Shown: positions 1-64,000 of the stretch, in pieces
Layout of the letters: each line of letters starts with the position of its first letter
How positions within the stretch are numbered: position 1 is the first letter of the stretch
Assembly: GCA_026419785.1 (NCBI GenBank)
Contig: JAODTK010000954.1
Span: forward strand, 62,001-126,000
Origin: Sclerodactyla briareus
Lineage: Eukaryota > Echinodermata > Holothuroidea > Dendrochirotida > Sclerodactylidae
Length of the DNA: 64,000 nt
Direction: 5' to 3'
Notes under the pieces: generated by a model
The model's database searches: none
What the model saw: only the letters and a program-made list of their open reading frames with translations
Told to the model about the DNA's origin: nothing
Made by a program: the position numbers and the translations under genes

Positions 1-189
1 ACAGGTGTTATAATGGATCAGTTTTTGCTTCCTGTGGCTACCCTGACTTGACATGGTGTCGAAGGTCATGAAATTATTCAATTTGCAATAAAGGCAGTAG
101 GGGAATATAAGGAAGATTTTGAAAGTTAATTGCTGGCGATATCCATTTAGAAACAAACTCAAAATGAAACGGCTAGATCATTGGAATGC
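1..189. other. Unassigned left edge
   Basis: AT-rich sequence with no coding frame, repeat unit or RNA fold that I recognise. It lies just past the 3' side of the minus-strand LINE remnant and could be that element's 3' untranslated region. Confidence 0.4.
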
Positions 190-1880
190 GAGAATACACG
201 TGCGACCAGGCCTGGGCCTTCCTGAAGTGTACCCTCGAAAGATGCGCCAACTGTGAGCTACGGGGCGTCCAGGAGGTCCGCCCCAACGGATCAGATCCTG
301 TTGACACAGGACACGACGGACAGGATCGTCCGCCGGCAGGCGTGCCATATGCAAAAAGGAGCGCAGCTGGTGATCGCGAATCAAGCAGCCATCCTTCACC
401 ATCCCTGCTTCCACGAGAAACCAAGCGTTGGATACACGACCCGCCAGATGTAACCGAGGATGCGGCGAAGTGAGTAGTCGAAAAGGAATCTCCGCACCAG
501 CCCAAAAGTGAGCATCCAAGCCTCTCTAGAATATAGCAAGATGGAAGCACAATAGAGCCCAAAAAAAAACATGAGCTGTATTCTTTCTCAGGTACACGAT
601 CGATACAAAACCACAAGTCACTAATGACACTGGCGAGGTAAACGAATAACTGCCCCTTCTGCGACCAACACCTCGACAGACCCAGCAGCATTGTCCATTA
701 GTCCTCTGGTCCATGAATTATGCAGCCTAACGGATTTGACTCCTGACTAAGTGTTTCGAGGGCATCAACCAGAGGATCCACAAAGTCAGTGAGTGATGCA
801 TCATTATCCGCGAAATCCAAGTAAATACCCCGACTTCCACCGATTAAGACTCCGCAATCGGTACTATCCACAAACCCTCTCCATATCCCTATTGAAAATG
901 TTGTTTAAAGTAGCACACCTATCTCGGTGTTGTGTAAAAATTACACAATCATCGTGTATAATCTGCAGTCTCATCACACCCATGATAACAGGAAAGAAGT
1001 CAGAGACTCAATCAGCACTCTCACTTCCAGAACACAGAGAGAATATCAGGGATAAAAGGCGGGTCGGCACACCACGCTGCTCGAGAATTTTCCACAGAGC
1101 TTCGCGAAAATCGATATAGGCCACATGATAGCCCCAACCGAATTCCCAGTTCCGCTCAGAGAGGACACGAGAGCCAAGATATGACACGGTGGATTTCTTG
1201 AGAGTCAAACCGACTGCTCAAAACGCGGAAGCGCAAGCAGCCGACAACAGATCCTGCTTAGGATGATCCTAGCTAAGACTTGCCGGATACAGAGAGGAGT
1301 GGGACCTCCGAGAATCACCCTGCCCTTTCAGATTGGAAATCCCTTTTCCTTTTCAGTCAGTTGGGATGACGCCAGTGCTTCAAACAAAGAAGTAGAGGCA
1401 TGCAACAACCCAAGGCAGCCTGTCCACCGGCCCAGAGCATCTCGGGATGTATGCCACAGACCCCAGAAGATTTCCGGCTCAACTGCTCCAATGCCACCCG
1501 AGTTTCCTCGATAGTAAGCACATCACAGTCTCAGGCGGTTCAGCCACCTGGGTTGCAACATTAACTATTTGAATTTCCAGGCTTGAGGGCTCAGCCTTGT
1601 ACAATTCGTCAATATACCCAGCCCAATGGGCATCTCATATCGGATTCCTCGGTCAAGACCCTGCCGTCATCTGTCTTGACAGCTAGGTACCGCACCACAG
1701 AGGCTGTGTTGCGGAGTCTCTGAATCGATCGGTAGGCCAGTTGCGGGCACCCGTTGCCATGTGCTTTTCCATGGACTTCCACAGAGAAGTACCGCTTCAC
1801 CGGTCGCGTTGCAGTGCACTCAGTACCATGCGCGAGTATGGGTATCTCAGCACAGGGGTGACTTATCAAGGATTTGACCT
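190..1880 (-). mobile_element. Degenerate non-LTR retrotransposon (LINE), reverse transcriptase and C-terminal part
   Basis: Read on the minus strand, several short frames follow the order of a LINE ORF2 protein. Near 1870-1610 there is a pre-RT linker (residues such as LAYRSIQRLRN and VKTDDGRVLTEE). Near 1330-1250 comes the fingers region ending in VLARIILSRI. Near 1150-1010 lies the RT-A block, containing AYIDFREALWKILEQRGVP. Near 825-790 is the catalytic block, read as LDFADND where functional enzymes have FADD. Near 470-190 is the C-terminal SLRRILGY and ARLPADDPVRRVL region. The pieces sit in different frames and no endonuclease domain was found, so this is a 5'-truncated, inactive copy. 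Clade is not resolved. It has no functional link to the EGF gene and lies downstream of it. Confidence 0.82.
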
Positions 1881-1935
1881 ATTCATTTTGACCCAATGAC
1901 TGGAGCTGGCTTCCAAGTTCCACATTGGGGCCAAC

Positions 1936-1946
1936 CCCCCCCCCCT
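1936..1946. repeat. C homopolymer
   Basis: A run of about ten C residues at the boundary between the LINE remnant and the start of the ~310-bp satellite. Its length is probably unreliable. Confidence 0.8.
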
Positions 1947-2689
1947 CTCTAAAAACCGTATCTAATACCTAACCCCGGGTCAGTTATCGGTGTTACAAGC
2001 CAAAATTGGTCAAAATATCGACTTTTCACAAATTTTCATTTTTGACCAAATTCACCCCGGACCCTATACCAAGAACAATAGGGTTCCTGTGCTCCCCATA
2101 AGAAAGATACACACCAAATTTGAACCTGATCAGACACACCACCTTTCTGGACGTATCGTGTTTACAAGGTTTTCAGACTTTGACCTCTGGTGACCTCAGA
2201 TGACCTCTGACCGGACCCTTAAACAATAGGGTTCATGTACTCATCATGGGGAACACCATACCAAGTATGAGCTTCATCCATCCAGGTGGGGTCGAGTTAT
2301 CGTGTTTACAAGCCAAAATTGGTCAAAATATCGACTTTTCACAAATTTTCTATTTTCTACCAAAAATTCCCGCCTATATTATACCAAAAACAATAGGGTT
2401 CCTGTGCTCCCCATAAGAAAAGAACACACCAATTTTCAAACCTGATGAGACCAACCATTCTGGACTTATCGTGTTTACAAGGTTTTCAGACTTTGACCTC
2501 TGGTGACCTCAGATGACCTCTGACTGACCCCCATACAATAGGGTTCATTTACTCAACGTGGGGAACACACATACCAAGTGTGAGCTTCATCCATCCAGGT
2601 GGGGTCGAGTTATCGTGTTTACAAGCCAAAATTGGTCAAAATATCGACTTTCACGAATTTTCTACTTTTGGACCAAAATTAACCCTAAC

Positions 2690-2885
2690 TTATAATAACA
2701 ATAATAATAATTATACTTATATAGCGCAAGTATCCAGCAAAACTGATCAATGCGCTTTGCAATACTTTACAATACTAGAAAAGTTGTAGATTAAAGAGGT
2801 GAGATTTGAGTTTACGTTTAAATGAGTCTAGTGATCCTGTTGTTTTCATTCCCAACGGAAGGAGTTCCAGAGTTCTGGAGCGGCT
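2690..2885 (-). mobile_element. L2/CR1-like LINE 3' end, internally deleted copy in satellite monomer
   Basis: The piece starts after GACCAAAATTAACCC with a TAATAA-rich tail and the block ATAGCGCAAGTATCCAGC, then runs into the sequence encoding the LINE C-terminus. It stops abruptly at GAGCGGCTGA, where the satellite resumes at the conserved GAGACCAACCATTCTGGAC. The left junction is identical to those near 3120 and 4970. This copy retains only about 190 bp. Confidence 0.85.
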
Positions 2886-3117
2886 GATGAGACCAACCAT
2901 TCTGGACTTATCGTGTTTACAAGGTTTTCAGACTTTGACCTCTGGTGACCTCAGATGACTCTGATCTGACCCCAAAACGGAAGGGTTCATGTACTCATCA
3001 TAGGGACACACATACCCAGTAGGAGCTTCATCCATCCAGCGGGGTCGAGTTATCGTGTTTACAAGCCAAAATTGGTCAAAATATCGACTTTTCACGGAAT
3101 TTCTACTTTTGACCAAA

Positions 3118-4430
3118 ATTAACCCTAACTTATAATAACAATAATAATAATTATACTTATATAGCGCAAGTATCCAGCAAAAACTGATCAATGCGCTTTG
3201 CAATACTTTACAATACTAGAAAAGTTGTAGATTAAAGAGGTGAGATTTGAGTTTACGTTTAAATGAGTCTAGTGATCCTGTTGTTTTCATTCCCAACGGA
3301 AGGGAGTACCAGAGTTCTGGAGCGGCTGAAGTGAAGGCACTGTCGCCAAAACGGGATCTCGTCAGAGGCCGTTTCAAGTTGAACGCTCGACTTGAACGAA
3401 GAGTCCGAACAGGGCGATATAATTCAATAAGGTCGCTCAGGTATGATGGTGCTAATTCGTGGACGCATTTGTACGTCAGTAGAAGCAACTTGAAGGTAAC
3501 ACGTTATTCGATGGGTAGCCAGTGAGTTCCCTGAGAACGGGTTGTGATGTGTTCACTTTTCCTATGACCGGAAATTAAACGTGCAGCTGCATTCTGGACG
3601 AGTTGAAGCTTATGTAGTAAGTAAAGATGACCGAAAATCCATACAGTAGGGAATTTCCGTAATCGAGGCGGGAGGTAACAGAAGAGTGTACAAGCTGCCC
3701 CAGCACGTTTGAGGAAGATTTTCTTTACTTAGCAAAGTTCTGAGATAAAAAAATATGCAGATTTACAAACAGAAGCAATGTGCTTATCCATAGACAAATT
3801 GGAATCAAGAAGAATGCCCAAGTCGCAAACGGTGTCACTGGGTGTAAAATCATTCCCCTCAAAGTGAAGAGAGATCGGACCCTGTATGCTACGAAGCTGG
3901 GGACTTAGAACCGAAAACAATGAACTCGGTCCTTGGCTATATCATTTAGCCCCGAGCATAGAATAATTCATCCAATCACGAATGTGCAGGCGGACAGTTT
4001 TTTCAATATTAGACCAAGTGGACGTAGATTTCGGCCGGACACATTCGGAGCAAGGAGGATGTAGATTGAGTGTCATCGGCGTAAAAATGATAAGCGTAAA
4101 GCTGATATTGAAGCTTCCGCTATTAGATGCAAGCGGTGAGGTATACAATGTGATAAGATGGGCCAATAAAGATCCTTGAGGAACACCTTCAGCATGGAAA
4201 GAGGAGGCGAGCGGTATTTGCAATTATCGTTTGAAACTGTCCGACCCAATTTAAGGCAATGCGGAGATTCCAAGTTAACTTAAGTCTCGGAGTAATATGT
4301 CGATTCAAGCGGCGAAGGCCGCAGACTATCTAAAAAGGATTAAAAAGACGACCTTTCTCTTATCGATAGCGTTTGAGAATGTCCGATTTGATGCGTAGTC
4401 ATTGCAGTCCCGTGCTATGAAGCACTTATA
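3118..4430 (-). mobile_element. L2/CR1-like LINE, 5'-truncated, RT C-terminal half
   Basis: The minus strand encodes the end of a LINE ORF2 protein across shifted frames. Near 4190 there is GVPQGSLLAHLITLYTSPL. Near 4090-4060 is an intact FYADDTQ catalytic motif one frame over. Near 4000-3960 lies IEKTVRLHIRDW. Near 3850-3750 comes TVCDLGILLDSNLSMDKHI. From 3490 to 3216 is the typical C-terminus, with ELAPSYLSDLI, FGDSAFTSAAPELW and a final SFKRKLKSHLF. The 3' tail is the TAATAA-rich stretch at 3125-3160. It is the longest of three copies sharing the same satellite junction, and is inactive through truncation and frame breaks. Confidence 0.9.
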
Positions 4431-4969
4431 CCAAAACAATAAGGTTTAATGTGCTCCCCGTGAGAAAGCTCCACACCACATTTCAACCTGATGAGACCAA
4501 CCATTCGGACTTATCGTGTTTACAGGTTTTCATACTTTGACGACCTATGGTGACCATCGATGACCTCTGATCTGACCCCAAAACGAAGGTCCCTGTACTC
4601 ATCAGGGGAACCAACAATATCAAGTATGAGCCTTCATTTTCCCCCTTCAGACTGGGTCGAGTTATCGTTTGTACAAGCCAAAATTGGTCGAAAACAAATC
4701 GACCTTTTCCACCAATTTTCTTTTTTTGAGACCAAATTCACCCCCGACCTAACCAACAAAGGTTTTTCATACTTTGACTAATGGCGACCCTCAATGACCT
4801 CTGACCTACCCTATACATAAGGGTTCATTTACTTTACTCAACCGTGGGGAACCACACATACCCAGTGTGAGCTTCAATCCATCCGGAGGTCGAGTTATCG
4901 TGTTTACAAGTCAAAATAGCCAAAAAAACGACTTTTTTCCGAATTTTCTTTCTACTTTGACCAAATTAA

Positions 4970-5350
4970 CCCCACTTATATAATAATAATAATTATTATA
5001 CTTATATCTCAATTATCCCAGCAAACTGATCAATGCGCTTTACAATACTTAGACAAGTGTAGATGAAAGAGGTGAGATTTGATTTCCGTTTTAAAATGAG
5101 TCTAGTGACCCGTGGTTTTCATTCCAACGGAAGGGAGTTCCAGATTTCTGGAGCGGCTGAAGTGAAGGCACTGTCGCCAAAACGGGATATCGTCCGAGGC
5201 CGTTTCAAGTTGAACGCTCGACTGAACGAAGATTTCGAACAGGGCGATATAATTCATAAGGTCGCTCAGGTATGATGGGGGCTCATCCGTGGACGCATTT
5301 GTTACCCGTTCCCACCCCCCCACCCCCAGTAAAGCACTTGAAGGTAACAC
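4970..5350 (-). mobile_element. L2/CR1-like LINE 3' end, third copy in satellite monomer
   Basis: It has the same left junction and the same TAATAA tail as the copies at 2690 and 3118. It then covers the LINE C-terminus down to the PSYLSDLM segment and breaks off near the motif AAGCACTTGAAGGTAACAC. A short C-rich insertion lies at 5311-5330. Satellite sequence resumes near 5360 with the CAATAGGTTCCTGTGCTC half-monomer. Confidence 0.85.
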
Positions 5351-5819
5351 TTTTTGAGGACCTATACCAAGAACAATAGGTTCCTGTGCTCTCCATAAGA
5401 AAGATACACATAAAATTTGAACCTGATCAGACCACCTTTCTGGACTTATGTAGTTACAAGTTTTCAGAACTTGACCTTTGGTGGACCTCAGATGACCTCT
5501 GACCGGACCTCAAAACAGTAGGGTCATGGTACTTGTCAGGCGGGAACACACATACCAAGTATGAGCTTCATCCATCCAGGCAGGGTCGGGTATCGTGTTT
5601 ACAAGCCAAAATTTGCCACCAAAATATTGAATTCACAAAATTTCCTATTTTTCACAAAAAAAACCCCCGACCCTCTAACACAAAACAATAGGGTTACTGG
5701 TCTCCATAAGAAAGCTCCACACTGAATTTTAAACCTTATCAGACCAACCCCCTTTCTGGACTTATCTGTTGCCACAAGGGTTTCAGGCTCAGATCGAGGG
5801 AGGGGTGGGGTTCGAGGTT

Positions 5820-5925
5820 AACGGTTACAAGCAGGCCTCACATAACCCACACACATACACAAACCAACACACACACCCCACTTCATGAATGCATAGATTC
5901 CATGAATTCGTCAAGGAATCCAAAA
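5820..5925. repeat. CA-rich microsatellite and terminal hairpin of the satellite family
   Basis: A CA-rich tract at 5835-5880 is followed by GCATAGATTCCATGAATTCG and then TCAAGGAATCCAAAAA. GATTCC and GGAATC can pair as a 6-bp stem with a 13-base loop. The same module, CA tract plus hairpin, recurs at 41,778-41,925 and around 50,785-50,875, so it is probably the end of an interspersed repeat. Confidence 0.7.
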
Positions 5926-8900
5926 ATTACTGGGTCAGAGGGAGAGACTGCCTCGTGGACCACGTGAGGACGTGCGTGTAACAGAAGATTGGAATCCGCA
6001 GTGCTTGGAGTCCGTCTAGCTACAGCGGGTAGTCCGAGAGAATTGCAGGGGAGGACGTAATTTGAAAGCCGCACACAACCATATGCTCGCGGAGCATTTC
6101 ACGGCGAAAAATACTCGGCACGGATTCGGGATCGCTTTCTATAACCGGATCGGATATCGTCGGCCACGTACTCAAAACTGGGTGTAGTAAGCTGTGACGA
6201 TGCCACCGCCAGAAAAGGGACCGTAGGCAGACTCATTCTAGATGAACCGTATGGGAACTCTGGCATACCCTACGCGTGCTGCTTATATGGACATCATGAT
6301 GGCCACCTACCAGCTTCGAACCCAAGGCAACCGCTACATTTTGGGTCATTGCGGCGATTTCACTAGTTGTTCGGGCCCACGCAATGCCTAATATGGAAGC
6401 TGAGACAGTCGCCCTATATTAGTGGAAGACATTTTGGCCGTTACGGGGTACCCGAAGAGAAACCCGGAGAAACCCCCAAGTAGTACACCACAATCGACTA
6501 TGCGGCTACAAAGAGAAGAACCCTCTATCTGGCTCTGTGACCCTACTACTAATATTGCGGCGTTCCTATCCACAAGGCACAAACATTCAGGCAACTTGAA
6601 GCAGAATCGTGAAGCCCGCCGTGTCCCCTACTGCCTCCTTCCGGCCGCCGCCTCCGTCCGATTAGCCGCCTTTACATTAGACAAAACAAAAAAAAACAAA
6701 AAAAAACCAACCGCAGACGAACGTGGGGGAGTGGCTGGAACGCCCGCGTTGACTCCCGTAGGAATTCACTGCACCATAGACGCTAGGATGGGAAACGATT
6801 GGCATGATAAGCATAACACGCTATGAAGGACCTTAGCGGGCGTAGATGTTACCAGGGAGATCGCAGTCCCCGGAAAGCGAGAGAATATGTGGAGTCGCGT
6901 GTTCCGGAATGGATGTGTTGCGCGTATAATTTTTCTACACCGGAAGGAAATATAGGGAGTCAGGCAACACTGGTGGGACATTATTCGCCAAAATGTTCAA
7001 GTCTGGTTGAAACAGTATGCTGACCAGTACGAGCACCGAGGATCGGCCAGTTCAGCTCCCAACATCATCGTACAGGAATTGGTGGAGAAAAATGTTCACG
7101 CCTATTTGGCCTACGTGAGGTGAAAGCCGAACAGTCAAGGATTTTTCTATCAGTGAATGCGCCTGTTCTCGTTGAGGGGAGACCATGGGCGCTAAGAATT
7201 GGTCTTCTACGCACCCAATAAGAAACTCCGGACCAAATCTCTTGGGCTTTCCAACTGTCTCCCCCTACATACCTTTCCTAAAGCATGTGTAGACGTAAAG
7301 CCCGACGTTAGGGACTTGAACAAGTCTGAGAGGGCAGACTAACGACTGATGCAAGCGACGTTATCGTATGAACGTATAGCTGCCGAAATCTTCATGTACT
7401 GGCCGAATGAACGCGTCTAATTGCACTTAAGATTTTGAGAAGTCGAAGTTAAACCTTCGAAGTGGGCTGTTTATTTTGGACCCTGTAAGGTCCCTAAAAA
7501 ACACTCGGTCACGACTCGCCAGCGGGACTATCATATCCGGGGCAGGGTTTGGTTTGAAATAACTTTACCTGTTCACAGTGACCTGGACAGGTCACATCAG
7601 CCGCATGTCCCTCCTGGCTATATAGGCTCAGAAATACTTTACTATACACAACATTTTACTCTATACCTGCTTCAAAAATATCACTGGTGTTTCCCGATTG
7701 AGTTAGCTCAATATTCAAGCATTCCTATCTCCGCCATTTCGTTGTTACGTACATTTTTCTGTTGTTGTGCACCACTTCCACGTCCTTCCATCATGTCGCC
7801 CATGTACGAACCAAGGAATAACCGCTGCGGATGTGCCGAATCCAGGTTTTAACCAGATTGTCGGACGCTGAGGCCCACTACCGACCCGCGATACCCTTGA
7901 TAATAGGGGACGTTACAAGCCCATTCGACTATTCTTCGTAAGAAGAGCGGATTAGCGGCAGCACCATGCCCGAAGAACATCAGGGACAGGAGGAAGTACT
8001 AGGGGGCCGAGGCTCCGGCCCATCAGTAACCATACCGTGTCCGGGCACAACCCAAACCGAACCAAACTAGGCTGTCGAAGGTATCCCGCCGTGATCCACC
8101 GGAAACAGGACCAATCAGCTGGGTGACCCACCTTTCGAGGAGCTGCTCGAAAAACGCCCCAGGATGTAGCCGGATCCCCCCTCTCATCCCTCTCTCATCG
8201 GAGAGCGACCCTGCCCACCCCTTCCGCCAGTCCGTTGCATGTGGCAGCCGGCGGCCTTAGAGCCAGTAGCTGAACCTACACATAGCCACCACGGTCGCCC
8301 AGAACGCAGGGACCATAGAGCAAACTTCAAAAGACGATTATTACACCTGAAACGGATCACAAAGGCTAGACCCCACCCGGTAATGTAATTAAAAAGTGAC
8401 TGTGGAGAAGTTTGGCGGGTCAGTTACGCCAACCAGCCAGTTTGCTCTAGACCAGACGGAGCATGTCACAGATGGAAGCGCCGAGGAACGAAGACAGCCT
8501 GGAGCTGGAGGACAGCCAGGACTTCGCGAACCAAGGAGGGACATGATGTAGGAACAGATATATCGACCGCTGCGCACTTTTCATCTCTTCCGATTTGAGG
8601 CAGCCCCGTTATGTGACACTTTGCGAAACCACTGACTGTATATACGTTAATCGTTCATCCCTATGTGACACTTAATCTTGTACGTTCCGGGTAAGCTGGA
8701 ACTTTTCAAAATGCGCCGGTTGCCATAGTACTGTAACTGCCACCACGAAGTTACCTGGTAGCTGAGAAGGGATCCTGTTCTGTTCGAGCGACTGGAGCGT
8801 ACCTTATAACTTTATCCTCTTGGGAAACTGGACAAATTTTGTTCGTGTGGAAAATTCTGCTGATATTACTCTGTTGTTTAATTGTACCTTTGCTTATTCG

Positions 8901-9110
8901 CTCGAGTACGAAATAAACAAGGGCGTTTCATTAGGTATTTGGACCATATGCCGTGAAGTTACACATGCCTCAATCTGAGTTGCGGAACCTATTCTTAATT
9001 GTTCCATTGATGCGATATAATGTTGTGTAAAAGCATTGACTAATTGTCGCGTCTGCGTTTTGTTCGATCATGTATTCTAATATTGGGTTTACCATTCTCC
9101 TGCAGCCCGG
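5926..9110. other. CpG-rich block of unknown nature, possible decayed retroelement
   Basis: This 3.2-kb stretch has visibly more CpG and more balanced base composition than the AT-rich DNA on both sides. The longest plus frame (6422-6826, 134 residues) matches no family I recognise. A plus frame near 6980-7130 begins WWDIIRQNVQVWLKQYADQ and continues with HRGSASSAPNIIV. That faintly resembles the region after the zinc-binding part of a retroelement integrase, but no HHCC or DDE set is convincing. No flanking LTR pair was found. The function is unknown. Confidence 0.35.
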
Positions 9111-9770
9111 GGGGGCTCCTTTCAACTCAAATTACTGCAAGGCTTTCCACTTTTACTCTTCGAGTAAGTTATTTTACATGTTTTCGTTCTGCCCATCTGT
9201 GTTATTAACATGTGGGAGGGAGGTAAGTCTTTACTATCAAACCTAAGTTCAAATGTGGGGAATTGTTTGTCAACGAAGCTTGTAGATAATGGAGATACAT
9301 TGCATTTCCCTGTATCTTGAACGAATGTGTATAATATGTGATTTTGGTAGATCGGGAGGCCTAGATAGTGTTATGGAGGCATATATTATTTTTGTTGTGG
9401 CCCTTTTCAACTCGCTGTACGTAGCTAGCTGAGTTATTCTAGAAGGTTCACTGATTAGAAGGAAATTGTCGTGATATTAGTGGATATTGTGGCAGGAGAA
9501 GGAGAGAGGAAATGTAGAACATGCAGGACTGCTGAATGGTGACTTGCTGGTCACATGCTGGTACGAACGCCACATACACATTAATAATCACATACGCGCA
9601 GCATGGCACCAGCGATTCACGAGGTGACGAGCGGTGCGCCCGAATGTGAATTACCTCCAGAGGAAAGTAATATTCCGGAACCCGTCCGCAGACAATGAAT
9701 CTCAGTTCCAAAAAGGATTTCATGACACTGCCCACAACTCAGGCCGAAATAGAGAGTAGGGCTTGAGCTA
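9111..9770. other. AT-rich intergenic sequence
   Basis: No supported gene, repeat unit or RNA. It starts with a short G run at 9109-9115 and has no coding frame with family resemblance. Confidence 0.4.
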
Positions 9771-9771
9771 T

Positions 9772-10830
9772 CTGGGTTGGTTATTGTTCCGAGGGTTACT
9801 GTCCGGGGGAGGGGGGGGAGTTGCCCTAGGTACCATCGAGGAAGGGAGGGGGGAGGGTGTGGGGAAGCGAGTTTTTTCTTTCAAAAGGGACATATTGGCA
9901 TTACAACTTATTTTTATTGACCAAAAAAATATGGAATACATGTGAGCAAGCATGAAACAAGAACCGTGAGGAAACGGAATATTCTAGATATCAATGGTAC
10001 CATGCATAATAACCCAATGGATATGTACAGGATTGGAATAACAAAAAACCTAAAAATAATCAAATAATCATACAAACATATGTTATTGAATAACAATTTA
10101 CAATTATCGGAAATCTTATGGACAAAGTTTTAAAACCCAAAAGTAAGTGAAAAAGAAAACGTTCACTGGCTGTTGCAGCCAGTTCTCAGCAGAGAATTCA
10201 TAGCTATAAAAACTTTAGGAGGAATTGGGACAAATTGTAATGTTTACAAAAAACAAACGAAAAGGTACGAAAACAGGTTATCTCAGTGTGAGTAAAATTA
10301 ATTAAGAGATATGTAATGAATACATGAGTTCTCCTGGTTTTTCATAACTTCTACTCTGTATAACCTGGAAATATATAAATTATAAAAGTACAGTTACTGG
10401 CGATAAAGAAATAGGGTTTCATTTAAACAAACAAGAATTGAATCCCTATTTTGCAGACTTTTGCTATACAGCCAACTGCTGGGAAAACAATGCAAGTATA
10501 ATAGCTATCAGTTCTCGGTGTTGGACATGTTGATACATCATTCAAGGGAATTTCATATGGGAACAAACCAATTTGGTTTGTTCTGTTCAAAAGATATTCA
10601 TGTCAAAAGGATTTGAAAAGGGCAACTTTATAGTAGTCTGTATGGTAGTTCCAGGGTCATTCTGCTATAATTTAACAAGATATGGACTTCAAGTTGCCAG
10701 ACCATGGTATTCATTTCAAGTTTTTGTATTAATAATAATTTTAAAATATTGGCACAATAAACAGAGATTTAAAGGGCTTCAAATTTGGCCACAAGCTCAT
10801 GGAAAGCTTAACTAGAGCTAAGACCACCAA
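9772..10830. repeat. Tandem segmental duplication, unit A
   Basis: It begins with a G-rich tract (9800-9865), then a CTTTCAAAAG motif. Many blocks align in order with 10,965-11,985, about 1.2 kb further right: TTCACTGGCTGTT at 10,162, ATGTAATGAATACATGAG near 10,310, AAACAAGAATTGAATCCCTAT near 10,430, and AGCTTAACTAGAGCTAAGA at 10,806. No gene was recognised in either unit; the frames inside do not agree between units. Confidence 0.85.
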
Positions 10831-10964
10831 TGGTGTTGTAGCTCAACTGCACGGAAGTATCAAGCGAAAAGTGATTACGTGCTAAACATTCAAGCGCGAT
10901 CCAGGCGGTCACCCATGTGTGTGTCTACCAACCAGAGGTCATGGTGGCTAAGAGAAGAATGGGA
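10831..10964. other. Spacer between duplicated units, with repeat 5' module
   Basis: It contains the module CACCAATGGTG followed by TAGCTCAACTGCAC, which also starts the interspersed repeats at 32,179, 34,414, 47,629 and 48,348. Confidence 0.6.
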
Positions 10965-11985
10965 GGGGGAGGGGGGGGTTGTTTGGGAGAGGGTCTTTTT
11001 CTTCAAAAGTAAATTATTGCATACACTTTCCTTTTCCTTTTATTGAAAAACCCAAAGGAATAATGGAGCAAAGCACTGAATACAAGAAATGGGGAGGTAT
11101 CCTAACATACTTAGTGTTACATGAATAATCACCATGGTAGTACAGGATTTGAACCACAAAAACCGAAACAAATCCATTATATACAAAAAATATGTGCAAT
11201 CACAATAAAATAATCTAAAATATTTATACAAGTCCAAAAAACATACTTTCAGTCTAAAAAAGAAGAAAACATTCAATGGCTGTTACATGCCAGTTCCGAG
11301 CAGAATCATAGATAGCTATGAATACATTAGTAGAATTTGGGACCCATTGGATGTTAATAACAAAAAAATGATTGAAAGTAACGAAAACATGTTATTTCAA
11401 GAGTGGGTATAAAATTGAAATGAAGAGAATGGGATGAGTTACAGGAGTATTTCATAGCTTCTATCCCGTATCACCTGAAATAAAAATAGGATGAAAGTCC
11501 CAGTATGTAATGAATACATGAGTTCTCCTAGTTTTTCATAGATTCTATTCCGCATACACTGGAGATAAATGATAAAAAGTTAACCAGTACTGGAGACTAA
11601 ATAAATAGGGTTCAGTCATGAAACAGACAAGAATTGAATCCCTATTGTTGAGCCAGGGTCGCGCTGAAAACAATGTAAGTATAATAGCATCATCCTGGTC
11701 GTTAGATACGTTGACACATCATTCAATGAGAATCGCGAGGAGTTCAAAGGTTTCATGCCTACCAACGGATTTACAGAGGGCCACTTGCATGGTAGTCTGT
11801 TTCAGAGACATTCCTGGGCCCAATTCACAAGATATTGGACCTAGTTAGAGACCAGGTCTTCGTCATTCATGTTTTTGTACTGAGGACTAATTATAAAATG
11901 TAGCATTGGCAAACAGAAAATTTGAGGATTCAAATTTCAGACAATGCAATGGAAGCATAACTAGAGCTGAGAGCAACAATGTTAC
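10965..11985. repeat. Tandem segmental duplication, unit B
   Basis: A diverged copy of unit A. It shares the leading G tract and CTTCAAAAG, TTCAATGGCTGTT at about 11,274, ATGTAATGAATACATGAG near 11,505, ACAAGAATTGAATCCCTAT near 11,625 and ATAACTAGAGCTGAGA at 11,956. Substitutions and indels are many, so the duplication is old. Confidence 0.85.
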
Positions 11986-12834
11986 AAGACGATGTACAAG
12001 TATGTGTTGTGAAATGTTCAATGATCAGGAGGCCAATAAGGCAGTATCAAATGATAGCCTATTGTGCCCCGGTAACCAACCTGTGACCCTTGATCTTCAT
12101 AAGGCTAAAGATGTCTTAGCATCAATTACATGTACCCGTTAGTTGATCAGGAATCTCTTGAAGGCTGACTGTTCGGGGGTGGATTGACTTCTTTTCACTA
12201 TTAAAGGCCAATAGTCATGTGAATATGACTGGACTTTTGGTACTTTCTATGATTATATTATGACAGCCGGACTCCTCCAACGAATTTCAGCCGTAGTCAA
12301 GAATTCCGATAAGGCTATCAGCTTATTGCAAAATTTGCCTTGTGACATCACGGGAACTGCATGATCTCCTATATACAAAGTCAATGTAAACATGTACTTT
12401 TGAGAAGCTTGTACCAAACCAACTATAGATGGGATCCAATAAAAACAACAAAAAACATTCAACATATATTAGAGAATATTTCAATTTTTTGCTGAGTGGA
12501 TACCTTTTTATGTTCTTCCTGTTATCAATGGCTCAAAGCAACATTTACTTTCAGGGTCTATGTTGGCGGGCCACCTCTACACTTTCCTTCTGTGATGTCC
12601 TAGATTTACTCAGATTCTCACAAGTATATTGAAATATCCACCAGGCACCTTGCTAGACCCTCCAATTTGGGGTGTGGGATTTAGATATGTCCGCATTTCA
12701 CCTGGCTAGTTTGGAGCACAATCTGTTACATCCCATTGGCCTTTGATGTCACTATATGATGTTGCTTTGAATCCATGAACAGCTGAATGGGCAGCACCCA
12801 AGACACATCATGACACAGTTTCAAGAAATCTAAT
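11986..12834. other. Unassigned intergenic sequence with repeat fragments
   Basis: Near 12,030 the phrase AGGCCAATAAGGC and near 12,085 TTGATCTTCATAAGGC match the interior of the interspersed repeats elsewhere (for example 32,270). The remainder has no recognised content. Confidence 0.4.
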
Positions 12835-13064
12835 GTGGAGGAGTACATTTTGAAAATTTTACCACATAATGGCTTATTGATCTTCACAAAGTCAACATGT
12901 CCACTGTTAATACACATTGTGTCCAAGTTTGGTCGACAATCTGTCCAGAATGACTGTTTTGGGGCTAAAAGTGTTGACACATTAGACAGATAGAGCAGAT
13001 AGGTAGAATAACATGCAGACTCCAATAGCTCAATTAACCAGCAGATATGGTTCGAGCTAAAGAT
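12835..13064 (+). mobile_element. Composite hairpin-ended repeat, 3' portion
   Basis: It carries the 3' module in order: AGGAGTACATTTTG, a block with CAAGTTTGGTCGAC and AATGACTGTTTTGGGGC, a short GATA-like tract, then the terminal hairpin at 13,024-13,060 ending in GAGCTAAA. The hairpin arms (TAGCTCAA...CCAG and ATGG...TTCGAGCTA) are diverged here. Confidence 0.75.
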
Positions 13065-13069
13065 GGGTC

Positions 13070-14228
13070 GTAGGGCCCACGTGGGGACCTTGGACCAAAA
13101 ATTCCTAAGAAACCTTTAGGTTCAATTTTGAATGGACATCAGCACTGGGCACAATTTTTTTTAGGAGAAGCATTCATGTAATTGCACATGATGGGCTCTC
13201 AGCCAACACTGAGCCTCAAATCCAAAATTCCTGAGAACCCTGAAGGTACGGCTAATGGCTAAACACCGTCATCATGACCGAACATCATCACTAACCTGTG
13301 CATCAAAATTGTAAGAGATGCATTTCGCGTGATTCCACATGATGGCCCAGAGCCCACATTCAACTTTCAACTGAACTTGTGGGAGGAGATGCATTGCAAG
13401 TACCTTTATGTGAACTAATTGGAAATGGGCTCTCGAGCCGAAGTGGTACCTTGACCCACATTGCTGAACCCTCCTAAGTTATGGCTGTTTGACCATTATG
13501 ACTGAATGTCAGCACTATGCATTAAATAAAATTTGTAAGAGGAGGAGCATTTTGCATAACTCCACAGGATGGGCCCCAGTGCCTAACTGGGTCGTGCATC
13601 CTAAATCCCTCCGCAGCCTGGAATGTATGGCTATTAGACCATCATTATGACCAAACGTCAGCACTGTGTAACAAAATTTATAGGAGATACAAGATTTTGC
13701 GGTTTTCATATAATGGGCCCTAGGGCCCAAAGTAGGCAATGTGTGGCCCAAAATTCCTGAACACCCACAATGGCCTCCACACAAGGACCATTACTTGTAA
13801 CTTTGAAGAAAATCAATCGAAGATTATGGGGGAGAGGGAGATGCATCCCAAGTACTATTGTGTGAAATTTATAAAATGGGCCATCAAGCCCAAGTGGACC
13901 TTGGACTAAAAATTTCTTAAAACCCCAAAGATACGGCAGTTGGACCATCATTATGACATGAATATCAGCACTGTGCACCAAAATTTGTAGGAGATATTCT
14001 TTGAATTAACAAATAATGGCCTATACTGCCCCTTCGATGACCTTTGACCTTCACCAAGCCAATAGTGGTCATAAACATTTTGTACAAGTTTGCTTGATAT
14101 CCATCACAAAATGAAAGTCAAAAAAGGCAAATGAGCCAAAAAGGCAATGGTTGACACACTGGATAGATAAGAGTAGAGTTACACATGCAGATTCCAATAG
14201 CTCAACCATAGCTGGTTTGAGCTAAACA
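13070..14228 (+). mobile_element. Composite hairpin-ended repeat with internal tandem subrepeats
   Basis: Internal subrepeats of roughly 150-180 bp each contain GGGCCCxxGGGCCC-like palindromes, ACCAAAATTCCTGA, TATGGCTGTTAGACCATC and TCAGCACTGTGCACCAAA. After these come ATGACCTTTGACCTTCAC, GTACAAGTTTGCTTGA, a GATA-like tract near 14,160 and the terminal hairpin at 14,197-14,225 (arms TAGCTCAACCA and TGGTTTGAGCTA). There is no coding capacity; it is a non-autonomous element. Confidence 0.8.
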
Positions 14229-16200
14229 AACAGCAGGGTTTTGTGTTTCACAATATCTGTGTGTATGTTGAACCAGCAATGACTCACATGACTACAACAT
14301 GTAAACAGTATATTTAATAATTGGTCGGTCATTCAACACAGCTTTTTGTTGCATGTGTGAGAGCCAAATGCTGCTACATGTGTGACACAGGCATGTTTCG
14401 TTCATCCCTGTGCATTCAGTTTCAGAAAATTAAATGGTAGGAGTGATCATATGTCCATTAATTACTTCACTGAGCACCTAAATCTAGCAACCCTGGCCAT
14501 ATTGACCTGTGGAGACGAGTGCCCAGTGATCAAAAACAGAAATCATTTATCATATTTGGTACCCGAGACTGCCATATGATTTTAAACTTGAGAGGCTGCA
14601 GGGTTATAGGTATACTGAGTGAGGAAAACTGCACCTAAAGGCGATTATCATCTTAGAACCCCTTGCAAAAAATGGACACTGCCTGTTTCTATAATACACA
14701 AAATTAATATTGGGAATGAGCAATGAAACATTGGAGTGATGATGTACTGTATAGAATTGCGCCAAGACAACTTTCGGTGTGCCAGCTTTAGGTCATTGGT
14801 AACATGTGGCAGGCTTGTGCCAGTTGCTGTCAGATAATGGTCTCTTTGAACCAAAACATGACGAAATGAGCAGTCTCCTTGACAGCAAGTAACATGGGAG
14901 TTAAGGATAACTGCAGCTTGAATACAAAATAGAGGCTAGGTGCATGGGAAGAAACGTTATAGGGCTAACCCTAATAATATACATTGTTTCTATGTGGGGT
15001 TATTGGCCTTCAAAATTTGGTCCATTATGCAAAGAAATTAGGGGAATCTCTACTGTGCAGTAACACATGATATCACAGTTGGAACAACACAGATAATTAT
15101 GTAAGGTATTTCATTGTTCCATTCTGTTAAATTACTTGACACCTGAAGATAATCTGCTTCCTTTCACCAAAGTAATCATCAACACCTACCAACCCACAAC
15201 AGCAATCCTCTCTCATAGACTAATTCTTCAAAGTAAAACTTACGTGTGAATTTTAATGCAGAACAACAAATATTAGCAGGCATTCATTTACTATTGCAGG
15301 ATGCAATGCTTTCTGATCTAACTCTGTTACGGAAAGTTGTATGATTATCAAATTTGGACTTACTATTATATTATCCGGTAATTGTCCTTTAATTAACAAT
15401 ACATTTTACTATATTGCACTCACAACATGTTTTCACTGAAATCAAGGTGATTCAGACAATAGTGAAAAGGCAGTGCACAGATCATAAGGCACGGTGAACT
15501 TGAATACAATAAATAGGAATACATGGGAGGCTTAATGCAATATGGAGTAATGAAGCTATACCCATATACACATTTGTTTCCTTTTGTTTCATACGAACAC
15601 CTTTGGCGCCCTTCTCAGCCTAGGGAAATGCACTTGGTCAGGCCACAAGGAAGATCAAGTAGGTCATGACACCAATCCTTTGGCACCCATTTGCATCTTG
15701 CAACAATGCCTATTGTATATATGTATGTGTAAAATGTTAGTAAAATGAATTCAGTCAATGGACGCTAAAAAGGCCCAGAAATACTGTGGTTGTCACTTTT
15801 TTTTACCAGTAAAAATTTGGGACAACACATTGAAGAGTAAAATGCTTTATGGAAGCAATGTGCAGTAATAACCTGCTTTCATTATAATGGGATTCAGCAA
15901 CTGGGGCAATAGCAGTAGAACCTCCAGATATAAAATTCATCATTAGAAAAAAAACATTCACATTCACAATATCCGGAATTTGAAATTTGGTACTAAAATC
16001 GTTCGCATTCCAAATTTACAGATTGAAATTGTTGTGTTATAAATCTTCACAAATGTAGTCGGAGTTGGGAACGCGGTCCATATCAGCTCCATATCTACTT
16101 GACATACTCCCTGTTTCCTACACTTGAAGGGTGTCAAGAAAGAAGTTTGTCACTACGATAGTTGCTTCATGGCAATTGATTCGCCACTTCTCTATCAATA
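14229..16200. other. Gene-free sequence downstream of the EGF gene
   Basis: AT-rich, with no supported reading frame, RNA gene or tandem array. It lies 3' of the minus-strand EGF gene and may contain the rest of its 3' untranslated region if the nearer polyadenylation signal is not used. Confidence 0.4.
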
Positions 16201-16210
16201 ATATTCTGGT

Positions 16211-16216
16211 TTTATT
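16211..16216 (-). promoter_or_regulatory. Candidate polyadenylation signal AATAAA
   Basis: On the minus strand an AATAAA lies about 390 bases past the stop codon of the terminal exon. This is a plausible 3' untranslated length, but the hexamer is common in AT-rich DNA. Confidence 0.35.
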
Positions 16217-16607
16217 CCTTTCTGCTTGCCAGGCTCTCAGCTACATCAGAAATCCAATGATCCATTCCTGTATAGAGATAGTGTGAGGGTATGAGGAAAT
16301 GCAACCAGTGGCGGTGGGTTAGGATATCTCAGGCGTGTTTGACTGGATTAATGCCTACTGACACAATGTGTAGTCCCACATCCATACGTGTCTTGTAATG
16401 TAATGCATTACAAGCTTACCCTTATCACTGACATCCTTGCAGTGAGGTACCAAACAGCCAAGGCACTGGGGAATTTCATATCACCATATCCAGGATGGCA
16501 GTCTACTCTTGACCTCCACTTCAGGGAATCTATATCATAGTTGTGGTCCTAACCAGACATTCCCAAAAGGCCCAGTGGGTCACCTCCCAAACTACCAGCC
16601 AATCTGT

Positions 16608-16822
16608 TCATATCAACCTCTCTGGGGGTGGCCACTTTAGGACATTGTCCATCTCAACCCTTGACCCAGTCATCTCCTGATTGCTGGGCTGATGTCCTGC
16701 CGTTGCCCGCTGCTTCCTTAATGTTGAAGAACAGAAAAGGATAAAGACCAATATCAGTAGCACCACTACCCCTCCTACGGCAGCACCAATGAGCACCCAG
16801 TTCGGCTCCTCAGGCTCAGGAG
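16608..16822 (-). CDS. Terminal exon of EGF-repeat membrane protein: transmembrane segment and cytoplasmic tail
   Basis: This is the last exon of the minus-strand EGF gene. It follows a good acceptor: a pyrimidine-rich tract with TTTTTCTGTG just before TAG. It enters in phase 1 and reads cleanly to a stop at 16,608-16,610. The split codon is followed by 70 residues. A short acidic, proline-rich stalk (PEPEEPNW) leads into a 22-residue hydrophobic segment starting VLIGAAVGGVVVLLIL. After it come a stop-transfer cluster with LRKQR and a ~40-residue tail ending WPPPERLI. This is the layout of a type I single-pass membrane protein, with the EGF array outside and a short tail inside. No tyrosine-based or kinase motif is visible in the tail. 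Upstream in the transcript is the micro-exon at 23.6 kb, whose phase-1 end joins in frame. Orthology is unknown, and a neighbouring gene's exon cannot be formally excluded. Confidence 0.75.
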
Positions 16823-17860
16823 CTACGAGCGCACAGAAAAAGAGATAAGAATAAAGGATAATTGTTTTTTTCAGTTTGTTTAGTGCTTTACCCCTCCCCT
16901 TATTGTCTCGCCGGAACTTGGTCAAGAGATGGTGACATAGTGATCCAGTTTTTTGTGTCTGTCTGCCTGTCCATTCGTATTTACGGTTCCGTAACCCTTA
17001 ACGGAAACCTCATGCTGAATTTGGTGTGGAGGTGTACAATGAGGAGTTGTCGCATCGCCTTTTCTTTCCAGAAGGCCATACTAATTGCATAAATTGAGAA
17101 TCTTAATGAAAACTGCCAGAAAGTTTGTGTACAGATTCTCTTGATTGGAAGATGCATTGGGGATGCAGTTCAGCATATATATAACAGCTATGAATTGTAG
17201 ATGAAACTTGATTAGGTTTCTGGCATTGTATGTGCTGATTAAGTAGTCTAATTTTCATAATTTAGGCTTCTTCTTTTTAACAGTGGTTGGTTTTTCACAA
17301 AACTTGACTGAAATGGTTTATCTCATCCCTATAAACTTTACAGAAGGGTTGAGGTTACCAAGGTCTTTCAATTTGACCAATTGGCATTTAGGTAATTGAT
17401 AACTTATGCAGCTTTTCAAAGTTGGTTGGGATTCCCATTGAACTTGGTGGAGATGGTTACACCTTTTATCTTGATCAATTAACAACAGTGGCAAGGTCAC
17501 TGGAGGTTTGTTATGTGAATAATTTGTAGTTATTTCTTTTGAGCATCTGGTTTTTTAAAAATGGGTGTGATAATGATCAAAAGAGTGCAGTTCGGGGCGT
17601 CAGTAGGGGTTCCTAGGATCCGTCTTGGTATTTTTCAAACAACATCAAGAAGAACCCAAGATCAGAAGGTCAAATGTCAAATCTTACAAAAATTGTGCCT
17701 ATTTTAGGAGTTTACAGGAGCCAAAAAAATAACCAGCAAAAAGCCAAAAGGCTTGCTAATTCCTTGACGGATCATGACTTCACATGTTACAAAATTCAGG
17801 ATCGGATCATGTAGTATAATAAGGGAGAATCACGAAGCTTGAAATTCATCATCCAGGTGA
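16823..17860 (-). other. Intron, unique-looking part
   Basis: Intronic sequence upstream of the terminal exon in transcript sense. It starts with the acceptor tract at 16,823-16,860. No other exon, RNA or tandem repeat was recognised. Confidence 0.45.
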
Positions 17861-18480
17861 GGTGTTCGAGGCATAACCAAATTTCAACCTGGACCTCAGA
17901 TGACCTTTGACCTGACTCCAAAAGGGATAATGGAGAACCCACATACCAAAGAGGAGATTCATCATTCCAGGTGGGGTCGAGTTATGGTTTTAACAAGCGA
18001 ACAATCGGCAAATTATCATTTTTCACACAATTTTCCTCCAAACTGACCTGGGTACACCCCTGTCCACGCAAGCATAACTAATCCCCTGTCCCCGACCAAT
18101 ACTACCATAACTGGACTCCCTGTCAACACCACACAATAGGGTTCCGTTACTCCCCATACGAGCTGTCATACCAAATTTCAACCTGATCAGATCATTCTGG
18201 ACAAGATTTTCAGACTTGACCTCAGATACCCTTTGACCTGACCCCAAAAAGCTGGGATCATGTAACCATCATGGGACCCACCCTATCTAGTTATGAGCGT
18301 TAATTTCATCAAGGTGGGGGTCGAGTATCCATATTTTAAGTTAAAATTGGCCAATTATCAATTTGTCACAATTTTCCATTTTCCCCCTGACTGACCCCTG
18401 GGTCTACACAATACGGAATAGGTTCCCATACTCCTCATGAGGTAGCTGCATACCAAATTTATGCATATTTCAAAGTTTGC
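17861..18480. repeat. Diverged ~310-bp satellite monomers
   Basis: About two monomers of the satellite family. Hallmarks are ATGACCTTTGACCTGAC (17,899), GGTGGGGTCGAGTTAT (17,977), AATAGGGTTCCGTTACTCC (18,136), CCTGATCAGATCATTCTGG (18,183) and GGTGGGGGTCGAGTATC (18,313). More diverged than the arrays at 2-5 kb and 39-42 kb. Confidence 0.8.
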
Positions 18481-18989
18481 CAGATTATCATGAAACTTGG
18501 AGGTATGGGAGCATCATTTGGAATCACCTTCAAAGTTGTGTAGCAGCCATTTTCTTCCCTTAAATAACAGACTATTTTTAGTCTGTAGTACTGCAAATTT
18601 TGATAAACTTTTGTCCCTACTAAATATACTTCGAATTTCCTAATTCCCTATCAACTCCCTTGTGTTTCCTCTACTGAATCCAAATTATTCCTCTATTCTG
18701 TCTATATCCCCCATACTGGGGTTTGCTTCCCATATCAGCCGGCAACCCCCCCCCCCCTTCCCATCCAATCGGTCCCCTACCCCACTTAAAAGGATCTCCA
18801 AATTGTAATGTCAAAAACACATTACGAATTACCATGTTTTTGGTCAACACATGTCCAGGTAATTTAATGTCACCACAATGGTCCTGTCACATCCCCTAAA
18901 CAATATGCTCATCCTCACCTAGATTCAACGACATGGACTAATATTGTTGATGACTATGCGCTGTCTCTCAACTATCATTCCAACCCAAG
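18481..18989. other. Intronic sequence between satellite and minisatellite
   Basis: Includes a C homopolymer at about 18,748-18,757. Nothing else recognised. Confidence 0.4.
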
Positions 18990-21900
18990 GAACTTTTGTT
19001 TTGACGGGTTATGCCTCTGTAGCCCAACTAGCATGAACCAATGGACCTGTTGTGTTTGAGTGTGCATGCTCAGTGCCTCAACTAGCTGGAACCGAAAGAC
19101 CCGTACTGTTTGGGTGCTATGCTCTTTGCCCTCAACTAGACTGAAGCAAGGGCCTGTGTGGTGTTGAGTTGTCCTATGCTCCTGTGTGCGTCAACTAGCA
19201 TTGAACCAAGGATCTGTCCGTTTGGGTGGCTATGCTCTGTCATTCAACCAGCATTGAACCAGGGACCTGTGTTGCGAATGGCTATGTTCTGCCACTCGAC
19301 TGACGTTGAAACCAGGAAACTTGTGTGTTGTGAGTGGCTATGCTCTGTCACTCAATTAGCATTGAACTGAGGACATGTGTTGTGAATGGCGATGTTCGGT
19401 CACCAGACTGGCATTGAACCTGGGCTGTGTGATTTGAGTGGCTATGCTCTGTCCCCTCAACCTGTATTGAACCAGGTATTTATCTGTGTTGTGAGGGCTA
19501 ATGTGCTGTCCCTCAACTAGCATGAACCAGAGACCGTGTATTGTGAGTGGCTATGCTCTGTCATTCAACTAGCATTGAACCAGGACCTGTGTATTGTGAG
19601 TGGCTATGCTCTGTCCCACAACTACCAAGGACCTGTGTATGTGAGTGGCTATGGGCTGTCCCTAACTAGCACTGAACTAGGGACCTTTGTATTGTGAGTG
19701 GCTATGCTCTGTCCCTCAACTACCAAGGACCTGTGTATTGTGAGTGGCTATGCTCTGTCACTCAACTAGCATTGAACCAGGGACATGTGTGTTTCAGTGG
19801 CTATGCTCTGTCATTCAACTAGCATTGAACCAGGGACATGTGTGTTTCAGTGGCTATGCTCTGTCACTCAACTAGCATTCAACCAGGGACCTATGTATTG
19901 TGAGTGGCAATGCTCTAGCTATCCTTCAACTAGCTTTGAACCAGGACTGTGTATTGTGAGTGGCTATGCTCTGTCCCACAACTACCAAGGACCTGTGTAT
20001 TGTGCTATAGCTAAACTTCAACTAGCTTTGAACCAGGACTGTGTATTGTGAGTGGCTATGCTCTGTCCCACAACTACCAAGGACCTGTGTATTGTGCTAT
20101 AGCTACCCCTCAACTAGCTTTGAACCAGGACGTGTATTGTGAGTGGCTATGCTCTGTCCCTCAACTACCAAGGACCTGTGTATTGTGAGTGGCTATGCTC
20201 TGTACCTCAACTAGCTTTGAACCAGGACATGTGTGTTTCAGTGGCTATGCTCTGTCATTCAACTAGCATTGAACCAGGGACATGTGTGTTTCAGTGGCTA
20301 TGCTCTGTCACTCAACTAGCATTCAACCAGGGACCTATGTATTGTATTCAACTAGCATTGAACCAAGGACCTGTATGTTGTGAGGTTGTTCTGTTTTTTT
20401 GCTCTGTGCCTCAACTAGCATTGAACCAGGACCTGTGTATTGTGAGTGGCTATGCTCTGTCACTCAACTAGCATTCCCTTTTGTATTGTGAGTGGCTATG
20501 CTCTGTCATTCAACTAGCATTGAACCAGGGACCTGCGTGTTGTGAGTGGTTATGCTTTGTCATTCAACTAGCATTCAACCAGGGACCTATGTATTGTGAG
20601 TGGCTATGCTCTGTGCCTCAACTAGCATTGAACCAAGGACCTGTGTGTTTGGGTGGCTATGCTCTGTGCCTCAACTAGCATTGAACCAGGGACCTATGTA
20701 TTGTGAGTGGCAATGCTCTAGCTATCCTTCAACTAGCTTTGAACCAGGACCTGTGTATTGTGAGTGGCTATGCTCTGTCATTCAACTAGCATTGAACCAG
20801 GGACATGTGTGTTTCAGTGGCTATGCTCTGTACCTCAACTAGCTTTGAACCAGGACGTGTATTGTGAGTGGCTATGCTCTGTGCCTCAACTAGCATTGAA
20901 CCAGGGACCTATGTATTGTGAGTGGCAATGCTCTAGCTATCCTTCAACTAGCTTTGAACCAGGACTGTGTATTGTGAGTGGCTATGCTCTGTCCCTCAAC
21001 TAGCATTCAACCAGGGACCTTTGTATTGTGAGTACAGGCTATGCTCTGTCCTTCAACTAGCATTCAACCAGGGACCTTTGTATTGTGAGTACAGGTTATG
21101 CTCTGTCCCCCAACTAGCATTCAACCAGGGACCTTTGTATTGTGAGTACAGGTTATGCTCTGTCCCCCAACTAGCATTCAACCAGGGACCTTTGTATTGT
21201 GAGTACAGGCTATGCTCTGTCCCTCAACTAGCATTCAACCAGGGGACAATGCCTCTAGCTATCCTTCAACTAGCCTTTGAACCGGACCTGTGTATTGTGA
21301 GTGGCTATGCTCTGTCCCTCAACTCGCATTCAACCAGGGACCTTTGTAATGTGAGTACAGGCTATGCTCTGTCCTTCAACTAGCATTCAACCAGGGACCT
21401 TTGTAATGTGAGTACAGGCTATGCTCTGTCCCCCAACTAGCATTCAACCAGGGACCTATGTATTGTGAGTGGCTATGCTCTGTCCCCCAACTAGCATTCA
21501 ACCAGGGACCTTTGTATTGTGAGTACAGGTTATGCTCTGTCCCTCAACTAGCATTCAACCAGACACCTCTGTATTGTGAGTACAGGCTATGCTCTGTCCT
21601 TCAACTAGCATTCAACCAGGGACCTATGTATTGTGAGTGGCAATGCTCTAGCTATCTTCAACTAGCTTTGAACCAGGACCTGTGTATTGTGAGTGGCTAT
21701 GCTCTGTCCCTCAACTAGCATTCAACCAGAGACCTTTGTATTGTGAGTACAGGCTATGCTCTGTCCTTCAACTAGCATTCAACCAGAGACCTTTGTATTG
21801 TGAGTACAGGTTATGCTCTGTCCCCCAACTAGCATTCAACCAGAGACCTTTGTATTGTGAGTACAGGTTATGCTCTGTCCCTCAACTAGCATTCAACCAG

Positions 21901-23230
21901 GGACCTTTGTAATGTGAGTACAGGCTATGCTCTGTCCCTCAACTAGCATTCAACCAGGGACCTTTGTAATGTGAGTACAGGCTATGCTCTGTCACTCAAC
22001 TAGCATTCAACCAGGGACCTTTGTATTGTGAGCACAGGCTATGGTATGCCCCTCAACTAGCATTCAACCAGGGACCTTTGTAATGTGAGTACAGGCTATG
22101 CTCTGTCCCTCAACTAGCATTCAACCAGGGACCTGTGTGTTTGGGTGGCTATGCTCTGTCCTTCAACTAGCATTGAACCAAGGACCTGTGTGTTTGGGTG
22201 GCTATGCTCTGTCCTTCAACTAGCATTGAACAAGGACCTGTGTGTTTGGGTGGCTATGCTCTGTCCTTCAACTAGCATTGAACCAGGGACATGTGTATTG
22301 TGAGTGGGTATGCTCTGTCCCTCAACTAATATTGAACCAGAAACCGGGATGTGAGAGGACTTGGGTTTGTCATCGATGGCTTTGAACCAGCAACTGGTGG
22401 GGTGTGGTGTGAGTGGCTATGCTCTGTCCCTCAACTAGCATTGGACCAAAGACCTTTGTATCGTGAATGGCTATGCTCTGTCCCTCAACTACCAAGGACC
22501 TGTGTGTTTGAACGGGTATGCTCTGTACCTCAACTACCAAGGACCTGTGTGTTTGGGTGGCTATGCTCTGTCCCACAACTACCAAGGACCTGTGTGTTTG
22601 GGTGGCTATGCTCTGTCCCACAACTACCAAGGACCTGTGTGTTTGAATGGGTATGCTCTGTACCTCAACTACCAAGGACCTGTGTGTTTAAATGGGTATG
22701 CTCTGTACCTCAACTACCAAGGACCTGTGTGTTTGAATGGGCTATGCTCTGTACCTCAACTACCAAGGACCTGTGTGTTTAAATGGGTATGCTCTGTACC
22801 TCAACTACCAAGGACCTGTGTGTTTGAATGGGTATGCTATGTACCTCAAATAGCAGGACCTGTGGTTTGAATGGGTATGATCTGTACCTCAACTACCAAG
22901 GACCTGTGTGTTTGAAGGGTATGCTCTGTACCTCAACTAACAAGGACCTGTGTGTTTCAAGGGGTATGCTCTGTACCTTAACTAGCAAGGAACTGTGTGT
23001 TTGGAAAAATGGGTATGCTTGACCTCAACTAGCAAGGACCTGTGTGTTTGGGTGGCTATGCTCTGTCCCACAACTACCAAGGACCTGTGTGTTTTAATGG
23101 GTATGCTCTGTTACCTCAACTAGCAAGGACCTGTGTGTTTGAGTGGCTATGCTCTGGTCCCTCAACTAGCATTCAATCAGGGACCTTCGTATTGTGAGTG
23201 ACCATGCTATGTCACCAACTCGCATTGAAC
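18990..23230 (+). repeat. 54/57/45-bp minisatellite array
   Basis: About 80 units in 4.2 kb, all built on GGCTATGCTCTGT followed by CAACTAGCATTGAACCAG and GGACCTGTGT. Three unit classes are seen: a 54-bp form (mainly 19.5-21.0 kb), a 57-bp form with a GAGTACAG insertion (mainly 21.0-22.1 kb) and a 45-bp form lacking most of the AGCATTGAACC segment and reading CAACTACCAAGGACC (22.48-23.15 kb). A marker variant with GGCAATGCTCTAGCTATC recurs near 19,902, 20,707, 20,922, 21,246 and 21,635, indicating higher-order turnover. One plus frame stays open because all unit lengths are multiples of three. It yields peptides like YCEWLCSVPQLALNQGP that have no signal peptide or family match. It lies in the intron between the micro-exon and the transmembrane exon, antisense to that gene. 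Confidence 0.95.
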
Positions 23231-23625
23231 AAAGGACAGTGTATTATGCTGGCTCTTTGCTCTGTGCCTATGCATTTGACTGGCATGAACCAGAACCCTT
23301 TATATTGTGCTCTGTCACTCACTTGGACTGGAATTGGACCAGGGACTTGTGAGGGTAGGCTCTGGACACTCCAGTGGAAAGAAGTTAATAAAATGACTTG
23401 GGGCGCGCGCGCGGGGGGGGGCGGTAGGGAAACTATTACCTGGTCACAAAGTTGTCAGTGTTAATTCAGTACATTCGCAATGAAAGTTCTCGCCTAGGGA
23501 ATGCACACCCCGTTCTAGCATGGGTTTGGTCACACGGAAGCATCATGCACAGAAAACCCTTGATACGGATAGGGACATTCACATTTGAAGCTTCATTATG
23601 TTCATGAAGGTCCAATTGTTCTTAC
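23231..23625 (-). other. Intron between minisatellite and micro-exon
   Basis: Degenerate minisatellite edges to about 23,370 and a GC/G-rich run at 23,402-23,425. No further exon seen. Confidence 0.45.
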
Positions 23626-23678
23626 CACATAGTGGGGTGATCGCACAGTCATCTATGTCATCGCACAGAAGCGGGACC
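23626..23678 (-). CDS. Micro-exon of EGF-repeat membrane protein
   Basis: A 53-nt exon on the minus strand, bounded by acceptor ...CTACTAG and donor GTAAGA, phase 1 at both ends. After a split glycine codon it encodes S-R-F-C, which closes the EGF module begun in the 31-kb exon. It then encodes DDIDDCAITPLC, the first two cysteines of a further calcium-binding-type EGF module, and ends one base into the next codon. A phase-1/1 exon must be a multiple of three; 53 plus the one base evidently missing in the TGTGC-GAT stretch gives 54. Spliced directly to the terminal exon it stays in frame, giving a two-cysteine stub before the stalk. Alternatively another small exon carrying the rest of this module lies unseen in the 6.8-kb intron that holds the minisatellite. 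Confidence 0.7.
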
Positions 23679-25289
23679 CTAGTAGCCGTTAGATGGAGCG
23701 AAATTAAACTAGGGATACCAATAAGGTCATCATTTTATTAGAAACACCATGACCACTGTGCTAGAGATGACCAAACATTTTTTTCTCCTCTGTTCGACAA
23801 GTGGAACAAGTTAATGGACCACTGTCCTGACTCGATAAGCAGTCAATCCTCCACATCCCCTCCTCTCAATCGAGTGTGTTTCCCAGCATGCACATGAACC
23901 TTTCTCTGTAATTGCAGGTATGAAGATGCAAGATGGGCAAAAATAAATATTAATTCAATGTTATACACCCACCCAGAGTTAGAGTATTAGTATTATAATG
24001 CATCTGGGAAAACCGATGCGAGAGCATGGCATCACAAGGAAGACATGGAAGACATTGAAAAACATAGGATGAGCTGATGGTGCAATCCATACCAGTCTAG
24101 GGCCAGGCCTTACATTAGGCCTACGTATGACTACACATCAACCTATACCTACTCCCTAGGCTAGCAAAATACAATTTGTTTGGGTTGATTGAATGGATTG
24201 TATTTTTTTTTTTTTTTTCCCAAGTCCTATAAGTTTGCAATCTGTGGTTATCCCATCCATGTCTCAAAATGCACAAGATCATGTAGCATTAAGGTCAAAG
24301 GTCACACAAATGAGTCACAGTAACAATGGCAATGGCAAAAACCTCCCCAACTTCTTGCCGACATCTATTATCTATTATAAGAGTATTGTCTTACCCTTAA
24401 TGAACCGGAGCACTGAAATTAGACACAGGTGGAGGGGGGGGGGGGGGTGGGGGGGGGGTTTGCTGATTGGGACTGTCATTTTCAGCCTGACATATTTTGC
24501 TCCTTCTCTTGGGTGCTTCCACAAACTAACTCTAAGGGATAAGCCCTCTCACACAGTGCACAAATATTACACTCAATTGGCCAGTTGTGAGATATCAATT
24601 ACATGAACAAACAGATTAAATGCTTGTCTGCAGCATTGGGCCGGACACCCAATTTGCCAAAGTAGTCCAGAAGGTAATGGACTGTCTGGACCGGTGTGAT
24701 ATTTTGGTTAATATTAACCACACATCAAAATTTGAAATAGGGTCATTTACATCACATGACAAATTTGAGTGACTTGCATTGCATGCATGACACAGTATAC
24801 AAGCAATGAAGGAAATAATTGTAGGCATACACACAGCACACACCCCCCGGACTACAGAATGCCAGTAGGCCTACATAGATTTATTTTGAATGGAATGAGA
24901 AATTACTCTACTTCTAATTGAGAAGCAAACAGTGCGTGCAAATAATATACAACACTCCCAATGCTCTGCCCTTCCTGCTATAGCTATAACAACATTTATT
25001 AGGGAACATTGCAAAACACAATACTATTGGGTATAACCAATCAATTGAATAAGTAACTGGGTCAATACAGTGGCAAATCTTAAGAATTCATAATGTATTG
25101 TGTCCATTTGAGAGGGTCTACCCACTGTTCCAAGAGTTCAATTTTCCAAGGGTTGGATGTCCCCTATTTGCATGTTATCCATGTCTTAGTTAATGTCACT
25201 AGGTTTGATGTTCCAGAGGTACATGTTTCCTGGGTCATGTGTTCCCAGGGTACATCGTAAAGCAGAGAGACACTGAACCATGGGAGCAA
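23679..25289 (-). other. Intron
   Basis: No exon recognised. Holds a T run at 24,203-24,218 and an interrupted G run at 24,431-24,460. The rest is unassigned AT-rich sequence. Confidence 0.45.
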
Positions 25290-25930
25290 GTGAAATAGTG
25301 TTAACACTGTTGAAAAAACCACTACTGAAAACCACAAAGAAAATCCAACAATCTGTGGGATAAGAAGCATTTTGCATATTTTCACAAAATGGCTGAAACG
25401 ACCCATAGATGTTCTTGACCCCAAATTCCTGGAAACCCTGTATGCGCCATTGATCAGTGATGATACTGATCACACCATCATGATTATCCTAAATCGAAAC
25501 TGTAAGAGAAAAAGCCTTTTGACCGTTTGACCCCCAAAATGACTCTCTGGGGTAAAAATGATCCCTAAATGACCGTTGATCAAAAATCTCTGAACACTCT
25601 ATAGGTACTCACTAGTCGATGAAACTGCCTACCAATTATCAGGAAAATCCATGTTAATCTGTAGGAGAGGAAGCAAAAGGCCAAAACTGACCTCCAGATG
25701 ACCCTAATTGACCACAACATTTTGACCACTTCAGATGTCCACTCACTAGGTCATCATTGTGGCCAAGTTGGATCAGAATAACCAGACCTGTGGAAAGGGG
25801 AGAAGATTATTCAATCTGACAGGAGGATGCACAGGACAAGACTGAATGGATAGATAGCTAGATAGATATCATGGACTGTGCACAACCACAATAGCTCACA
25901 CCAGTATAATAGTATGAGCTAAACAAGAGA
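25290..25930 (+). mobile_element. Composite hairpin-ended repeat, diverged copy
   Basis: Contains the family phrases AAGCATTTTGCATATTTTCA, CCAAATTCCTGGAAACCC, AAGCCTTTTGACCGTTTGAC and AGGTCATCATTGTGGCCAAG. These are followed by a short GATA tract (25,852-25,868) and the terminal hairpin region 25,891-25,922 ending GAGCTAAA. There are no coding frames of its own. Confidence 0.65.
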
Positions 25931-26480
25931 ACCATGGGCGCAGCTCAAACCGCATAAATGTACCAAATATTTCATTGCGAAAAGACCAATGTGCAGAAAT
26001 GTGATAAATGTTCAAGAACATCATGATTCAATTGCTCTTTGTAGGGAAGATGCATGTCTTTGGCAATATTTCGAACATTGAACATATGAACATTATGAAA
26101 ACAATGAAAAATTGTCATAGGTGTTCGAGGTGGAGTTGCTGCTGGCCTTTCTCTTTTAGTTCCTATTTTCGTTCTATTTTTAGTACACCAAAGTAAGAAC
26201 TCCCAATGGTGTTTAGATGATATTCAGTGAAGTTTATGTACTGTTAGAGAGTGAATGGACTTTTATTTTGAAGGATTTTTGGGGACTCAGTTCTCTAGTG
26301 GGAGACAGTTTAGTAGCCGAACAGCCTAAGCTAGTATCGTGTACGAGTGGTTATGTACTGAACTGCTTAGGCTAGCCTATACAGCCGCCTAGCCTATCAG
26401 TCCCAGCCTGGCCTATAAGCCAGCCTACGCCTATCAGCCAGCCTAGCCCGTCCCCAGTCTTACCAGCCTATTCTAAACTG
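25931..26480. other. Intron with a short AGCCTAGCCTAT-type repeat
   Basis: At 26,325-26,475 there is a degenerate repeat of CAGCCTAGCCTATCAGC-like units. A plus-strand stretch at 26,111-26,193 encodes a hydrophobic segment; see findings. Nothing else recognised. Confidence 0.4.
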
Positions 26481-29400
26481 ACATTACACAGAGGCCTTTT
26501 GTTTTATTGAGTGGATATTTTGCATATTCCAAGAGAATTTATTTGACCGCTTATTTGGACACTTTTCATGGACTTTGGATATTTTTTGGGAATCTGGGCA
26601 GCCACAAGATACAAGAAGCGAAGATGGATTCACAACGAGATTGAAGAAGGTAATGTGGCAAATGTGACCAGAAAGCAAGCAAAAAATGACGGGAGCTGGT
26701 ATGTGCATTGTGGTACTTTGGGTATCATCGGAGTGCCAGATTAAATGATGAACTGTTGATGTGATAGAAATTTGGACATGACTGACGGATCCACGCAGCT
26801 ACCGTGGCATTGCAAAACTAACTGTGCCGAAGATACGTAGCTAAATGGTGGATGAATTGTCACGCATCAAGCTGAAGCAGGACAAAATGGAGAAGAAGAT
26901 GGACGTCTTAGAAGTCCGTGCACTCAACGAGAGTCAATGGAGCAAGTGGATGAATAACTGAAGGAGCAGCGGTCACATGTGCATGAAATGCATCAGGAAA
27001 TGAGACAATGCACTGAAGGCAACATCAGCAAGCCAGACACATAGAGGGATGGCAAGGATGGCAAAGCTGTATTCGAGGAGATAACGAGGCTTGCAGCGAG
27101 AAAGGAAAGACAGGGTGGTCATCATAATTTATTAGTGAGTAAGAATACGGAGGAAGAAGTCCATGGCAAAGTGGACAGTTGTGCCAGAAATTCATGATAC
27201 CAAACCATCGGAGTTAGTGCAGAACCAATCAACTGAAAGATCCACGATTGTTGAGCGTCGAATGAACATATTGAGAGCCGCAACGAACTTCCTCAAACGA
27301 GCAAAGAACTCAAAGCCGACGGTGGCAATACACCAAATGTTAATTTATCATAGCTGACCTCACATACAAGCAACATAAGAAGGAAGCGACTAAGGCAATA
27401 ACTGAAAAAAGAGTGGACACGGAGAAGAAATCTTAAAATCGTTTAAAGGGCAGCATAGTTCAGACGACGGACGAGCTCAACAGAAGCATCACCTGTCGAG
27501 AGCAGGGCGTCGCTCTTTTCTCGAGTAAAGATTGGAATTGTACCAGACATGTAAATAGTCGAAAGAGGGTTTCACTTGAACTGTTTTTTATATAAATGCA
27601 AGAATTCGTAGAATGAACTTTCCGCGTTACAGTTATGCTGTTGCAAGCAGACTTGATATTATATTTGTGGTCATATACATGGTTAACACAGAAACAATTT
27701 ACAGAAGATAAAGTATCGACATGGCTATCATTGTTTCAGACAAGACAGAGAGGAAGAGTTTGTGAGGTGTACTATTTATTTTAAAATGTGTAATACTTGG
27801 AGAGACTAGACAATTGGGATTATTTCAACGAAGCCCTGTGGGTGCAACTAACGGTGGCAAGAAGTCGGCAATATAGGAGCAGTTTAACCTACCCGCATTC
27901 CCAATCTGACATGTGACGAAAACGAAATCTCTGAGAAGCACCGAATGTTGAATGGGACGTTTATGATTGTGGTAGATTTCAATTACCCGGATAAAATGGA
28001 CAATGTGCGCAAGAGACGGCACTCCCGACATTCCTGGATTTAGTACAGGGGTAAATACTGGTTCCAGCATGTTAAAAATTGCACAAGGAACAATCGAAGA
28101 ACAACTGAGAAAAATGATAGAATATAGTGAAGTAGGAAGAGGTTTTTCGAAGAGAGCGAACCACATATAATAGTTTGAATTTCATTACATGGATCGCAGA
28201 CATGTCAAAATGACCTGATTCTTTGACTTCAACAAGTCAGACTTTTTGATTCCATGAAGGAGGAGTTGCATTAATAACTGGACAGATACTTAAGATACAA
28301 ATTCCAATGACATGTGGGAGTGCGTCAAAGTAGAATTGAACAAAAGTGTACAAAAACATGTACCAACCAGAACATTTTGCAAAGAAGAGAGGTGCCCAGT
28401 GGATAAACAAGAAGCTGAAGAAACTGATCAGAAGAAAACGGAAAGCACTGGAAGAATACACGGATTGAGGACGCTGATGTCATGGGAACATTTACAAACA
28501 GTTCCGCAAGACAGACTAAAGTTCGGGCGAGACGAGCAAACTAATTTGAGAGAAGCTGCAGAACAAAATAAAGGAGGATCCAAAGACATTTTACTCATAC
28601 ATGCGGTCTAAACAGAAGATTAAAGATGCTGTAGGACCCCTGAAGGATGAGAACGGCATGGAAGTTACTCACGCCAAAGATGTAGTGGAGTGTCCCTGAA
28701 CAGACTTTGTTCCAGGTGTTCACCAGGGAGAAGGGAGGGTTACCAACAAGGATCCACGAAGTATTGGGAGACTGCAAGATGGAAGAAATATGTATAACTG
28801 AAGAATAAGTGTGAAAAGCTGAAAGCATTAGGACAGCAAAATCGTCTGACCAGACAAATATATCCCCTAGTTACTGACCACAAACAAAGAACTGGCAAAG
28901 AACTGTAAAGCATTGACAGTGTGTTTCAACAGTCTTAGCCCGCGGCATCGTCCCGCAGCGATGGAAAATTGCCCATATCACGCCACTTTATAAAAAAAGG
29001 ACAAATCGGACCCGTTAAAACTACAGACCGGTCAATATAGCCTCGGTTGCAGGAAAATTAAAGGAGATGATTTTGAAGGACGAAATGACCAGTTTTTTTG
29101 GAGAGCTACAATCTTATACAGAGAACACAGCATGATTTTTCGAACAAGGGAGATCATGTACAACGAACTGTTGGAATACTGGATGTTGTTACGAAACAGA
29201 TTGACAATGTATACCGTTTGATGCAAGCTACTTGGACCTTAGTAAAGCATTCGACACTGTTTCCGCACAAGAGACTTCTCCTGAAACTAATATCGTAGAA
29301 TGCTGGAAAATATATTACTTGATCGAAGACTGCGTCCGCGGGAGACTCAACAGGTAGTCATGGATGGAATGGGTCAAGTCCTTACAGATTGCCAGCTCAT

Positions 29401-30200
29401 TATGTACAAGACTCTGTCCTGGGCCCATTATGTTCTACCATATATATGGATGATCTGGAAACTTCTCTCATCGTTTGTGAGTAGTTTGGCGGATGAACAC
29501 TAAACTTGTTCATGCATTAGAAGTGACAGCCAGATGTTGCTACACTACATGATGCCTAAATAAGTTGATTCTCTGGACACAGAAATGGCAATGAATTTTA
29601 ATATTGATAAGTGTTGTGTACTGCATTGGTTGACAATACCCCAGAAAAACAAGGAGTGAACACAATGAATGGAACACAACAAAACGAAAAAAGAGATGAA
29701 AAGGACCTGGTGTGTACATCAGTAACATCCATGAAGCCGACAAACAGTGTGGGCAGAGTTTGGTGAAGAAGGCAAATAGAACGATGGGGTCTTATCCGCA
29801 GGAACTTGGGACCAAACTCATCATCCAGTTATATAAGACGTTGTAAGACCGATCGTCGATTATTTGTGTCCCAAGTGTGGAAGCCGTACATGACAAAGAC
29901 ATTGAGCTTTATCGAAGGAGTGCAAGACGCATGACTAAAGATGATACCAGCCTCATACGCCTTAGCTATGATCAGAGACTAAAGAAATTGCATTTAACTA
30001 CATCGCAGGAGACATGCCAGACCAGCTCTCATACTGCTACAATATGTTCAGCAAAAATTGATAGAACCCGTGGGCGTAATATTTTTGCATGTGGAAACAG
30101 GAAGCGTACGAGAGGCAATTCTAAGAAAATAAAGCCACGATATACAGACTAAAGTCAGAAAAAATCATTTTCAGAGAACCTGTAAAAACTGGAATGAACT
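26480..30200 (+). mobile_element. CR1-like LINE, near full length but inactivated
   Basis: Plus-strand remnant, antisense to the EGF gene and inside its intron between the 31.2- and 23.6-kb exons. Near 26,840-26,930 a lysine/glutamate-rich coiled-coil-like stretch (LSRIKLKQDKMEKKMDVLE) may be ORF1. Near 27,965 VVDFNYPDK matches the conserved DFNYPD block of the APE-type endonuclease. Near 28,945 comes GIVPQRWKIAHITPLYKK. Near 29,025 is NYRPVNIASV in shifted frames. At about 29,225-29,290 lie the LDLSKAFDTV block and HKRLLLKL. Near 29,420 is SVLGPIMF with YMDDLE, near 29,480 a FADE-type catalytic block then KLVHALE, and near 29,760 VKKANRTMG. At 29,840-30,060 is the C-terminus (RPIVDY, LSYDQRLKKLHLTT). 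Many frame breaks, no intact ORF. Confidence 0.85.
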
Positions 30201-31192
30201 GTCGGAAGGAGCAGTCACGCCCCACACTACAACCATTCAATAAAATTTATTGACAATAAGGGAGCATCACAACGACGGAAGTCCCTCGTAATCCCTAAAA
30301 ACAAAAAAACAGCCATGTTATTGCAATGTGGCTGTTCAGGTAATTCAGGTAATTTCATTTTGCATATTCCCGCACAAAGGCTCAGAGCGCCCCTCAATGC
30401 AATTGACCTTACTGTCCAGCGGCTAAGATTTCCCAAAGTCATGAATGTGTCTATGTAAGTTTTGTTAACAAATCCATCAAATAATATCTAATGAGGGCCT
30501 ATGTGCTTCTTTACCTTCTCCATGGTCATCAATGCCCTCAGCAGACAACTATGGCTACATCCATCAAGAATGACCAAATGTGGGCCAAATGACAATTTTG
30601 GCCATAGCCAAACTTGAAAAATTTCAAATTAGAATAAATGGCTTAATCAGCATATTTCAGGCTGGAAATCTAATCAGTTCATCTACCTAATATATTATAC
30701 CTATGTGCTGAACCAAATCACCATAGTAGTGACTAATCATACAGGGGCTAGTTACCCAACTTTTAATTAGCGATTCATGCCCCCAAAATCGAATGGATAA
30801 CAGTTTACTCAACCCGATACTACATACAAAATTTAATCGAAATTGGTCTTACCGTTTTCGAGGAATCCTGCCAATGTGTGACACAACACACACATGCACA
30901 CACAAAAGCCAAAGTGATTGCAAAGCCTCTGCTCCAGACAAAAAACCTTGCCGACCTACCTACCCAGCGATGGTTTGGATATTCATCATTTAGTTGCAGT
31001 GCACAGCCAAGAATACTTCCCTGGAAGTGACTTTGGCAGTCACTCAGCTCGGATTGGCTTTGACGGTCACCCAGTCGCTGAGTAAGCACGAGTGAGCATC
31101 AATGCTGTATCACAGGGATTAAGGTTCAGGAGAGTTGATTACGCCTAACATTTTGGGCCAATCAGAGCATCCTCTCAAGTTTAATTCCTCAC
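30201..31192. other. Intron with interspersed-repeat fragments
   Basis: At 30,500-30,620 phrases such as TCATCAATGCCCTCAGC and CATCAAGAATGACCAAATG match the interior of the composite repeats. At 30,808-30,905 GATACTACATACAAAATTTA and a CACACA tract match, inverted, the stretch at 51,770-51,870. The remainder is unassigned. Confidence 0.5.
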
Positions 31193-31409
31193 CTGTATCA
31201 GTGCAGTCACATGTGTAGCTGGCAACACCGTCCTGGCAGACCCCCCCGTTCGTGCACTCGTTCAGAACGCAGTCGTCTATGTGATCTCGCAGTTGGTGCC
31301 GTTGAAGCCCTCTAGACAAGTGCACACATAGGAAAAGTCAAAGTCCGTACAGTTCCCATTCAGGCAAAGGCCACTGCTGCAGTTGGCAGTTCAGTTTCGC
31401 AAAAATCAC
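31193..31409 (-). CDS. EGF-module exon of membrane protein
   Basis: Minus-strand exon with acceptor ...TTTGATAG and donor CAG/GTGAGG, phase 1 at both ends. It starts GDFC, closing the EGF module begun in the 44-kb exon. It next encodes one complete EGF module: CETELP, a Cys in an NCSSGLC context, NGNC, YVCTC and GFNGTNCE. It then encodes most of a calcium-binding-type module (IDDCVLNECTNGGVCQDG then YTCDCTDTG), whose last cysteine is in the 23.6-kb exon. The IDDC start and the hydroxylation-type Cys-x-Asp/Asn context fit cbEGF modules, which bind calcium between tandem repeats in extracellular proteins. Two frame breaks occur, one after GAACTGCC and one after GAGATC. Adding one base at each restores every cysteine and brings the length from 217 to 219, a multiple of three. 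Confidence 0.93.
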
Positions 31410-31640
31410 CTATCAAATATAACAAATGTGTTACCATTGCTGGTGTTACCGGACAGCATAATGAGAAAATGAATTATACAGGGCGATCACACACAGGGTC
31501 TAGCCTGGTTGCGGGATCAGTGGTTTCTTCCATCAGTCACCGATGCAAACAAATTACATGTGGTGGTTTCAAGATTTAGGTAGATTAGGTGTTAGCAATG
31601 ATTTAACAGAAAAACAGCCATAATTAGTGAGCAATTACGA
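31410..31640 (-). other. Intron upstream of EGF exon
   Basis: Sequence next to the acceptor. No further exon, repeat or RNA recognised. Confidence 0.4.
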
Positions 31641-32230
31641 ATTCATCAGGATTAATTGCTGACCATGTCCAACAAAGGGTATACTTTTGTGGAAATGTGA
31701 CTAAAATTGCTGAAATTATGCAAATTAGACACAATACTCAACTTTCATTGACCTATTTTCTCTCATTTTGAATATCTCTGGAGGACCAATGGTGGCCCAC
31801 ACTTTATACATTCCATGGGAAACCAACAAACTGGAACATTTGCGAGAATGAAGCAAATTATGCACATTGCATAACCCCCAGTGACGCAAGTCAACGTTAA
31901 ATTTTTGGGGACTATTAAAGGTAGACCATACCCATCAAGCTTCATGAAAATAGACCCCAACTTTGGAAGTGCAATTTGGAATAGACGTAATATATGTGCC
32001 AAAATAGACACACTGAGTGACATCCATGCAATGACTCCAGTCTATGTAAAAATGTTGGAGAGTAAAGGTAAGCCATAGCACCAAGTTTCATTGAAATCCA
32101 GGAAACTTTTAAATTATGCATAAATTCTGCAAATTAGACATGTTGAATGACCTCCAGTGACTGTGAATCATTGATAATCTAGAGCACACCAATGGTGCTG
32201 TAGCTCAAACTGCACAAATGACCCTAGACT
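31641..32230. repeat. Interspersed repeat with ATGCAAATTAGACA motifs
   Basis: Two related segments share TTATGCAAATTAGACA (31,714 and, as TCTGCAAATTAGACA, 32,126), GACC-based phrases and CATGAAAATAGACCCC-like wording. It runs into the 5' module of the composite repeat at 32,179-32,220, with CACCAATGGTGCTG and TAGCTCAAACTGCAC. Confidence 0.6.
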
Positions 32231-33885
32231 AATGTAAAATTATGTTGAATGCTGGAGATCACGAGGCCAATAAGGCGTCGACAACAACAGTCATGCAACA
32301 CAAAAATGACAAAACTCATCACCATCTGTCTGTCACTTTTAGGCAATGGATGTTTAACTGTTTAACAAGAATATACTTACCTTTACAATATCTAACAAGC
32401 CCTCTCTTCGTAAGAGGGGCCTACTCCCTTTTGAAGCACTGTCTAAGAGGGATGAAGTTTGCTGTATTGTTCAATTTTCTTCACTTTAGAAGGCCTTGAC
32501 AACAACAGTCATGCAACAAAGCAAAGTTTATTTAACTGTACTTGAGCAAATTTTACCCCCGGCAATATTTGAAATGAAAGTGTCAACATCGCTGGAACAA
32601 AGCACTTGTTTTTTTTTCAGTAGGAATTGAATGCGAAGTACCACCCTGAATTAGTCTTTCCCATCATGTTTCAAATTGTGGCAATTCAACTAGAGATACC
32701 TAAAAGGAAAATAAACAGGTTTGTCTTAGTTGGAAAGGTCTTGAATATGGAAACTTGAAAGTAATTAGCTGGGGCTACCTTTCAAAAATTCTGACTGGTT
32801 GTTGAAATTTCCAACAAGCCATAATTTTGACAACTAATCAGACACCCCCATACATCCCTGAAGCGACATCTAGGTTCAATCCTAGTTTGTTCCTCTAGGT
32901 TTTCAAATATACATGCTTTGCGATCACCTCGTTTTACATAGCTTCCTAGCTGTGGTCTTCATGATGTCACGATGGTTAATGCACAATAGATGTGCTAAAT
33001 TTTTACAAGCATATCAGCTCTAGTACAGTCCGAGGTACAGAATCCAGTAATATACTGAAGATAACAAAATAATGAAGTAATGGCCATATGGGCATTGTTG
33101 TACTCTTCATGACTATTGTTGAACGGCAAACCTAAGCACATAGTGAATTCAACTTGTAGATGGGGGAACTCTCCCTTTTACTTAGTTTTACAACTGGCAG
33201 AGATCACCATCAGGGCACAAACCACCCCCCCCAGAACCCACAGATTCTGAAGAATCTGTTAGTAATGTCAGCACATGCATTGTGTGCTGTTGTGGAACAT
33301 GCCAATTGAGAAAGCTATTGCAACGTCATATAGTATCTCAGTGTGAGCCTAATCTTTGGTCACATTGACAGATGGGGTAATACTTAGTCCCATTCTATCA
33401 TCTGGGACCTACGGAGGATATACAGTATAAATTGCAAGGTAGATTGTCGTGCATTGCTGTCACATTACTATGCTATCAGTCTACTGTTCCACAATTCCTG
33501 GCAAATATTGAGATGACAATGCCCCTTAATGTTTCATTTCTTCATGTGATTGTATGATACACTTCCTGCAGATAACATGCTACTTTTTCCTGAGTACCAC
33601 CATTTCCGACCGCTTTATTATTGGATTTTCATGTTGGGGCATAATTCTGTGCGATCATTTACAGGTGAACTTCACACATTACCTCTGTAGGTCTAGCACT
33701 TCAATTTACTTGTTTCTGCACATTATACTTACTAGCAGAATATACAAACAGAAGGCCAAAAGGCTCAGTGAATCATTGAATCATTTCTGACAACCTATGG
33801 CCAGTCACAGGACTTAAATGGCAAAATGTACCAGTTCAATATGGGATATGTCTGACAAATTTCCAATTTTCCAAAGGAATGACAG
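32231..33885 (-). other. Intron
   Basis: The phrase ACAACAACAGTCATGCAACA occurs twice (32,281 and 32,501), bracketing about 220 bp. Otherwise AT-rich sequence without exons, RNA genes or a regular array. Confidence 0.45.
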
Positions 33886-34400
33886 TAGCCTATCAACACT
33901 AGGGTTCCTGTACTATTGATAAGAAAGCTACCACTAAATTTTAACAATAATCGGACCAAGCATTCTGAACTTCATCAAATTCACAAGGATTTTATAACTC
34001 AAAGCTCTGTTGAACTCTCACTTACCACCCCAAATTAATGACCTAATGCAGTCATCATGGTTAACATACATACTGCCGAGGATTGAACTCCATCCAACTA
34101 AGTGTGGTCAAGTTATCATGTGTACAAGCCAAAATATGACGCTACACAGCATACCTTTGCTCTTGATAAGAAGCCTTACACCTAATTCCAACTAGATCAG
34201 AACCAAGCAGGACTTTATTTTTCAAGTGTACAAGTATTTTTTGCCTTGGCCGGCAGTGACCTCAGGTGGCCTCGGACCAATAGGGTTCATGTACTCATCA
34301 TGGGGAATACACATACCAAATATGAGCTTCATTCTCCATCTAGGTGGGATACGTCATGTGTTCAGAACTTAGCCAAAGTATTGAATTTTCCAACCAACCC
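33886..34400. repeat. Diverged ~310-bp satellite monomers
   Basis: Family phrases: AGGGTTCCTGTACT (33,901), GATAAGAAAGCTACCACT, ATCATGTGTACAAGCC (34,114), CAATAGGGTTCATGTACTCA (34,279) and CATACCAAATATGAGCTTCA (34,312). A solitary, old copy that is partly rearranged. Confidence 0.75.
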
Positions 34401-34720
34401 TGGTCTACATAACAAGAGCACCAATGGTGCTGTAGCTTCAAACTGCACAAATGAACTAGGACAAATTCAAAATTATGTGTCAATGTTTGAGATCTGAAGT
34501 CAAGACGGCAGTTTCCAACAAACAATTGCGGTAACTGTGCCCCCCGGTAGCAACCTTTACCTTTGACTTCATACGGCCACAGCTGTCTTAGATGTCAATA
34601 AACATTGCTGCTCATTTTCGGTCGGCGGTCAACATCCTCAAAGGATAACCAATCGAGAGAGAACGAGACGTGGTGATCTGCCTCCGCCATTGTCTCGCGG
34701 GCCTGTGCAATCAGTGGTTT
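34401..34720 (+). mobile_element. Composite repeat, 5' portion
   Basis: Starts with GAGCACCAATGGTGCTG and TAGCTTCAAACTGCAC at 34,414-34,450. It continues with TTCCAACAAACAATTGC, a TTTGACTTCATACGGCC phrase and CCTCAAAGGATAACCAAT, the order seen at 47.6 kb. The 3' part is absent. Confidence 0.6.
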
Positions 34721-37440
34721 CTACCATTAGAATGAAGTAATTGTCTAGCTAACTATACATGTTGAGTTGAAGATGTAGTTTTAAACAACTCTGAGAGAGA
34801 ATTCCCACCCATTGAAATGCTATCGTAAAATTTGGTTGAACTGGTCCCACCGAATTCGCATATTTTATGCTGACATTTAGTCCGTTCATGAACCTGCCAT
34901 CTCGATTATATGCCAAAGTCAAACAACATCATTAGAGTTTGTATGGTCCTGGCATAATCTTGCTAAGAGCTATAAACAATAATCTATGGAATGAGCAAAT
35001 ATCATTTAATTATGGTGATGGTACCTTAATTCAGATTCGATCACCTACAACACTCTAAAATTATGATTAGATCACCTACTCCTAAATTTTGTTGCCATTA
35101 ATGTGATCAATCAGCTATAGCTGAAACCATACAACAACATGCCCATTATTTCAATGTGGTTGCTTTCCCGGTTCTTGCTATCGCGATGTGTCAGTGGACA
35201 TGTTCGTCTGGGAATGGTTTCACAATAACTCTTGGCAGTCGGCTGTAACAGTCCCATGAGCATGAATCTTTTGCTCCCCAGGTTCTGAAAAAGTGGTCGG
35301 ATCCTGGGGATTCACTGTTGTCTGTTGGATTGCACAAACCATGGTGGTCCCTGGAACAGGTTTTATGGTACAACAACCAATTACACACCCCTGCCTTGAT
35401 TCATTTGACCACTTCTTGAGAAGAGTAGGTGAGTTATCCAAGATCAAAATAACAGAATTCCTATTGAAGGCTTTAATTGCTTCCTGAATGTCGTTGAAAA
35501 GCTGTAATCAGCAAGTGAGATCAGAAGAAGCCTATGGGCAGAGAAATTGAATTATTGGTGAAATTGTGTTACACACTGATGGCTACTTAACCAGTAGTCT
35601 TTTTGTGTATGGTACCGAGATGGAATTATCTGCAGGTTTAGCTTCAAATTTAGCATTGTAGTTTCTGTTTTGAGTGTGTTCAAGCTATTATTCCTCCTCA
35701 TAACCATTAGACGTGGCTGTTGTGTGCAATAGCCAAGAGGTGGATAATACAGTGGTGGAGGCTGCACATTGGCAATGGGTGCAGCCAGTCATGTAAGAGG
35801 TGGCCGGAGCCCGCGGCAGCCCCCCGAAGGCCATGGCCATCGCTTTTGGTCAATGGCCTCTGAGCCCCAAAAGTTGACTTCTTCTCAAGGCCAGCTCTGA
35901 GTGGGAGCCAAACACTAGTTATGTTGGCCATTATATTATATACTATTCAAATTTTTCTCAAAGCATGGGGGTTTTTTCGTGGCTCCTGTGACAGAATTGT
36001 ACTTATATTAAGGCTACTGCACAGTTGCCTATCCAGCCTCAGATGGGATTATTGTTAGGGTATTTTTTCTATTGTACTTGATCCAACATTTTCAGAGTTT
36101 CAGAAGGGAGGGTAACTTTTCTCATATTCATACAGCATTAACACACAATACTTCTGGATAGGGAAGTGGGTTGGCAAGATTTTTCGGGGAAGGGTCAACT
36201 CATTTCCATATTGAGCATTGTTCTATATGAATCCTAAATGTATAGAGTGCCTAATCCACTTGCTCGAGGACAGTGGGATTGCTGCAGTTGCGAATTTTTC
36301 AATTTGCCACTGTATATTTTTCAAACCCACTCATTCTATTCCTTAATCTATATACTGTATGGCAATTGCACTTATTCCTTTCTGATTTTCATCCTATAAT
36401 TTTTTTCAAGGAGGGTGGGATAGGCAAATGATTTCTAATTAATACTCTAATGTCTCTGAGTTCATAATTACTGCCTTTTTTAGGGTTATTTTTTGTATAT
36501 ACGAGAGCCTAAGAGGCTACTCTGAAATTGACTCTTACTAAATTCAAAATTCTGAGGCTACGGCACACTTGCCTGTCCATGCGCCACAACATTGCAGTTA
36601 CTACTGCCGCATCTTGCAATAAAAACCTTGCATTCTGTCTTTAGGGGTGGAGGGTGGAGGTGATTTGCAAGTTTTTTTTTTTGTTTTGTTCTCTTATATT
36701 TGCTTTTATTATTCAGATAGTTGTAATATTCATATGAGCATAATTCCATCTAAATCACATTCTTAAGTTCACAAAATTGCACATTTAGGGTGGGGGGTCA
36801 TCCTCTTTTGATGGATTTGCCTACTCTCAATAGCATCTCCCTTCCCTTTGCACATGCATTTCCTAAAAACTACAATTATCTCAGGCTGACCACACTAAAT
36901 GGTTTGCAGTATGCAAGGGAAGTTGAAACTCATCACTCAAATACTCCTCAGTGGGCTACCGAGCAATTCCCAAGGGCTTTGTTTATAGCATTGGGGTGCC
37001 TTGTTGTTATAATTCTGAAAACATGTTCTCCAAACTGGTAGTTTCCGTTCAAAACAGTACTGACAGTTGAGTGAATGGATATTGCATAAATGCCTTAATT
37101 TTGGACATCATAGTAGTGTGTGGGGAAATTTGTGAAGGGGGGGGGGGGGTTTGCAGCTAATGGGAAGTAACCCATTATGGGGGAATAGAGAGTAATCAAG
37201 GAAATTCAATTTATATGGGGTTACTAGTGGATTCAGTTTTTTTTCCAAATTTGTAATTTGGAATCATTGATGAAGAGTGATTGGGGGGGGGGGGGGGGGG
37301 GGGGGTGGGGGTGGGGGGGGGGGGGGGGGGGGGAGTGGGGGGGGGGGTTGGATTGGCAGGCTGAATGGGCGCCCCCAGTATGGGAAATGAAGAGATAAAG
37401 GAAATTTGAATTGAAATTCAAATTTGGGGATTAGCACGGA
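34721..37440 (-). other. Intron
   Basis: No exon or RNA gene recognised. Contains homopolymer G tracts at 37,137-37,149 and 37,284-37,346 (the latter about 60 bases with few interruptions), and a T run at 36,672-36,684. Coding frames here are short and unconvincing. Confidence 0.45.
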
Positions 37441-38711
37441 ACCCTGCTTTCAAAATATGTAATTGAAGCATTTTGCATGATGGCCCTAGAACAACATTTG
37501 GCACCTTCAGCCAGAAGTTCCGGACAAATTTGATGGACACTAACCAGGAGCATTACATATAAGGAAATAATTGGAACTTGAGATGCATTCGAGACTATAT
37601 GTGTTTAATTCCAAGGAAGTTCAAGTGGAACCTTGGATCAGCACTGTGCAACTGTGCAACTGAATTTGTAGGAGATACAGTTTTGCAGTCTTTCAATATT
37701 GGGCCCTAGGGCCCAACTGGGCCCTGGACCCAAAATTCCCGAACACCCCCCCGATGGCCCTCTACCCAGGCCATTAACATGTAAAATCAATTGCAGCTGT
37801 GGGAAGAGATGCATTGGTAGTACCATTGTGAGAAATTCCATAAAATGGGCCGACGGGCCCGAGTGGAACCTTGGACCCAAATTCCTGAACAACCCCCAAA
37901 GGTACAGCTGTCAGACCATTATTCTACTGAATTTCACACTGTGCACTAAAATTTGGAAGAGGAGAAGAAAAAAAAGCATTTTGTGAAATTCAACATGATG
38001 GGCCCCAGGCCCCACGGGCCTTGAAGACCTAATTCCCAGGGCACCCTAAAGCTATGGTATTAGACCCCATCACTACTGAACATCAATCCTGTGCAACAAA
38101 TTTGTAGGAATACAAGATTTTATGGTATTTCATATAATGGGCCTATGGCCCAAAGTTGGTCCTAAGCCCAATTCCCGACACCCCCGATGGCCATCTACCA
38201 TTACACAGGAACGCATTACATGTAACCTATAAGAACATCAAATGAAATCGTGTGGGAGGAGAATGTATTCGAGTACTATTGTGTGAAATTTCATAAATGG
38301 GCCTTCGGGCCGAGTGGGCATTGGACCAAAAATTTCCGGAACGGGACCACAAGTATGGCTGTTAGACCATCATAATTACGAACATCGCACTTGTGCACTC
38401 AAATTTGTAGTAGGAGATACATTTTAAAATTTTACACTAATGGCCGTATTGCCCCTTTAATTGGCTTTGACCTTGACCTTCACAAGGTCAAACATGTCCC
38501 ATGGGTCTTTATACATTGTGGTCCAAGTTTGGTCGACATCCTCGCAGACTGGACTATTTTGGGAGCCAAAAGGCATTTTTAAACACTGGATAGATAGATA
38601 GATAGATAGATAGTAGATCGATGATAGAATGTATATAAATAGTAAGATGGATAGATAGATGACATGCAGATTCAATAGCAGCTCAACCAGCATAGTGGTT
38701 TGAGCTAAAAA
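37441..38711 (+). mobile_element. Composite hairpin-ended repeat, long copy
   Basis: The clearest copy of the family. Internal subrepeats carry paired GGGCCC blocks (37,700-37,730, 37,850-37,862, 37,998-38,020, 38,137-38,155), CCAAATTCCTGAACA, TACAGCTGTCAGACCAT and CTGTGCACTAAAATTTG. The 3' module follows: GCCCCTTTAATTGGC, TTGACCTTCACAAGGTC, CATTGTGGTCCAAGTTTGG, GGGAGCCAAAAGGCA, a clean GATA tract (38,590-38,616) and the terminal hairpin 38,674-38,709 ending GAGCTAAA. No open frame of a transposase or replicase is present. Confidence 0.85.
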
Positions 38712-41700
38712 AACGATAGGGTTCCTGTAACTCCCCATGATGACGAAGCTATACACCAATTTTGAACCAGAAAGCCAAAAGGCTTAGTGTGCCTTGACTG
38801 CTGTGTCTGGCAACCCATAGGCAGACATAACGTGACAAATTTCTATCTTTACCAACCAACTAATAGGGTATGTACCCTTGACAAGAAAGCTACAAATAAA
38901 TTTCAAGGTTTTCAGACTTTGAACTCTGTTAACCTTAGGTGACCTGACCTCCGCCTGCCCCATAACAATAGGGTTCATGTACTCATCATGGGGAATCCCA
39001 AAAACCAAGTATGATCCTCATTCACCCCGCCCTTTAAACCAGAAACAATAGGGTTCCTGTCTCTCGCCATAAGGAAGATACGCCCCCGTAATGTCAACTG
39101 ACAGACCCAACGTTCTGGACTTATTCGTGTTTAACAAGGTGTCGACTTTGTTGACCTCTGGTGACCTCAGATGAGACCTCTGACCCACCCCAAAACCATA
39201 GGTTCATGTACTCATCATGGGGAACACACATACCAGATGAGCTTCACAATCCCTCCCTGATGGGTTCGAGTTATCTTGTTTACCAGCCAAAATTGGCCAA
39301 AATATCAAATTTCACAAATGGTTCGTATTTTCGACCAAATTAACCCCGACCTGAACCAAAAACAAAGGGTTCCTGTACTCCCCATAAGAAATCTCTATAC
39401 ACTGATTTCACAACTGATCGGCCACAATTATGGACTTATCGTGTTCCAAGGTTCTCAGACTTTGACTTGGGGTGACCTCAGATGACCTCTGACCTGACCC
39501 CAAAACAATAGGGTTCATGTTTAACTCATCCCTGGGGAACAAACACATACCAAGTATGAGCTTCACATCATCCAGGTGGGGTCCGAGTTATCTTGTTTAC
39601 AATCCAAAATTGGCCAAAAACAATTTTTCACAAATGTTCTATTTTCGACCAAAATTCACCCCGACCTGAACCAAAAAACATAGGGGTCACGTCTCCCATA
39701 AGAAGCCTATACACCTGATTTCAACTTAATCGAAACCAACAATTATGGATTGAGCGTGTTTACAAGGTTCTCAGACTTTGACTTCTGGACCTTCAGATGA
39801 ACTCTGAACCTGACCCCAAAACAATAGGGTTATGTAACTCATCATGGGGAACACATACAAGTATGAAGTTCATCCATCCAGGGGGGCGAGTTGAGTATCG
39901 TGGTTACAAGCCAAAATTGGCCAAAAATATCAATATCTATTTTTCGACCAAAATTCACCCGACTGAACCCAAAAAACAATAGGGTCACTTTACTCCATGA
40001 GAAGAAGTCTTTGAAACCTAATTCCAACATTGATAAGACAAACAATATGTGACTTATCGTGTTTTTACCAAGGTTTTCAGACTTGATCTGGTGACCTCAG
40101 ATTGCCCTCTGACCCGGACCCAAACAATAGGGTCAGTACTCATCATGGGGCAACCACCATCCAAGTAGAGCTGTATCCATCCACGGTGGGGTCGAGTTAT
40201 CGTGTTTTTACAAGCCAAAATTGGCCAAAAATCAAATAATCTATTTTCGCCAAAATTCATTCCGACCTGAACTAAAAACACTGAGGTTTCCGTACTCCCC
40301 ATACGAAAGCTTAACCTAATTTTCACTTGATCAGGACCAACATTATGGACTATCGATGTTTACATGTTTTCGGACTTGACTCTGGTGACCTCAGTGAGAC
40401 CTCTGACCTGACTCCCAAAACAATAGGTTCATGCTCATCATGGGGAACCAACAATACCAAGATATGAGCTTTATCCATCCGTGTGGGTCGAGGTATCGTG
40501 TTTACAAGCCAAAATGGCCAAAATATCAAATTTTCAACAAATTTTTCATTGTCGACCAAAATACCCCCCACCTGACCAGAAAACATAGGGTTCATGACTC
40601 ACATCAAGAAAGCTATACACATGATTCGACTTGATCAGACCACTTTTGGGGACTTATCGTGTTTACAAGGTTTTCAGACTTGACCTTGGGTGACCTAGCT
40701 ACTCTTGACCGGACCCCAAAAAACAATAGGGTTCATGTACTCATCATGGGGACAACAACATACCAAGTATGAGCTTCATCCATCGGGTGGGCTGTAGAGT
40801 TACGTGGTTTACAAGCCAAAATTGGCCCCAAGATATCAAATTTTCACAAATTTTCTATTGTTTTTTATAATTTAATAAAATTAAAAAAACGAAAAACAAT
40901 AGGGTTCCTGTACTCCCCATAAGAAAGCTATAAACCCTGATTTCGACTTATCCGACACCAACCTTCTGATTATCGTTTTCAAGGTTTTCAGACTTTGACC
41001 TCTGGTGACCGCAGATAAAGACCCTCTGACCTGACCCCAAACAATAGGGTCATGTACTCCATGGGGAACATACATAATGAGTATGAGCTTCATCACACCA
41101 TCCTCCGGGTGGGGTCGAGTTAATCGGTTTACAAGCCAAAAATTGGCAATATATCAAATTTTTTTCCACAAATTTTCTATTTTTTGACCAAAATTCACTC
41201 CCGACCTGAACCCAAAACAATAGGGTTCCTGTACTCCCCATAAGAAACTATACACCAATTTCCAACTTGATCCGACCAAACGTAACAACCATTCTGGCTT
41301 ATCGTGTTTTTACAAGGTTTTCAGAACTTTGACTCTGGTGCCATCAGATAACCTCTGACCTGACCCGCAAACGATAGGGTTCATGGTACTCATCATGGGG
41401 AACACACTCCAGTATGAGCTTCATCCATCCAGGTGGGGTCATTTATCGTGTTTACAATCGAAATTGGACAAAATATTTGCTTTTCACAAATGTTCTATTT
41501 TTCAGACCAAAATTCACACCCGTCCTGAACCAAAAACAATAGGGTTCCTGTCTCCCCATAATAAAGCAGACACCCATTTCAACTGATCCGACCAACCATT
41601 CTGGACTTATCTTGTTTACTAGGTTTTCAGCCTTTGACCTCTTGTGACCTCAGAATGACCTCTGACTCTGACCCAAAACAATAGGGTTCATGTACTCATC

Positions 41701-42110
41701 AATGGGGACACACATACCAAGTATGAGCCTTACCTACCCAGACCTGATCAAGTTATCGTGTTTCCAACTGGTCTTCGACACACACACATACCACACACAC
41801 ACCCCCACGAACAGACACACACACACACCACACACACACACCCCACACACCACACACAAACCACACACCCACACACACACACAACGTGACGCATAGATTG
41901 CTTGACTTCGTCAAGGAACAAAAACACGATAACTCCATGGAGTTAGCGGTTTACAGCGGTTGTAATTACTTCGACCTTCGCGTGACATCAGATGGCATCT
42001 GACTGACCAAAAACAAAAGGGTTCTCATGAACTCAACATGGGGAACATACTATCATTGAGTATGAGCTCATTATCAGATGGGGTCAAGCGACCATGTGCC
42101 CCCGCTTAAT
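38712..42110. repeat. ~310-bp satellite array, main block
   Basis: About ten head-to-tail monomers. The anchor CAATAGGGTTCATGTACTC (often with a base missing) occurs near 38,962, 39,200, 39,507, 39,824, 40,127, 40,420, 40,727, 41,042, 41,372, 41,685 and, diverged, 42,013. Every monomer repeats the two half-units each carrying AATAGGGTTC and TTATCGTGTTTACAAG. Just before the anchor lies a cluster of TGACCT motifs. Most copies differ by single missing bases. No coding content; short frames inside are by-products. Located in the intron between the 44- and 31-kb EGF exons. Confidence 0.93.
41778..41930. repeat. CA microsatellite and terminal hairpin module
   Basis: CA-rich tract at 41,778-41,885 followed by GCATAGATTGCTTGACTTCG and TCAAGGAACAAAAAC. 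The module matches that at 5,835-5,925 and, less well, 50,785-50,875. A further partial monomer follows it to about 42,100. Confidence 0.8.
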
Positions 42111-43957
42111 TCCAGCCAAATATTCATTCGATGCTAAAAAATTATATTTTTGACCAAAAATGAACCCGATTTACATTAGGGCTCTACCGAAATGACTTAA
42201 CTTTGCATGCTGATACGATGGCTGATGATTTCCTTTCAACATCGGCAAGGTTTCGACCCAAGCTGATGATGGGGCATGAACATTAGGTTACTACATATGA
42301 ACCAGTTGGTTTTGTTCCAATGGGTTAGTGTATTGTGATCTCATGAGAACTCTTAAGAAGTGGGCACCCCCACAGCCCTCAATGTAAGCATTCTAAAACA
42401 ATTATTGTGATGAAAATACAATGGTAGCACATATCAGGAACCAGTTTTCATGAAGAAAATGGGAACTTGGGAGCGATTTATCACAAATTTTGTTTTACAA
42501 GCGTTTATGCGCGTAAAAGAAAACATGCATGTATCAGCAGAGAAACTTGTTGCCAGAAAAAATACCATACAGCTAGCAAAGATGGTGATGCGGTTTCAAT
42601 AAACACAAAGCGATGAAACTCCCTATACTCTTCACCACTACCAATTAAATACTGGATACAGATGTGTTTATGAGTGATCTAAAGAGCAAAATGTAATGAG
42701 GGTACATTAACAATCGGGAAAATGCAAACAAGAACCAAAAAATCTCAGCCAACAAGCATACATCAGCAGCATGAAGTGCTACCACAGAATAGCATTCAAT
42801 ATGACAGTTGAAGCTATCCCTAACTAATTGGTAGTGAGTATTCAATAAGGAGGATTACCTACTGTACACAATATGCCTAAGTCAGATTTCCTAGCTCCTA
42901 ATCTGGCGGGACCAACATAGAGGCGCCAATGGCAACCACCACCTTCGACAAAGACCCTCAGTTATTTTCACGCCACCATGAAAGCACTGCCCCAAGATAG
43001 CAACAACATGACAGTGAAGGTAAAGATGTAAGAAGTCAATAGTGTGACAATGATAGGCTATATCCTATACACCATTCAGTCTACATGAGTACCATGCAGA
43101 GGGGTTGGTTTTTCACATCAACATGGAAAAAATCCAAACAGCAACACCTATATGATGACTGAGTAGTTGGAACCTGGGATCAGCCAAAATCAATTATCCA
43201 ACCTTCAATAACCGCTTTCAAAGTCCCCACAGCACAACACTTGCCAAACGCAAAACAGCTCAAACAGCTGGGACATAACGGCAAGTTACACATATATCTT
43301 GGCCAAACGGAAAATTGAACTTGGACCAAGTGAATCATTCCAATGTAGACCAAAGCTATCAACATATTTATTGTTACAATTGAACTTTACCCCTACCTTG
43401 AAGAAGAGTCATATAGACTTCCCAAGGTTCAGCAGCTATTGTATATATATATATAATATATATTTCAATTCTTCTTGTTATTTTGAATGCCTAGTTTTCC
43501 TTATTTGACAATTTCAAGTTTTATATTTGGAATACTCTGACAGGATGCAGCAATATTGACTTTAGTTGAATATTTACCCGGTATCAATGTCCATAAAAGT
43601 GTTTAGCCCACACCCCTCCCACATCAGTTCATGTTCTGGCCCATTGTAGTGAAACATAGCAATCAAGCTTCCAACATTCTCCACAAGGCTTAAGAAGAAA
43701 GTTTCAACCCTTCAACATTTATTAGGGGTCCTCCCCTCTGTGTGGCACTACATGATCACTAACCCCCACCACAAACCACAAAACAAACATGACGTAGACA
43801 CTCCAAGTCTCAATCTATTCCTTTATATTGGCTGGGTGTACCATTACACATTGTGTTTTTCTATGTTCCCACTAAACGACCGCAAATAACACTCCAACCA
43901 CAACACACATTTCCCACGTGAACACAACGTGAAGTCCATACTTGTCTCATAACGGAC
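42111..43957 (-). other. Intron
   Basis: No exon or RNA gene recognised. Includes a short TA-rich tract at 43,440-43,462. The rest is unassigned AT-rich sequence. Confidence 0.45.
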
Positions 43958-44195
43958 CTGCATGTCCGGTGTGCAGTTACACATTGCCCAGTGCGTTCCG
44001 CTAATGCAGGTAGCGTATTCTGACAGGCCAGGCCCCCACCAGTCGATTTATTCATTGCTGCAGTCGGTTGCCGTTGAAACCAATGTAGCAATTGCCGTAG
44101 CACCTTGATGGCGTCGCTCTCAAACCATGATGCAGGTCCCAATTATTCGTAGCACTCCATGTCGGCACAGGGGCCCACATACTGGCACTTATCTC
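43958..44195 (-). CDS. EGF-module exon of membrane protein
   Basis: Minus-strand exon with acceptor ...CATCCACAG and donor CAG/GTCCGT. It enters in phase 1 with a split codon then DKCQYVGPCADMECYE, the start of an EGF module. After a frame break come GTCIMV and, in another frame, CYGNCYIGFNGN. A second module follows: CSNE, then ACQN, ATCISGTHWAMCNC and TPGHAG if one G is restored before ACATGCAG. Joined in phase 1 to the 31-kb exon this gives C-N-C then eight residues then the C of GDFC, the normal spacing between the fifth and sixth EGF cysteines. At least three frame breaks are present, so the exact cysteine count of the first module is uncertain. The donor, +4 C rather than the usual A, is weak but forced by the phase. 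Confidence 0.78.
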
Positions 44196-44540
44196 CTGTG
44201 GATGAAGGGACAGAATCGTTATGAAGAGTAATTATTTCCTCTCCAGTCTAACAAACTGTAGCCATTTGTAAATCTCGCTCGGCTTTGCTTCAGGTGGGGT
44301 TGTGCATTTTAATTTGTCAGTTACAAAGGCATAATCCAATACTCTACACACGATATAGGGCACAGATAGTGTTAGGCTACGGATAACAGACATGATCTCT
44401 AATATTAGGCACAGTCAAGTTTGATAACTAGAGAACCAAAGGTTCAGTGGCTCAAGTGGTGGACAATATTCAATATGTAGTGAACCTGAGTACGTTGTTT
44501 ATTCGACTGCAGAAATTGAAATGCCCCGATCCCATCATAA
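44196..44540 (-). other. Intron
   Basis: Short intronic stretch between the exon acceptor and the LINE fragment. Nothing recognised. Confidence 0.4.
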
Positions 44541-45380
44541 TAATAGGGCATTCTACTGGAACGTCGGTTGATTGCAACAAAATTATTGAATTTCAGAGTA
44601 AGGACAATCGGGACATGACACCTAAATTACGAACAGAGTGGGAGAAGCAATAATCGCACCACCAGTATTCAAATCACATGGCGGGGTAGGATACCTCCTA
44701 TAGAACTTGACATGAGAAATATATCACTTCTGTTTTGTCATCGTTTAGCGCTAACATATCATTCGTCCCTGGACGGCCTATTACTCCAAGTCCCTGGTGA
44801 AATATAATGTCTTTGACAGGGGTGGTATAAAGAATGGATAGAACTGACTGAGCCCTGCAGACCAACAATTAAAGTGGTATCGCCTTGACATGATCGACCT
44901 GATGATTAATGCGTGTTCTATTCTCAAAATAGGAAATGAACCAGTCAAACACATTTTCAGAGATGCCAAAATGATGGCGCAATCTGTGTAAAAGTATGCC
45001 ATCGTCGAACCTGTCAAAGGCAGCATTTAAATCTAGCAAAATCAGGAAGACCTCATCATTCTGTCCAAAAAACGCATGAAACATTGTGTACTCTAAGAAG
45101 TGCCGTTTCAGTGCTACAACCCTCTGAAGCCGACTGACAACTGGCATAAAGCCCGTGGTGTATGACGTATGAATTCCGTTGCCTGAACATGGATTTCCTC
45201 CATCTTTGGCACAGGAAAATGCATGGAAAAGTTAGATATGGGCTGATAATTTTTCAAGTTATCATTGTCCAGATCACACTTTTTCAACAAGGGACAGACA
45301 GTAGCCTGTTTACATTGCTCAGGAATAAGGCCCGACCTAAAGAAAGAAAGAATTGCTTATCTCATTGATGATGGGTATAC
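44541..45380 (-). mobile_element. L2/CR1-like LINE fragment, RT core
   Basis: The minus strand reads through the RT core. Near 45,140-45,090 in shifted frames is CSTETALLRV. Near 45,050 comes VFLILLDLNAAFD, then GILLHRLRHHFGI and FDWFISYFENRT (to 44,910). After a break YTTPVKDIIF lies near 44,800. LNDDKTEVIYFS is at 44,755-44,720 and SVRNLGVM near 44,625. The first catalytic aspartate block (AAFD) is intact and the YADD block is not visible. A 5'- and 3'-truncated dead copy, related in type to the one at 3.1-4.4 kb and in the same orientation as the EGF gene. Confidence 0.88.
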
Positions 45381-45585
45381 ATCACTGGCACATTGCTAGA
45401 GGGGAGCAACTGGAATGGGATCAATAAACACTAATTTAGGAATTGGCCAAGTTTGGTCAACGTTCATCGAAGATTGACCAATTGGGGCCAAAAAAACGAT
45501 GTGGACAGACTGGATGGATGGATAGATAGAGCAGATAGACACCAAACCATTATAATAGCTTAGCTGATTTGAGCTGAAAATTACA
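45381..45585 (+). mobile_element. Composite repeat, 3' end only
   Basis: Carries GGCCAAGTTTGGTCAACG, AGATTGACCAATTGGGGCC, a TGGATGGATAGATAGAGC tract and the terminal hairpin region 45,551-45,579 with TTTGAGCTGAAA. The internal subrepeats are missing. Confidence 0.75.
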
Positions 45586-46980
45586 GGTAAATCACAAAAC
45601 TTGACAATTGACATTGATAATCATGAATGCAATGCACTCTTGTTTGTCAATGTCTCTAGAATTCGCTCAATTCAAAGTTAGCCAATTGTGTGTTTGACTG
45701 ACTAAATGCGCTTGTGAAATGGCTAGCTGTCAGCAGGTGGCATCCGCATGAGACTAAACCCTAAATGCCTGTTGCAAAGACAAAGGGAATGTTCTTGGGA
45801 TGCAATGAAAAATACTTGTGATAGCGGCTTTCTGAAAAATCATTCATTTATTGTTATTATCAGAGTCTGTAAAGGGTGGAAGGTGGGGGATTCAGTGGGG
45901 TTATATACATGGGTTGTTTAGGGCATTCATTCAGTTTTGACACTGCTGCAATTTGCAATATCATATCTACTGGTATGAGCTTCTCCAATGATTACTCAAA
46001 CTTGAGGCAACCCAAAATTGTGCATAGGGATGAATAGGCAATATTACAATGTGCCCTGTTTTATGGAGGATGATGCAACAAACAACTGCAATAACTTGCT
46101 TCTTTGAACCATATACCATATATTTTCTACTAAAATGCTAAAGGTACCAGAGGACTCGGTCTCAGACTCAAATATTGAGGACTCCGGTCCTTGCACTCGG
46201 GCTGGGATTGGCAAGACTCGTCAGTATTCTCTTTGTTCAATTCCATGGGTACGAACAAATTCTTCCCATTAGTCACCTATTATGACAGACAGGAATAGCC
46301 TACCTAGGCCAATTCTGCACTGCATAGCATGTCTAACAAGTGTTGTGAAAATGAAACTGAACGAAAAATTGCACTGAATGGGCCGATAGCCAACATGTGA
46401 CACATTACTAGTTCAATTTCAATCATCAATTTATGACGGACACCAATAGGAAGTCAGCTGATTAGAGGAAGACTTGGTTTGTGTAATTACAGGAATGTGG
46501 TCCCATCAACTTGCCTGATGACTGAAGCATTGTAGCTGGTGGCTAGTTAACAGGTTACTATATACTATGGAGCTATGTCATAGATCGCATTGGAAACAAG
46601 GGGCAGGACATTGACGTCTTGGCGTTCTAGCAATCAAGTGTGCGGCATTATTCTGAAAATGTTCGGATTTTGGCGGCACCTCATCAGGGATACCCCATAG
46701 CAATCCATTACAATTCTCCTGGAGGTGACAAGGGTTTTGGTAGAAGCACATGACCATATTTTGCAAGTGGCATTTGTAACAGATTTGATGACATTGTTAA
46801 CATGAACTTCATTGCCAAAGATGAGTCACCATACAAGATTCCGGATAGGTCATCTGAACATCAAGCCCGTCAAATTTGATCTTAATGTATATTGATGGTG
46901 GATAGTAACCTAGGAGACCAAAGTAATATAACTTTGGCTTCATCAGAATTCAATTGCACCAAAGAACCACACAAATTCAA
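45586..46980 (-). other. Intron
   Basis: No exon, RNA gene or regular repeat recognised. Confidence 0.45.
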
Positions 46981-47175
46981 CTGATCACGCCAGATCCTGG
47001 GACTATGGGTGTTTACAAGGTTCCAGACCTTGATGTCTATTGACCTAAGATCACCTGAACTGAGAACAATAGGGGATCTGTATGCGGAAACACACATAAC
47101 AGTATGGTTGCATCAACTCTGAACTGATCAAGTTATGTTTTATAAGGCCTGTACAAGCCACCCATACACACATAA
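46981..47175. repeat. Partial ~310-bp satellite monomer
   Basis: Phrases GTGTTTACAAGGTTCCAGAC, GACCTAAGATCACCTGAAC, AACAATAGGGGATCTG and ACAAGCCACCCATACACAC mark a rearranged half-monomer. Confidence 0.65.
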
Positions 47176-47625
47176 TGACAGAATGCATACAAATTCCCCT
47201 GACTTTCCAAGTAATGGAAAAATTTATGAACAAAAAAATCAGTCTTGTATGATCTGTCGCAGTCCTCTTGGAGATGAGGATCAGCCCAGAACAGCTTCAG
47301 ACTGGGGGATTGTTAGTTTGAATTTCCTATGAGAATGCTAATAAGCAATGCTAAGTAGGGAACTGAGAGGAATTCAAAGAATACACTGTTACTGAATCTC
47401 TAAGAGTGATTGGCCAGGTGTCTATAAACCGTAACAGTAATATTGGTAAAGATTTCTCCCCAACCACCAACAACCTTTGATTCACATGTCTTGCTACTTT
47501 TCGATTGCCGGATCGTCATACATCAAACGTGCATCAATAAAAGTGCGCTCCATGCAAACATTTTACGGCTACAAATTGTTTCGAATATAACAACCTAATA
47601 GATCGAGTTCCATGCATACAATGTT
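47176..47625 (-). other. Intron
   Basis: Nothing recognised besides a short frame with no family resemblance. Confidence 0.4.
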
Positions 47626-49215
47626 GTACTAGAGCACCAATGGAGCTATAGCTCAAACTGTACAAAGTACCAAGACAAAAGACATTGTGTCAGAGGTACA
47701 GAACATCAGGCGAGAAAAGCAGTTTCAAACAATGGCCTATGATCAACTTGTGGGCCATTTATAAGACCCTCAGAGTTAGCAGTCAATAAAAAATTGTTAC
47801 TCAGTTTGGTCCACATCCACTGAAAGAATGAAGAATGCACAAAGGGCAATTCCATACAAAATAGTGTAATGTGGTCTCTCAAGGACCTCTGACCTTGACC
47901 TTGACATGGTCAAATGGCCCACGATACAGATTGATGAACGTTGGTGTCCAAGTTCCAGGCCAACATTCATCAGAGGATGACTGCTTGGGGGGCCTCTAAT
48001 ACATATTTCACCACGTGTGTACTATTTTAACGTAAATGGCATATATGAATAATGACTCCCATAAAATCTTTGTACAAGCTCAAGAAAAGGTAATTAGTAG
48101 GAGATACATTTTAAAATTGTAGCCACAAGCACCTATGTGCCCTTTTAAGGACCTTTGGACCGTGACCTTTTATGTAAAAAATGTCCCGATGGTCAATTAA
48201 CATTGTTATAAAGTTTGGTCGCCCATTCTCAAAAAGCAATACCATCGCTGGTGTTTGTGCCACTTTAATGGCCTTTGACTTCACATAGTCAAAGAATTTC
48301 CCAAGAGTCCATGAACATTGTATTCAGTTATCTCAAAATCCATCAAACTAGAGCACCAATGGTGTTATAGCACAAACGCACAAATGTACCAAAACAAATG
48401 TCAATTATATGATTATTTTTCAAACATGGTGTGTTGTGCCCCTGTAATGGCGTTTAGACCATCATATGAACAAATGTCACACTGTGCACAAAATGTCGCT
48501 AAGAGAAGAAGCATTTTGCATAATTACAACTGGTGGCCCCCGAGGCCACACTGGGCCTTGGGTCCTAAATCCTTGGCACCCTGAAGGTACGGCTGTTAAG
48601 ACCATCAGTATGACCGAATGTCAGCACTGTGGACCAAAGTTTTTTCACCAGAGAGAATCATTTTGGCCTAATTCACAATGATTGCCCAGGCCCACACTGG
48701 ACATTGGGTCCTGAATTCCTGGGCTCCTGAACAGAAGACGCCTTTCAGAACATCAGCACTGTGCAGCAGAATTTGTTGGAATTTTGTGGTAACCCATAAT
48801 CTGGATAATATTGATAGATCAGCCCTAGGGCCCAAACTGGGCTCTGCGCCCACAAATTTCCCCGAAAACACCCCAATGGCCCTCTACCCAGAACCAACTA
48901 CATGCTCTTTATTGGTGTGCATTCAGGTACCTTTGTGTGGAAATTTTCATAAAACGGGCAAAGTGGACTTGGACCAAAAATTCCTGAACACCCAAAGGTA
49001 ATGGCTTTAGACCATCATTATGCTGAATATGAGCACTGTAGGAGTGCCTTTGAATTTCACAAATAATGGTGTCATTTGCCCTCTTCCAACCTTTGACTTT
49101 GACCTTATTTCCCATGGGTCAATAACTTGTGTCCCAATTTGGTAGACATGTATCCATCACAGAATGACTGGTTTTAGGCTGTTTGAGCTAAGTATCACCA
49201 GACTGGGGGTGAAAA
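47626..49215 (+). mobile_element. Composite hairpin-ended repeat, nested or rearranged copies
   Basis: Two 5' modules are seen, at 47,629-47,665 and 48,348-48,388 (CACCAATGG and TATAGC...CAAAC). They are followed by GGACCTCTGACCTTGACC-type phrases and subrepeats with GGTACGGCTGTTAAGACC (48,587), GTCAGCACTGTGGACC, GCCCTAGGGCCC (48,821) and GGACCAAAAATTCCTGAAC. The 3' end near 49,180 keeps only GTTTGAGCTAAG. The double start suggests one copy inserted into another, or an internal duplication. Confidence 0.75.
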
Positions 49216-50780
49216 ATAAATCTCACACATGGCCTCTTGTCCCCTTCATGACCTGTGCCTTGCATCAAGTCAAAGATTCCCAGCGTCAATGAACTTTGCA
49301 CTCACTTTTGGCTGAACATCCTCAACGAATGACCAATGCGGCCCAGAAGGCAATTTCACACATGGGCTGATGATGCAGCTTCAACCACCTTTGCCTACTT
49401 GGAATGTCCTGGCAGTCAATGAACATTGTAACCTAACATCTATCAAATACCGCCCAACTGGGTGACAAGCAATTTCAAACAATGGTCTATTGACTCTTTT
49501 AAGACCTTGACTTTGTCACAAGGTCAAAGATGTTCAAGGGGCAATGATATTTGTGCCCAAGTTAGGTTGACGACATCGAAGATGACTTGCTGGGGGCGAA
49601 TACTATTTCTCACCAAATGTTGTTGTTTTATTTTAACCTCATACATTATACGAGGCCGCATCCAAAACCTGTGAACTAGCTGAAGATCACGGCCCAGGAA
49701 CGTATGCCGATAGTGTCCAAATAATCAAGCATTTTATAGAGATACCTTTTACGAATTTTACACCAATGGTCAACTTGTCCCAGGGGTCAATAACAACTGT
49801 GTCCCTTTTGATTAACATCCAATACTTCCTTTCACCAAATGTTACTGCTCGTTTTGAACTCTACCCCATTGCATCCAAATCTGGAAACAAGCTGACACAC
49901 TCACCACTCAAAAATTATAGCGCGATTTCAAGAGAATCACAATGTTTTCTCCATAGGAAGAGATTTTCCTTCATTTCCATCCACAGTCAAGCAAGACGCC
50001 ACAGCTGAATTGGTACAAACCACAAAATATTCCATGGGTTAATGCAATACCGCTTTCCACCCATGATCTGATTATCAGCGATGATTGAGAGCTTGTGGTC
50101 AAAAATTCTGTGAGTCCCGTGGAACTATCCATCCATCACCCAGTAGCAACATTATCCGTGTTGCCCCTCCCTGTTTCACTTAGTAACAGGCTTCGAGCAC
50201 ATACATTTCAACTACAATTGCATATGAATTATTAACCCAAAAACTACAAATACAAAGGGCACACGAGTTAGCTTCACAGGCCATTGAGGCCAAGTAGTCC
50301 ACAGACATCTTTCAGATAGATAAGCTAATGTTCCGGGAAGTTCCTCTCCGACACCTCCCATGCTTGCAGAGATGCTACACGGAGAAATGGTGGGATAGAC
50401 GCTGGCGCCTCCTACACTGTGGACGGCCCCACCTTGCATGTCTATGAAAACTACAAGCCATATACATAGCCTTCGCTAGGGGGGCAACGGAGCAGATTTT
50501 TATCATTCAGCTCAAAAAATCATGAAAAATGTCGAAAGAAATCATGAGACAATGTCAAAAAAAAAATAAGCATAATAAATAATAAACAAATGTCAATTTG
50601 GCAAACATTCTATCTATTAAGGGCACTGCTCAAGAACATTAGGATGCCTTGGCGACAATCCAATACTTCTTGTAGCAGGAGAGGCAGTTTGAGATTACAA
50701 CACATAATGGGCCATTATGCTTGGGGCCTATAATACATTTTCTCACCAGATTTTACTTGTTTTCACTCCGCTGGCACGAT
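49216..50780 (-). other. Intron with further repeat phrases
   Basis: To about 49,830 there are degraded composite-repeat phrases (CCTTCATGACC, TCACAAGGTCAAAGATG, GGTCAATAACAACTGTGTCC). From there to 50,780 no exon or RNA is recognised. Confidence 0.45.
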
Positions 50781-50880
50781 ATGTCACATACAAACATACA
50801 TACTACATACTACAATACATGCACTGTCAGGACTGCATAGATTCCCTGTGCCTTCATTAAGGAATCAAAAAGCAAGCTAA
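50781..50880. repeat. ACATAC-rich tract and terminal hairpin module
   Basis: An ACATAC-rich tract is followed by GCATAGATTCCCTGTGCC and TTCATTAAGGAATCAAAAA. GATTCC and GGAATC again form the stem. It is a third copy of the end module seen at 5.8 and 41.8 kb, without a satellite array directly upstream. Confidence 0.7.
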
Positions 50881-52749
50881 GATGATGATGAACTGATTGA
50901 TGTGATAGCTTGACTGCTGATGAGCAGCTATTCATCAAATTTCAAAATATGAGAAGAATTATGAGTTCAGTTTAGCCCTCATTAACATGAGATGCGAGCA
51001 TTGGCTTCTCTCTCTCATCTATATACTGTAGCTGTATTTTTTTTAGAAGTGGAGTTCCCTGATGCAACGAGGCACTCACTACATTAACAATACCGGTACA
51101 AATATTTTTCATTATATATCTGTAAAGTGCAGTAGTTTTCTGATCTACCATGTGTTTACAGAATCATCAATCTCCCTTGAAAACGTGAATCTTAGAGAAA
51201 ACAGCTGGATTATGATGGATGACCGAGGTGATAAGCTGGTAATTATGGCAGCTATGATCAGATTAGATTCCATCAGCCAGGAAGAACTACTGTTTGTTTT
51301 AGACACTCATTTAGAATGAAGATACCGCATGGCTTCTCACGTTTAAAGCTTGGTAATTACTATGTCGGCCTGTAAGCTTGGTCCTCGGCACCGAAGAAAA
51401 ATAACATTATACTGGAGAATTAATCAGCAATGACTCAAACTGTAACGACATTTCACCCCTTTTCTGCAAGAATAACCCCCATTACTGATATCTTGAGTTA
51501 GGGAACAAAACGTTGACCTTGCAGCCATCAGAAATGCTTCTACATGATGCTATAAACTTGTTTGTAAGTACAAGAGACTTGTAACACCTTGAAGAAACTA
51601 TTCTTCTCTCTGAAATTCATTACACATGTCAATACACACATTTTCTGACACAAAGAGGTATTGATTGGTTGTTTGTCATCTGTCACAATTTTTGTCTCGC
51701 CTGGAACACAGTCCAGGAAAGACTTAGTGGGCACTATGTTGTGTGTTGTACTGTATGTATACCTATATATATATGTGTGTGTGCGTGGAGGGGTCTCATT
51801 TTCCTTGATAGAGGATTTCACAACATGCAGATGATTTTGATGAAATTTTGTATGTAGTATCGGAGCTGGGTGTACCAATCTGATTAGAGTTTAGGCATAA
51901 GAACAGAGTCATTAATTAAGATGGATAATTAGCCTATTTTGTGTAATTTATTCTTTTGAGCTTTTAGCGAGATAGGACGAACTCTGGGTCTATGGCAATT
52001 TGGATGGCACACAGTCAGTAGCAGCATCTGAGGTAGATGCACTGTTGATTTCAGGGAAAACATGCTTTGAAAGTTTCTAATTTTCATATTTCCTGCGAGT
52101 TGGTCAGATTTTTTCTAGAGAAACTTCTGGTGAATAAGTTACTTTTTGTCCAACTTTTAACATGAAAGATACAGAGTCACTAGAGGTCATTCAATATGTC
52201 TCCTTTGTATAATTTAGGGCCTAATCTCAAAGTGGATTTCCATGAACTTGGTAGGTATGGAATAAAGTGGCAATTATAATGAAAAAAAGGGCCATCCCCT
52301 TTCTCTACCCTAGGACAGAATGCAGTGGGGATCACCGAGAGAGCAGTCATAGACGATCCTTAGTCATGTTCGTAACTGATCTTGTTACCCAGATGTTGAT
52401 GACTGGAGCATTTGCAGCCCATTAATCCTAACGTGTTCCATGAATACTGTGGAGCCAGGCTATGGACTGCATGGAGGATAAGGAGCAGAGCCTTGAATTT
52501 TAGAATACTGCGAAGTTTTGTATGGCAGCCAGTTTTCTGTGGGCATATAACGTCGGCGCTTTATCCGCCTGCACATGTCCAGTTCTAACTATCTATCCTT
52601 CTATCTATTTATCTCCGTCTGTAAAAACTTCTGGTACTTGCCACCAAATGTTTGTGCTTAATGCATCTCGACCAGACTGGTACAATGTTTATGACTGCTG
52701 GGTCATCCTTGATCACCTGAAGGGTCCAAGTCCAAATATCATTACGGGC
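50881..52749 (-). other. Intron
   Basis: No exon recognised. At 51,760-51,870 is an inverted copy of the repeat stretch at 30,808-30,905, next to a TATATATGTGTGTG tract. Confidence 0.45.
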
Positions 52750-53160
52750 TAATAAATGGAAAACTGCATACAGCTACCCTAACACATTTTAGGTGCACAG
52801 TGCTGATATTCGGTTCCCATATGATGGTCAAACCGCATTTCTTGTGTAGTAATTCAGGAATTTTTTATCCAGGTCCCACTTGGGTCCGATTTTTGAAATT
52901 TCCACATAAAAACATGGTATTGAAATGCATCTCCCCCCACAAGCTTCAATTGATTTTCTTCAGTGACATGTAATTTGTCCCTCGGGTAGAGGAATCAAAG
53001 CGTTTAAAAGTTTATTGCGCAACAGCTAGATTTTTCCGGCGGCAGCTGCACCCCCAAAACCATGATATCCCCGGACACTCCAGCTTTGGCGGAGATATAT
53101 GACATTAGTACACATTACCTCACCAGCATAGCTGGTTTGAGCTGAAAACCACTGATTGTG
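52750..53160. mobile_element. Composite repeat, inverted interior with plus-strand hairpin end
   Basis: 52,790-53,000 reads the subrepeat backwards: GGTGCACAGTGCTGAT, AATTCAGGAATTTTTTATCC, TCCCACTTGGGTCC and GCATCTCCCCCCACAAGC are reverse complements of interior phrases. The hairpin at 53,119-53,147 (CCAGCATAGCTGG then TTTGAGCTGAAA) is in the usual direction. The copy is therefore rearranged. Confidence 0.6.
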
Positions 53161-53430
53161 CAAGCAGGCAGACATTTAGTGGCTCGCCTTCTTCAAAAAG
53201 CTGCTCCCCATTGCATGAGAATATGCAGATATGTTTCTTTCTTATATCTTATATGTTTCAAATATGTTCTTTCTGAAGAAGGGAAGTACATACCAATGCT
53301 TCGTGGTCAGAAACATTTCTCACAAAAATAATTCTTGCACTTTGTGACAGGAAGAGCACAAGCCACTGCTTCTTTTTGTCATCAAAAAAATAGATAAAAA
53401 AAATCTGAAATAATCTGTAATAAAGATCAA
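53161..53430 (-). other. Intronic spacer before minisatellite
   Basis: AT-rich, no recognised content. Confidence 0.4.
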
Positions 53431-56400
53431 TTTCTAAGAATTGTGGAGTGCCACACACACCCACCCTGCCCACGCCCCCAAACATGACACTGACATATGT
53501 ACCTGTAGGTGCCAGTGGAGTGGCCACACAACACCCACCCTGTCCATGCCCCTGAGTAGGACACTGACAGTGTCCTGTGGTGCCAGTGATGTGCCCAACA
53601 GCCGCCACCCTGCCCACGCCCCCGAAGCATGACACTGATATGTGCCTGTAGGTGGCCTATGGAGTGGCCACACCACACCCACCTGCCATGGCCCCCAAGC
53701 ATGACCCTTACATATTGCCTGTAGGTGCCACGGAGTGTCCACACAACCCCCACCCTACCAATGCCCCCAGCATGACACTGCACAGTGCCTGTAGTGCCCG
53801 TTGGAGTGGCCACACACACCCACCCTGCCCACGACCCCGAGCATGGACACTGACCATGTGCCGTGTAGGGTGCCCAGTGGAGTGGCCACACAACAAACCC
53901 CACCCTGTCCACCTCCCCCGAGTATGACACTGACATATGTGCCTGTAGGTGCCGTGGAGTTGCCACCACACCCACCTGACCATGCCCCAAGCAGCCATGA
54001 CCTGACATAATGTGCTGTAGGTGCCCAGTGGAGTGGCCACACACCACACCCTGTCCTGCCCCTGAGTATACACTGACATATTTGCCTGTAGGTGCCAGTG
54101 ATGTGGCCACAACAGCACCACCCTGCCCACGCCCGCCCCGAGCATGACACTGACATATGTTGCCTGTAGGTGCCATGGAGTGGCCACACAACACCCACCC
54201 CTGCCATGCCCCAAGCATGACACTGACATATGTGCCTGTATGTGGCCAGCGGAGTGGCCCACAACACCCCCCCCAACAATGCCCCCAAGCTGACACTGAC
54301 CATGTGCCTGTAGGTGCCAGTGGAGTGGCCACACAACACCCACCCTGCCCACTACCCCGAGCATGACACTGAACACTGTGCCTGTAGGTGCCATGGAGTG
54401 GCCACACAACGCCCACCCTTTCCTCCACGCCCCGGAGTATGCCCTGACATATTGCCTGTTATGTGCCAGTGGAGTGTCCACACAACACCCCCCCTGACCA
54501 TGCACCCGAGCATGACACTGACAGATGTGTCCTGTAGGTGCCAGTGGAGTGGCCCACAACACCACCCTGTCCATGGTTCCCCTGAGTATGACACGGACAT
54601 ATGTGCCTGTAGGTCGCCATTGTGTGGCCATACAACAGCACCACGCCTGCCACGCCCCCGAGCATGACACTGACATATGTGCCTGTAGTGCCAGTGAGTG
54701 GCCACACAACACCCCCCCTGCCAACCCCCCAAACATGACACTGACATATGTGCCTGTATTATGTGCCCGCGGAGTGGCACACAACACCCACCCTACCAAT
54801 GCCCCCAAGCATGACACTGGCACATGTGCCTGAGGTGCCAGTGGAGTGGCCAACACACACCCACCCTGTGCCCACGACCCCCATGACATGACACATGTGC
54901 CTGGAGGGTGCCAGTGGAGTGGCCACCAACGCCACACCTGTTCCACGCCACCCGGAGTATGACCCTGCATAGTGCCTGTATGTGTCAGTGAGTGGCCACA
55001 CAACACCCCACCCCACCCTGACCATGCCCCCGGTAATTTGACACATTGACACTGACTATGTGCCTTAGGGGCCAGTTGAGGGGCACACACAACACCCCCA
55101 CCCTGCCAAGCAACCCAAGCATGACACTGACATACTGATGCTGTCGGTGCCAGTGAAGGGGCCACCAACACCCACCCTGCCCACAGACCCCGACCATGAC
55201 ACTGACATATGGTCCTGAGGTCCAGTGAGTGCCACACAAAGCCCACCCCTGTCCAATGCCCTGAGTATGACACTGACCACATGGCCTGTAGTTGCCCAGT
55301 GGAGTGGCCACAACACCCCACCCCCTCCCATGCCCCCGAGCCCTGACACTGACATATTGTGCCTGTGGGCCAGTGGAGTGGCCCACAACACCCACCCCGC
55401 CAATGCCCCCAAGCATGACACTGACATATGTGCCTGTAGGTGCCGTGGAGTGGCCACACAACACCCACCCTGCCAATGCCCCCCAAGATGACCTGCCTAT
55501 TTGCCTGTAGGTGCATGAAGTGGCCCACACATACAGCCCCCCCCCCTGCCATGTTTCCCGAGCATGACACGACATATGGCCTGTAGGTGCCAGTGGAGTG
55601 GCCACACAACACCCCCGCTGCCCACCACCCTGAGCATGACACGACATATGTGCTGTAGGTGCCAGGGAAGGGCCACACAACAACCACCTGCCCCACGACA
55701 CCCGAGCATGACACTGACATATGTGCCTCAGGTCCAGTGGAGTGGCCACACAACACCCACCCCTGCCATGCCCCAAGCATGACACGGACATATGTGCCTG
55801 TAGGTGCCAGTGGAGTGGGCCACCAACACCCACCCTGCCCACAACCCTGAAGTCTCATGAGACACGACCTATGTTGGCCTGTAGTGCCAGTGAAGTGGCC
55901 ACACAACACCCACCCTGCCCATGCTCCCAGCATGACACTGACATCTTGTGCCTGTAGGTGCCAGTGGTTGCCACACAACACCGCACCCTTCCCACACCCT
56001 GAGCATGACACTGACATATGTGCCTGTAGTGCCAGTGGAAGTGAGCACACAACAACCACCCTGCCCACGACCCCGAAGCATGACACTGACAGTATGTGCC
56101 TGCAGGTGCCAGTGGATTGGCCACACAACACCCACCCCTGCCAAGCCCCCAAGCCTGACACTGACATATGTTCCTGTAGGTGCCATGGAGTGGCCACAAC
56201 ACCCACCCTGCCCACACCCTGAGGCATGACACTGACATATTGTGGCCTGTAGTCCAGTGAAAGTGGCCACACAACCCACCCTGCCCCCACCCAGGCATGA
56301 ACACTGTACATCTGTGCCTGCATGGCCAGTGGAGTGGCCACACACCACCCCACATTCCTTCTGGTCCCTGCCAATGCCCCAATGCATGACACTGACACAT

Positions 56401-57775
56401 GTGGGCCTGCGGTAGTGTGCCATTGCCTCGTCTTGGAGTGCCACAACACGCCCACCCTGTTCCATGGCCCCTGAGTATGACACTGACATATGTGCCTGTA
56501 GGTGCCATTGGAAGTGGCCACACAACCCCCCCTGACCATGCCCCCGACATACACTGACTATGTGCCTGTTAGGGCCAGTGGAGTGGCCACACAAACAACA
56601 CCCCCCCTGCCAATGCCCCCAAGCATGACACTGACTATGTGCCGTAGGTGCCAGTGGAGTGGCCACACAACACCCACCCTGCCCACACCCCGCGCATGAC
56701 CCTGACATATGTGCCTGTAGGTGCCAGTGGAGTGGCCACCCACCCCCCCTGTCCATGCCGAACCTGATAATGACACTGACATATGTGCCTGTAGTTGCCA
56801 GTGGAGGGCCACACAACACCACCCCGCCCATGCCCCCGAGCATGACACTGACAATGTGCCTTTAGGTTCCGTGGAGTGGCCACACAACACCCACCCTGCC
56901 AATGCCCCCAAACATGACACTGACATATGTGCCTGTAGGTGCCAGGAGTGGCCACACACACCCAATCCCTGCTAGGCCCCCCAAGCATGACACGCATATT
57001 TGCCTGTAGTGTGCAGTGGAGTGGCCACACAACACACACCCTGCCCATGCTCCCGAGCAGACACTGTACATATGTGCCTGTAGGTGCCAGTGGAGTGGCC
57101 ACCAACCCCCCCTGCCCCATCTACCCCGCGCATAGACACGACTATGTGCCGTAGTTGCCAGTGTGAGTGGCCACACAACCCCCACCCTTGCCCATGCCCC
57201 CATGACACTGACAATGTGTCTGTAGGTGCCAGTGGAGTGGCCACACAACACCACCCTGCCCACGACCCCGCCATGACACTGAAATGTGCCTGTAGGTGCC
57301 AGTGGAGTGGCCACACAACACCACCCTGCCCACGACCCCGAGCAGGCACTGACATATGTGCCTGTAGTGCCAGTGGAGTGCCACACAACACCCACCCCGC
57401 CCATGCCCCCGAGCATGACACTGACATATGTGCCTATAGTGCCAGTGAGTGGCCACACAACCCCACCCTGCCCACGACCCCGAGCATGACACTGACATAT
57501 GTGCCTGTAGGTGCCAGTGAAGTTGCACACAACACCCACCCTGCCCATGCCCCCTAGCATGAACCTGACTATGTGTCTGTAGGTCCAGTGGAGTGGCCAC
57601 ACAACAACCACCCTGCCCACGACCCCATATGACTGGGACATATGTCCTGTAGGTGCCACGTGAGTGGCCACACAACGCCCACCCTGCCCATGGGCCCTCG
57701 AGCATCGGTAGTTGACTTGGGCACAAGGGATATGGGTGTGCCTGTAGGTGCCAGCGTGAGGTCTTCGAATCATCC
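53431..57775. repeat. 74-bp minisatellite array
   Basis: About 58-60 head-to-tail units. The consensus holds AGCATGACACTGACATATG, TGCCTGTAGGTGCCAG, TGGAGTGGCCACACAAC and ACCCACCCTGCCCACG. Most differences between copies are single missing bases. The plus strand is C-rich and the minus strand G-rich. The long minus-strand frames here (up to 948 residues, 56,554-53,708) have no start context, change frame with each unit and consist only of translated repeat; they are not genes. The array ends at 57,775 in unique sequence and lies in the intron between the 59- and 44-kb EGF exons. Confidence 0.96.
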
Positions 57776-58988
57776 ATTTGACTGATCATCAATTACAAAA
57801 CTTGTATGACCCACCTTTGTCCTGGGTTTTATACAGCCGCAACCTGTCTACAAGTTTGAAACTGAGCATTGATAGAACCCTTGTTCATGTGGAAAAATCT
57901 TAAATTATGAGCAGTTCTCATTGATAACAGAATTCATCCAGACACTAGAGGTTTAACCATGCTGCCCTTGGAAAGTTTGCCATGCCACATATGCAAAATT
58001 AAGTTCAAAAACGTTTCAACTTCTGCGTGCAGGGTTTTTCAGGCAGTCAGATCACTATGAACTGTATGACAATAGTCTTTATTGGAGAAACAAATCAATA
58101 GGGATTCGTTTAAACCAAGAAAGAAATGGACAAAAGACCCAGACGTTTTTTGTTCTTCTTTTGATTTTTTTTTAACTATGTCATCATCATTCTTTTTTGA
58201 TTGTAATAATATCAAAACCACACCCATGGCCGTGCTTACTGTTCATAGCAAGAACTATTCAGTTTTTTCAGACCTGTGTTTACCTATATGAACGCTGTCT
58301 ATTCCAATGCCTCACTGAGAATTTAAAATCAGAAAGCAGTTTGGTGAGGACAACTTCTTGCCATATACATCAGCATTCCTTTGCCTTAGCTTGGAATCCA
58401 AATAAGGCACACAATTTACAAAGAAATGTTGGTCATGTTTACACACAGATCCAATAGGAGAAGTGTCAATCTGAGTGGGAGGTGAGGGAGGGGGGGGGGG
58501 GGGGGGGGGGGGGTTGAAAATAAAATGAAATTTCCAGCCAGTCTAGGTAGACCCAATATTTTTGGAGCCCTTCACTAGTATGGGGCTGTAAGGGTTCTCC
58601 ATTCTCTGTGAAGATCCACACAATGAGCAACTAGAAGATTTTAATTAATTAAAGTTGAACCCAATGCAGAAACCACTGTCAGTTGACAAGCAGAAATTTA
58701 GTGATCAGTGTTCAATTGGGTGAGGAAGGTTGCACAACACCAGGGGTAGCACCTGACCTATTACCACACTGTAGTTTAACAGCATTATCGAAACCGAACT
58801 CACTTCACAGGGAGACAAAACTATTTACAAACGTAATCATGGATCAATAAAGCCCAGTTAGTACACTGCTCCATACCACAGATATAATAACAGTTACATG
58901 GAGCTAGGATGTCAAGCTATTTGTACAAAACACTGTCGAAAGCATTAATGACATTTAAAGTAACATGTAACCTTTGACAAACTCAGGG
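57776..58988 (-). other. Intron downstream of the 59-kb exon
   Basis: No exon recognised. A G homopolymer of about 25 bases at 58,491-58,513 is the only clear feature. Confidence 0.45.
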
Positions 58989-59309
58989 CAGTGAGCAGAT
59001 TCCAATGGTGCGGTCATCGTCCTCAATGCAGGTGCTGTTATTCTGGCAGGATGTCACAATATGTACAATTGGACCCCCATCATGTTTGGCCCCCTGGAAA
59101 CCCTCCTCCACGGCAACTAAAGGCTTGTCGCCTTATTGGCATTAACCGTTCCATTTAAGCATGGTCAGATCCAGGGGTAAACTCGCAGTTTTTGCAAAAA
59201 GTCAGGCCGGCATTCGCATCGATGACCCTTTAGGTTTTCACATTGTCCCGTCATTGAGGCAGAGACGTGCTTGGGTGCATTCGGTAATGTCGGCTCCACA
59301 TCGATTCCC
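58989..59309 (-). CDS. EGF-module exon of membrane protein, most upstream exon seen
   Basis: Minus-strand exon following acceptor ...CCCTTTACCAG. It begins GNRCGADITECTQARLCLND, closing one EGF module (RC) and opening the next. It continues GT, then C-ENLKGHRCECRPDF after a frame break, then CEF...PGSDHACLNGT. Further frame breaks lead to an EGFQG-like turn and finally SCQNNSTCIEDDDRTIGICS, the first cysteines of another module. About three modules are represented. The donor side is unclear: GTTTGTC at about 58,985 is the best candidate, so the left boundary may be off by tens of bases. The entry phase is 1 if one G in the GGGG run is extra. Such domains are extracellular. Earlier exons, with the signal peptide, are not visible and should lie beyond 64 kb or be too decayed to see. 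Confidence 0.75.
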
Positions 59310-60660
59310 CTGGTAAAGGGATTTTGGCAAGAAGTTTGAGGGAGTTGTAAGGGAAGTTGCAATATTTGGGGGACTGGAATTTGAACAAACTTATTGGACA
59401 GAGTATTACTTGTTAAATGGTTGAATTAGTGGACCCAACACAATCTGCCAGCCTGGTGACTATGATTAGTTCTATTAGGTGCATGAACAGCATATATATT
59501 TCACAATTAGGTGCATCTGAGCACATAAACAATAGGGAAAATGTCTGGATGGGTGGGGCCACAAGGAAAAGAAAGGCTGTATCCAGCATGGAAATGAGAC
59601 ATTGGAATCGTTAGTTAGGAAAAACTGCTATTATCAGAGGGACAGTAGCTGTACACACAAGGTCATGCAAGGCTGGGTCATTGGTGAGTATAATACTAGG
59701 TTGGGATTAAACTACTGAGAGGCATATCAGTTTACCATGGTTGGATCGAGGACTTTCTGAACCTTTCAAGGCAAGTAATAGACTCTCCCTCGTACCCCCG
59801 TCAATGAGGGGTTTGTGAGAGTACCATGAAAGATCCTCGCCATTGTGAGCGTTGTTAATACAATTTCAAGAACCAATAACTCAATATGTTTGATTTGTTG
59901 GTGAAGGAGGCAAATCATAACTTTTTACTATATTGATCAGACTGTTCCATTATCTATATAGGGTACTTAGAATTTTTTTCATCTTTAAATAGCAAGTAGT
60001 TCAGGCAGAGTTGTTACATTTCAAAGCAATGTACATGCCACCACATTTATTTACATCAGCAATGTCTGAATATGGGGTAATTTCTCCTTTCAATAGACTA
60101 TCCAATTTTTTATTGTCTCAATGTCGTTATGGGCTTCCTCAATAGTGGTGAATAGTGGAATATCTCAAATGTATATTAAGATTGTTCCTACATCAATGGT
60201 CCATTCCCATTTTCAAGCAAAATCCAAAAAGATTAATGGAATTTTTGTTTACCTACATCTGAACCTGAAGTTCAGTTATTAAATTATGCCAATACACACA
60301 ATTTAATGACTACCTGGATTCACCCATGAAACATCTCACACCAAAAACAAAGGCCGCACCTACATTACTTTTACTTTGATCTGACACACAAAGAATAATG
60401 CAAATTTAACAACTCTGGCCTACAACTATCCACATTTCATCCAGACTGTAGTGGATTGCAGGTTTTTTGTGAAAAACAGGCAACTATTTTTCGGTCAGGG
60501 CTTCCACAGTACGACAAGAATCAGTCAAGATTTTTGTCATGACCAACTTTTCCCCCGGAAGAGAGAAGAGCATTTTACGCTGCAACAGGAAGCAAGAAGT
60601 CATGCACAACAAGATGCGCCGGCCTTGTTGTACTTCTCAGGTCCTCTTGAACGTCATTCA
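59310..60660 (-). other. Intron upstream of the 59-kb exon
   Basis: AT-rich sequence with no recognised exon, repeat or RNA. Confidence 0.45.
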
Positions 60661-60960
60661 GCCAGACGCAAATGACCCCTGGTCTACACCAAATAATCGG
60701 GTTCTTCCACTTAACATTGAGAGCTTATACCTATTTAAACTTCATTAAGACCTACATCATTGAATTATAATGTGCAGAAGGCTCTAGAATTTTCAACTCA
60801 TGTGACTGTGACCGGCCACCAAAATGAAAGGGACCATATACTCAATGGGGAAACCAACCACCAAGTAAGGATAGATTCACGAGGGTCCAGGTATATGCTA
60901 ACAAGCCAGTTCATGGACAAATATCCATATGTACGCAATGGACAGCAGGGCTACTTGATC
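60661..60960. repeat. Diverged ~310-bp satellite monomer
   Basis: Phrases AATAATCGGGTTCTTCCAC, ACCATATACTCAATGGGG, AACCAACCACCAAGTAAGG and GCTAACAAGCCAG follow the satellite order. It abuts the second minisatellite. Confidence 0.55.
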
Positions 60961-60984
60961 CATGAAGGATAGCGAAACAGTTTA

Positions 60985-62375
60985 CCATCCCGCTATACAA
61001 TGGATATAGTGTTTCATGCAAGTACCAAGGGTGATGCCAGAGTCAAACAGATACTTGAGGGAGAATAAGACATGCCTCCCAAAGGTATATCCTAACGGAT
61101 GATACCAGAACAGAGCCAAAACAATACTCAAGGGTGGAGAAGGACATGCCTCACAGAAGCATAATCCTAACAGATGATACCAGAACAGAGCGGAACAGAT
61201 ACTCACGGGTGAAGAAGACATGGCCTCACAGAGTATAATCAACAGGGGGGGGGAAAATGATCCAGGACAGAGCCCAAACGCTACCAAGGGTGGAAGAAGA
61301 CATGACTCCACAGAAGTATAATCCTAACGATAATACCAGACGAGCAAAACAGATACTCAAGGGGAAAGGAGACATGCCTCACAGAAGATAACCTAAACGA
61401 TGATACCAGAACCGAGCAAAGAGCATACTCAAAGGGGCAAGAAGGACATGCCGCACAGAAAGTATAATCCTACGGATGATACCAGAACAGAGCCAAACAG
61501 AATACTGAGAGAGGATAAGACAGCCTAACCAGAGGTTAATTCCTAACAGGTGATACCAGAACAGGCAAGACAGATACTTAAGGGAGAATAAAGACAAGCC
61601 TCCCAGAGGTATACTCCTAAGATGATTACCAGAACAGGCCAAACAGATACTCAAGGGGTTTTTGGTAAAGAAGACCATGCCTCACAAAAAGTACAATCCA
61701 ACAGATGTGATACCAGAACTAGCGGAACAGGATACCCAAGAGAGGGAGAAGACATGTTTCACAGAGGTATCATCCTACTGAACATACCAGAACAGAGCCA
61801 AGCAGATACTCAAGGGACAAAGACAACATGCCTCCAGAGGTATAATCCTAACAGACGATACCAGAACAGAGCCAAACAGAGACTAATGGACAAAGGAAAA
61901 ACATGTTTCACAGGGTAAATCCTCAAATATGATCCCAGAACAGTCAGCCAACAGACAGATAATCAAGTGGGAAAGGGACCATGTTTCACAGAGAATAATC
62001 ATGACAGACGAGGTGACAGAACAGAGTAAAACAGATACTCAAGGGAGGCAGGAAGAAGACACGCCTCCACAGAGGTATTATAATCTAGCAGACGATGACA
62101 GTAAGAGAAAACAGATACTCAGGGGATCAAGAAGACACACTTCAGGAGTACTAATCCTAACAGACGATGACAAACAGTCAAACCGATACTCAAGGGATGA
62201 AAAAAGAAACAGAGTATAATCCTAACAGGCAATAACCAGAACAGATTCAAACCAGATATTCAACGTGATGCTGGAATTGAGTCAAACATATTCAGAGAGA
62301 AAGGAGACCACCTCACGGAGGTATAACCTATATAAAATAGGTAATGCCGGAATAGAGTCAAACAGAACTAGAGAG
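60985..62375 (+). repeat. ~74-bp minisatellite array, second family
   Basis: About 18-19 units with the order ACAGATACTCAAGGG, AGAAGACATGCCTCACAGA, GTATAATCCTAACAG and ATGATACCAGAACAGAGCC. The sequence is unrelated to the 53-57 kb array although the period is about the same. Short open frames on both strands are repeat translations. It is AG-rich on the plus strand. Confidence 0.93.
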
Positions 62376-64000
62376 AGTGTAGTAAGATGTTAATGTTTCC
62401 TTTTGTACAGTGCATAGAACTTGTAGGAGATGCGCTTTATAAATATGGGTATGTATGTGAGCATGTCATGTGTTTATGTATGCAAGGATGTCAACAGTCA
62501 GGTGATATGCTAAAGTCAAAGAAATGCCATAACAAGGTTTTTTTGACATGCAGGGATTCTCAAAGTGTTAGGTCTGTGTTTTTAGCATATACTTTTCATC
62601 ATGTCCCAGTTGCATTATAAGAACTCTCCATAACGATGGAATTTTAAACTTCCCTCAATCGGCTTAACGTCTTGTTACCCTAGCCAGTATAAGATGTGAG
62701 GGCAATACATATTGCACACACGGAACCCTTCAGATATTTCTTATCTGAAGTTACTGTGGGCGGCGGTCGTTGCCGTCAGTCCATAGACTTGGTATCACCT
62801 GTTGTAGCGCCACCGTGGGAATTGGAGCACACTGAATACAGTAAGCGTAGTGAACAGTAAGTAGGTGAGGACACGTGTTCCCAGCAAGGCTACGTTTTAA
62901 AAAGTAGTGTCCAGCAATTGGGCTTAGTGAGTAGCACATACAGCTTCGCATGTACGTAGGATTAAAGCTGCGAAGTCCGCAGCGGCTGGGATATATTCGG
63001 CAAATAAGGCCAACTACCACAGGATTGCAAACAAATGGTGGGAGTTTTAACAATTTAACAGGTTGCGGATAAAGCTGCGCATACGTGGTGACTGGGATGA
63101 GCAAAAAATACAAGTATGACAGCACGGGATTTTTGTAATTTTAATAGGTACCAGGATATGGTAGCCAATACCAGTAATTTCCACCAGTACCAGTAATGTA
63201 ACTTTGCATTTGACCGTCGTACTGCGAAGTACCGAGGTTGCGAGAGTACAATACAATTACCGGATGATGCGCAGGTGCTCTTAATTTAATATCAACACTA
63301 CACACCGACATGGTATGGGTGATGTGCAGGTGCAATTGAAAGTGGAGTATAACTCCATGAGAGGGCTTACAGAGGCAGTGGCTTGATATTACAAGACCAA
63401 TACGCATATTTCACAGGACCAAATAACTCCAATCCAAAATTAATATTTACCCCTCTACACTGCAGCGGTAGACTACGGGCATATTCTAAAATTACAAAAT
63501 GAAGAAGTCTCACACAACAGTTTAATTAACAGCGCAAAAGTAATTTCCCCTCCAACGAATTAGGCCTTTATCAAGTAGTCCAGGCAAATTGGTATGTACG
63601 ACTTTTGACGGAGTACGATAAGGTACTACATTGGCCTGTTAGCGCTTTAAGATAGACAAAAAACAGGTGGCCATGCAAGCCGAACATATGGCAAAATGGC
63701 CAAATTTAATTAGTAAACAAGGTTAATTTATTAGTCACTGATATATGTGTCATGCTATGTTGTAAGAAGGACAGTATGATACAAATCATCGTTCAAGCCC
63801 AAATGAACACCAGTGGCAATTCTGAACAAGTTATGTATATCTTCATCTTTATATGTCCCTGATTTCATTTTGGAAATTTTCAGAGAAGTTAATCCAGCAT
63901 TCTCATTGTTTGACCTGAATGTATTCTGTCAAATTCAGCCTACCTTACCCGTTTGACTTGGCCGTGTATGAAGCCAAATGTACACCAGTTGCAGTCATGG
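62376..64000. other. Unassigned right edge
   Basis: No recognised exon, RNA or tandem array. A plus frame at 62,387-62,620 and minus frames at 62,751-63,407 have no recognisable domain and no convincing splice context. Confidence 0.4.

Follow-up and report, generated by a model that had tools for sequence, protein, structure and literature searches.

Five exons on the minus strand of the 64,000-nucleotide stretch of Sclerodactyla briareus DNA analysed here (the window) represent, in all likelihood and as judged from their sequence, the 3' part of an animal crumbs (CRB) gene, encoding the C-terminal end of the protein. The components that can be read are EGF modules, a single hydrophobic helix and a 36-residue Crumbs-like tail with a terminal ERLI (Table 1), and the five exons are real and very probably belong to one gene. 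The combination of an EGF array with a Crumbs tail is the usual architecture of Crumbs, a membrane protein well known for marking the top side of epithelial cells. As the short tail is the signature tail of Crumbs, the find is therefore an ordinary one. An earlier note on this DNA had proposed a single EGF-array type I membrane protein gene over about 43 kb, a proposal that is supported. Its further statement that the tail could not be named is overturned, and the reading as an unknown protein family is rejected, because the tail matches Crumbs in the PDB.

Table 1. Features of the candidate crumbs gene in the window (positions are those of the window; exon numbers refer to the exons within it)
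Feature	Position	Strand	Content	Basis
Exon 1	58972..59309	-	End of an upstream EGF, EGF 1, EGF 2 (poorly read), EGF 3 for the most part; frame broken several times	EGF scan, frame-tolerant alignment
Exon 2	43958..44195	-	Last cysteine of EGF 3, EGF 4, EGF 5 for the most part; frame broken several times; EGF evidence weaker than in exons 1, 3 and 4	EGF scan, alignment
Exon 3	31193..31409	-	End of EGF 5, EGF 6, EGF 7 for the most part; frame broken twice	EGF scan (53.8, 51.5 bits), alignment
Exon 4	23440..23678	-	End of EGF 7, EGF 8, EGF 9, donor CAG/GTAATAG	EGF scan, alignment
Exon 5 (last exon)	16608..16822	-	Juxtamembrane stretch, transmembrane helix, Crumbs cytoplasmic tail, stop codon; fully open	Translation, PDB match
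Transmembrane helix	16731..16799	-	W..C, about 23 residues	By eye from translation
Putative FERM-binding region	16683..16709	-	RATAGHQPS	Translation, alignment to Drosophila Crumbs; motif from passages of PMC5968619
Predicted PDZ-binding motif	16611..16622	-	C-terminal ERLI	Translation; motif from passages of PMC3564977 and PMC5968619

The last exon is open, and its translation shows a hydrophobic helix followed by a short tail, in line with the earlier note. Counted from the first Arg past the helix, the tail comprises 36 residues and ends on PPPERLI and a stop codon (16622-16608). In the PDB it matches the Protein crumbs of Drosophila (4wsi, 4yl8; E 3.8e-7), with 24/40 positions of the alignment identical and one gap; the remaining 11 listed matches lie at E 0.28 or worse, and the reversed tail, used as a control, yielded a single match that is not Crumbs (E 1.2). 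A terminal ERLI together with a tail of <40 residues is given as a signature of the Crumbs family in passages of PMC3564977 and PMC5968619. A Pfam search with the last exon returned 11 families at E up to 1, none of them at the Pfam cut-off and none named Crumbs. In viral contigs, none of 169 pattern matches was confirmed as a relative of the tail.

Upstream of the tail exon, about nine EGF modules can be read over four exons if changes of frame are tolerated, with exon 3 being the strongest. They were detected with a frame-shift tolerant EGF profile scan, for which 60 one-strand dinucleotide shuffles of the window served as control (mean of maxima 24.0 bits, highest 30.9). Four minus-strand hits beat the best shuffle, namely those at 31384 (53.8 bits), 31280 (51.5), 59291 (37.0) and 23659 (33.7). 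The hits at 44028 (29.1), 23537 (25.5), 59048 (22.9) and 44179 (20.5) fall inside the shuffle range and were accepted only because of their position within these exons. Among the matches listed (down to 18.5), the top hit on the plus strand reached 24.4. A further hit at 56240 (32.7, above the shuffles) sits in a GC-rich minisatellite and was taken as an artefact. When the 120 longest of the 262 non-repeat ORFs of the window were searched against Pfam, EGF and hEGF were found with one member each (EGF E 0.00012), besides a weak DUF7937 (one member, E 0.0075) and no other family at E 0.01. Pfam on 7 larger ORFs, Rfam at the gathering threshold and a tRNA scan gave no matches. The read-through of exons 3-4, typed by hand, passes the Pfam cut-offs for EGF and hEGF, whereas exons 1 and 2, typed with their frames joined, stay below them.

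Compared with the PDB, the typed EGF peptide is closest to Notch1 (E 3.4e-33) and Delta-like 1 (E 2.4e-31), as is expected of such EGF repeats, and no Crumbs-named entry occurs among the best 60 of its 61 matches. One could hence imagine that the exons belong to Notch, Delta or another EGF receptor instead of Crumbs. The tails of Notch and Delta are long, however, and Notch carries a large cytoplasmic part with RAM and ankyrin repeats, whereas here a stop codon follows 36 residues into a tail that ends on ERLI and finds Crumbs in the PDB, which makes such an identity extremely improbable.

Read with frame changes, EGF modules are completed across the 59/44, 44/31 and 31/23.6 kb junctions. For the latter two this had been predicted and is borne out; the 59/44 kb junction, for which no boundary had been drawn before, has a weak donor (AAAG/GTTACA at 58,972; 6/9 consensus positions by hand count). 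The junction 23,626/16,822 was wrong as drawn: an EGF would be cut off there with two cysteines, and about 190 nt have to be added to the exon. The donor consensus barely discriminates between 23,626 and 23,440 (6 and 7 of 9 positions), but the EGF content does: donor 23,626 was discarded because an EGF hit (23659-23549) continues across it, and another EGF follows. Of the claim that all junctions are phase 1, the acceptors at 44,195 and 16,822 stand, while the donor CAG/GTCCGT at 43,958 reads phase 0 and the acceptor at 23,678 phase 1 or 2. The donor at 23,440 is phase 1 with the frame kept, while the aligner favoured phase 0 with two breaks of the frame.

Among the joins, that at 23.4/16.8 kb alone has no module split between its two exons, and exon 4 shows a stop in the position due for its final EGF cysteine. 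Together with the ambiguous donor phase of exon 4, this would fit two genes, namely an upstream EGF gene and a separate short CRB3-like gene that ends in the 16.8 kb exon. According to passages of PMC5380682 and PMC4359734, human CRB3 and C. elegans CRB-3 indeed combine the conserved Crumbs tail, which they share with the protein described here, with the lack of an EGF ectodomain; here, however, the tail exon is preceded by EGF exons on the same strand. Strand and order are also the same across all exons, phase 1 is found on both sides of 23,440/16,822 if the frame of exon 4 is kept, the content of the last exon is like that of exon 12 of human CRB1 (passages of PMC8657784), and no other gene was seen between the exons by Pfam among the 120 of 262 ORFs. 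From our point of view, two genes are thus very unlikely compared with one crumbs gene.

Exons 1-4 are not open as read, a feature absent from the earlier note: their 1,032 nt contain about 24 frame breaks as well as 2 in-frame stops. We consider it more likely that these are errors in an indel-rich sequence than signs of gene decay, with the test of this being mixed. Alternatively, the breaks are real and the locus is a decayed crumbs copy (pseudogene) whose protein is not made, a rather unlikely but appreciable possibility that would leave the naming as crumbs unchanged; it is not a retrocopy, because introns are present. Two indel-noise sets and two decay sets were simulated (means of 12 runs each). 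The in-frame stops (2 observed; decay 2.6 and 2.6; noise 0.7 and 0.5) are nearer to decay, and so is the alignment score (261.9 observed; decay 318.9 and 174.3; noise 472.3 and 437.3), although the simulated ancestors were the sequences on which the profile had been trained and fell short of the exons in total length, which biases the scores. The cysteines, in contrast, are retained in 47/48 cysteine columns, above the decay simulations (34.9/42.9 and 28.9/39.5; noise 43.2/45.2 and 42.6/44.4), a count biased in the opposite direction because the aligner rewards Cys. The 24 observed frame breaks exceed the mean of every mutated simulation (13.2-19.2; shuffled exons 19.9). Decay is further opposed by the last exon, which is wholly open with tail and ERLI intact, and by the repeats elsewhere in the window, which also show many single-base gaps: their copies differ by 2.2-6.4 gaps vs 7.6-14.3 mismatches per 100 columns, and single-base gaps make up 52-93% of all gaps. 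Insertions as the main cause of the frame breaks, a pattern of some long reads, were considered and dropped because short and extra bases numbered 15/9, 21/11 and 14/8 at three aligner settings.

With Drosophila Crumbs (4wsi, 4yl8), the protein shares the type I membrane topology, the EGF array and the short tail with its EMDNVLK segment and terminal ERLI. It differs in that the FERM-binding region of the tail has one residue fewer and is without its tyrosine, and in that LamG domains were not seen in the window (Pfam, 120 longest of 262 non-repeat ORFs), from which the gene runs off upstream. Human CRB1 has 12 exons, and passages of PMC8657784 assign the transmembrane and intracellular parts to exon 12; with exon 11 ending at c.4005 and a protein of 1406 aa, this last exon amounts arithmetically to about 71 aa, similar to the 70 aa plus a split codon found here downstream of a likewise present EGF array. 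By the same arithmetic, the last intron of CRB1 is in phase 0, whereas the acceptor here is in phase 1, and frame breaks in the exons set the present gene apart from CRB1. The literature matches listed contained nothing direct on Crumbs and its gene structure in a deuterostome invertebrate.

Set against the FERM-binding motif RxxxGxYxPS, the tail as read has the R, G, P and S, lacks the Y and is one residue short. The absence of the tyrosine may be real or, since the window shows many small indels, a sequence error. A glass sponge Crumbs likewise deviates from the motif, yet retains the Y (passages of PMC5968619). On the loss of this tyrosine in Crumbs nothing appeared among the literature matches listed, which is no proof of absence. 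It seems unlikely that the tail is correct as read and that this is an animal Crumbs that has kept ERLI and lost the tyrosine and one residue of the FERM-binding region. If so, the link to Stardust/PALS1 would be kept, while that to Moesin, Yurt and the Hippo pathway would be weakened or lost.

Overall, the naming as crumbs accounts jointly for the EGF array and the tail, turns a previously unnamed gene into a known one and comes with a corrected exon map; given the many small frame breaks, gene calls in this region need care. In passages of PMC5968619, the authors read their own data as suggesting that, among living animals, ctenophores alone lack a Crumbs with a classical tail. As in other members of the family, the protein would sit in the apical membrane of epithelial cells with the EGF array outside; the membrane-near part of its tail would bind FERM proteins such as Moesin and Yurt, and its ERLI would bind the PDZ domain of Stardust/PALS1 and Par-6, leading to the apical Crumbs complex.

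On sequence comparison we assign the gene to crumbs, because of the PDB match of its last exon, a negative reversed-sequence control, the length and ERLI end of its tail, i.e. the cytoplasmic C-terminus encoded by exon 5, and a last-exon content as in human CRB1. Translated unaltered, exon 5 retrieved Protein crumbs (4wsi, 4yl8) with an E of 3.8e-7, the next among the 12 matches listed having an E of 0.28, and the tail is identical to that protein at 24 of 40 positions with one gap; the reversed sequence gave a single weak match (erbB-2, E 1.2) and no Crumbs. Eleven Pfam families appeared for exon 5 at E up to 1, none reaching its cut-off. The tail comprises 36 residues and shares its terminal ERLI with Drosophila Crumbs, whose tail has 37 residues (PMC3564977, in excerpt), and helix and tail lie together in the last exon, as in exon 12 of human CRB1 (PMC5380682 and PMC8657784, in excerpt). 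The best PDB matches of the EGF peptide were Notch and Delta-like repeats, as would be obtained with EGF repeats of this kind. The earlier note, which had proposed an EGF-array type I membrane protein with a tail it could not name, sensed the gene correctly but mapped it partly wrongly.

Exons of the crumbs gene, in transcript order
Exon	Position	Strand	Remark
1	59309-58972	-	donor placed by hand
2	44195-43958	-	
3	31409-31193	-	
4	23678-23440	-	donor CAG/GTAATAG at 23,440
5 (last)	16822-16608	-	helix and tail, open

All five stretches originally named lie on the minus strand in transcript order. The end of exon 4, however, had been set at 23,626, a site that is crossed by an EGF match (23659-23549), with another starting at 23537. 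Given these two matches, the GTAAGA at this site is most likely coding and the donor that at 23,440, the donor consensus barely separating the two (6 and 7 of 9). Completion of EGF modules over the 2/3 and 3/4 junctions was borne out in a reading with frame changes, which brings together the cysteines of EGF 5 and EGF 7 (modules numbered along exons 1-4); the 1/2 junction likewise unites those of EGF 3, and in the three joined modules 7 or 8 residues separate the fifth and sixth cysteines. The proposal that all junctions are phase 1 holds for 1/2 (1-1) and, if the frame of exon 4 is kept, for 4/5 (1-1), but not for 2/3 (donor 0, acceptor 1); 3/4 has a phase 1 donor and an acceptor that reads as phase 1 or 2. 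With the exon 4 frame kept, a stop codon takes the position of the final EGF cysteine; the alternative chosen by the aligner has two frame breaks and phase 0 at the donor. Exon 1, read with a phase 0 start, opens with the final cysteine of a preceding EGF, and the gene therefore extends upstream of 59.3 kb; the minus strand from 59.3 to 64 kb holds no EGF match of at least 18.5 bits.

Both strands were aligned to a profile from 19 EGF sequences with frame changes permitted, and 60 one-strand shuffles served as control (top score 30.9 bits, mean of maxima 24.0). Minus-strand matches at 31384 (53.8 bits), 31280 (51.5), 59291 (37.0) and 23659 (33.7) exceeded all shuffles; those at 44028 (29.1), 23537 (25.5), 59048 (22.9) and 44179 (20.5) did not exceed the best one, and the top plus-strand match reached 24.4 bits. 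A further match above the shuffles, at 56240 (32.7 bits), sits in a GC-rich minisatellite and was taken as an artefact. When typed read-throughs were submitted to Pfam, exons 3-4 cleared the curated EGF and hEGF cut-offs, whereas exon 1 (EGF, E 0.0011; nothing in its second half) and exon 2 (hEGF alone, E 0.026) stayed under them. As scan and Pfam evidence is weak for exon 2, this exon is mainly supported by position and cysteine spacing.

Exon 5 reads open with zero frame changes, whereas exons 1-4 require about 24 in their 1,032 nt (22, 24 or 32, depending on which of three penalties was set). We judge, short of proof, that sequence error is about three times as likely a cause as decay of the gene. 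Cysteine occupies 47 of 48 cysteine columns, compared with 43.2/45.2 and 42.6/44.4 in two noise simulations, 34.9/42.9 and 28.9/39.5 in two decay simulations and 28.2/34.2 in shuffled exons (each figure averaged over 12 runs), a comparison biased in favour of the window since the aligner rewards cysteine. Decay is further opposed by repeat copies within the window (at least 78% identical over at least 150 columns), which differ by 2.2-6.4 gaps against 7.6-14.3 mismatches per 100 columns, a high gap share. On the other hand, the two in-frame stops (decay 2.6 in both, noise 0.7 and 0.5, shuffled exons 2.1) and the alignment score of 261.9 (decay 318.9 and 174.3, noise 472.3 and 437.3) are closer to decay, the score comparison being biased against the window because the simulated ancestors were training sequences of the profile; the simulated exons, with two modules each, also had a smaller total length. 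The 24 frame breaks also exceed the mean of each mutated simulation (13.2-19.2).

Tandem repeats are numerous in the window (GC 43.4%, CpG observed/expected 0.45). A minisatellite in the exon 1/2 intron (53443-57690) repeats a 71-base unit about 57 times (75% matches, 13% indels) and yields long spurious minus-strand ORFs of up to 949 aa. Another, with units of about 45-57 bases (18942-23168), begins about 270 bases past the exon 4 donor, in the intron before exon 5. Three places, 39116-41728, 1977-3329 and about 4400-5800, carry a satellite whose units measure about 300-440 bases, with 2.2 gaps per 100 among the copies at 2-3.3 kb and 4.6-6.4 in comparisons with the other two places. A mostly-G run of about 65 bases lies at 37283-37347. 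Rfam at gathering threshold and a tRNA scan found nothing in the window. Among the 120 longest of 262 non-repeat ORFs of at least 58 aa, Pfam gave EGF, hEGF and a weak DUF7937 in one each and no other family at E 0.01; in agreement with the earlier note, no competing host gene was seen in this set, within the detection that broken frames allow. An ORF in the intron at 45 kb (44872-45231, minus strand) resembles, by its motif, a fragment of a LINE-type reverse transcriptase; its PDB matches were weak only (telomerase reverse transcriptase, E 0.09) and Pfam gave none.

The putative FERM-binding motif RxxxGxYxPS is partial, in that R, G, P and S are kept and the tyrosine is absent; this region of the tail also lacks one residue, with no net frame break in exon 5. 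The missing tyrosine may be a real loss or an error in this indel-rich sequence. The gene is an ordinary, well-known animal gene, and by analogy with its family (PMC3564977, PMC5968619 and PMC5380682, in excerpt) ERLI would bind Stardust/PALS1 and Par-6, and FERM proteins would bind to the motif near the membrane.
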